Under the pieces are notes generated by a model. It did no database searches, was not told the origin of the DNA, and saw nothing but the letters and a program-made list of their open reading frames with translations. Made by a program: the position numbers and the translations under genes. A stretch of DNA of 64,000 nucleotides, taken from assembly GCA_949361645.1 (NCBI GenBank), contig OX442428.1:7166964-7230963 (forward strand), in the 5' to 3' direction. The first letter of the stretch is position 1. Every line of letters starts with the position of its first letter. The DNA comes from Spongilla lacustris. Taxonomy: Eukaryota; Porifera; Demospongiae; Spongillida; Spongillidae. Positions 1-64,000 of this stretch are shown here, piece after piece.

Positions 1-410
1 ACATCACAGTTCCTCCCCATTTCACACTGGTGACAGACCACCATCCATTCTCAACCCTGAAAAGGGATTACCAGCAGTGACAGCAGCACGGTTGCATTGG
101 TATATGCGGTAGGCTAGCCCTGTCTTGATATCAGGTACAAGAGTACCACTCAGCACACAAATGCTGATGCACTTTCATGTCTCCCAGTGGTGGCCAACAT
201 GCAGATGGCACAAATGGACGAGGAGGAAGGAGGGACATTCCCAACTACAAACCCTCCTGGTCGAGGTGGCAGAATTAGGAAGAACAACAACAATTAAGGG
301 ACCTGGTGTTAGCAAGGGTGTTTCAGCCTATTCAGGAGGGATGGCCACCCAAAACTACAGAAGAGGTTATAAAGCCATGCTTTGAGTAGAGACATGAACT
401 ATACATGTAC
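1..410. other. Non-repetitive flank, no gene seen
   Basis: Only short open frames with no recognisable domain are present. The sequence leads into the GTACAG minisatellite. I see no splice-bounded exon and no RNA gene. Confidence 0.5.
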
Positions 411-801
411 AGCAGTACAATCCTGTGAAAGGGTACAGGGAGAGGTATAGGCCTGTACCACTGTTCACGGAGGGGTACAGGCCTACTCAGGGATACAAGC
501 ATGTTCAAGGAGGGGTACAGGGATACAAGCCTGGACAGGGGGCGGGGGGGGGGGGGGGGGGGGGGTGTACAGGAGTACAGGCTTGTACAGGGGTAAAGGC
601 GTGTACATGCAGGGAGGGGTACAAGCCTGGACAGGGGTACAGGCCTGTACTGGGATGGGTGGGGGAAGGGGGGGGGGGGGGGGGGGTTGGGGGTACAGGA
701 CTGTACAAGGGTACAGGCTTGTACAGGGGTGCAGGCCTGTACAAGGGTAATGGCGTGTACAGGGAGGGGTAGTGGCCTGGACAGGGGTACAGGCCTGTAC
801 T

Positions 802-832
<31 letters not shown>

Positions 833-965
833 GTACAGGACTGTACAAGGGTACAGGCTTGTACAGGGGTGCAGGCCTGTACAAGGGTAATGGCGTGTAC
901 AGGGAGGGGTAGTGGCCTGTACAGTGGTACAGGCCTATAAAATTGTACAGGCCTGTACAATTTGG
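411..965. repeat. GTACAGG minisatellite with long G runs
   Basis: Imperfect tandem units built on 'gtacaggcctgtacaggg' are separated by three poly-G runs of roughly 20 to 30 bases (near 543, 668 and 801). The half-unit is itself palindromic (GTAC, AGGCCT). Two blocks, about 690-780 and 836-930, are near-identical copies of each other, which points to expansion by unequal exchange. Open frames on both strands here (LYxPV-type or GVQACT-type repeats) are translation of the repeat and not genes. Confidence 0.9.
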
Positions 966-1003
966 GGTACAACCAATTGTATTGATACATAGCAGTTGTT
1001 CAT

Positions 1004-1830
1004 TCATGATGAACTCCACATACATATAGGTTTACCCATTGTCCTCTGTTTCATTCCATTTCTCTTGTCTTTTGCTAGGCCATCTAGTGATCCCCATTTC
1101 AGTCTGTCCCATTCTTCTTTGCTTTCATCGTCCCCCTTTAGTTCCTTCACAGAGTGGTCTCTAGTGGGTACACCCTTTCCAACACCTGTTCCTTCTGCCC
1201 TTTTCTTTGCACAACACGCCCTCTCAATTTGCCCCCATTTCCTGCAAACTTTGTTTCTGAACCTGCACTGTTGAGTATCATGCGCTCCTCCACACCTGTT
1301 GCAAGCCCCTAGGCCCGACGGTCTCCCCCTTCTTGGTGGTGCTGCCACTTGATGTACTTCCTGTTTTGTGACACTCTGCAACTGTTCTGCGCGTCTTTAG
1401 TCTCCCTTTCCGCTATTTCCGCTGTCTCCAGCACCTTGGCAAAAGTGAGGTCTGCCTTTGTGAGGAGTCTCTTCTGTACCCCCTCGTCCCTCATACCAAA
1501 GAACACCCTGTCTCTCAGCGTCTCTGATAACGTCGCACCAAACGCACAGTTCTGCAAACTTGCTGCATACCACATATCACTTTCTCCCTCCTTTTGTCCC
1601 GTTTGTGGAACCGTACGTTCTGCGATGACTAGAGGTTTAGGCGCTACGTGTGTCGTTAAGGCTGCGACGTACCAGTTGCTCGTACGTTCGGTCTTTCAAT
1701 TTCTGGGGTGCTACGAGCGCTCGGAGCAGGCCAAATGTAATACAGGCGAGGAAAGCGTCCTTTTTCTGTTCGGCTTCCACTTTATTTGCCAGGAAGAAAT
1801 GTTCTAGTCGCTCGACGTATTAACTTAACC
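1004..1830 (-). pseudogene. Ty3/gypsy-type retrotransposon gag fragment, broken
   Basis: Read on the minus strand, this stretch encodes a capsid-like gag segment of the Ty3/gypsy kind. It has a YVERLEHFF-type start near 1815, an LRDRVFFGMRDEGVQKRLL block near 1500, and then a zinc-knuckle tail. The first knuckle is intact (CNRCGGAHDTQQC, Cx2Cx3Hx4C). The second has lost its second Cys and its Gly-His pair (CRKWGQIERACC). An in-frame TAA sits just before YVERL near 1821-1823. The frame changes between the capsid part (1309-1575) and the knuckle part (1004-1381). No protease, reverse transcriptase or integrase follows, since the GTACAG minisatellite begins at once. I read it as a dead, truncated element. 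No LTR was identified by eye. Confidence 0.8.
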
Positions 1831-2700
1831 AGTCTTCCGTTGACGCGTCACACTCCCCTGCCATCCTTCTTAGCTATCCCATGCACCCTCGTCGCCACTG
1901 TAGACCTCAGGATGCACTCGGATAGCTCAGATCCAGCTACAGCTACGTGTATGCCTACATCTCTTGTCTGAGCAGCCGGTCGAGGTAAGCAGCCTAACAT
2001 CATTTCAATACATCGATCTGTCTTGCAGAAAACACAGACTCGAAGCTTTTAGTATTCCATGGCATGTACTAGTAGTTACCCCCGGCACGGGGCGGCACCT
2101 GGCCCACCACGCCCTCTCAACGTACTTAAGGGCTGGCACCGTTCATTTCTCTATAATTACGCGGCGCGCGCATGACGTCATCAAGGTATAACAGTTTAAC
2201 CACCTTGCACCAGCGGATATTGAATGACGAGTAAATAGCTATCGTGTGACAACTTTTGAACAGAAGGAGTTTTGAATGGAGCTGTTTTCAAAATCGGCCT
2301 CAACAGTGGATACGCTACACGCTAATGCCAACCGATCGTTTGCAGGATATAGAAAAGGCAACTAGTGCTTGGATCAATTGGTTTGTTACAGGCGCCGTGG
2401 TTGATATGGACGCTGTCAAGCGGAATGACGAAAACTGTTGTTGTTTCATTACAGAGTAAGTACCTGGGAGTTGAACTAAGGGTTAGGCAGTCTTATTGTG
2501 TACGCGGATTATGCAGAAGAGTGTTTTTTGCGGCACTGCCATTGTACGATTCAAAATGGATAATTCGTTTTAGAGCCACCTAAGGAAGTGGGGGGAAATG
2601 ACGGCGCAACTGTACATCGGGTCCCTATGCCCATTGTCAGCGAGGTTTATCCAGTGGAGAGGTAAGGCTGTTGTAGTTTTATGATAAAGTGAGTACTTTG
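1831..2700. other. Unassigned sequence with a short diverged direct repeat
   Basis: About 70 bases at 2456-2531 recur, diverged, at 2690-2765; both contain a 'gagtac/tacc..ggagtt' start and 'gga(t)tatgcagaag' end. Each copy begins with a GT(A/G)AGTA string that looks like a splice donor, but no supporting exon frame is clear. A CG-rich patch with 'gcgcgcgcatgacgtca' lies at 2163-2180 and includes a perfect CRE-like TGACGTCA. Confidence 0.4.
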
Positions 2701-2859
2701 GAGTTAGAATAAGTGTTAGAGAATTATTTTATCCTCGTGGATTGTGCAGAAGTGTGGTTTTTAAAGATGCTGTCTGTCTTGTGTGTACATAGTGTGTGTG
2801 TCTGCTTGTGTATAGGGAGTAAGCATCCCCTAGGAGACACCAACCCCACCCCTACATCT

Positions 2860-3665
2860 CTACATTGCCTGCTTCTGTGTGCCTTGTGTGAACTTGGTGT
2901 GTGTACATAGTGCTGTGACCTTGTGTGAACTTGATGTGTGTGCCTTGTGTGAACTTGGTGTGTGTACATAGTGCAGTGCCTTGTGTGAACTTGGTGTGTG
3001 TACATGTTGTGTGCCTTGTGTGAACTTGGTGTGTGTACATGTTGTGTGCCTTGTGTGAACTTGGTGTGTGTACATGTTGTGTGCCTTGTGTGTGTGTACA
3101 TAGTGTGTGCCTTGTGTGTGTGTACATAGTGTGTGCCTTGTGTGAACTTGGTGTGTGTACATAGTGCAGTGCCTTGTGTGAACTTGGTGTGTGTACATAG
3201 TGCAGTGCCTTGTGTGAACTTGGTGTGTGTACATAGTGCAGTGCCTTGTGTGAACTTGGTGTGTGTACATGTTGTGTGCCTTGTGTGTGTGTACATAGTG
3301 TGTGCCTTGTGTGAACTTGGTGTGTGTACATAGTGCAGTGCCTTGTGTGAACTTGGTGTGTGTACATAGCGCAGTGCCTTGTGTGAACTTGGTGTGTGCC
3401 TTGTGTGAACTTGGTGTGTGTACATAGTGCAGTGCCTTGTGTGAACTTGGTGTGTGTACATGTTGTGTGCCTTGTGTGTGTGTACATAGTGTGTGCCTTG
3501 TGTGAACTTGGTGTGTGTACATAGTGCAGTGCCTTGTGTGAACTTGGTGTGTGTACATAGCGCAGTGCCTTGTGTGAACTTGGTGTGTGCCTTGTGTGAA
3601 CTTGGTGTGTGTACATGTTGTGTGCCTTGTGTGAACACGGTGTGTGTACATAGTGCAGTGCCCTT
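2860..3665. repeat. GT-rich minisatellite (about 36-bp unit)
   Basis: Units read 'ccttgtgtgaacttggtgtg' plus 'tgtacatagtgcagtg' or a shorter 'tgtacatgttgtgtg' variant, repeated more than 20 times with several unit lengths. A block of mixed variants (about 3240-3420) is repeated nearly intact at 3440-3600, so there is higher-order structure. Long minus-strand frames rich in HTKFTQGT or VHTPSSHKA are translation artefacts, open in three frames at once. Confidence 0.92.
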
Positions 3666-3969
3666 GGTTGGAAGGTTACATTTGTGTGTATAGAAAATGC
3701 ATTTGCATTAATTGGTGCCATGTGCCTATCTTTGATCCCCTTTTTAAAAGAGGGATTTATACGTAAGGCAGACTGAACACCACAATACTTAGATCCACCT
3801 AATATTTACACCTATATTTACACACATGTATAGTACATGTAATATTTTACTGCATGTCGTATGCATTGTAAAGGATCTGTTGAAATGCTCTATGTTCTAC
3901 CCCCTTCCAGACACTATTCAATACACAACAGAGCAAGACAGCATATGCATAACAGATCTGTACTACACT

Positions 3970-4110
3970 GCAGAACTGTACACGTTCTTAAAGATCGAGT
4001 GCGCGTGTAAATACAGCGCAATGCGTCATTCGTTGACGCACGCGCAGCGCCGGAGGATTCTTTTGTTGAGGGTATAAAAGGAGCTTGCCTGGAAAAAGGT
4101 TTTTCCCCGT
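3970..4110 (+). promoter_or_regulatory. TATA-containing promoter-like segment
   Basis: A consensus TATA box (TATAAAAG, 4072-4079) lies in a segment with 'aaagatcgagtgcgcgtgta' upstream and 'gcttgcctggaaaaaggttt' downstream. The same upstream, TATA-like and downstream words recur in inverted orientation at 7120-7190. No gene is identifiable downstream in either place. The pair may be the ends or internal promoters of a repeat family. Confidence 0.4.
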
Positions 4111-4700
4111 ATCACGTGATACACAGCTAGTCCCCTTTGGGTGTGCGACGAGAGAGCCTCAGGGGGGTCTTCGATAAACACATAACATTGCATTAGGGAC
4201 ACATAACATTGTAAGGGGTAGGGTTATATGTATATGTCCTCAAAGGATATGGAGGACCGTCGGATTACCGTATACCTTCGCAGGCTTGGCTTCGCGTTGG
4301 AACTATGTTACTCCGGTATACGTACGCTCCGTAGCAATGATGAATGATCTCGTAGCAGCCCAGGGCTATGAGCTGTCTTTATGGTAAGTTTAAGCGTACG
4401 TACCGCTAGTAAAAAATAAAAATAATAAGTCACGCGACCATTGACAAAGCCACGGCAATAATGTTTATATAATACTAGTACGTCAAAATGCTGTTCAAAG
4501 GTTGTTGTTTGCCACTAAGATGAAGTGCCATATTACATTTCAAGGACATACATGTAGAGACTGACATTACTCATGCCAGGTAATGATTGCAACTAGGCTA
4601 CCATAAATGCTTATTAGTAGGAGATGTGGCCACATATCAGAGGAGCCAATGAATGGTGGTCCTCAATGTGCACCTTGTTTATGTGGACCATGCATAGTGT
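4110..4700. other. Unassigned intergenic sequence
   Basis: I see no open frame with domain character, no RNA gene and no clear repeat. The segment ends at a CA microsatellite. Confidence 0.4.
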
Positions 4701-4717
4701 CGTAGCCACCTGATTTC

Positions 4718-4720
<3 letters not shown>

Positions 4721-4765
<45 letters not shown>

Positions 4766-4800
4766 CACACACATACACACACACACACAAACACACACCA
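4721..4800. repeat. CA dinucleotide microsatellite
   Basis: An almost uninterrupted (CA)n tract with two small interruptions. Confidence 0.95.
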
Positions 4801-4887
4801 TATACATGTATTAGCAAGATTGGCATATATGTAGTCAGTCTTTTGTAATGTAGCAGTTCTGAAAAGAACTGTTTTTTATTACTGAGT

Positions 4888-6125
4888 ACTATGGTCCACA
4901 GGTGTGTGGACCATAGTACACAGGGGTGGGGTGGGGGAGGGGGATTGGTCAACCCCCATATGCCCTCTCCAAGGCCTGGGTGGACTTCTCCTCTCCCCTC
5001 ACCCCCTCCTCCTCCATAGTACACAGGGGTGTGGACCATAGTACACAGGGGTGTGGACCATAGTACACAGGGGTGTGGACCATAGTACACAGGGGTGTGG
5101 ACCGTAGTACTCAGGGGTGTGGACCATAGTACACAGGGGTGTGGACCATAGTACACAGGGGTGTGGACCATAGTACACAGGGGTGGGGTGGGGGAGGGGG
5201 ATTGGTCGACCCCCATATGCCCTCTCCAAGACCTGGGTGGACTTCTCCTCTCCCCTCACCCTCTCCTCCTCCATAGTACACAGGGGTGTGGACCATAGTA
5301 CACAGGGGTGTGGACCGTAGTAAACAGGGTGTGCACAGGGGTGTGTGGGCCATAGTACACAGGGGTGTGGACCATAGTACACAGGGGTGTGTGTGGACCA
5401 TAGTACACGGGTGTGGACCGTAGTACACAGGGGTGTGGACCATAGTACACAGGGGTGTGGACCATAGTATACAGGGGTGTGGATCATAGTACACAGGGGT
5501 GGGGTGGGGGAGGGGGATTGGTCGACCCCCATATGCCCTCTCCAAGGCCTGGGTGGACTTCTCCTCTCCCCTCACCCTCTCCTCCTCCATAGTACACAGG
5601 GGTGTGGACCATAGTACACAGGGGTGTGGACCGTAGTAAACAGGGTGTGGACCATAGTACACAGGGGTGTGTGGGCCATAGTACACAGGGGTGTGGACCA
5701 TAGTACACAGAGGTGTGGACCATAGTACACAGGGGTGTGGACCATAGTATACAGGGGTGTGGATCATAGTACACAGGGGTGGGGTGGGGGAGGGGGATTG
5801 GTCGACCCCCATATGCCCTCTCCAAGGCCTGGGTGGACTTCTCCTCTTCCCTCACCCTCTCCTCCTCCATAGTACACAGGGGTGTGGACCATAGTACACA
5901 GGGGTGTGGACCATAGTACACAGGGGTGTGGACCGTAGTACTCAGGGGTGTGGACCATAGTACACAGGGGTGTGGACCATAGTACACAGGGGTGTGGACC
6001 AGGTGTGGACCATAGTACACAGGGGTGTGGACCATAGTACACAGGGGTGTGGACCATAGTACACAGGGGTGTGGACCATAGTACACAGGGGTGTGGACCA
6101 TAGTACACAGAGGTGTGGACCATAA
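4888..6125. repeat. Two-level minisatellite: 22-bp unit inside a roughly 290-bp higher-order unit
   Basis: The basic unit is 22 bp (ccatagtacacaggggtgtg plus ga) in runs of 4 to 9. Each run is followed by a unique ~95-bp block beginning 'ggtggggtgggggaggggga', passing through 'cccccatatgccctctcc', and ending 'cctctcctcctccatag'. That spacer block occurs four times (about 4925, 5184, 5498 and 5777), which defines the higher-order period. The purine/pyrimidine-skewed spacer lies next to a palindromic 'ggtcgaccc'. Minus-strand frames rich in VHTPVYYGPHPCVLWS are repeat translation. Confidence 0.95.
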
Positions 6126-6194
6126 GATCCCTATTGTGTACAAGGTCTCCTACATCTACATGGTTCAGATAATCATTACACTTGATGGCTGTTA

Positions 6195-6705
6195 CCATAC
6201 CACTACTATTACCCCTACTCCTCCCCTAGTGGTAGGTAAGGGGAACAGTAGGGGTAGTAAGGAGTTGGTATAATAGTAGATAAAGGGAGTAAGGGGAAGA
6301 GTAGGGGTGGTGATAGGTAACCCCTACTCTTCTCTACCCCTACTCCTCCCCTTACCTACTATTGCCCTTAGTAGTAGATAAGGGGAACAGTAGGGGTAGT
6401 GATAGGTAAGGGGAGGAGTAGGTGTAGGGAAGAGTAGGACTATTACACCAACTCCTCCCCTTACTCCCCCTACTGTTCCCCTACCTACCACTAGAGGAGG
6501 AGTAGGGGTAATAGTAGGCTAGGTGAAGAATAGGGGTTGTGGTAGGTAAGGGGAGGAGTAGGGGTAGTAGTAAGTACTAGTAAGGGGAGGAGTAGGGGTA
6601 GTAGTAAGTACTAGTAAGGGGAGGAGTAGGGGTAAGGGGAGAAGTAGGAGTAGGGGTAAGGGGAGAAGTAGGAGTAGTGGTTGTAAGGGGAGGAGATACT
6701 GCTTT
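6195..6705. repeat. AGTAGGGG/CCCCTACT minisatellite that switches strand
   Basis: Short units of 'aggggaggagtaggggtagt' appear in both orientations. The first half (6210-6500) alternates CCCCTACT and AGTAGGGG runs, giving several inverted repeats able to form hairpins. The second half (6540-6700) is uniformly in the AGTAGGGG sense. Confidence 0.9.
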
Positions 6706-7480
6706 GACCATATATATACGTACCACAGTTGTCCAGTAACGAAGTTCAGTGGTGTAATGCTGGTACCAGGTGCGTCACAGTAAGTTGCGCGATCAAGTAT
6801 GGCATTTAAGAAGATGGAGCGGACCGTGTGGCAAGAGTAGCCTCTTTTTAGTATCGGTATCAAGCTTCCCTTTCCTTTGCTCCGAGGCAAAAGTGGCTTC
6901 AAGAGTCAGTCTCTGACAGTCTGCCTGACCGTCGCCATTCTCAATCATAAACACGTGTTATTCGATTTTAATAGTCGTGAAAATTAGTTATTGCTGCCAG
7001 GATGTAAGAGTACGTTACGTAGTAAGGGTAATATGAAGGAGTTTGAGAGGTTTATAGACACCCCATGTTTCACAACGCTAGACAGACGCCATTTTTAGCC
7101 CATTAATTTGGCCGCATGGCCGGCTGACCGTTTTCCAGGCAAGCGCTTTTTATACGCGCACTCGATCTTTAACAGGTCTGCATGTAAACAACGGACAGGA
7201 AATGTAAAGCAAACTTGTAGATGATAATGTTGATGCTCACATGTCCAATGAATAAACGGATGTTGAGTTGATTTTACCCACAGGTGCGGATATGCGTCGA
7301 TTTCACTGCCACTGATGTACAGCTGCAAGAGTACCCGCCACCGCGAAAATCTTTCACGTGATATGCAGCCGCATGAAATGGTGAATAATGAACATCACAA
7401 TAGTTGTCTAAAAAGGCGAAGGTCTAAACCGCACTTTTTCTCATTAACAGTCCGATGAAAACTTCAGGCAGTGGTTACAT
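6706..7480. other. Unassigned sequence with inverted promoter-like copy
   Basis: No gene is supported. At 7120-7190 the reverse strand carries the same words as the TATA-containing segment at 3970-4110, in inverted orientation. Confidence 0.4.
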
Positions 7481-7491
7481 TAATACGTGTG

Positions 7492-7628
7492 GGGTCCTGC
7501 TTGCGGAGAAAATGCATGTACCAGCCATAACAACTATAAATAACAAATATACAACATCAATTTCATATAATTTACAACATTTCATCGACTAGTATCAAAA
7601 CGGAAACTCAGTTCAACAAGCAGGACCC
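7492..7628. repeat. 137-bp foldback (12-bp perfect inverted ends)
   Basis: GGGTCCTGCTTG at 7492-7503 is perfectly repeated in reverse complement at 7617-7628, enclosing an AT-rich 113-base interior. This could be a very small MITE or a hairpin; no target duplication is clear. Confidence 0.5.
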
Positions 7629-9049
7629 ATAGCGACATAGTTCGGAAGTTGCTCTTCATAACAAGCCCTCTCCAGTGATTAAGCGTGTGAGATAAGTGCT
7701 TCGCCTAACGCGTTGAAGTGTTTTAAAGTTCCCTCACGGAACTGTCTTGTTTTCCTTACGGCAGTGGAGTTAGAGGTTTAAAAGCCACTCTCTTGGTTGT
7801 AGACAACTTGCCGTGTCAGAAACAGTGTCTTCTTTTGGATACAGTGCTTCTATTGTAGACAAAAACAAAGCAGCATTATCTGCAAAATTCATTCAATAAA
7901 TTAATTAAAACGCGGGTGCCCGACCTTAAGTGCGTTGAGCTCTGCTCGACTCCAGCTTTGCAAAATGCTGGCATGTCCTAGTCTCATTTTATTAACTATG
8001 GAATATCCTTGATTTTACTAAATATCTATGGCAACACATAGAAACGCCATTTAAAAATGGCGCCTTATTGCACCAAAACTGATTTACTATTTTTAAAAAT
8101 GGTCCCCAAATTCTTCACGACAACATCCACCTTTTTTCATATATTATATTATTTGGATAGTTGTAGAATTGTTTCAGAGGGTGGCAAAAGTTCTAACCCC
8201 CCTCTGTTCATTAGTTATAACTAATGGAATATCTTAATTAGCATGATTTTTTTCCATTTTCTGTACAAGTCTATGGAATATCATATTTTCAGAAATGGTC
8301 CCAGAATTTTGGACGATACAAGGTATAAAATTTGAAATTGCCTACATTTAAACATCATTTAGAGTAGTATTAGAGGGTGGCAAAAGTTGCAGGTCCGTTA
8401 GTTAAGTAAATAATAATCAAGTTAGTAAAAACGCCATACATTCTCTATGGAACGTACCGCGGAATGAAATCCAAAAATTTACAAACCGCAACTTTCGTGT
8501 CCGTTGATTTCTCCATATGTAAAGGGGGATGGGATCACCATATCTAAAGGGGGATGGAATCACAGCAGCAGACTAAATGTACATTGTCGTGCTGTCCATT
8601 TGCTTGTCTTGGAAGCCCGGCCAAGGGTAGATACCAACTCTCAAACTTGTACCACTTACCAATATTCATCCCTGGCTGTGATGTGCAGTCTGGGCACGAG
8701 GTAAGCAGGGGTCTAGGGGAGTGCAGTTAGCCACACACACACCCCGTGGGGATCTGGAGCTATGCCCCCAGCCACTTGTTTACTTTTGCATTCATTTAGC
8801 ATGATAATGAACATAGTGATATCACCCCCAAAACAACTTAATATTGATAACTACCAGTGGCATCACCATGGTGATAAGGAAGCACGATGTGCAGGAGAAG
8901 GATTGAAGTCTGCATGGATAGAGATGGGAAATCTCTTCCTCACAATGGCTGTGGTTCCTCACTGCTCAGTAGGAACTCAGCAATTCAATCGGTGATGCGA
9001 AGCTATTGTGACCGAAGTGTGTGTTCACCAGCTGCACACATGTACTGGT
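7629..9049. other. Intergenic; weak internal duplication only
   Basis: The phrase 'agagggtggcaaaagtt' occurs at about 8177 and 8373 in similar contexts ('ctatggaatatc' nearby), so a decayed repeat of about 200 bases is present. Short frames at 8504-9084 show no domain. I see no RNA gene. Confidence 0.4.
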
Positions 9050-9139
9050 CTAATCATAGATTGACTGAAACGGGAGTGACTTAAGTCAGTGACTTTAAGT
9101 CACTACCCTGGGATACGGTGAAATGAGATTTATACCTAG

Positions 9140-9642
9140 CTATTCAAACAAATTCTTTACATGTGGTTGATTGTTAATACAGATAACAACAGGTTCACAT
9201 AAATGAATTTCATTTAAGCTACAGATCATGATCACTTCTCGGAGCATGCATGCTTGCGTACAAAGGCATGGTATTACTATACAGGCACTTCCTTGCTTAC
9301 ATAAGGCAACAATGTTGTCATTTTCCATTTCAGAGCACACACTACAATAGTTCTTGCACAGGCTTTTGCATACACTGCAAGCTCTACTAGCATTGGTAGC
9401 TACACAAGTAGCAGAGTTTTTGTCATACAATGGATGCAGGCACAATGGGGCAATGTTGTGTGGAAATGTTTCATGTTAATCCTGTTGCCGAGCGTGAGTA
9501 GGCTTACGTTTATTGGTACTTGCACTGATGTATATAAGTAAAGCTCATTCAGCAACTGCTTCTGTGAACCTGGGTGAAACCATTTGAACAGAGAGTACGC
9601 ATCGTCCAAAATATGATACCTATTTGCAGCTCTCATGATCAA
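9140..9642 (-). pseudogene. Cys-rich transposase-like remnant, frameshifted
   Basis: Two overlapping minus-strand frames (9400-9642 and 9140-9445) read as one polypeptide if the frame is shifted near 9420. The second part contains a CxxC-type cluster (CSVCKSLCKNYCSVC) that could bind zinc. It lies inside the inverted-repeat element at 9054-10461, so a transposase C-terminus is plausible. No catalytic residues can be placed. Confidence 0.35.
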
Positions 9643-9841
9643 ACCAATAAGTATTCAGTGGCCTTAGGGCATCCTACAGGCAATCGGTCTTGAAATCACA
9701 TCTGGCAGCATGCATTTGTAATGGAAAGACAATTTCCAGTAGTCCTGTGTATCTCTTCTACATCATTACCCCACAAAATGTGTGTATCAAACTGAGGTGA
9801 GGATCTCCAGCCTTCAACAATGCCATCTACTTGGCCTTCCA

Positions 9842-10204
9842 TTATACGCCATGACAAGATAAACTACTGCCATCACCGACGTCATCGCTTTCTTGCTCAT
9901 GTGGTTCTTCAATCGCCGGATTTGGGGAACTATTTGCTATAGAAATGGCTGTGGGAATGGATGCTTCAGCATTGCCGCCTGCTGCAGTGCTGTGCCGCCT
10001 AATGCTGCGTGTGGAAAACGCCTTCAAAGTAGCGACTTCATTAAAATAAATGATGCATTTTAAACTACACCCTTTACCGTTAATTCTCTGTACACCCCCA
10101 AAGAGTTTTGTTTCGTTAAAAAGCCTTCCATACCTCTGCTTTGCATGTTTGTTGCCTAATACCTTAGCTGCACAAGTAACACGATCGCCAACAAGGAAAG
10201 GCAT
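9842..10204 (-). CDS. Hypothetical ORF inside the 9.05-10.46 kb element
   Basis: This is a 120-residue frame beginning MPFLVGDRVTCAAKVLGN. The first 70 residues look like ordinary protein (a basic, mixed-hydrophobic region). The last 45 are acidic and low-complexity (HEQESDDVGDGSS). I do not recognise the domain. Its position between inverted ends suggests it is an N-terminal remnant of the element's own transposase or accessory protein. A separate decayed minus-strand stretch at 9140-9640 changes frame near 9420. Its 3' part is Cys-rich (CSVCKSLCKNYCSVC), like the zinc-binding tails of some transposases. Function is unassigned. Confidence 0.35.
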   Translation of the reverse strand: MPFLVGDRVTCAAKVLGNKHAKQRYGRLFNETKLFGGVQRINGKGCSLKCIIYFNEVATLKAFSTRSIRRHSTAAGGNAEASIPTAISIANSSPNPAIEEPHEQESDDVGDGSSLSCHGV

Positions 10205-10461
10205 CGCGGTTTGAACACAAAAAAGGGGCGTATTATGTAATGTTTGCCGCCAAACAGCGATACAAGCTGCCCTGTTTGCTACGCTCCTCTGGCTTAAAAT
10301 ACAACCATTTTAGAATATTTTAAAGCTACATGCCACCCAGTACGTGCACAATTAAAAAAAAAAACGCACTGGCGTCACCAATTCGAGTGTTTTATCGTTC
10401 CAAAAGTTCAGTGACTTAAGTCACTAATTAATGACTTAAGTCACGATCCGTCAATCTATGA

Positions 10462-11020
10462 CTAAACGACACACATGTTATATATACATACTTGACACCG
10501 TGTTTTAGTTCTGTCTCCTGAGGAAAAGCGGAAAAGAATGAGATCCATCCATTATGCTTACTGCTTACTTTCGGCTCGCACCATCCGATTTCACGGTAGT
10601 ACTACTTAACCACACATCTTGTTGCTCAGAGGGTCTTGGCTTTCGACTCCTTCCTCCTCCTGAACACTTCAGCTGGAATACTAACTCGCATGCTTTTAAT
10701 AATTATCCATGTTAACTATTCATAACTGGTCAGGTTGAAGAGGTGGGGAGGTTGTCTTTAAAAAATGACCCCCCCCCCCCCCCTCCCCCCAGATTTACCA
10801 CTGCTGTTGGGACAGGGGACATGTACGTATGTTGCCTTTTTCACCATTTTAATCGGTTTCTATCTATGTTGCAGGGATTGTCAATCCCACCCAGGATCAC
10901 GCCCCACTTACTCAGCAAGGTAGATGGCATTGCTGCATGTACATGTAGGTAAGGTGTCTAGTGCCATTGGTGGGAGTGCACTTGCCCATGATGTCCCATT
11001 GAGTCACATGTAGATGTATG
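10462..11020. other. Intergenic with partial copy of a downstream exon-like segment
   Basis: A poly-C run lies near 10767. The segment 10873-10950 ('attgtcaatcccaccc' through 'ggcattgctgcatgtacat') is a diverged copy of 11969-12035, so the coiled-coil ORF region has a third partial duplicate here. No intact gene is seen. Confidence 0.5.
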
Positions 11021-11024
11021 TTAG

Positions 11025-11597
11025 GCCTAAGGGTTGTACATGTATGTTAGGCCTAATGCTTGTACATGTATGTTAGGCCTAATGCTTGTACATGTATGTT
11101 AGGCCTAAGGCTTGTACATGTATGTTAGGCCTAATGCTTGTACATGTATGTTAGGCCTAATGCTTGTACATGTATGTTAGGCCTAATGCTTGTACATGTA
11201 TGTTAGGCCTAAGGCTTGTACATGTATGTTAGGCCTAATGCTTGTACATGTATGTTAGGCCTAATGCTTGTACATGTATGTTAGGCCTAATGCTTGTACA
11301 TGTATGTTAGGCCTAATGCTTGTACATGTATGTTAGGCCTAATGCTTGTACATGTATGTTAGGCCTAATGCTTGTACATGTATGTTAGGCCTAATGCTTG
11401 TACATGTATGTTAGGCCTAATGCTTGTACATGTATGTTAGGCCTAATGCTTGTACATGTATGTTAGGCCTAATGCTTGTACATGTATGTTAGGCCTAATG
11501 CTTGTACATGTATGTTAGGCCTAATGCTTGTACATGTATGTTAGGCCTAATGCTTGTACATGTTGCTTGTACATGTATGTTAGGCCTAATGCTTGTA
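11025..11597. repeat. 26-bp minisatellite, about 22 units
   Basis: The unit contains 'gttaggcctaatgcttgtac' plus 'atgtat' and is almost perfectly conserved; three of the early units have AAGG in place of AATG. It contains two palindromic words, AGGCCT and TACATGTA. One truncated unit sits near 11562. A single diverged unit is left at 12240-12275 next to a paralogous flank. Confidence 0.97.
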
Positions 11598-12064
11598 AGA
11601 TCGCTAGTGGAGATTGGGGCCGCAGGTTGTCCTATTTTTTTACTTCATAATCACCCCCATGATTTTGAAATTGGCCAATCAAATTAGCAGTTAAAGGACA
11701 TCATCTACCAACACTTTGTAAATACTGTTCTGTTTGGCTTCACATATACATTTGTTGCATCACTGATTGTTATTAAGATATGTTTGTGACCACTCTCGTG
11801 AAGACTTCAATGTTTTTGCACACAATCCTTCTAGACCTAGCACAACGGATGGACTACCTAGCACAACGCGTGGACTTGGTGAGGAGGCTTGACGTGGCTG
11901 AGGCAGCACTTATGCAGATGAGAGCTGACTGGGACGATGTGGTGAGGCAGGCAGTCGGGAGGGTGCTCGAGATCGTCAATCCTGACCAGTATCATGCCCC
12001 ACTTATTCTGCAAGGTAGATGGCATTGCTGCATGTGTAGAAAGACACTCTCTCGAGTAATTTAA
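11598..12064 (+). pseudogene. Diverged, shortened copy of the glutamine-rich coiled-coil ORF
   Basis: The frame at 11780-12064 contains VRRLDVAEAALMQMRADWDDVVRQAVGRVLE, closely matching the second copy at 12990-13085. The glutamine-rich stretch of that copy is missing. The flank at 11605-11700 (gattggggccgcaggttgtc and following) is repeated at 12289-12370. The frame continues past the homologous region into unrelated residues. I interpret it as a decayed paralogue of the 12.7 kb ORF. Confidence 0.45.
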
Positions 12065-12371
12065 TAGGCATGAAATTTGCGTGAAAATATACATTATACA
12101 CTAATGTGAGATCGAAAAGTAACGATCCGCATAACGTCGTAATGATGCAATACAAACATGAATGCTGACAATATGTCAAAAACACGAAAACAAGATGTTA
12201 ACATGGAGGCAGCCTACTACCCTGAGCCATTGAGTCACATACAGGTATGTAGGTTATGTTTGCGTAGGCTTAATGCTTTGTAGTGGAGACTGGAGCCGCA
12301 GGTTGTCACATTTTTGTATTACATAACCACCCCCATGATTTTGAAATCACCATCAAATTAGCAGTTAAAGG

Positions 12372-12643
12372 AATTCTTTTTCTCTGGTCCCAAGTTAGCA
12401 CATCAAAGCAAAGCTATTATGCCGCCATGCATGGTTACAATAACGTTGGTAACTCAACTAAACTCGACCTACCGTAGCTAAAAAACACGTCTAGGATTTA
12501 AAAATGTAGTTCAAATGTCTGTAGCATGTTTTTCAGCCATGCTAGGTCGAGTTTTCCAACGTTGTCGTAATTACGCTTGGTGGCGTATCGGGATCGAATA
12601 GCTTCACTTTGACGTGCTAACTTGGGACCAGAGAAAAAGAATT
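12372..12643. mobile_element. 272-bp foldback MITE
   Basis: The ends are near-perfect inverted repeats: 'aattctttttctctggtccc' continuing into 'aagttagcac' at 12372-12401, with the reverse complement at 12614-12643. Homology between the two arms continues inward for about 100 bases with decay. It includes paired copies of an 'aacgttgg..aactcgacct' block. This is typical of a non-autonomous foldback element. No clear target duplication is visible. The paralogous region near 11690 lacks it. Confidence 0.75.
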
Positions 12644-12720
12644 AGAGCTTGGCAATTTTGGGCCAAGCTCCAAGGACCTGCACAACGAGTTTGCACCATT
12701 AGAGATGCTAAACTGTCAGA

Positions 12721-12911
12721 ATGGGAATATCTGTACACCACGGTAGAGAAATGTATGACGTCCGGTACATTAGTGTTCTGTTTGGCTTCTTTCCCTACTC
12801 TTGTGAAGACTTCAATGTTTCTGCACACATTCTTATAGACATTGTCAGGGCAGCTGCAGATGAACAGATGTTGTTCCAGCAGTTGTTCCAGCAGCAGCAG
12901 CAGTTGTGCCG

Positions 12912-12943
<32 letters not shown>

Positions 12944-13152
12944 TGGTAGTAGTGCCTGCAGTAGGACCAGCACCTGCAGCACAACTGATGGACTTGGAAA
13001 GGAGGCTTCAAGTGGTTGAGGCAGCACTGATGCAGATGAGGGCTAACTGGGAGGATGTGGTGAGGCAGGCAGTCGGGAGGGTGCTGGCAGCCGCCGGCCT
13101 GCCTAGGCCTGGCTACGATGTGCCACTGTCTGATCTCCCATCAGGCTCCTAA
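12721..13152 (+). CDS. Glutamine-rich coiled-coil ORF, possibly a terminal exon
   Basis: This is a 143-residue frame. After about 45 residues it has a poly-glutamine stretch (QQLFQQQQQLCRQQQQ and onward, encoded by CAG runs at 12884-12941), then a Pro/Ala linker. Next comes a short amphipathic helix likely to form a coiled coil (LERRLQVVEAALMQMRANWE), and finally VGRVLAAAGLPRPGY before the stop. I do not recognise the family. Two partial duplicates upstream (10.87 kb and 11.78-12.06 kb) share the coiled-coil part, so the coding frame is the conserved unit. An overlapping frame (12614-12838) may be an upstream exon read in another phase. The start is uncertain and the ORF may be only the last exon of a gene. 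Confidence 0.45.
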
Positions 13153-13890
13153 CTTTCCTACACCCACCACCACCCTCACCTGCCCCATTGCTACCCTTGA
13201 TGTGCTCCCCTATGTTATGTTGTACTCGCTTGTCATGGGATTACTAACTGCTGCATTACACCTTTGATCAGAGTTTGTTGTGAATGATATGATACTGATA
13301 TGGGTGGGACATGCCACCTGCTTAGTATGATGATGAGACAGCTGGGGGGGGGGGGGGGGGTATCCACAAATGTTGGTTCCCCCCCTCCCCCCACACACAC
13401 ACTTTTGCATGCACTGATTCCTACTTGTGTTATAGAGTTTCTCCCACATCAAAAATGTGCACACCTGGCATATGACCTCAGTAACAGTTGATGTAATGTT
13501 GAAGACTTCCTATAATTAGCTTATGTACCATATGGTACTCCACATTGCGCCCATCTTCAAGAACAGCATGGAGTTATCACTGTATATCAATTACATGCAT
13601 GTATGTGCATGCTATCATGGACACTGGACATATAAAATGCCCTTGGCACTCAAAGGGTTAATAGGTATGGTGATCTGCCTGGCTGAAAACTAACCCGATT
13701 AAGTTGCCTAGGCAATCGATTATATTGTTTTAAATCGTTTTCTAGCTTGAAAATAAATCGTCTGATGTTATATACGTGTAGCATAATAACGTGGTAAGAC
13801 TTGTAATAGCACAAGCGGTGATGTCATCTCTATGCTCACATGTAGCCACACCCTACTGTTACAAAAACAAGCTCCGTATATACTATCTAT
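13153..13890. other. Intergenic, upstream of the ubiquitin-like/helical gene
   Basis: A G/C homopolymer pair (about 13344-13392) forms an imperfect inverted repeat. No gene is supported. The core promoter of the next gene is not obvious; 'ttatatacgtg' at 13768 is a weak TATA candidate. Confidence 0.35.
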
Positions 13891-15981
13891 GTGCCGGCAA
13901 CGAGCATGGATCAGGTGATAAGGATGAAGTGTGCCGAGGCTGCTTCACATGCAGACGTAGAGGAGGATCATCCGACAAATGAAGTCACTTATAACGTTCT
14001 CCTTCATCGTACTGTACACAACAATGCAGTAGAAAGCACCCGTACTTTAACCGTGAACAGGTTTCCGGAAAGTGTAGCGGAGTTAAAAAAGCATATTCAG
14101 CATGAATTTCACATACCTACCTACGATCAGAAGCTATCGTTTGGGTTATCAGCCATGGAAGACAGCTCAAGTTTGGATTTTTACAGGTTAAAAAACGGCG
14201 ATCAACTCGTCTTAGAATACACCGGAATTGCTCGGGTGGACTGCGTTCTATCCGTTATATCGGCGCTCCGTGATTCCTTATTTAAACTGACATTTCAGAA
14301 TACTTCCTCTGAACAAATTTCAGAAAAGCTTTATGTGAAAAAAATCAACCGACATGTACAACAGCTAACCACAGGCGATGATAGAATGGCAAATACAAAG
14401 TTCTTCGTACACAATGGAGGCCTGCAGGTGATCAAGGATCTTCACTCGTTACTGCTGAAACAACCGTGGGATAAAATATGCCATATCGATCTCCAGTACT
14501 TGGAGAGGTCTATACTTTGTTTATTATCTGCAGTCTGTAAGGAGATACCCCAACATCAAAGACTTGAAGTTAGCTTGAAAAATGTTGTGGGTTCATTCCT
14601 TCGGGTTCCGATAATATCTGTACCCCAAATGGTACCAAGCAATCCCCAGTTTTCAACCACTGCTACTTCTGATGAGCAGTTACAGGTGCTGGCCGATGTC
14701 ATATACACAGCTCTGGAATGTCTTTGTAGGTAAGTTATTTGATTATTTTCCATCAGTATATACTGATGAACAAATAATCAAATAAACAATACAATAACGT
14801 AAAGGTACAGCACGTGTAAGGGTCATTAGAGTAGTTCACCCATATACCACTGCTGGGGTTGTGCATAGCAAAGGCCATGTGATATCCCTGCCATAAAGCA
14901 GAGCCAGCTAGCCTATCATAGACTTGTCAAAGATACAAAGTGATGCAACAATTTGTATTGTTTGTTGATTATGATACATGGGAGAGAATGGGGAGAGGGA
15001 TTTCAAGTGCATTACAATCCTGAGGGTATTTCATTACCTCCATGCCGCATTAATATTTTTATTATTTGATCTCCTTGCTCCACCCAAATATTCTACTATA
15101 AGCATTGCAAAAGACGACGACCATCAAATTGAGATAGTATCAAACCAAGACGTCATGCAGCAGATGATCGGGTGTCTGCACAATGCACGCATCAAGGTTA
15201 ACTACTGCCTGTTCATTCTCTCATGCAACTCTTCCACACACCAGCACCTTTGCAACCTGAGACTCATTTCTGGTGTGATGTCCGCTTCAGATTGGCTTTT
15301 ACCCCAAGCGCAATTTGGAGACATGGATCCAGCACTCTGCACAAAACTGGAGCGTGAGCTTGCAGCGTAAGCACGTGTTCAGTCACACCAATTTTGTGCA
15401 TCATGTTTATATTCCCTCGATGCATTTAATTTAGGTACTTTGGCTACATGATGATAGCTCAGTTGGTATTGACCAAGGTGGCTTGCTTTCCGGATAGTCT
15501 AACTTATAGGGCTTGTAGGTTCTTGATGCATTTTCTTAGTGATGTGGACTGCAGTCTTCTTCATAAGTGGGCAGTACAGGTGAATGGGTATGCACTCAAC
15601 GACGTATTACCTGTTATGAGGTTGGTATACAGCACGCCATCACGCCACACATCACCATTTCCAATTGCCTTGCTGTGCTTGAATATTGCACTCCTTGGCC
15701 TTCAAGTAATATTAAATGGAGAAGATGAAAGACAAGTTCTAATCAAGCAGGGCTTACTGGATTACCTGACCTGTTTGCCCTGGTACATACCAAAAGGCTC
15801 TGGGGCCCACGAGAGGGCAAAGGCTGTACTAGATATGGTTGGTTCTCATGTGCCTCTTCAGCCTCCAAGTCTGAACAATATTGTGAGAGCAAAGCTAGCA
15901 GCGACATGCTGTGGACTTGAGAAGGCTATGCACTCAGACTGCCATCAACTTGTGTATGGACTCCAGCCAGTCTGGGCCTAG
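13891..15981 (+). CDS. Ubiquitin-like domain plus helical (armadillo-like) repeat protein, intact copy
   Basis: Three exons join in frame: 13891-14729, 15103-15366 and 15435-15981 (1650 nt, 549 residues). Both introns have GT-AG ends (gtaagt..ataag; gtaagc..tttag) and both are phase 2. Residues ~30-110 have the pattern of a ubiquitin-like beta-grasp: VTYNVLLHRT, then VAELKKHIQHEFHIP, then QKLSFG, then LKNGDQLVLEY. The rest is leucine-rich helical sequence (LQYLERSILCLLSAVCKE; LNIALLGLQVILNGEDERQVLIKQGLLDYL) resembling armadillo/HEAT-like repeats. A ubiquitin-pathway or scaffold role is possible but is inference; I do not recognise the exact family. It converges on the SLC15-like pseudogene at 17.2-20.3 kb. 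A second, broken copy lies at 23.4-25.5 kb. A start at 13906 (MDQVIRMKC) is an alternative. Confidence 0.85.
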
Positions 15982-16290
15982 CCAGCTGTAACTTTATATG
16001 TGTGTTAATTTGTACATTTATTTCAATATTAGTTTTATGTGCCTTTTTTTCATTATAAAAGTATTGGCTTGTGTGGTATGGAGATACAACAGTAGTGGTC
16101 CAAGGAGGATGCTTGTCATTGTACATGTATTGACGCACAGAACCAAAGCCATGCATAGTAGGGCTGCAGATGATCAACCAAGGAGATGTTTTCCTTTTCA
16201 TTTGCATGTTTTGTTTATGTCTGGCTATAGCATGCATGGGCCAACATAAAAGACTTACATGTAGGCACTGATCATGATCATGTAGTTTAT
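15982..16290 (+). other. 3' flank of the helical-repeat gene, shared with unit 2
   Basis: The stretch matches 25515-25760, about as well as the coding part does. It probably holds the 3' UTR; no clear AATAAA is visible near the stop. Confidence 0.5.
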
Positions 16291-16455
16291 GTGTCAAGAC
16301 ATTAGTGGGGAAAGGTATGGATCAAGACATTAAGGGGAAGGTCCGTTTGGTAGGGGGAAGGTATGGATCAAGACATTATGGGGGGAAGGTATGGATCAAG
16401 ACAATAGGGGGAAGGTATGGATCAGGACATTAGGGGGAAGGTATGGATGAATACA
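16290..16455. repeat. Minisatellite of ~26 bp, short allele (about 6 units)
   Basis: The unit is 'gacattagggggaaggtatg' plus 'gatcaa'. The same repeat occupies the equivalent place in unit 2 (25755-26525) with about 30 units. Confidence 0.9.
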
Positions 16456-17160
16456 AAATTGCAAACAAGTCAGTTATCACTATCACAAAGGGCTGCTCAT
16501 TCCATGCAGTGTGTTCCTCCACACAACACCACAGCCCATGCAATCAGTTTCAGAGGAACAAACTACACCAAATAGATACATGTAATTGAGGAGAGAATTA
16601 ATCCAAGGCCCTCCCTTTTGTGATTGGACATCGAACATTACCAGCAGGCATTTTCATCCCACATTGAGATTTGAGCAACCAGCAACCTTTGATCCGAACG
16701 TCACATCCAAGCTAAGTTCAGGTACCTTATTTGCAGCCCTGCAGCCAATGTACATGCACAAACGCAATTTTAATGATACTAAATGCTCATGGTCATGCAT
16801 TTCCATCAGTGTTGGGGTTGCAGAAGCCATGCAAACTTTGTCACTCCTTGCAAGTCGCCTGCTGAAAGTCTCATCAGTGCCACCTGTCAATTGCATGGCA
16901 TGTACGCTTGATGCGAGCCTACTAACGGGCACTCCTGTCACGAACAGGATCAATTGTTTTGGACTTAACTGTATAAGTTATGTATATAAAATTATAAGCC
17001 TTTTGCATGTAGTTTGTAAATGTATACCGGGGTATTAATGAATATTTTTTTGTAAACAGATGATAATGATATTTTTTTCAACTTACAGCTAGCAGAGATC
17101 TGAGAGGGGAAGAAGAAAATATAATAAGCAAAGCTATACATGTGCATAAACTGCGAGAAA
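16456..17160. other. Intergenic between convergent genes, conserved in the duplicate
   Basis: 16590-17160 matches 26575-27135 closely. Open frames on both strands here (for example minus 16654-16953) are not preserved with protein-like substitutions in the copy, so I treat the stretch as non-coding duplicated DNA. Confidence 0.5.
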
Positions 17161-18403
17161 TGTCTAAGAATTGGTGGAACTAGTATCCTGACTATAGTAT
17201 TCCTCGGCATACATGTGTTCATTTATGGTGACATCATCTCTTCTCCGATAAACGTACTTGTTTGAAAACAAGCAGTACAGCACCAGTCCAATGGTTCCGA
17301 TAGCTATGATAACGATGAAGAAAATGGAGGCGCAGTTGAAATTTTCGTAGCTCTGGGACGGTCTAGACATGTAGACCCACATGAAGGGCAATGAGATGGT
17401 CTGAAGTAGCATAAATCGAAGCCCTAATAATGCATATGTCAACCCAACGAGGATGCTTTTGAAATATTCGGGCGATTGCGCAATAGTGAGCTCCATCAGG
17501 GTGCTGAAATACAGCGAGTAGGCCACCGAATATAGGATGTTCGAAGGCATCATGCTGTAAGCACTAATGGCGGGCGCCTCTTGTTGAGTTGTATTTATTG
17601 CCTGAAACATGCACACGTTGTGGTTCTGAGCGGCTGGCCAGTTGTCGATGATCAGCAAACCGAGTGCGCTGATAACAAATAGAATTATTGTGAACCCGTG
17701 TCGTTTCAAAATGCTAGGATACCATCTCCTTAGTAGTGGGAATATCACGAACTCGTGAACGGGAATGACAAAAACTCCGGTGATCGCGAAAACGATGTTA
17801 CGAACCGCCCCACCGGTCCAACGCATGCGGTTTTGAAATGCCGTGATGATGTACGCATCGGCGCTTGGTGTATAAGCAGCGAAGCGACGCAGCTGACCGC
17901 GATGATGATGAGGATCCGTAAAGTCACCTTCACGTCCTCCACCTGCTCCGTGCTGAACGGTCCCCCGTAACGCGACTTGCCCAAGTCGATTCTCGATATC
18001 TTCTCGTCTTCGCAATACGTCCATGCACTCCGGTTAAGAGGGTATTTGTGTGTAATGGCGAATTTCAAGACTTGAAACGCTTGCTTGTAAGATCCGCCAC
18101 TTCGCGGCTCCATATGATACGAAGGAAATAGGCAGTGATGGTTGAAAAATAAGAACAGCCAGAGTCCCACGGCCATTGAAAAATACAGCGGCACAAGAAT
18201 CTTCTCCACTAGAACTTCGCCACCCACGTGCGCTGCTAGCATAACTATAGCATCATTGATAGCCTTTGCAAGCAGGGTTGCCGAAAGTCAGGCCAGGGTC
18301 CGGCCTGTGACCGGCCGGCCTGAAAGGCCCGGCCTGCCAGGCCGGCCTGCCAGGTCGGATAAATTGATGTTATTAAACAATTTATTAAACACCACAAAAC
18401 ATT

Positions 18404-18676
18404 ATGAAATTATTAAACAATTTATTAAAAAATCATACTTCTTCAGCTCCATCCGAGCGGGTGTTTTCGCGAGCTAAGCTGATTCAACAGCGCCAGAGAT
18501 GGAACCTTCTCCCTCAACGTTTGGAGGCGTGTGTCATGCTGAAGCACAATGCATGGTTAATTACAAAGTATTTTGATAGCAAGCGCGCTGTTTGCATCAC
18601 TGCATGTTATGTATCTCAGACTCAGTTTCTGTATCCGCAATTTGTAAATTGTAAACATTGCCAGCTGATTGTATAA
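18404..18676 (+). pseudogene. hAT transposase C-terminal dimerisation domain remnant
   Basis: The frame contains SSAPSERVFSRAKLI, then LLPQRLEACVMLKHNAWL. This is the signature end of the hAT C-terminal dimerisation region (SxPSER.FS...R..L.p..v..l..L..N). Only the last ~60 residues of a transposase are present. The catalytic DDE core and BED zinc finger are absent, so the element cannot move by itself. The codons before the SSAPSER block come from AT-rich sequence and are probably not original. Confidence 0.88.
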
Positions 18677-18690
18677 TAACTATATTACTA

Positions 18691-19508
18691 TATGGGACAG
18701 TTTCCGAGAAAACTTCCTATGTTTTATAACGTTATAAAATAATCGTGTTAGAACGTTTGAATCGCTGTGTCGTCCGAACGGTATAGGCTATCGACTTCCT
18801 ATTTTCATAACTACGTACTACACCATTGCTCTATGGTAAAATACATTTTGGTGTCTTGCAGTTGCTCCGTGCCAGCATTGCAACGTTGGATACCCCGTCA
18901 GGTTCAAACCCAGCATAACTTTCTGTAGGAGTAATCAAATCGCTTCAAATTCGGTTTGTAGGTAGAGAGGTCCTATATCTATCGATTTGTTCTGAATTTT
19001 TATGCCATCCATTACAGAGATATAGTTGAACAAACTACGTACGTGCACATTTTCCCGCTCGATTCGCACCGATGATTTAGGCAAATCGCGTCCCGCTCAA
19101 AGTATTGGAGGCGGTGATTATATCATTGCCGCGTATCGAGCGGGAAAAAGTGCACGTAGTTTGTTCAACTATATCTCCGTAACGGATGGCATAAAAATTA
19201 ACGAACAGAACAAAACGATAGACATAGGACCTCTCTACCTGCAAACCGAATTTGAAGCGATTTGATTACTCCTACAGAAAGTTATGTTTGGTTTGAACCT
19301 GGTGGGGGTATCGAACGTTGCAATAATGGTACTGAGCAAGTGCAAGACACAAAAATGTATTTTACCCTAGGGCAATGGTGTAGTATGAAGTGTTGAAAAT
19401 AGGAAGTCGAAAGCCTTGGCAGATACAGCAATTCAAATGTTATAACACGATTATTTTATAATGTTATAAAACATAGGAAGTTATCTCGGAAACGTAAACT
19501 GTCCCATA
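18691..19508. mobile_element. 818-bp full-length palindromic (foldback) element nested in the hAT
   Basis: The ends read TATGGGACAGTTT in inverted orientation, flanked by TA on both sides (18689-18690 and 19509-19510). Nearly the whole element is one long inverted repeat centred near 19100. For instance 'caaatcgcttcaaattcggt' at about 18938 is mirrored at about 19245-19264, and 'gttgaacaaactacgt' at 19025 at about 19155. Such a fold could give a near-complete double-stranded hairpin. The related ends TATGAGACAGTTCACG and TATGGGACAGTTCACG occur at 29326 and 34291. Confidence 0.88.
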
Positions 19509-20261
19509 TATGGCTATAGACATCGCGAAATGAATTAATAATTTATTATAATAAGTGGGTGGATCCCGGCCTGCCGGCCTGTCAGGTCACGGTCCGGCCT
19601 GCCAGGCCAAGCTAAATGTCCGGCCTGGCAGGCCGACCTGGCAGGCCGGACTGGCCTTCGGCAACCCTGTTTGCAAGCATCTCGACCCATGTCCACCAAA
19701 GGACGAACGAAGATAACTCGTCCGAACACGCGTCTTTGAGCTGGTCTATTCCAAAAACCAGCAGACTCGGTTTAGCAACTGTACTGCTGATCGAAGTAAT
19801 CATGAAAGTGGACAAGGAAATAAGGGGCACGGCTAGGTTGCTGTTGTCCACTTTAATGACGCCACTATTACTTAAGATGAAGTAGACTTCTCCGATCAAC
19901 ATTCCAGCCGTCAGCGTAATCGAAAAGACCGTCAACATTTTATATCGTCCAAAATGAGGTAACCAAATACTGGGCACGAGACAAACGTAAGCGCCAGGAT
20001 ACCGGAGTAAAACAGGTCAGAGTACGCGTCGTTATCGCCTGTAGCCCACTTACTAAACAGATCAGCAGAATAACTGGTATCGACTAATGCTATGGAGATG
20101 AGGAAACACCACGACAAAGCTGCGAACGCATGTTTGGACTTGAAAATTCGTAGATGGTAGTAATGCCGAACATGAACCCTATTGGCTGTCCCAATAGTGC
20201 TGCTTGCATTTTGGCATCGATCATTTACCAGAAGGCACACGTTCTCCGGCTTCGTATTCAT

Positions 20262-21555
20262 TGCACATCAAGACTATATATAGATTGATCACTCATGCAC
20301 GCACCTGAATAAACTGAAATTATGTACATACCGTATAGCATACGCATGAACCATAGCTAACTGCGTGAGTGCATGCATGCAGTATTAATTGCAGACGGCC
20401 CACGACTATATATATTATTATAATTGATATTAATTGTCTTGTGTGTACTGATATGCATGTGACTTGACGTAGTCACATGCATGTGGTATATTTCGTCTTT
20501 TAATTTGTAAAACTGAGGGTTATTATTTTGGATACATACATGTGCGTATTAAAGCGCTAAGTTACAATTACATTATTTATACAATGTATATATAATTATG
20601 GTATAAAGTAACTTATGTATTACGCTATACTTGGGGCTTGTTAATCTGTAGTTTCTGCAGGGTAAATTATTCAGGTTACTTACTGCCGGTGATGTATGAA
20701 TTGTGAATTTTGCGGTTATAGGATACAATCATGCATGTACCTAGAGCTTGTATACCTTATAAGCACATAACTGAAGGAATAGATTTCAACTATGCATGCG
20801 GACAGCTGACCCATGCCATTTTAAGACAACCATTTCCATCATGACATTATATAAGCATAATGAATTTTTGGCCGCGGGAGAGGTCATTAAAAACTTCATA
20901 CACATGCAATTTGACGCAAACATGCACTTACATTTGGATTCGATGAAGAAAGAACCGCGCGCGCGCGCGCCCACATAATAGCTAATTTGTAAAAAAAACT
21001 GAAAAAGCAATCTAAAAGAGCCGTTTTAAATTTTGATCCGCACGTAGCGAACTCTATACATGTACGTGCAATTTTTTTTTATGAAGTCTATTAGTCGACT
21101 CTGAAAACGTTTTTATTTTCCTGCAACTGACAATTAAACGACAAACGACAGTTTAATGCGAACATCCACGGTATAAATCAGCCATTAAGAATAAATGACA
21201 TTTTTGCAATTCAGTTATGGATAAACTTATAAGCTCGCAAAGCATTATTGTATTCAATACACAACCATTCCCATGTATACTTGTTTTCGACCAAGTGATT
21301 GTCCATATGCACAACTACTATTCACTTATATCTGCAACATGCCCATTGACTCCTTACTAATATTTGTTTGACTGACCGGGAATAGCAATCACAGATTAAA
21401 GACCTTTAAAAATCTGTGGAGCCAGGAGGAGGGCGGGGCAAGGATGGGAGGGACCCCCCCCCCCCCCCCCCCCCCAGCAAGGAGGTATAGGGGAGCGCTG
21501 GAATTGCACAACTTTCGTACTTTTTGAGTCCTAAAACGTTAACATTGCATAACTG
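20262..21555. other. Intergenic; first ~500 bases shared with unit 2
   Basis: 20262-20790 matches 28830-29320 with indels (shared words: 'gacggcccacgac', 'tgtgacttgacgta', 'acctagagcttgta'). The stretch 20774-20870 also matches 34305-34405, beyond the insertion in unit 2. A C homopolymer lies at 21454-21474. No gene is seen. Confidence 0.5.
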
Positions 21556-21559
21556 CGTA

Positions 21560-22509
21560 GGGGAGGAGTGGGTTAGTTGAGCCACTTTTTAGGTTTAGGT
21601 TTATACTGCCTCTGAGGTTTGGTATTAAGCAGAGGTTAATACTCTGATGTAAAGGGGCATCACTTGGGTACATGTCATAGGAATGTTAGAGACTGGGGAT
21701 GTACGTGAGAATAGGGACATTATTAAAAATCAACAGGTGTCAAATGGCACAACTAACCCAGCCAAGTGGGTTAGTTGTGCCAGGTACATGGGTCAGTTCA
21801 GCCATATGCTGCCTTCAGCCAAAGTTAGTTGCATTGCACAATAATTGCTAACATAAGTAGGTCTAGGCCTTATGTTGTCAAATCATTGATAAAAGCAAAT
21901 TCATACACTAATGCATGACACTTTTTCAATGAGAGCTCTTGAATTTGATCAGCAAGTGTTTTTAACGTTATTCAAAGTCATTTTTCTATTTAGAAATTAA
22001 AACAGAATACTTCTGAGATTGCTGCATAGCCAAATAAGCATAGCTCACTATTTGTATTACGTCAATCAATAAATCATTTTAATGCCATACAATTGCAGCT
22101 AAAGCTATGGCTCAACTAACCCCCTTTGCAAATGGCTCAACTAACCCCACTACTAACTTTTCCTGTAACTACCTAAGTTGTATAAAAAGGAAGCAAAGTA
22201 TAGAATTCATTATAAACATAAATATAGCTGCATACATGTACTTTCAAACACCCAAGACTGAAACAAGAATATAGTCATTGTGTAGACATTATGAGGGCAC
22301 AAACCGTAAAAACACTTTGATCATCAAAATTCTTATTTTTGAATTTCATATTCTGATGAATACTAAAACAAAATCCTAAAGTAGGACAAAAAGCTAGTCA
22401 TAACACTTAATGCCAATATATGTTAACATAATTCAATTATGTTTCTTCATGGAGCTAAAACAGGGGGTGGCTCAACTAACCCAGTGGCTCAACTAACCCA
22501 CTCCTCCCC
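21560..22509. mobile_element. 950-bp MITE-like element with TA flanks
   Basis: The ends are inverted repeats starting GGGGAGGAGTGGGTTAGTTG, flanked by TA on both sides, which suggests a Tc1/mariner-type target. The core GGGTTAGTTG(A/T)GCCA is repeated several times inside in both orientations (about 21768, 22120, 22140 and 22470-22500). The right end has a doubled copy. No coding frame is present. It is non-autonomous. Confidence 0.75.
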
Positions 22510-22514
22510 TAGTA

Positions 22515-23320
22515 ACAGATAACGACAAGAACTACTTGCCTCACTTCATTATCAGCAATCGATACAATTGATGGACTGGGGACCACTCGGTCCCCAGTCC
22601 ATTTTATATCGATCATTTTGCCGTGCAATAACAATTCGTTGAAGAAGTCGTTACGCGCGTTGCGAAAAAAAATAAAATTCGAATACTGAAATTCTAAACG
22701 GAAGTAGTTAATTAAGTACAATTTGTAGCTTTTAACTCACCATGTACCACCCACCCTACATTTATTAACATTAATAATGTTTAATTGAAATGAATAGGGA
22801 TTTGAGACATTTATCATTAACCAATAAGGATTATATTTAAAAAAATTTCACTAGTCTTTTGCTGTTAGAACTTTTTACAACAATTAACTGCTTGTGGTTA
22901 AATTTAACTTGATCGAGGAATACCCTGTACATAAAAACATCCTATGAGAAAGTTGCTGATATACATGTACATGTAGTGGTGCAAAAAGCAAGGAACAAGG
23001 GTCGAAGGTAAAATGGCACACGAACAAATGTAATGCCCTTTTCCTTATAATTATTAACCCTAGTTGCCTTGATTTTTACACCAGTATTGCCTTCAAATCC
23101 TATATACCACCATCTTGCAATTGTAGGTCAGTAAACAGTGTAACATACCGGCAACCAAATTGAACCAATGCAACCTGCTTAAATAAACAGTTTTTATGTT
23201 CTTCATGTTTGTCAAGTATATAGTGCTTGCAATAACGATAAATAAGTTTAAATGATTGTGCAAAATGCCAATTGAAAAGGAAGGATTATTTCTCTTCAGT
23301 TTTGAGCGTAGGTAGTAGCA
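22515..23320. other. Intergenic; one short inverted repeat
   Basis: 'tggactggggaccactcggt' at 22571 is followed by 'ccccagtccattttatat', forming a short hairpin (tggactgggg/ccccagtcca). No gene is seen. The first exon half of the helical-repeat gene has no counterpart here. Confidence 0.45.
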
Positions 23321-23371
23321 GATTGATTGCATACGTGTATTTCTTTGGTACGTTACAAATATACAAGTGTG

Positions 23372-25500
23372 GGTGCAGCTGCTTATAGATACACTACTAC
23401 ACTCCCTGTAGAATACTCGGCAACCGCTGAGGTGGAAAGCGTTTTTCTCCTTATTGCAGCGTTTCGTGACGCCCTGGAATTCCTCAAACAAATGTCCAGA
23501 TCCAACTAGCATCTAAGGAGATCTCAGCACACAAATTCAGACAGAGACATTGGCCGATATGTACAACAGCTAATACTGGTGATGATAAGAAATGCCAAGT
23601 TCTTCCTCCAAAATGGAGGTCTGCACGTGATCAAGGAGCTTCACTTGTTATTGCTGAAACAACCGTGGGAAAAAGTTTGGCACATCGATCTCCAGTATCT
23701 AGAGAAGGCGTTGCTTTGTTTATTATTAACCCTCTGCGCGGGGATCCCCCCACAGCAAACAAGCGACGCTGTTAATAACTTGAGTACTAATATTGTTGGT
23801 TCGTTTCTACGGGTTCCAATATCCATAACCTCACCCGAAAATACCAAATTATCAGGCACGTCTAGTCCAGAGCAATTGCAAGTGCTGATTGGTGTCATGG
23901 TTACGATTCTGGGATGTCTTTGTAAGTGAGTTGACTAAGCTAGCGTTTCTGTCTGGTTAAGGTGCACTGTTAACATAGAGTGATAATGATTTTAAAGTAT
24001 CTAGAGGTGCCTGTAAGGCTGGCCTTTGTCACAGTATTAATGTATAATTAACTCTTTGTGTGCTTTGGCTAATTTTACTCTGACTCAGTTAGGAAGCTGT
24101 TTAAATTATTGTGTGTATTGGACGTGCACGTATTCTGGTATTCAAAGTGATTTTACACACAAACTTACATGTAGCATTATAAATATATTATACATGTATT
24201 TCTGTGTCAAGTGTTCCACATTGCGTATATCCTGGTATATACTGTTGCAACAACCAACCCTTTTTTTATGGAGGTGAAACTGGCTTACAATTCTCAACCA
24301 TTTTAGCATGATGAGATTCCTGTTCCAAATGATTAACATGCATGTATGTGATGCATTAGAGAAGTCATGTGAATAATGGAGTTCTTTAGCATGGTCAGTT
24401 GTGCACGGAACTGAGAAACTCACTTTGCCATAACCAAGAACGTACTTATAAGGTTGCAAGTGCAGCTCATGCATTGAGTTGTGATCAAAACATAACTTCT
24501 AAGAATCGCACAGATAATACATGTATATTAATTGTTTTGTGCACATGCATGTATACATGTATATATATATATATGCACTTAATACACAAAGAGTTTAACT
24601 GTGTTTTTGTGTCGTAGGAGTGCATGCAAAACATCCTAATATTGCCAACTGCTTTGCTAATTTATATTAAGCATTACAGAAGTGGAAAAGAATCAAGTTC
24701 AGATAGTTTCAAACAAGGAAGTTATGAAACAGTTGGTGGGATGTCTTCACAATCCAAATTTCTTCACTGCTGTACACATCAGAGTGCTCTGCTGCTTAGA
24801 GAATCTCTCCTACAACTCTTGCACATATCAGTATCTTTGCAATCCAGAAATTCGTTCTACTGTAGTTAATGGTTCAATTAGGTCTTCAGATCTTGAGAAG
24901 ATATTTCTTGCATTCATTACTTGCTGCTAACTTCAGTATACATTCTTCTAGGTACTTCAGTTCCACGATGATAGCCCAGTTAGTGTTGACCAAAGTGGCC
25001 ACCTTTCCTGAATATCTAGCTGCTGAAGTTAGTCTGTTTTTAGGTGATTTTGTTCGTGGTGTGGACTGCAATAGTCTAATTAGGGCAGCAAAAGTCTATG
25101 GCTTCAGATGGCATGACAAATTCCCTGTCATGAGGTTGGTATACATCCCATCTTGCCACACATCACCATTTCCAATTGCCTTGCTGTGCTTGAATATTGG
25201 ACTCCTTGGCCTTCAAGTAATACTAAATGGAGCTGATGAAAGAAAAGTTCTAATCAAGCAGGGCTTACTGGATTACCTGACCTGTTTGCCCTGCATGGTA
25301 CATACCAAAAGGCTCTGGGGCCCACGAGAGGGCAAAGGCAGTACTAGGTATGGTTAGTTCTCATGTGCCTCTTCAGCCTCCAAGTCTGAACAATATTGCG
25401 AGAGCAAAGCTAGCAGCAACATGCTGTGGACTTGAAAAGGCTATGCACTCAGACTGCCATCAGCTTGTGTATGGACTCCAGCCCGCAGTCTGGGTTAAAC
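23372..25500 (+). pseudogene. Ubiquitin-like/helical-repeat gene, broken copy
   Basis: It corresponds to the gene at 13.9-16.0 kb. The part encoding the ubiquitin-like domain is missing; homology begins at a VEYSATAEVESVFLLIAAFRD-like stretch (23405). The frame is lost between 23509 and 23579, then follows the equivalent of exon 1 (23579-23929, ending GCLC and a GTGAGT donor). Exon 2 is at about 24671-24875 (EVEKNQVQIVSNKEVMKQL) and exon 3 starts at about 24953 (YFSSTMIAQLVLTKV). Two extra bases near 25294 (ccctgCAtggtac against ccctggtac) shift the frame and give an early stop at 25357. The original reading continues in the next frame to about 25500. A shortened product made only of the middle helical part cannot be excluded. 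Confidence 0.85.
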
Positions 25501-25754
25501 CAGGTGGAACTTGATATGTGTGTTATTTTGTACATTAATTTCATATTATTTGTATGTGCCTATTTTTCATTATAATAGTATTAGCTTGTGCAGTCCCAGG
25601 AAGATGCCTGTCATTATACTTGTACACAGCACCAAAGCCATAGTAGGGTTGCAGGTGATCAACCAAGGTGATGTTTCCTTTTCATTTGCATGTTCTGTTT
25701 ATGTCTGGCTAGCATGGGTCAAAGGCACTGATCATGTAGTCTGTGTGTCAAGAC

Positions 25755-26530
25755 ATTAGGGTGAAGGTATGGATCAAGACATTAGAGGGAAGGTATGGAT
25801 CAAGACATTAGGGGAAGTATGGATCAAGACATTAGGGGGAAGGTATATGGATTAAGACATTATGAGGAAGGTATGGATCAGGATATTAGGGGGAAGGTAT
25901 GGATCAAGGCATTAGGGGGAAGGTATGGATCAGGACATTAGGGGGAAGGTAATGGATCATGCAGGACATTAAGGGGAAGGTATGGATCAAGACATTAGGG
26001 GGAAGGTATGGATCAATACATTAGGGGGATAGTATGGATCAAGACAATAGGGGGAAGGTATGGATCAGGACATTAGGGGGAAGGTATGGATCAAGACATT
26101 AGGGGGAAGGTATGGATCAAGACATTAGAGGATCAAGACATTAGGGGATCAAGACATTAGGGGATCAAGACATTAGGGGGGAAGGTATGGATCAAGACAT
26201 TAGGGGGAAGGTATGGATCAAGACATTAGGGGGAAGGTATGGATCAAGACATTAGGGGGAAGGTGTGGATCAAGACATTAGGGGGAAGGTATGGATCAAG
26301 ACATTAGATGGATCAAGACATTAGGGGGGAGGTAAGGATTAAGACATTAGGGGGATAGTATGGATCAAGACATTAGGGGGAAGGTATGGATCAAGACATT
26401 AGGGGGAAGGTATGGATCAAGACATTAGGGGGAAGGTATGGATCAGGACATTAGGGGGAAGGTAGGATCAAAACATTAATGGGAAGGTATATGGATAAGG
26501 ACATTAGGGGGAAGGTATGCATGGATCAAT
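25755..26530. repeat. Minisatellite of ~26 bp, expanded allele (about 30 units)
   Basis: Units of 'gacattagggggaaggtatg' plus 'gatcaa' are interrupted by a few short variants (for example three 15-base 'aggggatcaagacatt' units near 26126-26170). The paralogous site in unit 1 has about six units, so the array grew or shrank after the duplication. Confidence 0.95.
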
Positions 26531-27135
26531 ACCAAATTGCACAAGTCAGTTATCACTACCACAAAGTGCTGCTCATTGGAGAGAATAAATCCAAGGCCCT
26601 CCCTTTTGTGATTGGACATCAAATACTACCAGCAGACATCTTCATCCCACATTGGCATTTGAGCAACCAGCATCCTTTGATCTGATCCATGCTAAGTTCA
26701 GGTACCTTATTTGCAGCCCTGCAGCCAATATACATGCACAAACGCAATTTTAATGATACTAAATGCTCATGGTCATGCATTCCTATCACTGTTGGGGTGC
26801 AGAAGTCATGCAAACATTGTCACTCCTTGCAACTCGCCTGCTGAAAGTCTCATCAGTGCCACCTGTCAATTGCATGGCATGTACGCTTGATGCGAGCCAA
26901 CTAACGGGCACTCCTGTCACGATCAGGATCAATTGTTTTGGACTTAACTGTATGTAATTATAAGCGTTTTGCATGTGGTTTGTAAACGTATACGGGGTAT
27001 TAATGAACATTTTTTTTGTAAACAAATGATAATGATATATTTTTTTCAACTTACAGCTAGCAGAGATCTGAGAGGGGTAGAAGTAAATATAATAAGCAAA
27101 GCTATACGTGTACATAATTATAAACTGCAAGAAAT
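26531..27135. other. Intergenic between convergent genes of unit 2
   Basis: The stretch is collinear with 16530-17160 with few differences. No gene is supported. Confidence 0.5.
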
Positions 27136-27137
27136 GT

Positions 27138-28829
27138 CTAAGAATTGGTGGAACTAGTATCCTGACTATAGTATTCCTCGGCATACATGTGTTCATTTAT
27201 GGTGACATCATCTCTTCTCCGATAAACGTACTTGTTTGAAAACAAGCAGTAGAGCACCAGTCCAATGGTTCCGATAGCTATGATAACGATGAAGAAAATG
27301 GAGGCGCAGTTGAAATTTTCGTAGCTCTGGGACGTTCTAGACATGTAGACCCACATGAAGGGCAATGAGATGGTCTGGAGGAGCATAAATCGAAGCCCAA
27401 ATAATGCATATGTCAACCCAACGAGGATGCTTTTGAAATATTCGGGTGATTGCGCAATAGTGAGCTCCATCAGGGTGCTGAAATACAGCGAGTAGGCCAC
27501 CGAATATAGGATGTTCGAAGGCATCATGCTGTAAGCAGTAATGGCGGGCGCCTCTTGTTGAGTGGTGTTGATTGCCTGAAACATGCACACGTTGTGGTTC
27601 TGAGCGGCTGGCCAGTTGTCGATGACCAGCAAACCGAGTGCGCTGATAACAAATAGAATTATTGTGAACCCATGTCGTTTCAAAATGCTAGGATACCATC
27701 TTCTTAGTAGTGGGAATATCACGAACTCGTGAACGGGAATGACAAAAACTCCGGTGATCGCGAAAACGATGTTACGAACCGCCCCACCGGTCCAACGCAT
27801 GCGGTTTTGAAATGCCGTGATGATGTACGAATCGCTGCTTGGTGCAAGAGGCAGCGAAGCGACGCAGCTGACCGCGATGATGACGAGGATCCATAAAGTC
27901 ACCTTCACGTCCTCCACCTGCTCTGTGCTGAACGGTCCCCCGTAACGCGACTTGCCCAAGTCGATTCTCGATATCCTCTCGTCTTCGCAATACGTCCATG
28001 CACTCCTGTTAAGAGGATATTTGTGTGTAATGGCGAATTTCAAGACTTGAAACGCTTGCTTGTAAGATCCGCCGCTTCGGGGCTCCATATGATACGAAGG
28101 AAATAGGCAGCGATGGTTGAAAAATAAGAACAGCCAGAGTCCCACGGCCATTGAAAAATACAGCGGCACAAGAACCTTCTCCACTAGATCTTCGCCACCC
28201 ACGTGCGCTGCTAGCATAACTATAGCATCATTGATGGCCTTTGTGAGCATCTCGACCCATGTCCACCAAAGGACGAACGAAGATAACTCGTCCGAACACG
28301 CGTCTTTGAGCTGGTCTATTCCAAAAACCAGCAGACTCGGTTTAGCAACTGTACTGCTGATGGAAGTAATCACGAAAGTGGACAAGGAGATAAGGGGCAC
28401 GGCTAGGTCGCTGTTGTCCCCTTTAATGACGCCACTAAGACTTAGGATTAAGTAGACTTCTCCGATCAACATTCCAGCCGTCAGCGTAATCGAAAAGACC
28501 GTCAACATTTTATATCGTCCAAAATGAACGTCCGCTAGGTAACCAAATACTGGGCACGAGACCAACGTAAGCGCCAGGATGCCGGAGTAAAACAGGTCAG
28601 AGTACGCGTCGTTACCGCTTGTAGCCCACTTACTAAACAGATCAGCAGAATAACTGGTATAGTCTAATGCTATGGAGATGAGGAAACACCACGACAAAGC
28701 TGCGAATGCATGTCTGGACTTGAAAATTCGTAGATGGTAGTAATGTTGAACATGAACCCTATCGGCTGTCCCAATAGTGCTGCTTGCATTTTGGCATCGA
28801 TCGTTTACCAGAAGGCACACGTTCTCCAT
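27138..28829 (-). CDS. SLC15/POT-like MFS transporter, intact single-exon copy
   Basis: This is a 563-residue, intronless frame with about twelve hydrophobic segments. Family hallmarks include FGIDQLKDACSDELSSFVLWW in the middle and GPFSTEQVEDVKVTLWIL before the second half, a pattern seen in animal SLC15-like (proton-coupled oligopeptide) carriers. The central loop (about 250-300) is cytoplasmic and charged; the C-tail is polar. It would act in the plasma or an internal membrane. Two features are unusual. The first-helix POT motif ExxERFxYY is not seen (ALDYTSYSADL lies there), and the FYWxIN motif position reads LWWTWVEM. Proton coupling or peptide transport is therefore doubtful and the substrate unknown. 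The duplicate at 17.2-20.3 kb is dead. A retrocopy origin could explain the lack of introns, but no poly-A trace is seen. Confidence 0.85.
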   Translation of the reverse strand: MENVCLLVNDRCQNASSTIGTADRVHVQHYYHLRIFKSRHAFAALSWCFLISIALDYTSYSADLFSKWATSGNDAYSDLFYSGILALTLVSCPVFGYLADVHFGRYKMLTVFSITLTAGMLIGEVYLILSLSGVIKGDNSDLAVPLISLSTFVITSISSTVAKPSLLVFGIDQLKDACSDELSSFVLWWTWVEMLTKAINDAIVMLAAHVGGEDLVEKVLVPLYFSMAVGLWLFLFFNHRCLFPSYHMEPRSGGSYKQAFQVLKFAITHKYPLNRSAWTYCEDERISRIDLGKSRYGGPFSTEQVEDVKVTLWILVIIAVSCVASLPLAPSSDSYIITAFQNRMRWTGGAVRNIVFAITGVFVIPVHEFVIFPLLRRWYPSILKRHGFTIILFVISALGLLVIDNWPAAQNHNVCMFQAINTTQQEAPAITAYSMMPSNILYSVAYSLYFSTLMELTIAQSPEYFKSILVGLTYALFGLRFMLLQTISLPFMWVYMSRTSQSYENFNCASIFFIVIIAIGTIGLVLYCLFSNKYVYRRRDDVTINEHMYAEEYYSQDTSSTNS

Positions 28830-29325
28830 TGCACATCAAGACTATACATGTATATAGATAGATCACCCACTTTTATAAAACGATTTTATCAAGCAACCCA
28901 TGCGTGTACAAATTATGTATAGTATACACACCACGGCAAACTATAACTGTGTGCGTGCATGCATGCAAATGCATGTCAGTAGATTGTTTTATTAATTGCG
29001 GACGGCCCAGGACTATCTTGGTTTGGCTTGTATGTATATACCGGTATATGTGACTTGACGTAATCATATGTGGTTTATTGTAAAAGATTTGCTTAATTGT
29101 CGTACTGTATGTGCAATGTTTTTATACATATAGGTATAACATTACTAATGATTGTGGTTTATAATTAAGTAACTTATGACTTGGGGCTTGTTAAAAGTTT
29201 CTGCTGGCACGTTTCGATCAAGCCGGTATCATATGAATTATTCTTTTCGAGTTTTGCAACTATAGGATACATGCACCTAGAGCTTGTACCTCGGCAGAAT
29301 ATAAGCATAATTATAATATTATAAT
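28830..29325. other. Upstream flank of the transporter, shared with unit 1
   Basis: The stretch matches 20262-20770 and ends exactly where the large inverted-end insertion starts. It probably contains the transporter promoter; no strong TATA box is visible on the minus strand. Confidence 0.5.
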
Positions 29326-29710
29326 TATGAGACAGTTCACGCAAAAATGGCCCTTCGCATACATGTATAAAATGTTTTCTCGTTAAAATCGCTATATCTT
29401 CCGAACGGTAAACGCAATCAACTTCCTATTTTCAAAACTGTATACTACACTACCGACTTCACTATGACAAAATACATTTTTGCCATCCTTTCCCGTGGCA
29501 TCGGTCAAAGTGATGTAGGGTAGATATAATTAGCATTTTGTGTACATTGCATTGTGTGTAGTCTAGTAGTATGTATCAGTGTATTTGTGTATATTATTAT
29601 TATTATTATTATTTTATCATTTTTATTCACGATTTACACACAACAAACAACAAAAAAAAATTATTTTTATTATAATTGCATTACGTACACGACTCACAAG
29701 TACAAAGAGC

Positions 29711-30418
29711 TCAGTGCACTGCACTGCACTGCACTGCACTGCACTGCACTGCACTGCACTGCACTGCACTGCACTGCACTGCACTGCACTGCACTGCACT
29801 GCACTGCACTGCACTGCACTGCACTGCACTGCACTGCACTGCACTGCACTGCACTGCACTGCACTGCACTGCACTGCACTGCACTGCACTGCACTGCACT
29901 GCACTGCACTGCACTGCACTGCACTGCACTGCACTGCACTGCACTGCACTGCACTGCACTGCACTGCACTGCACTGCACTGCACTGCACTGCACTGCACT
30001 GCACTGCACTGCACTGCACTGCACTGCACTGCACTGCACTGCACTGCACTGCACTGCACTGCACTGCACTGCACTGCACTGCACTGCACTGCACTGCACT
30101 GCACTGCACTGCACTGCACTGCACTGCACTGCACTGCACTGCACTGCACTGCACTGCACTGCACTGCACTGCACTGCACTGCACTGCACTGCACTGCACT
30201 GCACTGCACTGCACTGCACTGCACTGCACTGCACTGCACTGCACTGCACTGCACTGCACTGCACTGCACTGCACTGCACTGCACTGCACTGCACTGCACT
30301 GCACTGCACTGCACTGCACTGCACTGCACTGCACTGCACTGCACTGCACTGCACTGCACTGCACTGCACTGCACTGCACTGCACTGCACTGCACTGCACT
30401 GCACTGCACTGCACTACA
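29711..30418. repeat. (GCACT)n array, about 140 units, essentially perfect
   Basis: About 700 bases of uninterrupted 5-bp repeat; only the last units vary (gcactacactacac). Because neither strand contains a stop in any frame of this pentamer, it creates long false frames (ALHCT and QCSAV repeats). The purity implies very recent expansion or gene conversion. Confidence 0.98.
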
Positions 30419-30795
30419 CTACACACATATGTCCTATAAAGAACTACTACCCTGCCCATGATGGCCCTGGATATTGATCTAACTAGACATGCTCATTCTG
30501 CTGTAGATGTCAAACAGGGCAACAGATTTGGGGCAACCTTGGTGGATGGAAAGTAAGGATGCTAGGCATGAGAACACGTTTTGGGCCTCCTTCCCCAAAT
30601 GCCCAAAGGTCTCCATGCACAGCTAGTGGGATGCACATGCACCCATCCCGGCATCATTGGTGGAATGTTTTCTACATTCTGCACATTGCAGATGGCATAT
30701 AGTTGTAGCCGGTTATACCGGTGTTGTGAACTATAGCTTGCAAGGCTTATCATATTGTATAAAATAGCTTTGAGCATCGCAAAGTACATCCACAT

Positions 30796-32109
30796 TAGGG
30801 TGTGTAACCTCCCCTGAATATTGAAAATCGATTTTTCCGAATACTTTTAAAACACTAATCGATTTTTCAGGTTTTTCTGGATCTGAAAATCGATTTTTCC
30901 GAATACTTGAAAACAGAAAATCGATTTTTCCGAATAGGTTTTGACAATTTGCTAGCCGAATACCTAGGTTATTCAGGTTTTCTGCTCATGGAGCCACCTA
31001 AATTTACACATCACACCAGAGACCCTCCTACAGCTTCCCCCATCCCACCAGATGCCCTCAGCACACAAACACACTTACCCCCATCACACCAGATGCCCTC
31101 AGCACACAACCATAGCTTCCCCCATCACACAACCACAGCTACTCCCATCACACCAGATGCCCTCTGCACACAACCACAGCTACCCCCTCACACCAGATGC
31201 CCTCAGCACACAAACACACTTACCCCCATCACACCAGATGCCCTCATGAGGCACACAACCATAGCTTCCCCCATCACACCAGATGCCCTCAGCACACAAA
31301 TACACTTACCCCCATCACACCAGATGCCCTCATTAGGCACACAACCATAGCTTCCCGCATCACACCAGATGCCAAACACACTTACCCCCATTATGCACAC
31401 CAGATGCCCTCATGAGGCACACAATCATAGCTAACCACATCACACCAGAAGCCCTCAGCACACAACCATAGCTACCTACATAGGCTTAAATCGCCACATA
31501 CCTATAGGCCTATTGGCGTGTCCTGACCTAAGTTAGCGTGGCCAAAAGAGTAGAACCACAGATGAAGTTTACGCACCACCGGCCATGCAGCCTCCATTTC
31601 ACCATAGCAAATACTAGTAACTAAGTAGTAGGCCTAAGTGCATGCGATCGCGGCAATATCAGCTCAGAGAGATTGATGCAAGAAACCAGCTCGTTCGAAA
31701 ATGCACTAAGAGAACTATGATTTGTAGCTGGAGCTGTCCGTCGTCATGATACGTGAAGGAGATTCTGTTGGCTAGTTCGAATTACTGCCCGTATTACATG
31801 TACATATATTAATCTCGTCCCCACGTATATATAAATAGTAACAACAGTGACGTTATTAACGTTACGTTTCAAATTAGAAGTAATTATTATCATAAATATC
31901 ATAAAAAGGTATTCGAATAATGGGCGAATTGTCGATGCGGACGACGAATACCTAAGTACCTCCGAATGGAGATGCACAAACCGGTTATTTCGAATAGAAC
32001 AAATCCAAAAATCGATTTTTCCGAGAAATGCAAAATTACTATTCGAACGGATAGGTTTTTGCGAATATCCGAATTACCCGAATAACCTGATAACCGGTTA
32101 CACACCCTA
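30796..32109. mobile_element. Second hAT-like element, nested in the RT relic
   Basis: Inverted ends read TAGGGTGTGTAACC, flanked by the 8-base duplication ATCCACAT (30788-30795 and 32110-32117). The host reading frame of the retrotransposon nuclease domain is present on both sides. Subterminal regions carry repeated AAATCGATTTTTCCGAATA words (30822-30945 and 32003-32030), probable transposase-binding sites. No transposase frame is seen, so it is non-autonomous (1314 bp). Confidence 0.9.
31005..31475. repeat. Minisatellite inside the second hAT element
   Basis: Units of 'cacaccagatgccctcagca' plus a variable tail ('cacaaccatagcttcccccat' or 'cacaaacacacttaccccca' types) are repeated about 12 times. 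Frames through it are repeat translation. Confidence 0.9.
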
Positions 32110-34211
32110 ATCCACATTTAATATTCGCACTCTATATATTCATAGCGCATCATCCATGCAGAGGAGGAAGCATGGGCTGCTGCACCTGAGGTAGTGCTGG
32201 CATCTCTTAAGGTGGCAGGAATGAGGGGTGAAGTGAACATTATATCAAAGGCAGCAGGCTTGCCTCTATCCCAACCCTGCATGAACCAACACATCAGCTG
32301 GACGTGTGTTGATATGATCTCCAGATAGGCCATATCCCACTTCAACCCTTACAGGCGGTGGCAGAGTTCAGCAAAGGTGTCCCTAAGGTGGTTGTGACGG
32401 GTGACCATGAGGTTGCATGGTGACCAAAAGGGTCAAGTACAGCTCCAGGGCAGAAGGGGCAAGAAGAAGTGGTTGATGTGTTGAGGCCTAGCCACCATCT
32501 GATAGCCACTTGACACTCTTCTGTATCTAGGTGCATGTTCAAGCCTACAGAAGGGATGGCAGAGACCCAAGAACTTGCATGGGGGGCAGATACTGACAAT
32601 ATGCGAGCTTTGTTGGCTGGTGAAGCAGAAGAAACTAAAGCTTGGAACATGTGGGTGTCAAGTTTTAAAGATAGGGCTTTCTGTTGAGGGAGAGTGTTAA
32701 GCACTGCCTCCACAGTAAGAGAATCCTGTGGAGAAACCAGGGAGATAAAGGCAGCACATGCACGAGTGAAGAGAGAGGGAGCGAAGGCCTAGCCCACCTA
32801 GCTTAGGGCAAAGTTGAGCTTGATGCCACTGAGTATTAGGCACATCTACTGCTAGGCAAGAAGCAAAGCAAGTCTCACCTCTTCATCAAAGAGCTTTAGG
32901 GAGTCAGAGCAGAGGCTTGTAGGTGTGGTTCTAGCTAGATGCACAAACTTGCAATAACCACCACACATGCGGAGAAGTGAAATGGCAATATGGAAGTCAA
33001 CAGCAGAGACATCAGTTAAGGCTCTCAGCAAAGCCCTAAAAAGGCTGCATTTCTCAGCAAAAAAAAAAAAAAAACAAGAACAGTGTATGAAGTCCCCAAT
33101 TGGTGACCCCAGGATCTCCAAATGAGGAAGCATGGAAGACTTTACTGTATCTGTAAAATGGGAGTTGCCATTCTTGCTAAACATTTCACATTTGGGGAGA
33201 TTGATGTGAAGCCCTAAATGTGGCCCCAGCTCTTCAATCAAATGCAGGGCACGCACTACTGCTGACATCATCCAGATACCACAAATTTAGACTGAGGTCA
33301 AAGCAACAAGAGCAAACAGCATTGGGCCCAGTGGGTCCCCTTGCTGCACACCTGACTGTGAGCTGATTGTACCCTTGGGGTACCACAGAATGGAGTGTGA
33401 ATCATAGCACCATGACACCCAGGGCAGCAATTCAGGAAAGGAGAGACCGCACTCATCAAGGACAGCCTGTCTGGATACCCTATTGAACGCATTTGACATA
33501 TCCACCTTGAAAACTGCAAAGTCTCCACTCTCCCAGTTATTTTCAATGCACATTCTCACACTGTGGACAACTTTCTCTGCACCTGCCTTGCATGCTACAC
33601 CAAACTGAGATGGTTGGAAAAATGGCAAAAACCATAGATGCACTTACCGGTCAGTCTGCGTAGAATTTCCCCAACAGCAATGGGTCTAACATCAATGAGC
33701 GCACTACTTTCCCTGGGATTCATTTTATTTAGGGCAATCAGTCTAGCACCGGCTAAGAAGGGTGAGACAGATTTGGGAGCCTTACCATGCAGATGCCAAG
33801 ACATTAACAACTCCTCGTAGGGTGGCACAGATTGGTGAGTGGAGGGGAACTGAAGCTGCATCTAGCAAGTGTTGCACAGAGCGTGCTGAGGGGCCTGCGG
33901 AGGTGCCTTTTGGGAAAGATCTTAGGATGTGGAGGATGTCAAAGGAAGGACTGAGTGTAACAGGTTCAGAAGAGGATACTGGAGACAGAGGAACTGGGCA
34001 GGAAGGATGCTTGTCTTGTAACAAGTGTAGCATGGTGTCAGTGATTGGAGCAGTGCCATTGGACAACAAGATTCGACAAGCTTTACCCAGTAACCCTGCT
34101 TGGCCCAGGGAAACCGCAGAGGAGACAGTTTGTTTGGTGTTACTAGATGTGCGATGACCCTTTGTGGAGCTGAGGTCATTGGCCCTGTTTTTTGCCATTG
34201 CCCAGAGGGTG

Positions 34212-34251
<40 letters not shown>

Positions 34252-34291
34252 GCGAAGGTCGAAGGGCCATTTTCGCGTGAACTGTCCCATA

Positions 34292-34690
34292 TATACTGAA
34301 GGAACAGTTTATTTTAACTGTGCGGACAGCTGATCCCATTTTGACACAACTATTTCCATCATGACAGGCATGCACTGTAAGTACTTAAAATAAGCACAAT
34401 GGAATCGCTATTTCGCTTTTATAATTAAATGGAACTTATGTTTATTTGATCGGAACATAAATTTTAATAGCAAGTAATTACTCTGCACGGTAAAGCTAAT
34501 ATTATATATGTAACCTAGCGCTGCACTTGATGGTTTATTTGAGCATAGAATATCACTACCTGCATTTCATGTATTTTTTATTATCTATCCTTCATTGCTA
34601 AAGATATAATGTTTGTGGCAACTAACCCGGTAATCATTCTATATACCACTTTATTAAAAGCATGCAGCTATAGTGTGCTATATGATCGGT
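34292..34690. other. Continuation of unit-2 flank after the insertion
   Basis: 34305-34405 matches 20774-20870. The rest is AT-rich with no gene seen. Confidence 0.45.
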
Positions 34691-34713
34691 ATACCGGTGT
34701 CACAGGCATACGG

Positions 34714-34716
<3 letters not shown>

Positions 34717-34751
<35 letters not shown>

Positions 34752-34916
34752 ATTTTGGGTCCGGGGGGACCCATATGCCTAGGCAACTGGGTCCCCCCCG
34801 GACCCAGTTGCCTAGGCAAGTGGGTCCCCCCGGACCGAGATGCCTAGATGTAAAAAATTAATTATCCCGGACCCAAATGCCTAGGCAACCTGGTCCCCCC
34901 CGGACCCAGCTGCCTG
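34717..34916. repeat. Poly-C run and palindromic GGACCC/TTGCCTAGGCAA repeat
   Basis: A 34-base poly-C run is followed by at least four units of 'ggacccagttgcctaggcaa' alternating with 'gggtcccccc'. The unit is a near-perfect palindrome around CCTAGG. The array runs into the assembly gap, so its true length is unknown. Confidence 0.9.
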
Positions 34917-35116
34917 NNNNNNNNNNNNNNNNNNNNNNNNNNNNNNNNNNNNNNNNNNNNNNNNNNNNNNNNNNNNNNNNNNNNNNNNNNNNNNNNNNNN
35001 NNNNNNNNNNNNNNNNNNNNNNNNNNNNNNNNNNNNNNNNNNNNNNNNNNNNNNNNNNNNNNNNNNNNNNNNNNNNNNNNNNNNNNNNNNNNNNNNNNNN
35101 NNNNNNNNNNNNNNNN
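34917..35116. other. Assembly gap (200 N)
   Basis: Exactly 200 N, a conventional gap size. It lies inside a palindromic repeat, the likely cause of the break. Confidence 0.99.
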
Positions 35117-35351
35117 GTACTGTACACATGTTGGCCATACATGTACCTCCAGTACTGTAATATCAATCGTTACGGAAGTTTAGTAATTCCAGGACATTGA
35201 AAATGAATTAAATGTACCTCTATTATTCAAGACTAAGGTTAGATATTATTATAATACTGATGTACAATACATAATACACACATATAGTGATAAACTGACA
35301 AAAGATAAAAACTTAGGTTAATAATTATATGTACATGTAGCTCCAATACCT

Positions 35352-35894
35352 GGATTTTCCTCACCCTCCTCCCCTCCCTCCTCTCCTCCCCTCCCTCCTC
35401 TCCTCCCTCCCTCCTCTCTCCTCCCCTCCTCCCCTCCCTCTCTCCTCCCTCTTCTCCTCCCTCCCTCCTTCCTCCCCCACTCCCCTCCCTACTCTCCCTC
35501 CTCTCCTTCCCTCCCTCCTCCCCTCCCTCCTCCCCTCCCTCCCCCTCCCTCCTCCCCTCCCTCCTCTCCCTCCTCCCCCTCCCTCCTCCTCCCCCCTCCC
35601 CTCCCCCTCCCTCCTCTCCCTCCTCCCCTCCCCTCCTCCTCCCCTCCCTCCTCTCCCTCCTCTCCTCCCTCCTCCTCCTCCCCCTCCCTCCCTCCTCCCC
35701 TCCTCCCCTCCCTCCTCTCCCTCCTCTCCTCTCCCTCCTCCCCTCCCTCCTCTCCCTCCTCCCCGCCCTCCTCTCCCTCCTCCCCTCCCTCCTCTCCCTC
35801 CTCCCCCGCCCTCCTCTCCCTCCTCCCCCTCCCTCCTGAGTCCTCTCCCTCCTCCCCTCCCTCCTCCCCCTCCCTCCTCCCCCTCCCTCTCCCT
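35352..35894. repeat. Polypyrimidine tract (CCCTCCTCT-type)
   Basis: About 540 bases of C and T only, with fewer than ten exceptions. Long mirror-repeat polypyrimidine of this kind can form triplex (H-DNA). The Arg/Gly/Glu minus-strand frame is an artefact. Confidence 0.97.
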
Positions 35895-36008
35895 CATTCT
35901 GTCATGTGGTGCACCCATCGTGCCTAGAGCTTTGCTTAAGACTCTTCCACTGTTATGATGGTCACTGTTAATGAGGCCAACATGTCCCCCCCCCCCCCAC
36001 CCTCAGCA

Positions 36009-36850
36009 AGCGTATGGATGATGACTACCTCGGGGGTACGCTGGAGAGGGGCTCTGGGTCTGACCTCAGTGGACAGAAACGCAGTCCTAGGATGTCCCCT
36101 AAGACCAGGCCCTTTAATGCCACACCCACCCACGATCCCCCTGGTCCCCAGTTGGATCCAGCCAGTGGTCAGCAGTTGGCACCTACACTCTCCCTGACCA
36201 GCCAATCCATACCCCCTGGGAAGAGGAGTACCATTGCCCCTCCAACCAAAGAGGGCATCAAAAGTTATCCAAAGCACAGTAAGTGATGTGTGTGTGTACA
36301 TGTGTATGTGTGTGTGTGTGCGTGCGTGCGTGAGTGCATGCGTGCGTGCGTGGATGTGTGTGTACATAAGTCATATCTTACCAATGTTCACATATGACCT
36401 TACCAATGTTCAGATATGACCTTACCAATGCTTTGACACCACAGAATAGCCTCACCTTTGTGGATGTATCAAAAGAAGGGCCTGGGGCTGAGGAAGCCCT
36501 TCCAGAAGGAAACACAATCTTGATAGGAACAGTTTGCAGCAGTCAACCATTTAGCCCAATTATGTTTGTACACAATGTTATCTTCATAAGGTGTGCACAG
36601 TATCTGCTCTGTTTGTGCAGCCTGGCGTATGTTTTTATTGTTTTTATGCATGTATGTTTCTTCGACTACTTTAAAAATATATATCTGTGTGCACATTATT
36701 CTGTGTGCTGAATACATGTTTTGTAGAGCTGGCAGTGGCTTAATATTAGTTAATGATATGACAAAACAACATCCTTTGGCTTTGTATAGAATTGGACTCC
36801 CAGCTACTTGTAGGAAGGAACGAACAAAATTGACCTCATCGGGGTTATAA
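36009..36850 (+). CDS. Possible three-exon gene fragment, unassigned
   Basis: Three exon-like blocks have splice-like edges: 36008-36278 (after cctcag, ending at GTAAGT), 36445-about 36590 (after cacacag-type acceptor ccacag), and about 36727-36850 (after ttgtag, ending in a stop). The first is polar and disordered (MDDDYLGGTLERGSGSD, then Pro/Ser-rich). The second reads SLTFVDVSKEGPGAEEALPEG. The third ends LTSSGL. The phase of the first donor does not match the second block (it meets a TAG at once), so either an exon is missing or the gene is broken. I recognise no domain. A poly-C tract and the pyrimidine tract lie just upstream. Confidence 0.3.
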
Positions 36851-36863
36851 CCTGAAACACGTG

Positions 36864-36867
<4 letters not shown>

Positions 36868-36900
<33 letters not shown>
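36868..36900. repeat. CA microsatellite
   Basis: Short (CA)n tract. Confidence 0.9.
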
Positions 36901-36944
36901 GCTATAATTATAAATAATTTTATAATGCTTTACGTAATTACACA

Positions 36945-37200
36945 TTAATGGACTGGCTGTACGCGATACGGCGACGCAACCCCACTATACCCCCGCACGC
37001 CCCACGACCTGTCCCTAGCAAGGGTTTGGCAGGGTGTTGGGCCCATCCCCCTGGCTCGCGCGCCGATCGACCCCGATAGGTCGCCCCCCTTCCGCTACGA
37101 CCGAGGCGATGCGGGAATGCTTGGGGGAGCCAGGAGGAACCTACTGGAATGCCCATCACCTGATCACGGCCAAAGGCCGGAGAGTTCTACGGTGGTAACA
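36945..37200. other. GC-rich, hairpin-prone non-coding block
   Basis: About 250 bases with base composition much more GC-rich than the surroundings and CpG-dense ('ggctcgcgcgccgatcga', 'cgaccccgataggtcg', 'ggccaaaggcc'). It looks structured or like the GC-rich end of a mobile element. I could not match it to rRNA, tRNA, SRP RNA or a spliceosomal RNA by eye. Confidence 0.4.
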
Positions 37201-37834
37201 AACCCTCTTGCTAGGTGTACAGGAAACAAAAATAAAATAAATAAAAATCAACTACTGAACTGAGCAGTGTCGTGACCCCGCCACTCGCCCGCCTAAGTCA
37301 GTGCGCAACTACCGTCTGTCACGCATGCGCAGACACCAATGACCGAGTCCGTCCATTAACCGCAGTTATAACCTACGGCTAACTTACATTGTACTTGTCA
37401 CGTGCATCCCATATCGGCAGGGCTACGGTACCGTCTAGTAACTGACACTGATTCGTTTTAAAATCACCGGGCAGTGCGGATTAAGGTAACTATATGCAAA
37501 CTGGAGTAACCTTTCATATTCGAGATAGTGTATGCGCATGATATGCATGTATACGCTTACGATGATTACGATCGTTCGACAGCTGAACATGTAGTGCATG
37601 TGATCGTATCAGGTATCAGGCGTTTGTGTTATCATGAGCTCAGTTGTATAGGCTTCGACATTAAAAAAATAAAAGTATATGCATGGCATGCATCTGACGA
37701 ATAGACCGTTTGTATAGAAAGTGCTTTACTGCAAAATATGATTCTAAAAATGTACATATGGTACTGTTATCGTGGCGAACCTTTATATTACTAACATACG
37801 TACCACCTTATATATATATATATAATTAGAGAAG
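37200..37834. other. Upstream region of receptor gene A
   Basis: No gene is seen. It differs from the conserved 5' region of B, C and E, except for the last bases before the start (TAG, AGAAGATG). The transcription start of A is not apparent. Confidence 0.4.
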
Positions 37835-39468
37835 ATGTTTCAGAAGATCTTGGCAATCCTTTTATCACAACACTTAATAATATGTAAGTTATCAAATTAT
37901 GTACATATTTCTACTGCATTTGCTTCTGAAAGTAGAAAGCTGCTTTTGGATACGGAGTTGTAGTCATTGTAACCTTTTTATTGGGGGGGGGGGGGGGGGG
38001 GGGGACCAACAAACCGGCTTTAATTTGCAGTCATATGCATTTCTCATTCTGTTACAACCATCCTGGGTGCAGCCTCTACCAGTTCTCTCCTTACCATCAA
38101 TATTAATCCAGCTGCAGTCTCAGCCAACCTAACATGCACATTTCTGGATGGACAGCCTTACTTCTGTTTGGTGTGCTGTGGTAGCGGCCTACTCTCCTAT
38201 CCCATCAAGACCCTGACTAACAGGGGTGTGGTGGTGGGTGGTACAATATATGGCCTCATGGCCAATCATGTATACTACTGCAAAGCATCAGCTTATGTCA
38301 TCACCAATGGCACATCATGTGATGGATTATATGTCAAAAATGCAAGTGTGACATTCAGTTTCAAAACCCAAGGTAGTAATGGTTGAATTATGGCCAAATA
38401 AAATATTCTAAGCTATATTTTTGAAGTGTCACATATACATAATATATATAATTTATAATAATATATGTGTATGTCATGAGTTACTATCTCATTACACCAC
38501 TTGGGGTCATTGGCTGTGTAATCCTGACACCAATGTTCAGTAATGCAATGACCTTTCTTCGCCAACGTGACCTTTCTGTATTGCAATATCAGCATAATGA
38601 CCAGGTGGCTGTAGTGCAGTCACTGTAGTGTTATTGAAAATATCTTTTCTTCCAAACATGCATATCCCGTTTTGAAGAAAAATGTTCTGATATGTTTCTG
38701 TTTGTCACAAGTATACTTAATGCATTTGATGGCATATCTTCCATTTGCTCTAGCAATAGTTTTTCAAAATTCCTCAATAATAAAAGCAATAGTTCTTCAA
38801 AATTCCTCAATAAGACAAGCTACAGTCTTGTCTCAAGATAGGAACAAAGCTGTGATCAAGTGCTTGTTCAAAAATGGCCAGTCACATTTCTGTCTTGTGT
38901 GCTGCAGTTCCAACTCCTCCCTCATAGCTGCAAATGTATCCACCTCTGCCAACACTACTGTAACTGTAGACCTGTACGGTCTGGGCACCAGGGAAGCAAC
39001 TGTCCTCTACTGCAATGCATCCGCACAAAATGTGTCACAAATGAACTGCAACCATCATGATGTGACCACTACTCAGGAAATGGCAGCAATATCAGGTATC
39101 TGGTTAGGTATGTACAATCCCATAAATATTGTATTCCTTTTCAGATCTTCAGCTAACTCTGATTTGCGCATTTGCCATCACTGTGCCACTCCTTGCTCTT
39201 GTGGTGCTGTGTATGTGCATGTGGAGGAAGCAATGTGGAAAACAAATAAATGAATATTCTGACACCATGAGCAAGTTGAGGTAGGTTACAAATGGTTGTG
39301 TCCAAGTCCTCCCCTCGCTGTATTTGAGGTGTTTGATCATTGATCTCTAGAACAAAGCTGTTGATGGCTGAAAATGCAGAAAATTTGAAGCAAGATTCCA
39401 TTGAATTGCAAAGCAACCTCTCATATGTGATAAGCAGCAACAGATCTAGAGGTGGCAATTTGTTATGA
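37835..39468 (+). CDS. Receptor gene A: signal peptide, X and Y modules, membrane helix, short tail
   Basis: Exons 37835-37883, 38118-38372 (or 38031-38372), 38754-39095, 39145-39280 and 39351-39468 join in frame, giving 299 residues (328 with the longer second exon). Exon 1 encodes a hydrophobic signal peptide (MFQKILAILLSQHL). Modules X (~17-101) and Y (~102-215) are homologous to each other; both have C.F..GQ..FCLVCC.S early, YGL, then YC.ASA. Each occupies one phase 1-1 exon. They resemble Ig/FN3-type beta sandwiches with extra cysteines, but I do not recognise a named domain. The membrane helix (about 220-242, LTLICAFAITVPLLALVVLC) precedes a tail of about 55 residues with tyrosines in NEYSDT and LSYVIS. 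It would be a plasma-membrane receptor or adhesion protein. It lacks the Ig and FN3 modules of B-D. The downstream ~500 bases are shared with D. Confidence 0.85.
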
Positions 39469-40240
39469 CCTTGAGTACTGCAACCACATGTCCTAGTATA
39501 GTGGTAGAAATGTGCTTGCAGGATATAAGCATGTTACCATTACTGTTTTATGCATTTGCACAATCGCAGTTATTGTAATAACATACACTGAAAATTTGAC
39601 AACTGAAGTAGTGTATATAGATACTTTTGAAAACCTGATGACGCATGGCCTGTTCAGTTGCTGTATACATCCTTTTGACACCACCAATAATTGGTCAACA
39701 CCCCTGGAGCATTATTGTTATACATTTACCGCACAATCACAGTATTTAATGGCAATACACTGAAATTTGAAAACACCCTATGCTGTGTGTAAGTGTATAG
39801 AACCTTTTTAGAAACACTTCTATCCTGATTTGCATGACCTGTTCAATTGCTGTATTAACCTTCAATATGGTCAACAGCTTCAGGTTCTCTTTCAATTCAA
39901 CCTCACTGCATAGCATCAAGCACTACATCCATGTGCTGACAATGTAATGAAATATGTCTCTTGAAAGTCATTAATGATTGTTTTGATTAGCACGTTGCGT
40001 ATACCGTACATATACATACATGTACTACTGACGGCCAGATTGACTAACAGCTCCAAATAGGAAAACATGCACAGAAGAGGAAAATGTTTTTAAGAATTTA
40101 ACTTCAGAAATGACATGTATGTGCAGAAATGTTTACAGGTTATAATTTTAAAATGAAATCGATTATTTTATTTACAAGAAATAATCTTGCAGTGATCAAT
40201 TCTTGTATGCTCTAAAAAAACTTCTAAAGCAATAAAAACG
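39469..40240. repeat. Shared 3' flank of type A/D receptor genes
   Basis: The block 39500-40000 recurs after D (61970-62460), after the decayed copy (50285-50420, partial) and at 52240-52500. It contains three internal repeats of 'cacaatcacagt..taatagca.acactgaaaattt' type sequence. It marks the end of an ancestral duplication unit. Confidence 0.8.
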
Positions 40241-40259
40241 CTTGATCTCGTGCACAGTT

Positions 40260-41083
40260 TCTAATAGAGCGCGCCTCCGTAATTTCAGGCCCCAAAGGGC
40301 AATTATTATTATAGGCGCAAGACCAAAAACATCAGAAGAAGACTCTGAGACCTTTGAAACAGACCTGATTGAGTGCAGAGTTCATCCCCATGTATGGGAT
40401 GTATAAGCTTTGCCTTTGACCTCATTACTGACGCACGCGTATTTAAAGAGCTCTAGCTCGATCTGGCGTACTATGCTACAAGCGCCCAAAATTTTGGATC
40501 TGAAATTAGTACGGAGACGCACTGTTTTAAAAAATAACGGGAGTGTGAACCCATTAAGAAAATTTTCTGCTGCAATCAACGTATGGGTGTATACGGTATT
40601 TTTGCCTTCTATACCTGTAGCGATTTGAGTTGATATGAAAACAGGTAAGTGCCAGGCCATTGTAGCAGCCTGAAACCGAATGCTTTGAAATTAGATAAGT
40701 ATAGCTGTTCGGCGATACAGCGATGCTAATCTTTGTACAGGCTAATGACTACATGCAGAACTGAGAATATTTTTTAACTGTACCGCGGCCAATAAGTAAT
40801 GAGCTGGAATGATAAATGTCGGCAATATTTGAGTAAACAAATGCGAGAGATCTAGATGCCCTCGTGTACGGAAACATCGTATCTATTACTGTATTAGTGT
40901 GTGCCAACTTGATTGGAATAGCGTCGACATTATTGGTTAATCAGTAGTAATATTTTTAAATTTTCACTTCGTTTGTTTATGATGAAGGTACATATATAAT
41001 ATTATGCAATGTACAATAAAACTATAATTATATTATAATTATAATTATACGCGGATAGCTTGATTACAATTTTACCACCGTAG
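40260..41083 (+). promoter_or_regulatory. Conserved 5' region of receptor gene B: promoter and 5' UTR exon
   Basis: The stretch is highly similar to 62780-63656 in front of gene E and partly to 52740-53242 in front of gene C. A TATA-like TATTTAAAG lies at 40440-40448 (TATATAAAG in E). A conserved donor (acag/gtaagt, 40645) and the acceptor (accgtag, 41083) just before AGAAGATG suggest a non-coding first exon of roughly 180 bases (about 40470-40644). This would place transcription start near 40470. Confidence 0.6.
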
Positions 41084-41088
41084 AGAAG

Positions 41089-43780
41089 ATGTTTCTGAAG
41101 ATCTTGGAAATTCTTTTATTACAACACTTATCAATCTTATGTAAGTTATCAAGTTTGTGTTCAGTGGCGATGCAGTAACGTATAGACTACAGCTGTGATA
41201 CAACAAAGCAATTAATGACAAGGGGAGAAACGGCCAGAACATTGCTACGCTTGTGTGGCGTATGTGGAGGACTACATTTGCTCACAATGATTTCACTTTT
41301 TTTAAACACGTAGCAAGCTAGCTGCCGTTCTTAATTTTTAACTATTTAAAATGCTCACGCACTTGCAGTTATATGAATCCCGTAGTGTACAGTGGAACAT
41401 CCTACCTGCATTTTAGATGACAGTTAATTAGCCACTGTAAAGTATTGCATTTATTTACATGTATATATGGTAGTTCATAGGAATACATGTAGATATTTTG
41501 TATCACGCATGCGCAGTTCAGTTGATGATCCTTTTCTCTAAGTGTGCGTTTGGGACCCACTATAACATTTTAAACAGAACATATTTACCACAACTTTCTC
41601 AAATTACCCCCATCCCAACAGGTGTGTCTGAGTACCTGGTTTGTCAGATCCCTAATGGTACCAGTTGTCCAAAGGTTGTATGTCCCAACACCACACTGAA
41701 CTTCATCTGTAACATTAAGACACAACAGCTTGGGCACACAATATGGCTGCTACCAAATAGAACATGCAGAGACAATCCTTATCCTGATAGGATCGCCCTC
41801 CTCCAACCTATATATGCTGGCTGCAATCCCAACTCATCCTGGCAACATGGTACTTGTGGACCATTTTCAGCACAGACTGTGGCCACCTCTAGATGTGTGA
41901 ACTCTTCACTGTCTGTTATTGCAACACAGCAGTTGAATGGAGCTGAAGTAAAGTGTATCAACTCTGATGGACGTAACGATTCCCCTGTTGGAAATGCAAC
42001 TATCCCTGTTGTGGGTACGTTTCACGATACATATATACATGTAAGAGTAAGCTATATATCCATTGTTTCTATCACAAAATGAAAGACTAAATACACCCAT
42101 ATTTCAAATGGGAGGCTGTATAGGGGTGGGGGGGGGGGAACCTCACACCCAAGTGCTGGGTCGTACCTTTGCTACTCCAGAGATGGAACAAGCCCAGACA
42201 TCCACATCAAACAGGTGATGAAGGTGACACCTTTCTCTCACCAGCTGCTCTGTGCTTGTGGGTATGCATATACATAGCAGCTGGTTTAACTACCTTAATC
42301 CGTACAAATAATATCAACGTACATGAAAATGAGTGAGTCTCTCGCGCATCCCATGGTATTGAGTCCATAATGGGGCTAAATCTCTTGGTATCTATTTCTG
42401 ATTGTATTCTGCTAGCTTGTAATATCTGAATTGTTTTGAAAGTTGTGATATTGAGATGTTATCCTAGCAATTGTGTTCTATTTTAATGGTGATGCTCAAA
42501 ATAATTTATCATTAATAATCATTTTCTACGATGTAGCCTCCACACCAAACATATCAGTGATGACCACTTGTACAGAGATAGAGGTTCGATGGTCTGCATC
42601 TTCTCAAGATAGGGGTGGTTTCACTATCAAGATCAGACCTCAGACCAAAAACATTTCAATCAGTAAAGGCCCAAACTTTCAGACCTTCCATAACCTGGTC
42701 AGTGACTCTTTCTACACCATAACATATGAGGTTTCTTGCACTGGAAGGAGTGAAGTTAGCATTGAGATATGGACATGTTGGTATACTTCCATAGTTTTGA
42801 AATGTAAATTAACCTCTTTATTCCACTCTAGTACCCAGGCCACCTCACAATATTAATTCTAATCATATTATGTATGACCCAAATACAACCCGTTTAGTGG
42901 TGACATGGACACCAGTGGTAAGCAGGCACCACCATCATAGTTGTATTCCAGAATGCTTAGCCCTTATTCTTTAGACAAGCAATAATGTGTCTTGCAGTAG
43001 TGGAATGCTGAAATCCAAAGTGAAGATATCGTCTGAGCATGGCCTAACCTTCACGGAATCTCTTGTCTCCTCTGACCATTGTGATGACATCATAACCAAC
43101 ACATGTTATTTTGCCTTTGACCTGCAAAGCATCAACACTTCAAACTATTTCATTTCAGTGGCCTCTATTAGTGGCTCTAGGCTTGGTCCATTCAGTGATC
43201 AAGTGAAGAGTGTTGGTAAGTGTACCACTGAGTTGGTGAGGGTTTGCTAAGGGTGTCTTCTTCATACCTTTAAAATGCAGGCAGCACTAGGGATACGCAT
43301 CTAATGGTAATGAGTTTTGTCACAAACATTTAATGACAATTGGGCCATTATTATACACATTTTTTAAAAATAGTATAATGGTATGTAAGTGGCACATAAA
43401 ATGGCAAGCAGTGATGAAAGCCATCAGTGTATTTACCATATACTTCTGTTCAGCAAAGCCAGAAGCCGGGATGACATCATTGTCACTTACAAACACAGCC
43501 ACAGGTACATTATCTTTGGACAACTTTTGAGTACCAAAGTAGCTGTGCTGTTTTTTCAACCACAATGTATTTGCTTTCATGCAATCCTTTAAAAATAATA
43601 GTTGGTGTATCAGTCTCTGTCACCTTTGTGGTGTCCTTCTCTCTTGGAGTGTTGGTGGCTTCTGTTCTCTGCTACATTTCAAGAAGGTCAAAAGAATCAT
43701 ACAAACCAAGTTCTGCACATTATAAGATTCAGAATGACATTGGGATGGAAACAAATATCTCATATTTGGTTCTACAGTAA
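41089..43780 (+). CDS. Receptor gene B: signal peptide, Ig, two FN3-like, membrane helix, ITIM-like tail
   Basis: Seven exons (41089-41140, 41622-42014, 42537-42776, 42832-42917, 42975-43215, 43454-43504, 43602-43780) join to 1242 nt, 413 residues. Order: signal peptide 1-17 (MFLKILEILLLQHLSIL). Ig-like module 18-148 with Cys (FICN), Trp (IWLLP) and the late NGAEVKC. FN3-like module 149-228 (TEIEVRW, YTITYEVSC). A second FN3-like module 229-337 over two exons (VVTWTPV, NYFISVAS). A short stalk 338-354. Helix ~357-380 (VTFVVSFSLGVLVASVL). A 33-residue tail ending ISYLVLQ. ISYLVL fits the ITIM pattern I/V/L/S-x-Y-x-x-L/V/I. Many NxS/T sites fit an extracellular, glycosylated ectodomain. The donor of exon 3 (gttggt) is weak compared with GTGAGG in C and D. 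Inhibitory signalling is inference. Confidence 0.88.
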
Positions 43781-44580
43781 TCCTACTACCTCACTAGAAA
43801 GCCGCTGTGAACGTAGTAAGCTAATACAAGTTACATTGCGTGATGATGTTCGTTAACAATTCATTAAGGCCACTGACATTATATCCTAGCTGTTTTCAAT
43901 TTGTGCCTTTATTCATATTTCTATATAACTGCTTTTGAGCACTCCGAGTCATATGATGATAATAATAACTTGTGATGAATCTGTAACAAGCAAGCTCGAC
44001 AGGATATTATGCGTGGGACTTAAGCGCTTGCCCTACATGTATGCACTACTGAGGCAGGGTATTTACCAAAGTGTACTAACAATTGGAAAAGGAGCCACAA
44101 GTCTTGAAAACGTTCCTTGGAGAACTAGTAAACCATCCAGAAGTGTTTTTGCAGAATCTACAGCTGAATCGATAATGCTTCAGTCACAAAGTCATTAAAG
44201 CAGAGATGATACATAGATATAATCTCTGATTAAAGGCAGCAACGTTCAAAGTCTATCAGTTGATGATAGCAGAGTCATACAGCAGCTAGGGGATAGGAAG
44301 CTATTGTATATATGCTGTGTTTGATTAGAGACCAGTTCAATTCCTGCATCTTTTAGAGAGCAACAATATCACAGGGCCGTAGCATCGATAAAAGAACCGG
44401 TTCGACTGTAGTGGAAATTAATATGCAGAAAGTCCCGGGGTACTGTACGGATATTCTCGTGAGCTGCCAATGTCATTCAAGCATGAGACGATTGCAGGCA
44501 TTCGATCATTTCTAATTATCATATCATTTAAAATGTTTTTGGCAAAAATCGATCCAGCCGGACTGGATGCTACGACCCTA
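43781..44580. other. 3' region of gene B, no further gene
   Basis: An 87-residue frame at 43935-44198 has no domain and no clear splice partner. It could be a lost or alternative tail exon of B but is not supported. Confidence 0.35.
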
Positions 44581-44584
44581 ATTA

Positions 44585-44685
44585 TCGTGGGATAGCGGCA
44601 TAGGCAGAGCACAATGTTGTGGGATAGCGGCATAGGCAGAGCATAGTGTTGTGGGATAGCGGCATAGGCAGAGCATAGTGTTGTG
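44585..44685. repeat. Three tandem copies of a 32-bp unit
   Basis: 'ttgtgggatagcggcatagg' plus 'cagagcatagtg' is repeated three times (about 44585, 44615 and 44647). Confidence 0.9.
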
Positions 44686-44689
44686 GACA

Positions 44690-46180
44690 TTCTAAAATTT
44701 GTTTAAAGGCAAACACACTTATGTTTTAAGCAATGGAGGCTACGTCATCACGACTAGGCCGGTAATCTTTCACTAAAGGACTTATATTGAATGTCTATGA
44801 CTTGAATCAAGCACTTAGCAGCTTCTAGTACTAGTGAAAGGATGTGGAGAGGGAATAGGTAGGGTGGTATCCGGCTTCATGGGTGTGGGAGAGGATGGTG
44901 GAGAAAGATAGGTAGTATAGGCTAAGCCACTGTTGGTAAGAATGTTATAGCAGGTTTAATTTATGGCCCAGATCTAGTTGACAGGCATTTCAAATGTGAT
45001 GGTGACTGTGGGATCTGAAACTAATGTGTTTAACAAATGATGCTAGAACTGGTCTCTTCATACAGGATGAAATGGATGTACAATTACTAATGCACAACAA
45101 AAAGTACAAGATTGTGATCTTGATCTAGAAGCCAGTGAAAGTGAACATGCAATAAATGAAGTTAGTGAGTTGATAAGTAACGGAAAGTACAAACTTACAA
45201 ACTAAATGGCAATGCATCAGCTGGCCTCGAGACAGTTTTTATCATGCGATTTATTTTGAATACCGGATCGTATCCTACATGAATTAAAATATATGACTAT
45301 GCATGCCTTAATATTCTGCCCTACTACAGTACCAGGCTGTATGCCTACACTAATAGTCAGACCATTCTCAATCTGCGCAATGGATGCCATACAGGCGCAT
45401 CTAGAATTGCAACAACCATGCTGGCATCGAACAATACACAGATAAGGACAGTGCGGTCAAATGCCTGTGGTGTATGATAAGGTGGCTGGCTGACACGACA
45501 CATTTAGCCTTCCATGCACACCCTACTACACGGTATATACACATCTATCCTTCTATAATCTTGCTCATTTAATGTAATAAGTTGTTAGATAATACAACTG
45601 ATTTCTAATTTGGCTAGCTTAAAATCTATTTGTGCTGATGTCATCACACAGCTTTACCATAATGCACCATGACCGTGAGGAACCCAATGAAGATGAACTG
45701 ATTCGCCCTGCACATAATGCCTCATCTGGACCTAGCGACACATCCTGTTCCATTGTGAGATAATTAATGTACATGTACCAGAACCAGCCGATGCTATCGC
45801 CCCAACTTAACTGTCATGCAACATGCCCCACCCTTCTACCTTCCCCTCCCCACATTTAATGAAAAAAACTTTGACATCAAATGTCCACTAGCACACTGAA
45901 ATATTGCTTGGAATTTGCGGAATACCATACACATGTGTAACTGAGGGAAGAAGCATTAAAGAATACAATAAAGACACCTACATGCATTGCTCCAGCACAC
46001 AGCTAACCTTTAAGATGGTCCGTGTATGCAGTTGGACAGATCTTGCAAAGCAAATGGACTTTCTTCTTATATAAAAAAAAATCAGTTAACACATCCATGC
46101 ATAAAACTAGTACATATACTTGTGGAGCTACAGGCAGATCAAAATGACATGGATACAATGACCAAATCTAGTAGCTTGTG
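44690..46180. other. Intergenic, nothing recognised
   Basis: I see no splice-bounded exon, RNA gene or clear repeat. Confidence 0.4.
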
Positions 46181-46189
46181 TTTATTTGC

Positions 46190-46307
46190 AACGCTAATTA
46201 AATAAGCTCTTTCAGAAATATGTTTTAGAAGTTCAAATAAAGTATATAGGCCAAATACATACATGTGCACAGAATTGCTATTTTGCACTTTTTTTTGTAT
46301 TTTTAGA

Positions 46308-46338
<31 letters not shown>

Positions 46339-47640
46339 GGGAAATCACACCTATGAACATTACAGACTTTTGAAGCGATTCTGACTGTACAGGCGCCGGA
46401 CAATGCTCTGGTCAACACAGGTGGTGCTGGACAACTGCTCGTGGGGCAACAGCAAGATAGCCTGTATCTCATATCCAAGTCCCATCAAGTACACACACAG
46501 AGATGTGTACTAATGTTTGTAACACTTTGGGCATTATCATTTTAGCATGATTTGGTGTGCCCAAAAGTGCTACAGGCAAGGAGTTACAGATTGGCTATGC
46601 TGAAGGCAGCACTTGCAAGTTATAATCTCAGACGGTCCCCTGGCGACCAGAGACATATGTGTGACCCTGTAAATTCCAACAGTATCTCGAGACAAGGTCC
46701 CACCAGCACCACACGAAGCAGTAACCGATGTTGTAATGCTCTTTCAGAAATACCTGTATTAAATTTTAAAAGATAAATGATTGATGAGATAAACACATGC
46801 ACATTATGCACATATATCAACTATGAAAACACGAGTATTTGGAGTGCTCACAACTGCAGACAATTTACCATGCATAGAAATATGTCTTTCATTATATGAG
46901 CAATCCATCATTTGACACAATGACTAAATACGTATATTCATTACCAATTAGCAACACAATTTAATTGTATTTTTTGCATTTATATTTATAATTTTAGATT
47001 TTCGAACAAATAAATCACACCTATGAGCATTACAGACTTTTGAAGCGATTCTGACTGTACAGGCGCCGGACAATGCTCTGGTCAACACATGTGGTGCTGG
47101 ACAACTGCTCGTGGGGCAACAGCAAGATAGCCTGTATCTATAATCCAAGTCACATCAAGTACACACACAGAGATGTGTACTGATGTTTGTAACACCCTGG
47201 GCATTATCATTTTAGCATGATTTGGTATGCCCAAAAGTGCTACGGACAAGGAATGATAGATTGGCTCTGCTGAAGGCAGCACTTGCAAGTTATAATCTCA
47301 GACGGTCCCCTGGCGACCAGAGACATATGTGTGACCCTGTAAATTCCAACAGTATCTCGAGACAAGGTCCCACCAGCACCACACGAAGCAGTAACCGATG
47401 TTGTAATGCTCTTTCAGAAATATGTGTTTCAAATAAGGCAGGATTGAAAAGACACAACAAATTCATACAACTACCCAATACAGTTCTCTTCCATTTGTTA
47501 GTATTTTTAGACAAGCATTACATTTTATACAGTACTAGTATCTCGCAGTATCTCACAAAAGTCCCACCAGTACCACACGAAGCAGTAAACGATGTTATAA
47601 TGCTCTTTGAAGAAAAGAAAAAGCTCCGCGAATAAGCGAG
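46190..47640. repeat. Tandem duplication of about 660 bp (two full units, flanking partials)
   Basis: The block 46335-46760 ('aaatcacacctatga' through 'gctctttcagaaata') recurs at 47011-47422 with few changes. The end phrase GCTCTTTCAGAAATA also occurs at 46206, and a decayed part ('cccaccagtaccacacgaag') at 47565. Unit 1 has a 33-base poly-G insertion at 46314-46341. Open frames (for example CPKVL, LAMLKAALASYNLRR, then VPP.PHEAV.DV.MLF) are partly conserved between units, so a degraded coding exon is possible. I do not recognise it. Confidence 0.8.
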
Positions 47641-48640
47641 GATTTTGGAAGACATAACCGTAAACTGCTAGTAGTATACATATGCACATACTATAGTCTA
47701 TAATTATATACCAATGAATAAAAGGTTTCTCACCACGAAGTACCGTCGCATCTCATCGCGTCGGACGCGCATAAACCTTTTTCAATCGTAGGCTTTCACT
47801 ATAGCTTTTCCACACAGTCCGATGACCCATCTGTCTGGTGACATCAAATAAGCAGCGAGCGCGCGAACTTTAAATTTGAAGATCAGATGCGCGATAAAAA
47901 GGATTTTCTGACGTCATACTAACTACAGTATTATTCTTTGGTACATATATAAATGATTTTACCCGCCCTCCCTTCCTAATAAAGGGATCTCTTCAAAGGT
48001 GAGCGGCGTTTGGTAGTTTTGCACGGGGAAAAAAATTACTTGTCGATATGAAATCACATGTAATCATTTAAACACATAATAATAGAAATGGAAGTGCATG
48101 TGCATGTAGCATATATGAATATATGAATTGCAATTACGTAACCATTGCTATAAGACTAACTTATTGGTGTAGTGAGTATGGTCGCAACTGATGACAGATT
48201 GTGAATAGCTCATTGCCAAGCATTGGCTGTTTTTAGCATAATTGAGGTATGTGCCTTTATATGCTGATTTGTTCCCTGATCCACTAATTGGTTTGAACAG
48301 CCAGCTATGATGAAAGGACTTAACAGTCCCTCATCTACTGCTAAGGGATACACCAAAAGCCCACTGCCAGTCTCACTCCTTACACAAATAATTATTGTAG
48401 GAATGTCTCCTCTTTTCTGCAGCTTGGGCAGCCGCACCAGATGACATGCCCACTTCTAAAAGTAAAGAATTTGAAGTGGGAATGTGCTGGACCCACAACT
48501 ACATCCAACCTCAAAGTGAGCTGATATATAAAGATGCATGATGTGTGTCAAATACTTGCACTGTGCAAGCTCTCTTTTACTTACAAACCCTCAGCACTAC
48601 AAGCGATCAATGTTTAACTTCTCATTAAAAAAAAAAATCT
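47641..48640. other. Intergenic, nothing recognised
   Basis: A CG-rich patch lies at 47745-47900. No gene is supported. Confidence 0.35.
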
Positions 48641-48739
48641 ACTATTATTACACTATGAAATGGATGTCAAGGTTGCCACTTGTATGTTTCGTTCACGTCT
48701 ACAATGGCTGAAATACTCCCTTAAACTGGATGGTCCAAC

Positions 48740-50260
48740 ATGATTTTCATAATGTAATATTGAGGCACGACAACTTGGATACTCACTATGGCTGCTACCA
48801 ATTGAAATATATAGAGGGTAGACTGGATTAATTGCCCTCTTCCACAACTATCACCTCATCAACACAAGAGCTGAAGTATAGTGTTGATACTATGGTGGAC
48901 ATAGCTATCTCCCAAGTGGGTGATGAGACAGTATCAGTTGTGGACACAAATACATAACTAAATCTATTGAAATTTCGCATCCCATGTAAACCGATACAGA
49001 TATCTTATGTCATGCTACAAGTGCAGCAAGCGATTCGAGTGCCTTCTACAAAATCAATTCAAAAGCTGCTGGAATCTTATTTCTATTTAATGGGCCGAAA
49101 TAATAGATTCTCTTAACCTGGTACATGTACTGCTGCTTTATTCATTGCTTTGATATTGATAAATCTGATTTTTAACTGAAGTGTATGTAATTGAGTGACC
49201 TGCATTAAGTGAAATTCCTCTCATGTGGACATCTTTGGGACAACCTGAGGCCCTGATTATGAAGGTGTCCATATTTAAAGGATTTCTCAGTGAATGAAAA
49301 ATGATGTCACTCAAAGAGTGTTTTGATATATAAAATGCATTCCACAATTTATGGGTATTCACTTCAATTTGTATAAATGACCCCACACTGATCAACTCCT
49401 CAACCCACACCAAACATATCAGTGATTTCCATGCACTTGTACAGAGATAGAGGTTCAATGGTCTGTGTCATCAAGCAAAGGTAACTTCACTACTGTCATG
49501 ATCAGTGTTAAAATGGGACTTCGAAGTTGAAGATGCATCCACTATCTGGAGCACAAGGCTCTCTAACATTTTATGACCTGGTCAGTGACTGGTATGAAGA
49601 TTATAACTGTGCTAGAAGGAGTGAAGTGATCATGTGATCTCTGGCACATGTACCACATACTAGAAGTTACATGGGCATGCACTAGTGGTAACCATATTTG
49701 CACATTACTACTGATTCCAACATTATAGTAACTCCTACGATCCAGAATACTACACTGACATGCTTAATGAAAGCATCTTCAGCTGAAGATTAGTTAATAG
49801 ACAATGTTGCTCTCTTCGATCACTGTACTAACACTTGTTACTTGCTATTGTCTTGGAAACTGCTAAATGATACTTTGTATATATGGCTTCCATTCCAGTT
49901 CAAGGATTTGTCCTTTCAGTGATCCAGTGGAGACTGGTAGTAAAGGTACCTTCAAACTTGCACATACCCTTTATGTCCTTTTATGCTTCAGTGGCAGTGT
50001 AATAGTTCTTTTTTTAATTCTCAATGTTTAGAGCAAAGCAATGAGTCCATATTTTCCGCATAGTTTGTTCTGGCAGTGCTACCTGTGGTATTACTAACCA
50101 TGGCTATTTGTTGTGCTAGCTTTGCACAGCATAAACTAACAAAAGCTTCAGTTGCAGACTTAAATAGAAGCAAGCAAGGTTCCATTGAATTGCAAAGCAA
50201 TACATGACAAGCAGCAACAGAGGTGGCAATTTGCTATGAGTTTGACACATTACAAATACT
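48740..50260 (+). pseudogene. Decayed receptor copy, C-type body with A/D-type end
   Basis: Fragments match receptor exons in order. An Ig remnant lies at 48770-48945 ('ctatggctgctaccaattg' and 'agctgaagtatagtgttgat'). An FN3 remnant is at about 49395-49640, followed by the second-FN3 pieces at 49635-49680 and 49745-49945. A C-type membrane exon is at 50030-50165 (gcagtgctacctgtggtatt), with a frame-disrupting start. At 50170-50240 there is a piece of the last exon of A/D (tccattgaattgcaaagcaa). Stops and indels are numerous. The junction at about 50168 joins two different 3' module types, a fossil of recombination between paralogues. Confidence 0.8.
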
Positions 50261-50284
50261 GCAACCACATATCTACCCACTATA

Positions 50285-50600
50285 ATGGTAGAAATGTGCT
50301 TGTAGGATATAAGCATGTTACCATTACTGTTTTATGCATTTACACAATCACAGTTATTGTAATAGCATACACTGAAAATTTGACAGCCCAAGTAGTGTAT
50401 ATAGATACTTTTGAAAACACTCAAGTCCAAATTTGGTAATGATGCACAACCTGTACAATTGCTGTAAACAACCTTTTGAGGCCACCAATACCACTGGGAG
50501 CCGCAGCAGACAGCCAAACTTGTGAGGCAGCAACTTCGGCTTCCCCAGCACTGAATACAACCTCACTGCGGCATCACTGACCATGTAGAAATTTAGACAA
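50285..50600 (+). repeat. Copy of the A/D 3' flank
   Basis: It matches 39510-39900 and 61975-62360, with divergence. It follows the decayed receptor copy in the expected order. Confidence 0.75.
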
Positions 50601-50799
50601 CGGCAGATGTGCCTTAATTGCTAAGCAATTTATGTTTTAAAATGCTGTACATCAAGTTAATGCCATCATAGATATTGGAATCTATGATGCCATAAGCTAT
50701 GAATGATGGATGTGTGACAATATCAGTTGCGGGTTGGAATATAATCACCATCCTTTACAGATATCTACATTATGTTATAATTAACATGTACTAACCACA

Positions 50800-50948
50800 T
50801 TGAATAATCTCTCCCCCTCTAGCTCCTCTGCACAAACCAAATGTGAAGTCATTAAAACTGAATTAAAACCAACAATCTGGTCAGTGTCTCTCTCTCTACA
50901 CCATAACATATGAAGCTTCTAACTTGACATCTGGACATGTGAGGAACT
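50800..50948 (+). pseudogene. Isolated FN3-exon remnant
   Basis: 'ctagctcctctgcacaaacc' to 'tctggacatgtgagg' is an internally deleted copy of the first FN3 exon (compare 59847-60115), still carrying the GTGAGG donor. Confidence 0.7.
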
Positions 50949-50954
50949 ATATCC

Positions 50955-52240
50955 AATAATCAATCATCTCACATCCTACATAACTCTGGTTGCAGTTGTT
51001 TCTGACACATTTTGCATCACTGGTGCCCAAACCATACCAATGTACAGTTAAAGTAGTGTTGGCAGAGGTGGATACATTTGCAGCTATGAACTGGGAGGAG
51101 TTTGAACTGCAGCACACAAGACAGAAATGTGACTGGCCATCCCAGAACAAGCACTTGATCACAGCTTTGTTCTGCCTTGAACCAAAACTGTAGCTTATAT
51201 TATTGAGGAGTTTTGAAAGAACTAGGGTAGTGTAGATAGCGACTGCCACCTGTGACAACATCAGGAGTGTTCACCACCCCTCTATTTATTCTACAGAGCA
51301 ACATTATTTGCGTAAAACTGTGTATAGTACTAACAAAGGAGCCTATTAGGGTTGTTTTTAACCTATATAGAAAGATCCAAACTTATTATTTTTGTTTTCA
51401 TACGCTATTAAAAGTGCGGGTGGCAACTACTCCATACTGGCGAACAAATGTATGTATGCCAAATAGAAACATATCGGAACATTACCTTCCAAAAACAGGA
51501 TATGCATGTCTGGATGAAAAGAAATTTTCAATAACACTACAGCCATCTGGTCACTATGCTGATATTGCAAACAGTAAGGTCACAATGGCTAAGGATTGAA
51601 AAAAAAAGGTCATTGCATTACTTTGTGCAGGAAGGGTTTAGTTACATTACACTAAACCCTTCCTGCACAATGGCATATCATACCCCTCATTACTTCCTAT
51701 ACTTTTTAAAAAAGTTTATTTTGGCTTATAATTATAGTTATTTCAATAAATCACAATGGGCATAGAAAGTAATAAACTGATGTTAACTTGCAGGCTTTGG
51801 GTTTTGAAACTGAATGTCACAGTTGTTGGTGGCATCTGGTGTGCCATTGGTGTGACATAAGCTGATGCTTTGCAGTAGTATACATGATTGGCCATGAGGC
51901 CATACATTGTACCACCCACCACCACACCCCTGTTAGTCAGGGTCTTGATGGGATAGGAGAGTAGGTCACTACCACAGCACACCAAATAGAAGTAAGGCTG
52001 TCCATCCAAAAATGTGCAGGTTAGGTTGGCTGTGACTGCAGCTGGATTAATATTGATGGTGAATAAACATGTTTCCTCACCAACATTCTTCACTTGATCA
52101 CCAACTAACTCTTGAGCTGCCATTGAGATGAAGTAGTTGGCAGTACCATTAAGTTCACCAGCATAGTAACATGTGTTGGTATTATTATTACAGTGGTCTG
52201 AGGAAACATGAACTGTTACATCTGCAGTATGATTTTTACA
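50955..52240 (-). pseudogene. Inverted receptor fragment: second FN3 part, X and Y modules
   Basis: Read on the minus strand, the order is the end of the second FN3 exon (52230-52070), module X (52060-51765), an intron-like part matching 61030-61200 (about 51600-51400), and module Y (51230-50965). It corresponds to gene D 60360-61500 turned around. In X the stretch GEETCLF runs directly into TININPAAV with the intron partly deleted, so FN3 and X are fused in one open frame (51743-52123). A key Cys of FCLVCC is changed to Tyr (FYLVCC), and Y is truncated after KCVRNNCNQ. No membrane exon follows. Confidence 0.85.
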
Positions 52241-52740
52241 CTATCGCAGTTGTTGTAATATCATACACTGAAAATTTGACAGCTGTATAAATCGTTTTTA
52301 AAAACTATCCTTGTTTGGCACAACCTGTTCAATTTTCAGTGCATATATGCTTTAAGACCAATTATGGTCAACACCACAATGAGAACTTCAGCATCTCCTT
52401 CAATTCAACATTGCTGTGTGGATCAAGCATTATATCCATGTGTTGGCAATATGTCTGAGTAGTTTGTGGATTTTGATTGTGGACAGAACCATTAATGGTA
52501 AGATGGTTTTGGTTAGCACATTACATATACATGCTATGGTCAGATTGATTGCACATGCATGGAAAAATGGAGAAGAAATTTAGCTCCATGTGTTTACTGA
52601 TTATTAAAAAATTACTAGTGAAAGTTGAACATGCTTATATTTCTATATATTTAGTCATAAAATGATTCGATGCTTTTATTTTGTAAAGATCCTGCAGTGA
52701 TCATGTTAATGTTGTTTAAAGGTAACCGAAAAACAAAAGA
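52240..52740 (+). repeat. Decayed A/D 3' flank
   Basis: It matches 39555-40180 and 62030-62640 in patches ('tatcgcagttgttgtaatat', 'ttcaattcaacattgctgtg'). It is plus-oriented, so only the coding block 50.95-52.24 kb is inverted. Confidence 0.65.
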
Positions 52741-53242
52741 TTATTTTTAAAAAGCTTGATCTCGGGCAGAATTATTAAATAACAAGAGTACTATTATCGA
52801 TGGATGAGACTTTCTATACCTGCAGAGTTGAGAAGAAAACTGGTAAGTTATTGTAGCGGGCTGAAACCGAATGCTTTTGTGAGATACGTTGGCCATACAG
52901 CGATGCTAATCTTTGTACAAGACAGGCTAGCCGAAAGACTAATTTTGTAATGACAATAATATCAATAACTGTACCCAATGCCGATAGTAAGGCTGTGCGT
53001 AATCAGCTGGAATGATGAGCAGTATTTTGTATCTTTAGGTACATCATCTACTATAATTTGCATACGGTGGTATGTAATGAGGTGTTACGGCGCTTATCGG
53101 CAATATTTGAAACGGTTGTAACGAAAGCCTGAAAAGAGGACGATTCTCTTGCATACATTGTGTATGAAGAATGATGTATATTAGTGAACGCTTCGGCTTC
53201 CAACATGAGCATAATAGCTTGATTGCAATTCTACCACCCTAG
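52740..53242 (+). promoter_or_regulatory. 5' region of receptor gene C (diverged copy of B/E promoter block)
   Basis: It shares the 'aaaac(t/a)ggtaagt' donor (about 52852), 'gctgaaaccgaatgctttt', 'gatacagcgatgctaatct' and the 'caattctaccacc.tagaga' acceptor with B and E. The TATA region is not clearly conserved. Confidence 0.55.
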
Positions 53243-53247
53243 AGAAG

Positions 53248-56200
53248 ATGTTTATGAAGATCTTGGCAATTCTTTTATTACAACAATTATGTAAGTTATA
53301 CAGTTATCCACCCCATTTGCTCTAGTCTCGTCCCCAGTCTGATGTCATATTTGTCCAGTGAATAAAAATGGTCATGTAATACATATTTAGTGTCAGTGCA
53401 GCAAGAGGGCAATTAGTTAATTGATTAATCAATGAACGCAACTGACATTGACAAGGGGACACATTAGCTACTTTAAAATACAAGTGGCATCATGCATGAG
53501 CAACAAAACTATGAGTGTTTTTATTAATTAATGCTCATACAAATCTAACGTACTGTGGCATGAATTTTTTAATGTGTAGTACAACTTTCTCACTTGTATT
53601 TTAAATAACAGTTAATTAGCCCCACAAATCAATGAAACATCTAATCCTCTGTGCAATATATGCGTATCATAACCTTTTCAATCTACATGTATTTACCTCA
53701 CACTCTATTTGAACAGGTGTGTCTGAGTACCTGGTTTGTCAGTTCCCTAATGGTACCAGTTGTCCAAAGGTTGTATGTCCCAACACCACACTAAACTTCA
53801 TCTGTAACATTGAGACGCAACAGCTTGGGCACACAATGTGGCTGCTACCAAATGGAACATGCAGAGGCTTACGTGACCATGATAGGATCGCCCTCCTTCA
53901 ACCTATATACATGTATGCTGGCTGCAATCCCAGCTCATCCTCGCAACGTGGTACCTGTGGACCATTTTCAGCACAGACTGTGGCCACCTCTGGATGTGTG
54001 AACTCTTCACTGTCTGTTATTGCAACACAGCAGTTGAATGGAGCTGAAGTAAAGTGTATGAACTATGATGGGCATAACTATTCCCTTGTTGGAAATGCGA
54101 CAATATTAGTTGTGGGTATGTTGAAAGCACACAAGTGTATTTTTTGCACATTTGACCAGAACACAGTAGTAAATAGATCATGTTTTGTAACTAAGCAATC
54201 TACTAAAGTGACTAAAACCAAAGCAATCTGCTCTTTTACCTTCACTTAGGCCTGCCAACGAACATTTTCATTTAAATTGTTACAGTTTCCCCAAATTCAG
54301 ACTTCTTTGTTTGTAAGTTTAGTAGCTGTACATGAAGTTCAACTCCATCAGACTTTGCAAGTGATGTGTTGCTACTGATGGGTTGCAAACTTGCTATGTT
54401 GACAGCACTAAGATACTAGTTGTATTGTTCAATACAGTAGGTGTAGTCAAGCGTATATGATATCATCATCTTTAATTTGCTGCTTTTTATTGACAGTGGA
54501 TATGCAATGAGAAAGTATTATAGCAGAATTTTATATATACATGTAATTTGGTGGCCTTTTAAAAAGCTGCATTAAATGGAATCCCTCTAATGTGGACATC
54601 AGTTTATGATGGTCAAGGTGCCCACATTTAAAGGATTTCTCAGTGAATGTAAAATTATGCCACTCAAAAGGTGTTTGATATCAAATGCATTCCACAATTT
54701 ATGGATGTCAATTAATGATTCACTTTCCACCCCACATTGATCAACTCCTCCATCCACACCAAACATATCAGTGATGTCCACCTGTACAGAGATAGAGGTT
54801 CAATGGTCTGTGTCATCAAGCAAAGGTAACCTCACTACTGTCATGATCAGTGCTAAAATGGGACTTCAAGATATTGAAGTTGCAAATGAATCGATTATCT
54901 GGAACACAGGCTCTCTAATATTTTATAATCTTATCAGTAACTCTTTCTACACCATAACATGTAAAGCTTCTAACTGTGCTGGAAGGAGTCAAGTTAGCAT
55001 TGGCATCTGGACATGTGAGGAACTATATCCTGCTTCAATTTAACATATAAATCTTTATCCAGTGCCCAGGCCACCACAGGACATTCATGCTGATCATGTG
55101 ATCTCTGGCACAAGTACCACATACCTAGAAGTGACATGGGCACCAGTGGTAAGCATGCTTGTGTATTACTATTCCAAAATTATAATGTCTTACCATCCAG
55201 AATAATACATTGACATACTTAATGAAGATATCTTCAGCTGAAGATTACATCACAGACGTTTCAGTTCTCCTGGATCACTGTTCTAACACATGTCACATTG
55301 CTATTGTCCTGACAACTGCTAACACTACGAACTACTTTGTATCTATGGCTTCTGTTAGTGGTTCAAGGATTGGTCCTTTCAGTGATCCAGTGAAGAGTGT
55401 TAGTAAAGGTACCTTCAAACTTGCACATACATGTACCCTGTATGTCCTTTTTTGCTTCAGTGGCAGTGTAATAGTTCTTTTTTTAATTCTCTATGTTTAG
55501 AGCAAAGCAAAGAGTCCATCCTTTCCCCATGGTTTGCTCTGGCAGTGCTACCTGTGGTATTACTAACCATGGCCATTTGTTGTGTTTGCTTTGCACAGCA
55601 TAAACTAACAAAAGCTTCAGTTGCAGATTCATATAGAAGCTCGGCTAACATATATTCTCCAGAGGGCGTATCAAAGAGATGTGGGTAAGTGTTATTTTTG
55701 AAAAGCTGAAAGCTTATTAATGCATTTATTTCAGCTCAGCACTTGTGACCACAACAAATGGATCTCTGCACTCATGTGTTACAATAAACAGTACCAAGGT
55801 CAGTGAAAGAACACCCATGGCACATAAAATTAACATACATGTACGTAAATTATCCTGCAGGGAGATCCAGAAGCTCCTACTGCCTGTGCTAAGGCCTTGG
55901 ACAACTCTCTTTACAAAACCAAAGCTTTTAGATAACTCACTTTATAGCACCTCCACGAAGATGTGTATAGAAGGTACCACAAATGCCAGAGGACTTGAGC
56001 AGTACAGTGAGGTTCGCAGAAGAGAAGAGACTGAACAGGTAAATTAAACTTGGTCATTTTATGTGAGCATTGTAATAGTCAGGACAGTATTGTGCACAAA
56101 TGTGGGTTGAAATATTATTATCATTATTATTATAACAATAGAAAAAAAAATTATTATTTTTATTATTATTATTTTTATTATTATTATTAAAACTGTCAAA

Positions 56201-56512
56201 TATACATGACATACGCCAAATACGAGTAATAAATGTGTTACATAGTTACAATTAGCTAAATAAATTCAGCCTGATTGCTATTATTATTATCCCTTGTGCT
56301 TCCATTTGCAACAACTCGATCAGTACTCATACCCACGAAGCAAAACAATTAGAGTGATTCCTATGGCAGCAAGTTCTGATGGATACATTGAGGTGCCCAA
56401 CATTGACTCCTGTGCAGACATTACTCCCATGGCAAACCATGGTGAAGCCAAAGACACTCCTCCCAGTGATGTGTGTGTGGAAAATGGCCATCTGGCTATC
56501 AAGGAGCTATAA
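53248..56512 (+). CDS. Receptor gene C: signal peptide, Ig, two FN3-like, membrane helix, long tail with one frame break
   Basis: Exons 53248-53290, 53717-54115, 54772-55014, 55063-55148, 55201-55402, 55501-55684, 55735-55798 and 55861-56038 plus 56324-56512. Ectodomain as in B. The first-FN3 acceptor used by D (cagCTCC) reads CAA here, so an in-phase acceptor 8 codons later (atatcag, 54771) is the likely site. The helix (WFALAVLPVVLLTMAICCVC) belongs to a different membrane module from A, B and D. The tail has LDNSLYKTK and, after a T run, LDNSLYSTS in the next frame. One surplus T in TTTT near 55930 gives a stop at 55935 (431 residues). Without it the tail would continue through EQYSEV and GYIEVPNI to 56512. 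AATAAA at 56525 supports the later end, so the break is a recent mutation or an assembly error. Confidence 0.8.
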
Positions 56513-56639
56513 GCTGTAGTCCTGAATAAAAAGGCACTTGTGTTAGTTGTGTTATCTGTATTTAATGCTCACCATGTCTTGGTCTCCATAGCAATGCTGT
56601 TAAAAAAAAACTTGAGCTATAGTATATAGTGGTACATTA

Positions 56640-56848
<209 letters not shown>

Positions 56849-56849
56849 T

Positions 56850-58730
56850 TACACGCACTTCCAGCACCAGCATCCTTTAATAAGTACACACCTTTTCTCC
56901 AATAAGAGCACACCTCCAGCAGCTGTATTCTTTAATAAAAGCACACTTCCAACAGCATATCTTCATTACTAAATGCTCCTGATCTCAATAGTATGAACCC
57001 AGCTTGACTATTCTCCAGGCCATACATGTAAAGTACTTCATCATACAAAGCACACATATTTAATCAAATTTGCCAGGGTTCATACAGCCAGATAAATTAA
57101 ATGAAACATAAACAATAGTGGAACCGACTTTTAAATGTATTTTAGACAAGACAAAAGCTTATCAAAGTCTCGGTCTGTTGTCTTGCATGACCTTATACGA
57201 CACCTTCTTGGTCACATTGCCTCGGCCATACAATGTTATAGAGAATATTTTTTTAGAAATAACAATAACAGGTTGTTGGCCTAGCCTACGTACATGTATA
57301 CCTGTATAATTATAATCATATACAATTATATTTTCTCCTAATACGGGGCGCGCGCGTCTTGCATGACGTAATTAAATCGGTTCTAATTAATATTTCTTTA
57401 TTAATTAGCAGCGGCGCGGCTTGGAAACAATCTACGAATTCATGTAGGTAAGTGTATGGAACAATGCAGGAAATGTCACATTTATAGACGAGTTTAGTTT
57501 TCTGTATTGTATTGTTTATAAGGATTGCTTTTTTTCTTCATGCGGACAATGTACTATATGTACGAGGCTTCGAAAAAGCCAGAGAAAAAATACCAACGCG
57601 AATAAAGTTTGCACGAATACAACTTGTGCTCGGACACCTACGCTAATCTACCTTCCTTTAATCCATCGCTTTCTTTGGCACAGTATTCTTGGCGCGGCAC
57701 AGACATGGTATCAGTTTTGTTTATCTCTGCCAGCAGGCAAAGAGTGGATGTTTGTACACACATCTGTACTAATATCATCAACATTCTTTTGGACCGGTAA
57801 AGAATATAATAATACTGACGCTCCCCCGTATACGTTCATAGCATGGCCTTATGGGACCATAGGTTAATAACCGTTTCGTAAGGTTATTAAATATATGGTG
57901 GGACTTGGAACACCAAAAGTTATCATGATGCCACATGCACATTTTTCCACCCATAACTGAATGCTTCTAAGGTTAATAACATACCCTTCAACTTTCATAC
58001 TCCTGTCGTGGGACTCATGTTTGGTAATTGGAACAATCTGAAGGCTAATATTAACTATTAAGGTACTATAAAATAGTGTCCCCGATCCATCGTAGCACCC
58101 AGTGACATGAGAACTGTCAGAGTGCGTACAGAATTATACACCTGAGCAGGGGGAAGAGAGTTAATACCCTATTTTAGAAATGTTACCATGAATGTTTTTC
58201 TAAAGGTCAAGCCCTATTTCCCCCGTTCTCTCCATCCCCTGGATTTTTTGGTTTGACCCTAAGATAGTTAAGTTGTTGTGATGCAGATGTATACATTGAA
58301 GAAATCCCCTCTTCAATACAAAGCATCCTATTTCTAGCTTTCATAGAAGGCTAGGATAGAGGGGTGCCTCAAGGATAGAGGGACACTCCAGCATAGAGGC
58401 AGTGTCTACATCTCTCAGGCTGTTAGCTGCTCAACATCTGCTGGTCATCTTCAGAAAAGAGTCCATTGCTTTGGCTACAAGTTCATGTGCACTGCTCCCA
58501 GCTCTTCACTTGGATAGCTGCACCTTTGAATGGCCATGTGCAATCCACATTCTTGTGTCACTACCATCTAGTTGTCCTGGCTCTAACATCATGGGCCTAG
58601 ACTGTTCCAATCATAAAATCACAATAATCCCCAAACCTCTTGGTTTTGGAATACTATCTACTGGATCATCCAATAAATTACAACTGTCCAATTTACATAC
58701 ATAATTTATAAATACATATCTAAATGATAA
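56850..58730. other. Intergenic between receptor genes C and D
   Basis: Short repeats of 'aataagagcacacctccagcag' type occur at 56860-56960 (three loose units). A GC-rich patch lies at 57345-57420. A 100-residue frame at 58402-58704 lacks any domain or splice support. No receptor exons are seen. Confidence 0.45.
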
Positions 58731-58767
58731 CTTCATCAAACACATTATGCTCTCTCACTTTCTCACA

Positions 58768-58860
58768 CTCACACACATATGCACACACCACACACACACA
58801 CAAACACACACAAACTTACACACACAAACACACACACAAACACACACACAAACACACACA

Positions 58861-58919
<59 letters not shown>

Positions 58920-58922
58920 CAG
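58768..58922. repeat. CA-rich microsatellite (CACACAAA variants)
   Basis: (CA)n with regularly spaced AAAC interruptions, ending in a pure run. Confidence 0.95.
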
Positions 58923-59070
58923 CAGCTACATGAAGCATGAGTGCCTCCAACAGAACATTTTGGTTATATACAGATGGTAAGTGTTATTGCATGTCTTTGA
59001 TCCCACGCAGAGTTATTTTTGTTTGCAAGCACACACCTATTACAATTTTACAGGCATAACATTGAAGGGA

Positions 59071-61922
59071 ATGCATCTGCCATTTTTGATACTATGTCTG
59101 TTATCCATCAAATATGTCTGTAAGTTTTACTGGCGTTTCTATAGTTTGCTGCATGTCAATGCTACTTTTCATCATCAGCTCTCCAGTTATTGATTGGGCA
59201 CTTAGATGCTGTTATGAATTAGAACGAAAATAATGTTATTGTTTCAGATCTTGTAATGAAATAAGATAATCTATTTATAAACACATACACGTGATCCATC
59301 TACATTACAGCTAATGAGGACATTAATATAATCTCATGATATTGCAAACATTGATAAATTGCATTAGCTATGGTTTTCTAATACCACAGGTGTGTCTGAG
59401 TACCTGGTTTGTCAGTTCCCTAATGGTACCAGTTGTCCAAAGGCTGTATGTCCCAACACCACACTGAACTTCATCTGTAACATTGAGACACAACAGCTTG
59501 GGCACACAATATGGCTGCTACCAAATGGAACATGCAGAGCCTTACGTGACGATGATAGGATTGGCCTCCTTCAACCTATATATGCTGGCTGCAATCCCAG
59601 CTCATCCTCTCAACATGGTACCTGTGGACCATTTTCAGCACAGACTGTGGCCACCTCTGGATGTGTGAACTCTTCACTGTCTGTTATTGCAACACAGCAG
59701 TTGAATGGAGCTGAAGTAAAGTGTATGAACTATGGTGGGCATAACTATTCCCCTGTTGGAAATGCGACAATATCAATCACAGGTTGGGTACTTGTAAATA
59801 TATAATGCTGCTAATGTCACGATGAATACCCCCCTCCCCCCACAAGCAGCTCCTCCACACAAACCAAACATGTCAGCAATGTCCAGCTGCACAGAGATAT
59901 ATGTTCAATGGTTTATGTACTTCACTGAAAGTGATATTACTACCACCACAATTATAATTTCATTGGGAGCTCAAGTCATTAGTACTGAAAACGCTAATAA
60001 TATACAATCACTTGCATTGAACTATCTGGTCAGTGACTCTCTCTACACCATAACATATGAGGCCTCTAACTGTGCTGGAAGGAGTGAAGTTAGCATTGAC
60101 ATATGGACATGTGAGGATATTTTTCTGCTGCAATTTAACATATGTAATCTCTACCTAGTGCCCAGGCCTCCACAGGACATTCATGCAAGTCATGTGATCA
60201 ATGTTACCTCAAGATCTGTACACTTAGTGGTGACTTGGACAAGTCAGGTAACTATGGGAACACTAGCACTGTCCCAACATCACATTCCCTATCCAGGTAC
60301 ATGCAGGCAATAACTGGTCATACGTACTGAACATATCATCTGGAGGTGGCCAGCCTAACAGATTGGTTCAGGTTTCCTCAGACCACTGTAATAATATTAC
60401 TAAGACATGTTACTATGCTGGTGACCTTAATGGTACTGCCAACTACTTCATCTCAATGGCTTCTGTTAGCAGCTCAAGAATTGGTCCTTTTAGTGATCCA
60501 GTGGAGAGTGTTGGTGAGGAAACATGTTTATTTAAGGAGTTGTATTGTAACCACTCATTCTGTTACAACCATAGCCTCTACCAGTTCTCTCCTCACCATC
60601 AATATTAATCCAGCTGCAGTCACAGCCAACCTAACCTGCACATTTCTGGATGGACAGCCTTACTTCTGTTTGGTGTGCTGTGGTAGTGACCTACTCTCCT
60701 ATCCCATCAAGACCCTGACTAACAGGGGTGTGGTGGTGGGTGGTACAATATATGGCCTCATGGCCAATCATGTATACTACTGCAAAGGATCAGCTTATGT
60801 CATCACCAATGGCACATCATGTGATGGATCAGATGTCACACATGCAAGTGTGGCATTCAGTTTCAAAACCCAAGGTAGTAACAGTTTATTTTATTTCAAT
60901 TAATTAATGATAGTTATCTTGGCCAAATAAATGATTCTAATCTATTTTTTGAAGTGCACATATGTATCTGTATGTCATGAGGTTTGATATCATTACACCA
61001 CTTGGGGTCATTGGCTGTGTAATCCTGACACCTACATGCAAGGTAAGTAATGCAATGACCTTTCTTAGCCATTGTGACCTTGCAATATCAGCATAATAAC
61101 CAGGTGGCTGTAGTGTTGTTGAAAATATCTTTTCTTCCAGACATGCGTATCCAGTTTTGAAGAGAAATGTTCTGATATGTTTCTGTTTGTCACGAGTATG
61201 CTTAATATACATTTGATGGCATATCATCCCTTTGTTCTAGCAATAGTTCTTCAAAACTCCTCAATAATAGAAGCTACAGTCTTTTCTCAAGACAGGAACA
61301 CAGTTGTGATCAAGTGCTTGTTCTGGGATGGCCAGTCACATTTCTGTCTTGTGTGCTGCAGTTCCAACTCCTCCCTCATAGCTGCAAATGTATCCACCTC
61401 TGCCAACACTACTGTAACTGTAGATGTGTATGGTCTGGGCACCAGTGATGCAACTGTTCTCTACTGCACTGCATCCGCACAAAATGTGTCACAAATGAAC
61501 TGCAACCATCATGATTTGACCACTGAAATGGTAGCAATATCAGGTATCTGGTTAGGTATGCACAGTCTCATAAATATTGTATTCCTTTTTCAGATCTTCA
61601 GCTAATTCTGATTTGCGCATTTGCCATCACTGTGCCACTCCTTGCTCTTGTGGTGCTGTGCATGTGCATGTGGAGGCTGCGATGTGGAAAACGAATAAAT
61701 GAATATTCTGTCACCATGAGTAAGTTGAGGTAGGTTACAAATGGGTGTGTCCAAGTCCTCCCCTCATTGTGGGACTTGAGGTGTTCGATCATTTATATAT
61801 TGATCACTAGAACAAGGCTGTTGATGGCTGAATATGCAGAAAAAGTGAAGCAAGATTCCATTGAATTGCAAAGCAACCTCTCATACGGGATAAGCAGCAA
61901 CAGAGGTAGCAATTTGCTATGA
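59071..61922 (+). CDS. Receptor gene D: signal peptide, Ig, two FN3-like, X, Y, membrane helix, tail
   Basis: Nine exons (59071-59119, 59390-59782, 59850-60110, 60159-60247, 60297-60513, 60620-60874, 61241-61543, 61594-61729, 61811-61922) join to 1815 nt, 604 residues, all with GT-AG ends and matching phases. The signal peptide (MHLPFLILCLLSIKYV) is unrelated in sequence to the MFxKIL type of A, B, C and E. Modules: Ig 17-147, FN3 148-234, FN3 235-336, X 337-421, Y 422-522, helix about 525-548 (LILICAFAITVPLLALVVLC), tail to 604 with NEYSVT and LSYGIS. The Ig exon is nearly identical to that of C, and X-Y-helix-tail to A. D therefore looks like the complete ancestral form, or a fusion of B/C-type and A-type genes. 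A 3' flank shared with A follows. Confidence 0.9.
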
Positions 61923-62640
61923 CCTTGACTGATTACAAGTACTGCAACTACATGTCCTAGTATAGGGGTAGAAATGTGCTTGTTGGATATAAGCATGTTA
62001 CCATTACTGTTACACGCATTTACACAATCACAGTTATTGTAATAACATACACTGAAAATTTGACAGCCCAAGTAGTGTATATAGATACTTTTGAAAACCT
62101 GATGACGCATGGCCTGTTCAGTTGCTGTATACATCCTTTTGACACCACCAATAATTGGTCAACACCACTGGAGCATTATTGTTATATAGTTACACAATCA
62201 CAGTATTTAATAGCATGCACTGAAATTTTGAAAACATGCTGTACTGTTCTATACTGTGTGCAAGTGCATAGAACCTTTTTAAAAGCAGTTCTATCCTGAT
62301 TTGCATGACCTGTTCAATTGCTGTATTAACCTTCAATATGGTCGACAGCTTCAGGTTCTCCTTTAATTCAACCTCACTGCATGGCATCAAGCACTACATC
62401 CATGTGCTGGCATACATGTAGTAGCTTGAAAGTGGGCGGAGTCATTAGTGATTGTTTTCATTAGCACGTTGCGTCAGTATACATATACATACATGTACTA
62501 CGGCCAGATTGACTTACTGCTCCAAATAGGAAGACATGCACAGAAGAGGAAAATGTTAACTTCAGAAATGAACATAATTTCTCATACATGTATGTGCAGA
62601 AATGTTTACAAGCTTGTGAAATCGATTTTTTTATTTACAA
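61923..62640 (+). repeat. Shared 3' flank after gene D
   Basis: Highly similar to 39469-40190 after gene A, including the AATTATTGTTATA and CTTCAGGTTCTC(C/T)TT segments. Confidence 0.85.
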
Positions 62641-62759
62641 GAAATAATCTTCAGTGATCAATCCTTGTTCATGTTAATATTGTATGCTCTAAAAAAAAAA
62701 TTCTAAAGCAATAGCTAATAAAAGAAAAAGTTTGATCTACATGTACTTTTATCGTGCAC

Positions 62760-63656
62760 AGTTTCTAACGGAGCGCGCCTCCGTAATTTCAGGCCCCAAA
62801 GGACAATTATTATTATAGGTGCAAAACCAAAAACATCAGGAGAAGACTCTGAGGCCTTTGGAACAGACCTGATTGAGCGCAGTCTGTGCTGCAGAGTTCA
62901 TCCCCATGTTTGCGATATCTTAGGATTGTATTGCTACTACTTTAGGTCGTCGACATTCCGTGTGATGACAAGTTCATTAAATGGCAGCGCTGATGGGCAA
63001 ATAAGCTTTGCCTTTGAATTTATTACTGACGCCCACGTATATAAAGAGCTCTAGCTGCATGGCGTACCGCCCACATTTTGGGCCTGAAATTAGTACGGAG
63101 ACGCTCTGTTTTAAAAAATAACGGGAGTAGTGTGAACCCATTGAAGAAAATTTTCTGCTGCAATTCTGTAGCGATTTGAGCTGATATGAAAACAGGTAAG
63201 TGTCAGGCCATTGTAGCAGCCTGAAACCGAATGCTTTGAAATTAGATAAGTATAGCTGTTCGGCGATACAGCGATGCGGCTAATCTTTGTACAGGCTAAT
63301 GACTACAGAACTGAAAATATTTTTTTAACTGTACCGCGGCCAACAAGTAATGAGCTGGAATGATAAATGTCGGCAATATTTGAGTAAACAAATGTGAGAG
63401 ATGACTAGATGCCCTCGTGTACGGAGACATCGTACCTATTACTGTATTGGTGTGTGCCAACTTGAGTGGAATAGCGTCGACATTATTGGTTAATCAGTAG
63501 TAATATTTTTAAATTTTCACTTCGTTTGTTTATGATGAAGGTACATGTATATATATATATATAATATTATGCTATGTATAATACAACTATAATTATGATT
63601 ATAATTATAATTATAATCAATGCGCGGATAGCTTGATTACAATTCTACCACCGTAG
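62760..63656 (+). promoter_or_regulatory. 5' region of receptor gene E: TATA box and 5' UTR exon
   Basis: Near-copy of 40250-41083. TATATAAAG at 63038-63046 is a good TATA box; it is followed about 150 bases later by the conserved donor acag/gtaagt (63196) and, before the coding start, by the acceptor accgtag. Between the genes an extra segment at about 62890-63000 is present only here. Confidence 0.65.
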
Positions 63657-63661
63657 AGAAG

Positions 63662-64000
63662 ATGTTTCTGAAGATCTTGGAAATTCTTTTATTGCAACAC
63701 TTATCAGTCTTATGTAAGTTATCAAGTTTGTGTCCTGTCCGGCGATTAAATAATACTGCAACGTCGAGAGGAATGCATGCAGTTACGTATAGCTGTCATA
63801 CAACAAAGCAATTAATGACAAGGGGAGAAACGACCAGAACATTGCTACGCTTGTGTGGCGTATGTGGAGGACTACATTTGCTCACAATTATTTCACTTTT
63901 TAAAACATGTAGCAAGCTAGCTGCTGTTATTAATTTAAATGCTCACGCAAAGCGCTAACTTGCAGTTATATGAATCTCGTAGTCTACAGTGGAACATCCT
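63662..64000 (+). CDS. Receptor gene E, first coding exon only (window edge)
   Basis: Exon 63662-63713 encodes the signal peptide MFLKILEILLLQHLSVL and ends in phase 1 at GTAAGT, as in gene B. The following intron (63714-64000) matches B's first intron (41141-41400) almost base for base. E is therefore a recent duplicate of the 5' part of B. The rest lies beyond the window, so which modules it carries is unknown. Confidence 0.8.

Follow-up and report, generated by a model that had tools for sequence, protein, structure and literature searches.

We describe here a tandem array of genes for single-pass receptors in the sponge Spongilla lacustris in which one exon, encoding the outermost, Ig-like domain, is homogenized between receptors of otherwise different build. 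Comparison of the copies shows that the homogenized tract is confined to this exon, with the FN3 and TM/tail exons remaining distinct, and that one tail end was moved onto another chassis (gene G); the Y exon is apparently homogenized as well, on fewer data (three genes). The new element, as far as it can be read from the DNA, is the selective exchange of the Ig exon between receptors with different stems and tails. We favor, with a probability of roughly 60%, the reading that gene conversion spreads one recognition domain over different tails in this array of receptors, which would then serve as a recognition system.

The window, a stretch of 64,000 nucleotides whose first letter is position 1, had initially been annotated as carrying a cluster of five plus-strand genes (A to E) up to its end. 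The tandem array is real; however, it does not stop at the window edge but runs on, ungapped, to about window position 97,000. In this extended form it has eight gene-like units, accompanied by two dead copies and by inverted fragments, three in number. Units A to D were found where the initial annotation had placed them, as were a dead copy (48753-50171, plus strand; remnants of Ig, FN3a, FN3b, and TM_C, with a stop inside the TM exon) and an inverted dead fragment (50962-52213, minus strand; Y, X, and FN3b2 from a D-type gene). The same holds for the first exon of E, the only part of that gene to lie within the window. There are zero Ns between 35,117 and 114,000, which means that the array was not created by scaffold joining. 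Two long blocks, one at about 40.4-60.9 kb and the other at about 63.0-95.8 kb, match piecewise at about 83-98%; the second also carries gene G and one more inverted fragment, and there is a third copy of the 3' part common to A-D. FN3-bearing exons are abundant in this sponge, for which one S. lacustris assembly was searched (1305 first-look candidates, of which 150 were scored). A PolyA library (ERR12708738) is listed for the assembly project in PMC12141999. A limited literature search found no publication on this Spongilla cluster, and we make no claim of its absence from print.

The genes, of which A to E lie on the plus strand, would fall into three chassis. Chassis b, with an ITIM-like tail, comprises B and E; chassis c comprises C, G, and H, of which C and H carry a long tail with tyrosines; and chassis d comprises D, I, and a truncated A. 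Gene B (41089-43780; 1242 nt) has a signal exon (41089-41140), the homogenized Ig exon (41622-42014), FN3a (42537-42776), FN3b (42832-42917 plus 42975-43215), a linker (43454-43504), and TM_B plus tail (43602-43780), and its protein ends in the ITIM-like ...NISYLVLQ. Gene E is B-type, open, and also 1242 nt long, with the same tail ending; its part in the window (63662-64000) holds the signal exon (63662-63713), and beyond the window it extends from Ig (66774-67166) through TM_B (68779-68957), the first intron being much longer than in its counterpart in the first block. Gene C (53248-56512) comprises a signal exon (53248-53290), the homogenized Ig exon (53717-54115), FN3a up to 55014, FN3b (55063-55148 plus 55201-55402), TM_C (55501-55684), and tail exons to 56512. 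The ancestral FN3a acceptor, CAG in H and G, is CAA in C, which has an in-frame AG further inside FN3a, at 54771, and the C tail is frameshifted relative to that of H, which is open throughout. With the acceptor lost and the tail frameshifted, gene C is probably decaying; a first C model (1407 nt, with a read-through tail exon and FN3a skipped) was replaced after comparison with H. Gene G is open at 1209 nt and combines an ectodomain and a TM of the c type with a tail end of the A/D type. Gene D (59071-61922; 1860 or 1815 nt) has a signal exon of a different type (59071-59119), the homogenized Ig exon (59390-59782), FN3a (59850-60110), FN3b (60159-60247 plus 60297-60513), X (60575-60874 or 60620-60874), Y (61241-61543), TM_A (61594-61729), and a tail exon (61811-61922). 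It is a mosaic, its 5' part up to X being close to gene I and its 3' part, from X on, matching gene A. Gene I was modeled as far as the TM exon, and its tail differs. Gene A (37835-39468; 945 or 900 nt; GT/AG and phases checked) is a B-type signal exon (37835-37883) fused to a D-type X (38073-38372 or 38118-38372), Y (38754-39095), TM_A (39145-39280), and tail (39351-39468), and it is without any Ig domain. A receptor kinase reading was rejected, as the modeled tail reaches a stop soon after the TM exon in A, B, D, E, G, and H.

The exon joins of 900, 1242, and 1815 nt reported initially for A, B, and D were reproduced exactly, and GT/AG is present at the junctions inspected in these genes. 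The X exon has a second in-frame acceptor: the upstream one gives 945 nt for A and 1860 nt for D, and the one giving 900 and 1815 nt sits 45 nt further in. The frame-neutral phase 1 modules and the single-pass topology described for the cluster also held, in that the Ig, FN3a, X, and Y exons are all 1-1 and one N-terminal and one TM hydrophobic stretch were present in 6/6 modeled proteins (overlapping windows counted as one). The second FN3 is split across two exons with phases 1-0/0-1, and X shows homology to Y. In animals, Ig and FN3 modules are as a rule of phase 1-1 (PMC8001218). Two paralogues on the same contig, about 0.3-0.5 Mb away, have the complete Ig-FN3-FN3-X-Y order. The arrangement of D therefore appears to be ancestral and those of A, B, and C derived, and losses and fusions starting from Ig-FN3-FN3-X-Y best account for the differing orders. 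The shuffling of modules proposed earlier stands in part: exchange is real and tandem duplication is supported, but exchange is selective, affecting Ig (and apparently Y, in three genes) and not the FN3 or TM/tail exons.

The domain assignments differ in strength. For the proteins of the "Ig" exon, Pfam returned no Ig model up to an E value of 1 in 14 members scanned (an earlier scan covered 9 members, 8 of them shared with the 14), and the best PDB profile match was CEACAM1 at an E value of 0.82. The C-strand tryptophan is present in 28/28 rows, and the B- and F-strand cysteines are both present in 15 and both absent in 13, never single; the 13 rows look closely related, and the loss may have been one event. 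The Ig label, for which this cysteine/tryptophan pattern speaks, is therefore weakly supported. AlphaFold models of P0003 (16 rows, for the Ig fold; mean pLDDT, 38.5) and of the X exon (6 rows; pLDDT, 44.6) were too low in confidence to use. The FN3a profile matched Dscam FN3 at an E value of 3.2e-14, and Pfam fn3 scored above the cutoff in P0003 and P0004 and below it (25 bits) in Spongilla D (19.3 bits) and B (21.1 bits); the C model with FN3a skipped gave no fn3 match, and the FN3b profile alone had no PDB match at an E value of 0.1. A cytokine receptor reading, raised by IFNGR1_D2 in P0007 (30 bits; cutoff, 28), was rejected in view of that FN3b result, and the match probably reflects generic FN3 likeness. 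Among 12 X/Y sequences, Pfam gave fn3 in 1 (E value, 0.021), Pur_ac_phosph_N in 4 (best E value, 0.019), and PPC in 5 (best E value, 0.0007); the best PDB match of X/Y was a nanobody V domain (E value, 0.0057), and hhalign against FN3a gave a probability of 1%. An ITIM pattern scan of the Spongilla tails of A, B, C, and D found B only (ISYLVL), an ending shared by E. Inspection of the TM segments by eye revealed no charged residue marking an activating partner.

Homologue searches returned seven matches, all Ephydatia muelleri by name, and the array is so far matched in spongillid sponges only. The relatives are Em0005g534a, g556a, g558a, and g559a and EMCRGX_G015480, G015481, and G015483; these gene models look automatic and partly fused, and the NCBI-named ones are termed hypothetical proteins. 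They resemble the array in domain content and domain order, with recognizable c-type and d-type chassis, a common tyrosine-bearing tail stretch, and adjoining gene numbers. They differ in module pairing: in P0002, a B-type TM comes after a d-type FN3 and X. Within E. muelleri, a short stretch of Ig (54 residues) gave no clear concerted pattern, the d-type stretch being 72-76% identical to those of its own species and 67-72% to those of Spongilla.

In Spongilla, Ig exons of different copies are about 90% or more identical over 385-411 nt, which, together with the same domain order in the E. muelleri models, places the likeness beyond chance. Identity across the three receptor subtypes (16 pairs) is 0.927 for the Ig exon versus 0.35 and 0.30 for its two 150-nt flanks (random pairs, 0.283) and 0.670 for FN3b2. 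Pooled cross-subtype dS is 0.087 for Ig (bootstrap 95%, 0.050-0.133) and 0.648 for FN3 (0.51-0.83), an order reversed in 0/5000 bootstraps; the FN3 exons next to Ig are old. Within subtypes, the mean dS values of Ig and the three FN3 exons are similar (0.04-0.07), so the mutation rates are alike. In cross-subtype pairs, blastn tracts start 3-5 nt upstream of the Ig exon, and their ends fall anywhere from 11 nt inside the exon to 8 nt past it. The Ig tree splits Spongilla (7) from Ephydatia (3) with support of 100/100. In the FN3b tree, the D-type sequences of both species group (96/94), and a single Spongilla clade appeared in 0/200 bootstraps, with borderline rejection (p-AU 0.047); an AU test on Ig did not reject a c-type clade across species (p 0.129). 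A PHI-like test inside the Ig exon (P = 0.006-0.021 at three window sizes) and its site patterns indicate recombination. Among 64 Ig places compared with the D query, the 7 at 84% identity or above all lie in the array, and the other 57 are at most 40% identical.

Amino acid change in this exon was assessed in close pairs. Between B and E, dN is 0.086 in Ig, above the intron divergence of 0.040 (p 0.005), but 0.005 in FN3b2 and 0 in TM_B. Ig change lay above the intron level in 1/5 close pairs, and such speed is not peculiar to the Ig of B-E, since FN3a dN of G-H likewise exceeds the intron value (p 0.006). Positive selection on Ig did not reach significance in the pooled N:S comparison of three close pairs (p 0.12) or in B-E alone (p 0.067). 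Nor did a clustering of variable Ig residues in hypervariable loops reach significance, the apparent concentration around residues 45-59 and 110-121 having scan statistics of P 0.23-0.40.

Three other explanations deserve consideration. Were purifying selection alone to keep the Ig exon alike between chassis, with no exchange, the coincidence of the alike stretch with the exon and its splice signals would follow. This account is disfavored, barring constraint on the synonymous sites of the Ig exon alone, and is the least probable of all those considered: synonymous sites are equally alike (Ig dS of 0.054-0.129 versus 0.38-1.26 for the FN3 exons of the same gene pairs), the Ig dS of recent duplicates equals that of their other modules, and the Spongilla Ig exons group by species. 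Hardly more probable is the view that some of the array represents a second haplotype left uncollapsed. The likeness of the two long blocks fits such an assembly duplication, and curation of this assembly removed 160 haplotypic duplications (PMC12141999). However, the stretch has no gap, the second block differs from the first in the extra gene G, the further inverted fragment, and the much longer first intron of E, and A-D carry a third copy of the 3' part. A second haplotype would also leave the homogenized Ig unexplained, because B, C, and D all lie within one block.

A more serious competitor, possible but clearly less likely than the reading we prefer, is a birth-and-death array of structural or adhesion receptors in which conversion is a passive by-product of local homology and has no recognition role. 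The dead copies, the inverted fragments, and the decaying gene C are what such an array would leave behind, FN3-bearing exons are very many, and the Ig exon shows neither a dN/dS significantly above 1 nor loop clustering; moreover, duplications, both tandem and segmental, are common in the genome of the related E. muelleri (PMC7385117). It is harder to reconcile with homogenization striking the outermost domain exon in all three chassis and sparing the stem exons, and with Ig change above the intron level in B-E next to a nearly frozen TM and FN3b2.

Under the preferred reading of a recognition system, the ancestral gene would have encoded a signal peptide, an Ig-like domain, two FN3 domains, X, Y, a TM segment, and a tail, and the three chassis would have arisen from it through duplication in tandem, unequal crossing-over, and the loss or fusion of exons. 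Homologous gene conversion would then homogenize the Ig exon and be limited to it, presumably because the flanking introns no longer match. In effect, a single, evolving recognition domain would be mounted on receptors whose signaling tails differ, as in vertebrate paired receptors, and the array would act in recognition of nonself, self, or symbionts rather than as a set of fixed adhesion molecules. The pattern of Ig exchange resembles that of immune recognition receptors. The array may have an immune or allorecognition role, as the initial annotation had suggested. It is rather doubtful that it constitutes, wholly or in part, the sponge histocompatibility/allorecognition locus that has long been looked for, with a polymorphic Ig-type recognition exon that conversion would both keep alike and reshuffle and that inhibitory and noninhibitory chassis would carry.

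Sponges fuse with or reject other sponges, and we know of no receptor tied to this behavior. An array whose outermost exon appears to be exchanged between signaling chassis is a concrete candidate for sponge recognition. Selective homogenization of a recognition exon is familiar from vertebrate and cnidarian systems, and the present case would extend it to a lineage among the first to branch off within the animals.

Vertebrate paired receptors (SIRP, PILR, LILR, and KIR) combine a near-identical ligand-binding domain with different tails. The array is similar in that its Ig exon is alike across the b, c, and d chassis and the tails differ, the shared part of the ectodomain being Ig only. It is unlike them in that an ITIM-like motif occurs in B and E only among A to E and no activating TM charge is seen by eye. 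In the cnidarian Hydractinia, exons are reportedly exchanged between functional and dead copies at alr2. The allorecognition complex of this animal (Alr family, 41 IgSF genes; PMC11999971) consists, like the array, of clustered receptors with an outer Ig-type domain; the array has tandem single-pass receptors, with an outer domain that is Ig-type by motif only. It differs in phylum and in its FN3-FN3-X-Y stem. Finally, the array shares its symmetrical phase 1 modules with the animal class 1-1 Ig/FN3 modular proteins described in PMC8001218, but exchange here is recent and confined to certain modules.

Mapping of the exon peptides by tblastn against the window plus 10 kb before and 50 kb after it placed the receptor array between 37,835 and approximately 97,000 (window coordinates), with no assembly gaps between 35,117 and 114,000. 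Genes A and B come first. Dead copy 1 (48,753-50,171) follows, accompanied by an inverted fragment at 50,962-52,213, and then C, D, and E; after dead copy 2 (76,624-78,991), accompanied by an inverted fragment at 79,688-80,831, come G, a third inverted fragment (86,027-87,291), H, and I. The spliced models of A, B, D, E, G, and H each have a length that is a multiple of three and end in a stop codon (B and E, 1242 nt; G, 1209 nt; H, 1599 nt), and each protein has one N-terminal hydrophobic stretch and one TM when overlapping windows are counted as one. The exon joins claimed in the initial annotation for A (900 nt), B (1242 nt), and D (1815 nt) were obtained; X has two in-frame acceptors, 45 nt apart, and the other one yields 945 nt for A and 1860 nt for D. 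The rule-based model of gene I extends to the FN3b exons only, and its matches to X, Y, and TM read open; at 96723-97300, outside the window, its TM exon is diverged and its tail is unlike that of D. An element, agcttgatt.caatt..accacc.tagagaag, lies directly before the start codon of B, C, E, G, and H (e.g., 41050-41088, 53210-53247, and 63622-63661) and is kept across the b and c chassis, while the first exon of D and I is a different one.

Grouped by FN3 and TM sequence, the genes fall into three chassis: b (B and E), c (C, G, and H), and d (D and I). Within groups (5 pairs), mean dS was 0.040 to 0.073 across the Ig and FN3 exons. In the 16 cross-group pairs, it was 0.088 for Ig but 0.524 for FN3a, 0.690 for FN3b1, and 0.854 for FN3b2; the pooled values were 0.087 (0.050-0.133) for Ig and 0.648 (0.51-0.83) for FN3, an order reversed in 0 of 5000 codon bootstraps. 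Across groups, the Ig exon is 92.7% identical (89.8-95.4) and FN3b2 67.0%, whereas the 150-nt flanks of the Ig exon, at 35% and 30%, are near the random level of 28% (30 random pairs, including one at 0.986 that is presumably repeated or overlapping sequence). Trees of the two domains differ in the same sense. The Ig exons of 7 Spongilla genes were split from those of 3 Ephydatia muelleri proteins with support of 100/100 when the half-length protein P0002 was excluded and 91/92 when it was included with two distant outgroups. For FN3b, D and I grouped with the Ephydatia proteins P0002 and P0001c (96/94), and a single Spongilla clade appeared in 0 of 200 bootstraps, with a borderline p-AU of 0.047. 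The AU test did not reject a c-type Ig clade spanning both species (p-AU 0.129), and the E. muelleri d-type Ig, over a stretch of only 54 residues, is 72-76% identical to its own species and 67-72% to Spongilla. Within the Ig exon, 130 of 378 pairs among 28 informative sites were incompatible, and compatibility between neighboring sites exceeded that in shuffles (P = 0.007, 0.006, and 0.021 in three windows). Support is good for the anatomy and for exchange specific to the exon in Spongilla, and the pattern fits gene conversion confined to the remaining homology, that is, the exon.

Other modules appear to have moved as well. D is I-like up to X and A-like after it, which would put a recombination point within or close to X. 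Between D and I, Y is 93% alike, against 56% and 72% for its 150-nt flanks (windowed Fisher p 5e-11; the TM exon lies in one flank). The c-type gene G has a tail end of A/D type, and P0002, apparently an automatic gene model, has d-type FN3 and X followed by a B-type TM.

Per-module dN/dS had been suggested earlier as a check. Between B and E, Ig dN (0.086) exceeded intron divergence (0.040; p 0.005), while dN was 0.005 for FN3b2 and 0 for TM_B. In this pair, the Ig exon changes fast with the remainder nearly frozen, which may reflect selection or import by conversion. Direct tests for Ig dN/dS above 1 were not significant (p 0.067 for B-E alone and 0.12 for three close pairs pooled). Ig dN did not significantly exceed intron divergence in the other four pairs (D-I, p 0.34; C-H, 0.61; G-H, 0.67; C-G, 0.14), FN3a of G-H exceeded them (p 0.006), and variable Ig residues were not significantly clustered.

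Gene C is probably a decaying copy, as the triplet before FN3a is CAG in H and G but CAA in C, and the tail intron required by H (AAG|GTCAGT ... CTGCAG|GG) shifts the frame of C into a stop, whereas H is open to the same end. It is possible that C is instead a shortened receptor; an AG at 54,771 provides an in-frame alternative FN3a acceptor.

FN3a is an FN3 domain by profile match. FN3b matched the fn3 model weakly in Spongilla D, one E. muelleri protein passed the IFNGR1_D2 cut-off, and the FN3b profile matched no PDB chain at E 0.1. For the Ig exon, no match in Pfam and no significant PDB profile match was obtained; its label rests on the pattern C - W - L.V...NG..V.C, with the Trp present in 28/28 paralogues and the two cysteines retained or lost jointly in all 28, many of which are close relatives. 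Both cysteines are absent in 13 of the 28 (L046-L051, L053, L054, L056, L058-L060, and L037), 8 of them on C10. X and Y are cysteine-rich, with FN3-like or V-like hints that are weak at most, and are homologous, which is why their genome-wide place lists overlap (at least 56 and 58 places, respectively; at least 64 for the Ig query).

Among six other loci compared (L035-L040), L035 (7.56 Mb) and L036 (7.72 Mb), on the array's own contig, match Ig, FN3a, FN3b, X, and Y in that order, so that the order in D is probably ancestral. X-Y is missing from B and C; in A, a B-type signal exon is joined to X-Y-TM-tail. L037-L039 have Ig, FN3a, and a single X/Y-type domain, and L040 (2.5 kb) has Ig and FN3a matches. 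Exons of Ig/X or X type form further tandem runs at C15:6.55-6.57 Mb, on the same contig, and C3:7.884-7.899 Mb, so that the array is one among several in the genome.

Beside the array, window positions 13846-20267 and 23510-28835 appear to be a tandem duplication, each block carrying a plus-strand ubiquitin-like domain gene (Pfam E 2.2e-6, first copy) along with, on the minus strand, a membrane protein that looks multi-pass and matches nothing in Pfam. A long tandem repeat at 29700-30440 (ALHCT / VQCSA repeats) can be read through in more than one frame, and its ORFs are therefore probably not genes. Reverse-transcriptase-like ORF fragments adjoin the array at 32342-34384 on the minus strand (RVT_1 E 7.3e-6; 26.3 bits, under the cut-off of 29.6), and ORFs at 3600-5000 of L035 resemble them in appearance.

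An exchanged outer domain carried on different tails makes recognition the best single reading of what the array may serve, and the allorecognition role proposed in the initial annotation is possible. The tails of A, C (as the read-through form), and D contain no ITIM pattern, while those of B and E terminate in ISYLVL, which is an ITIM pattern; the end of E. muelleri P0006 (TSYVSV) and a stretch in L038 (VVYDEV) match when T is also allowed at the first place. The closest proteins found are from E. muelleri, another freshwater sponge, and a tyrosine-bearing stretch in its proteins P0003/P0004 is 40% identical to C/H-type tails over 37-40 residues.
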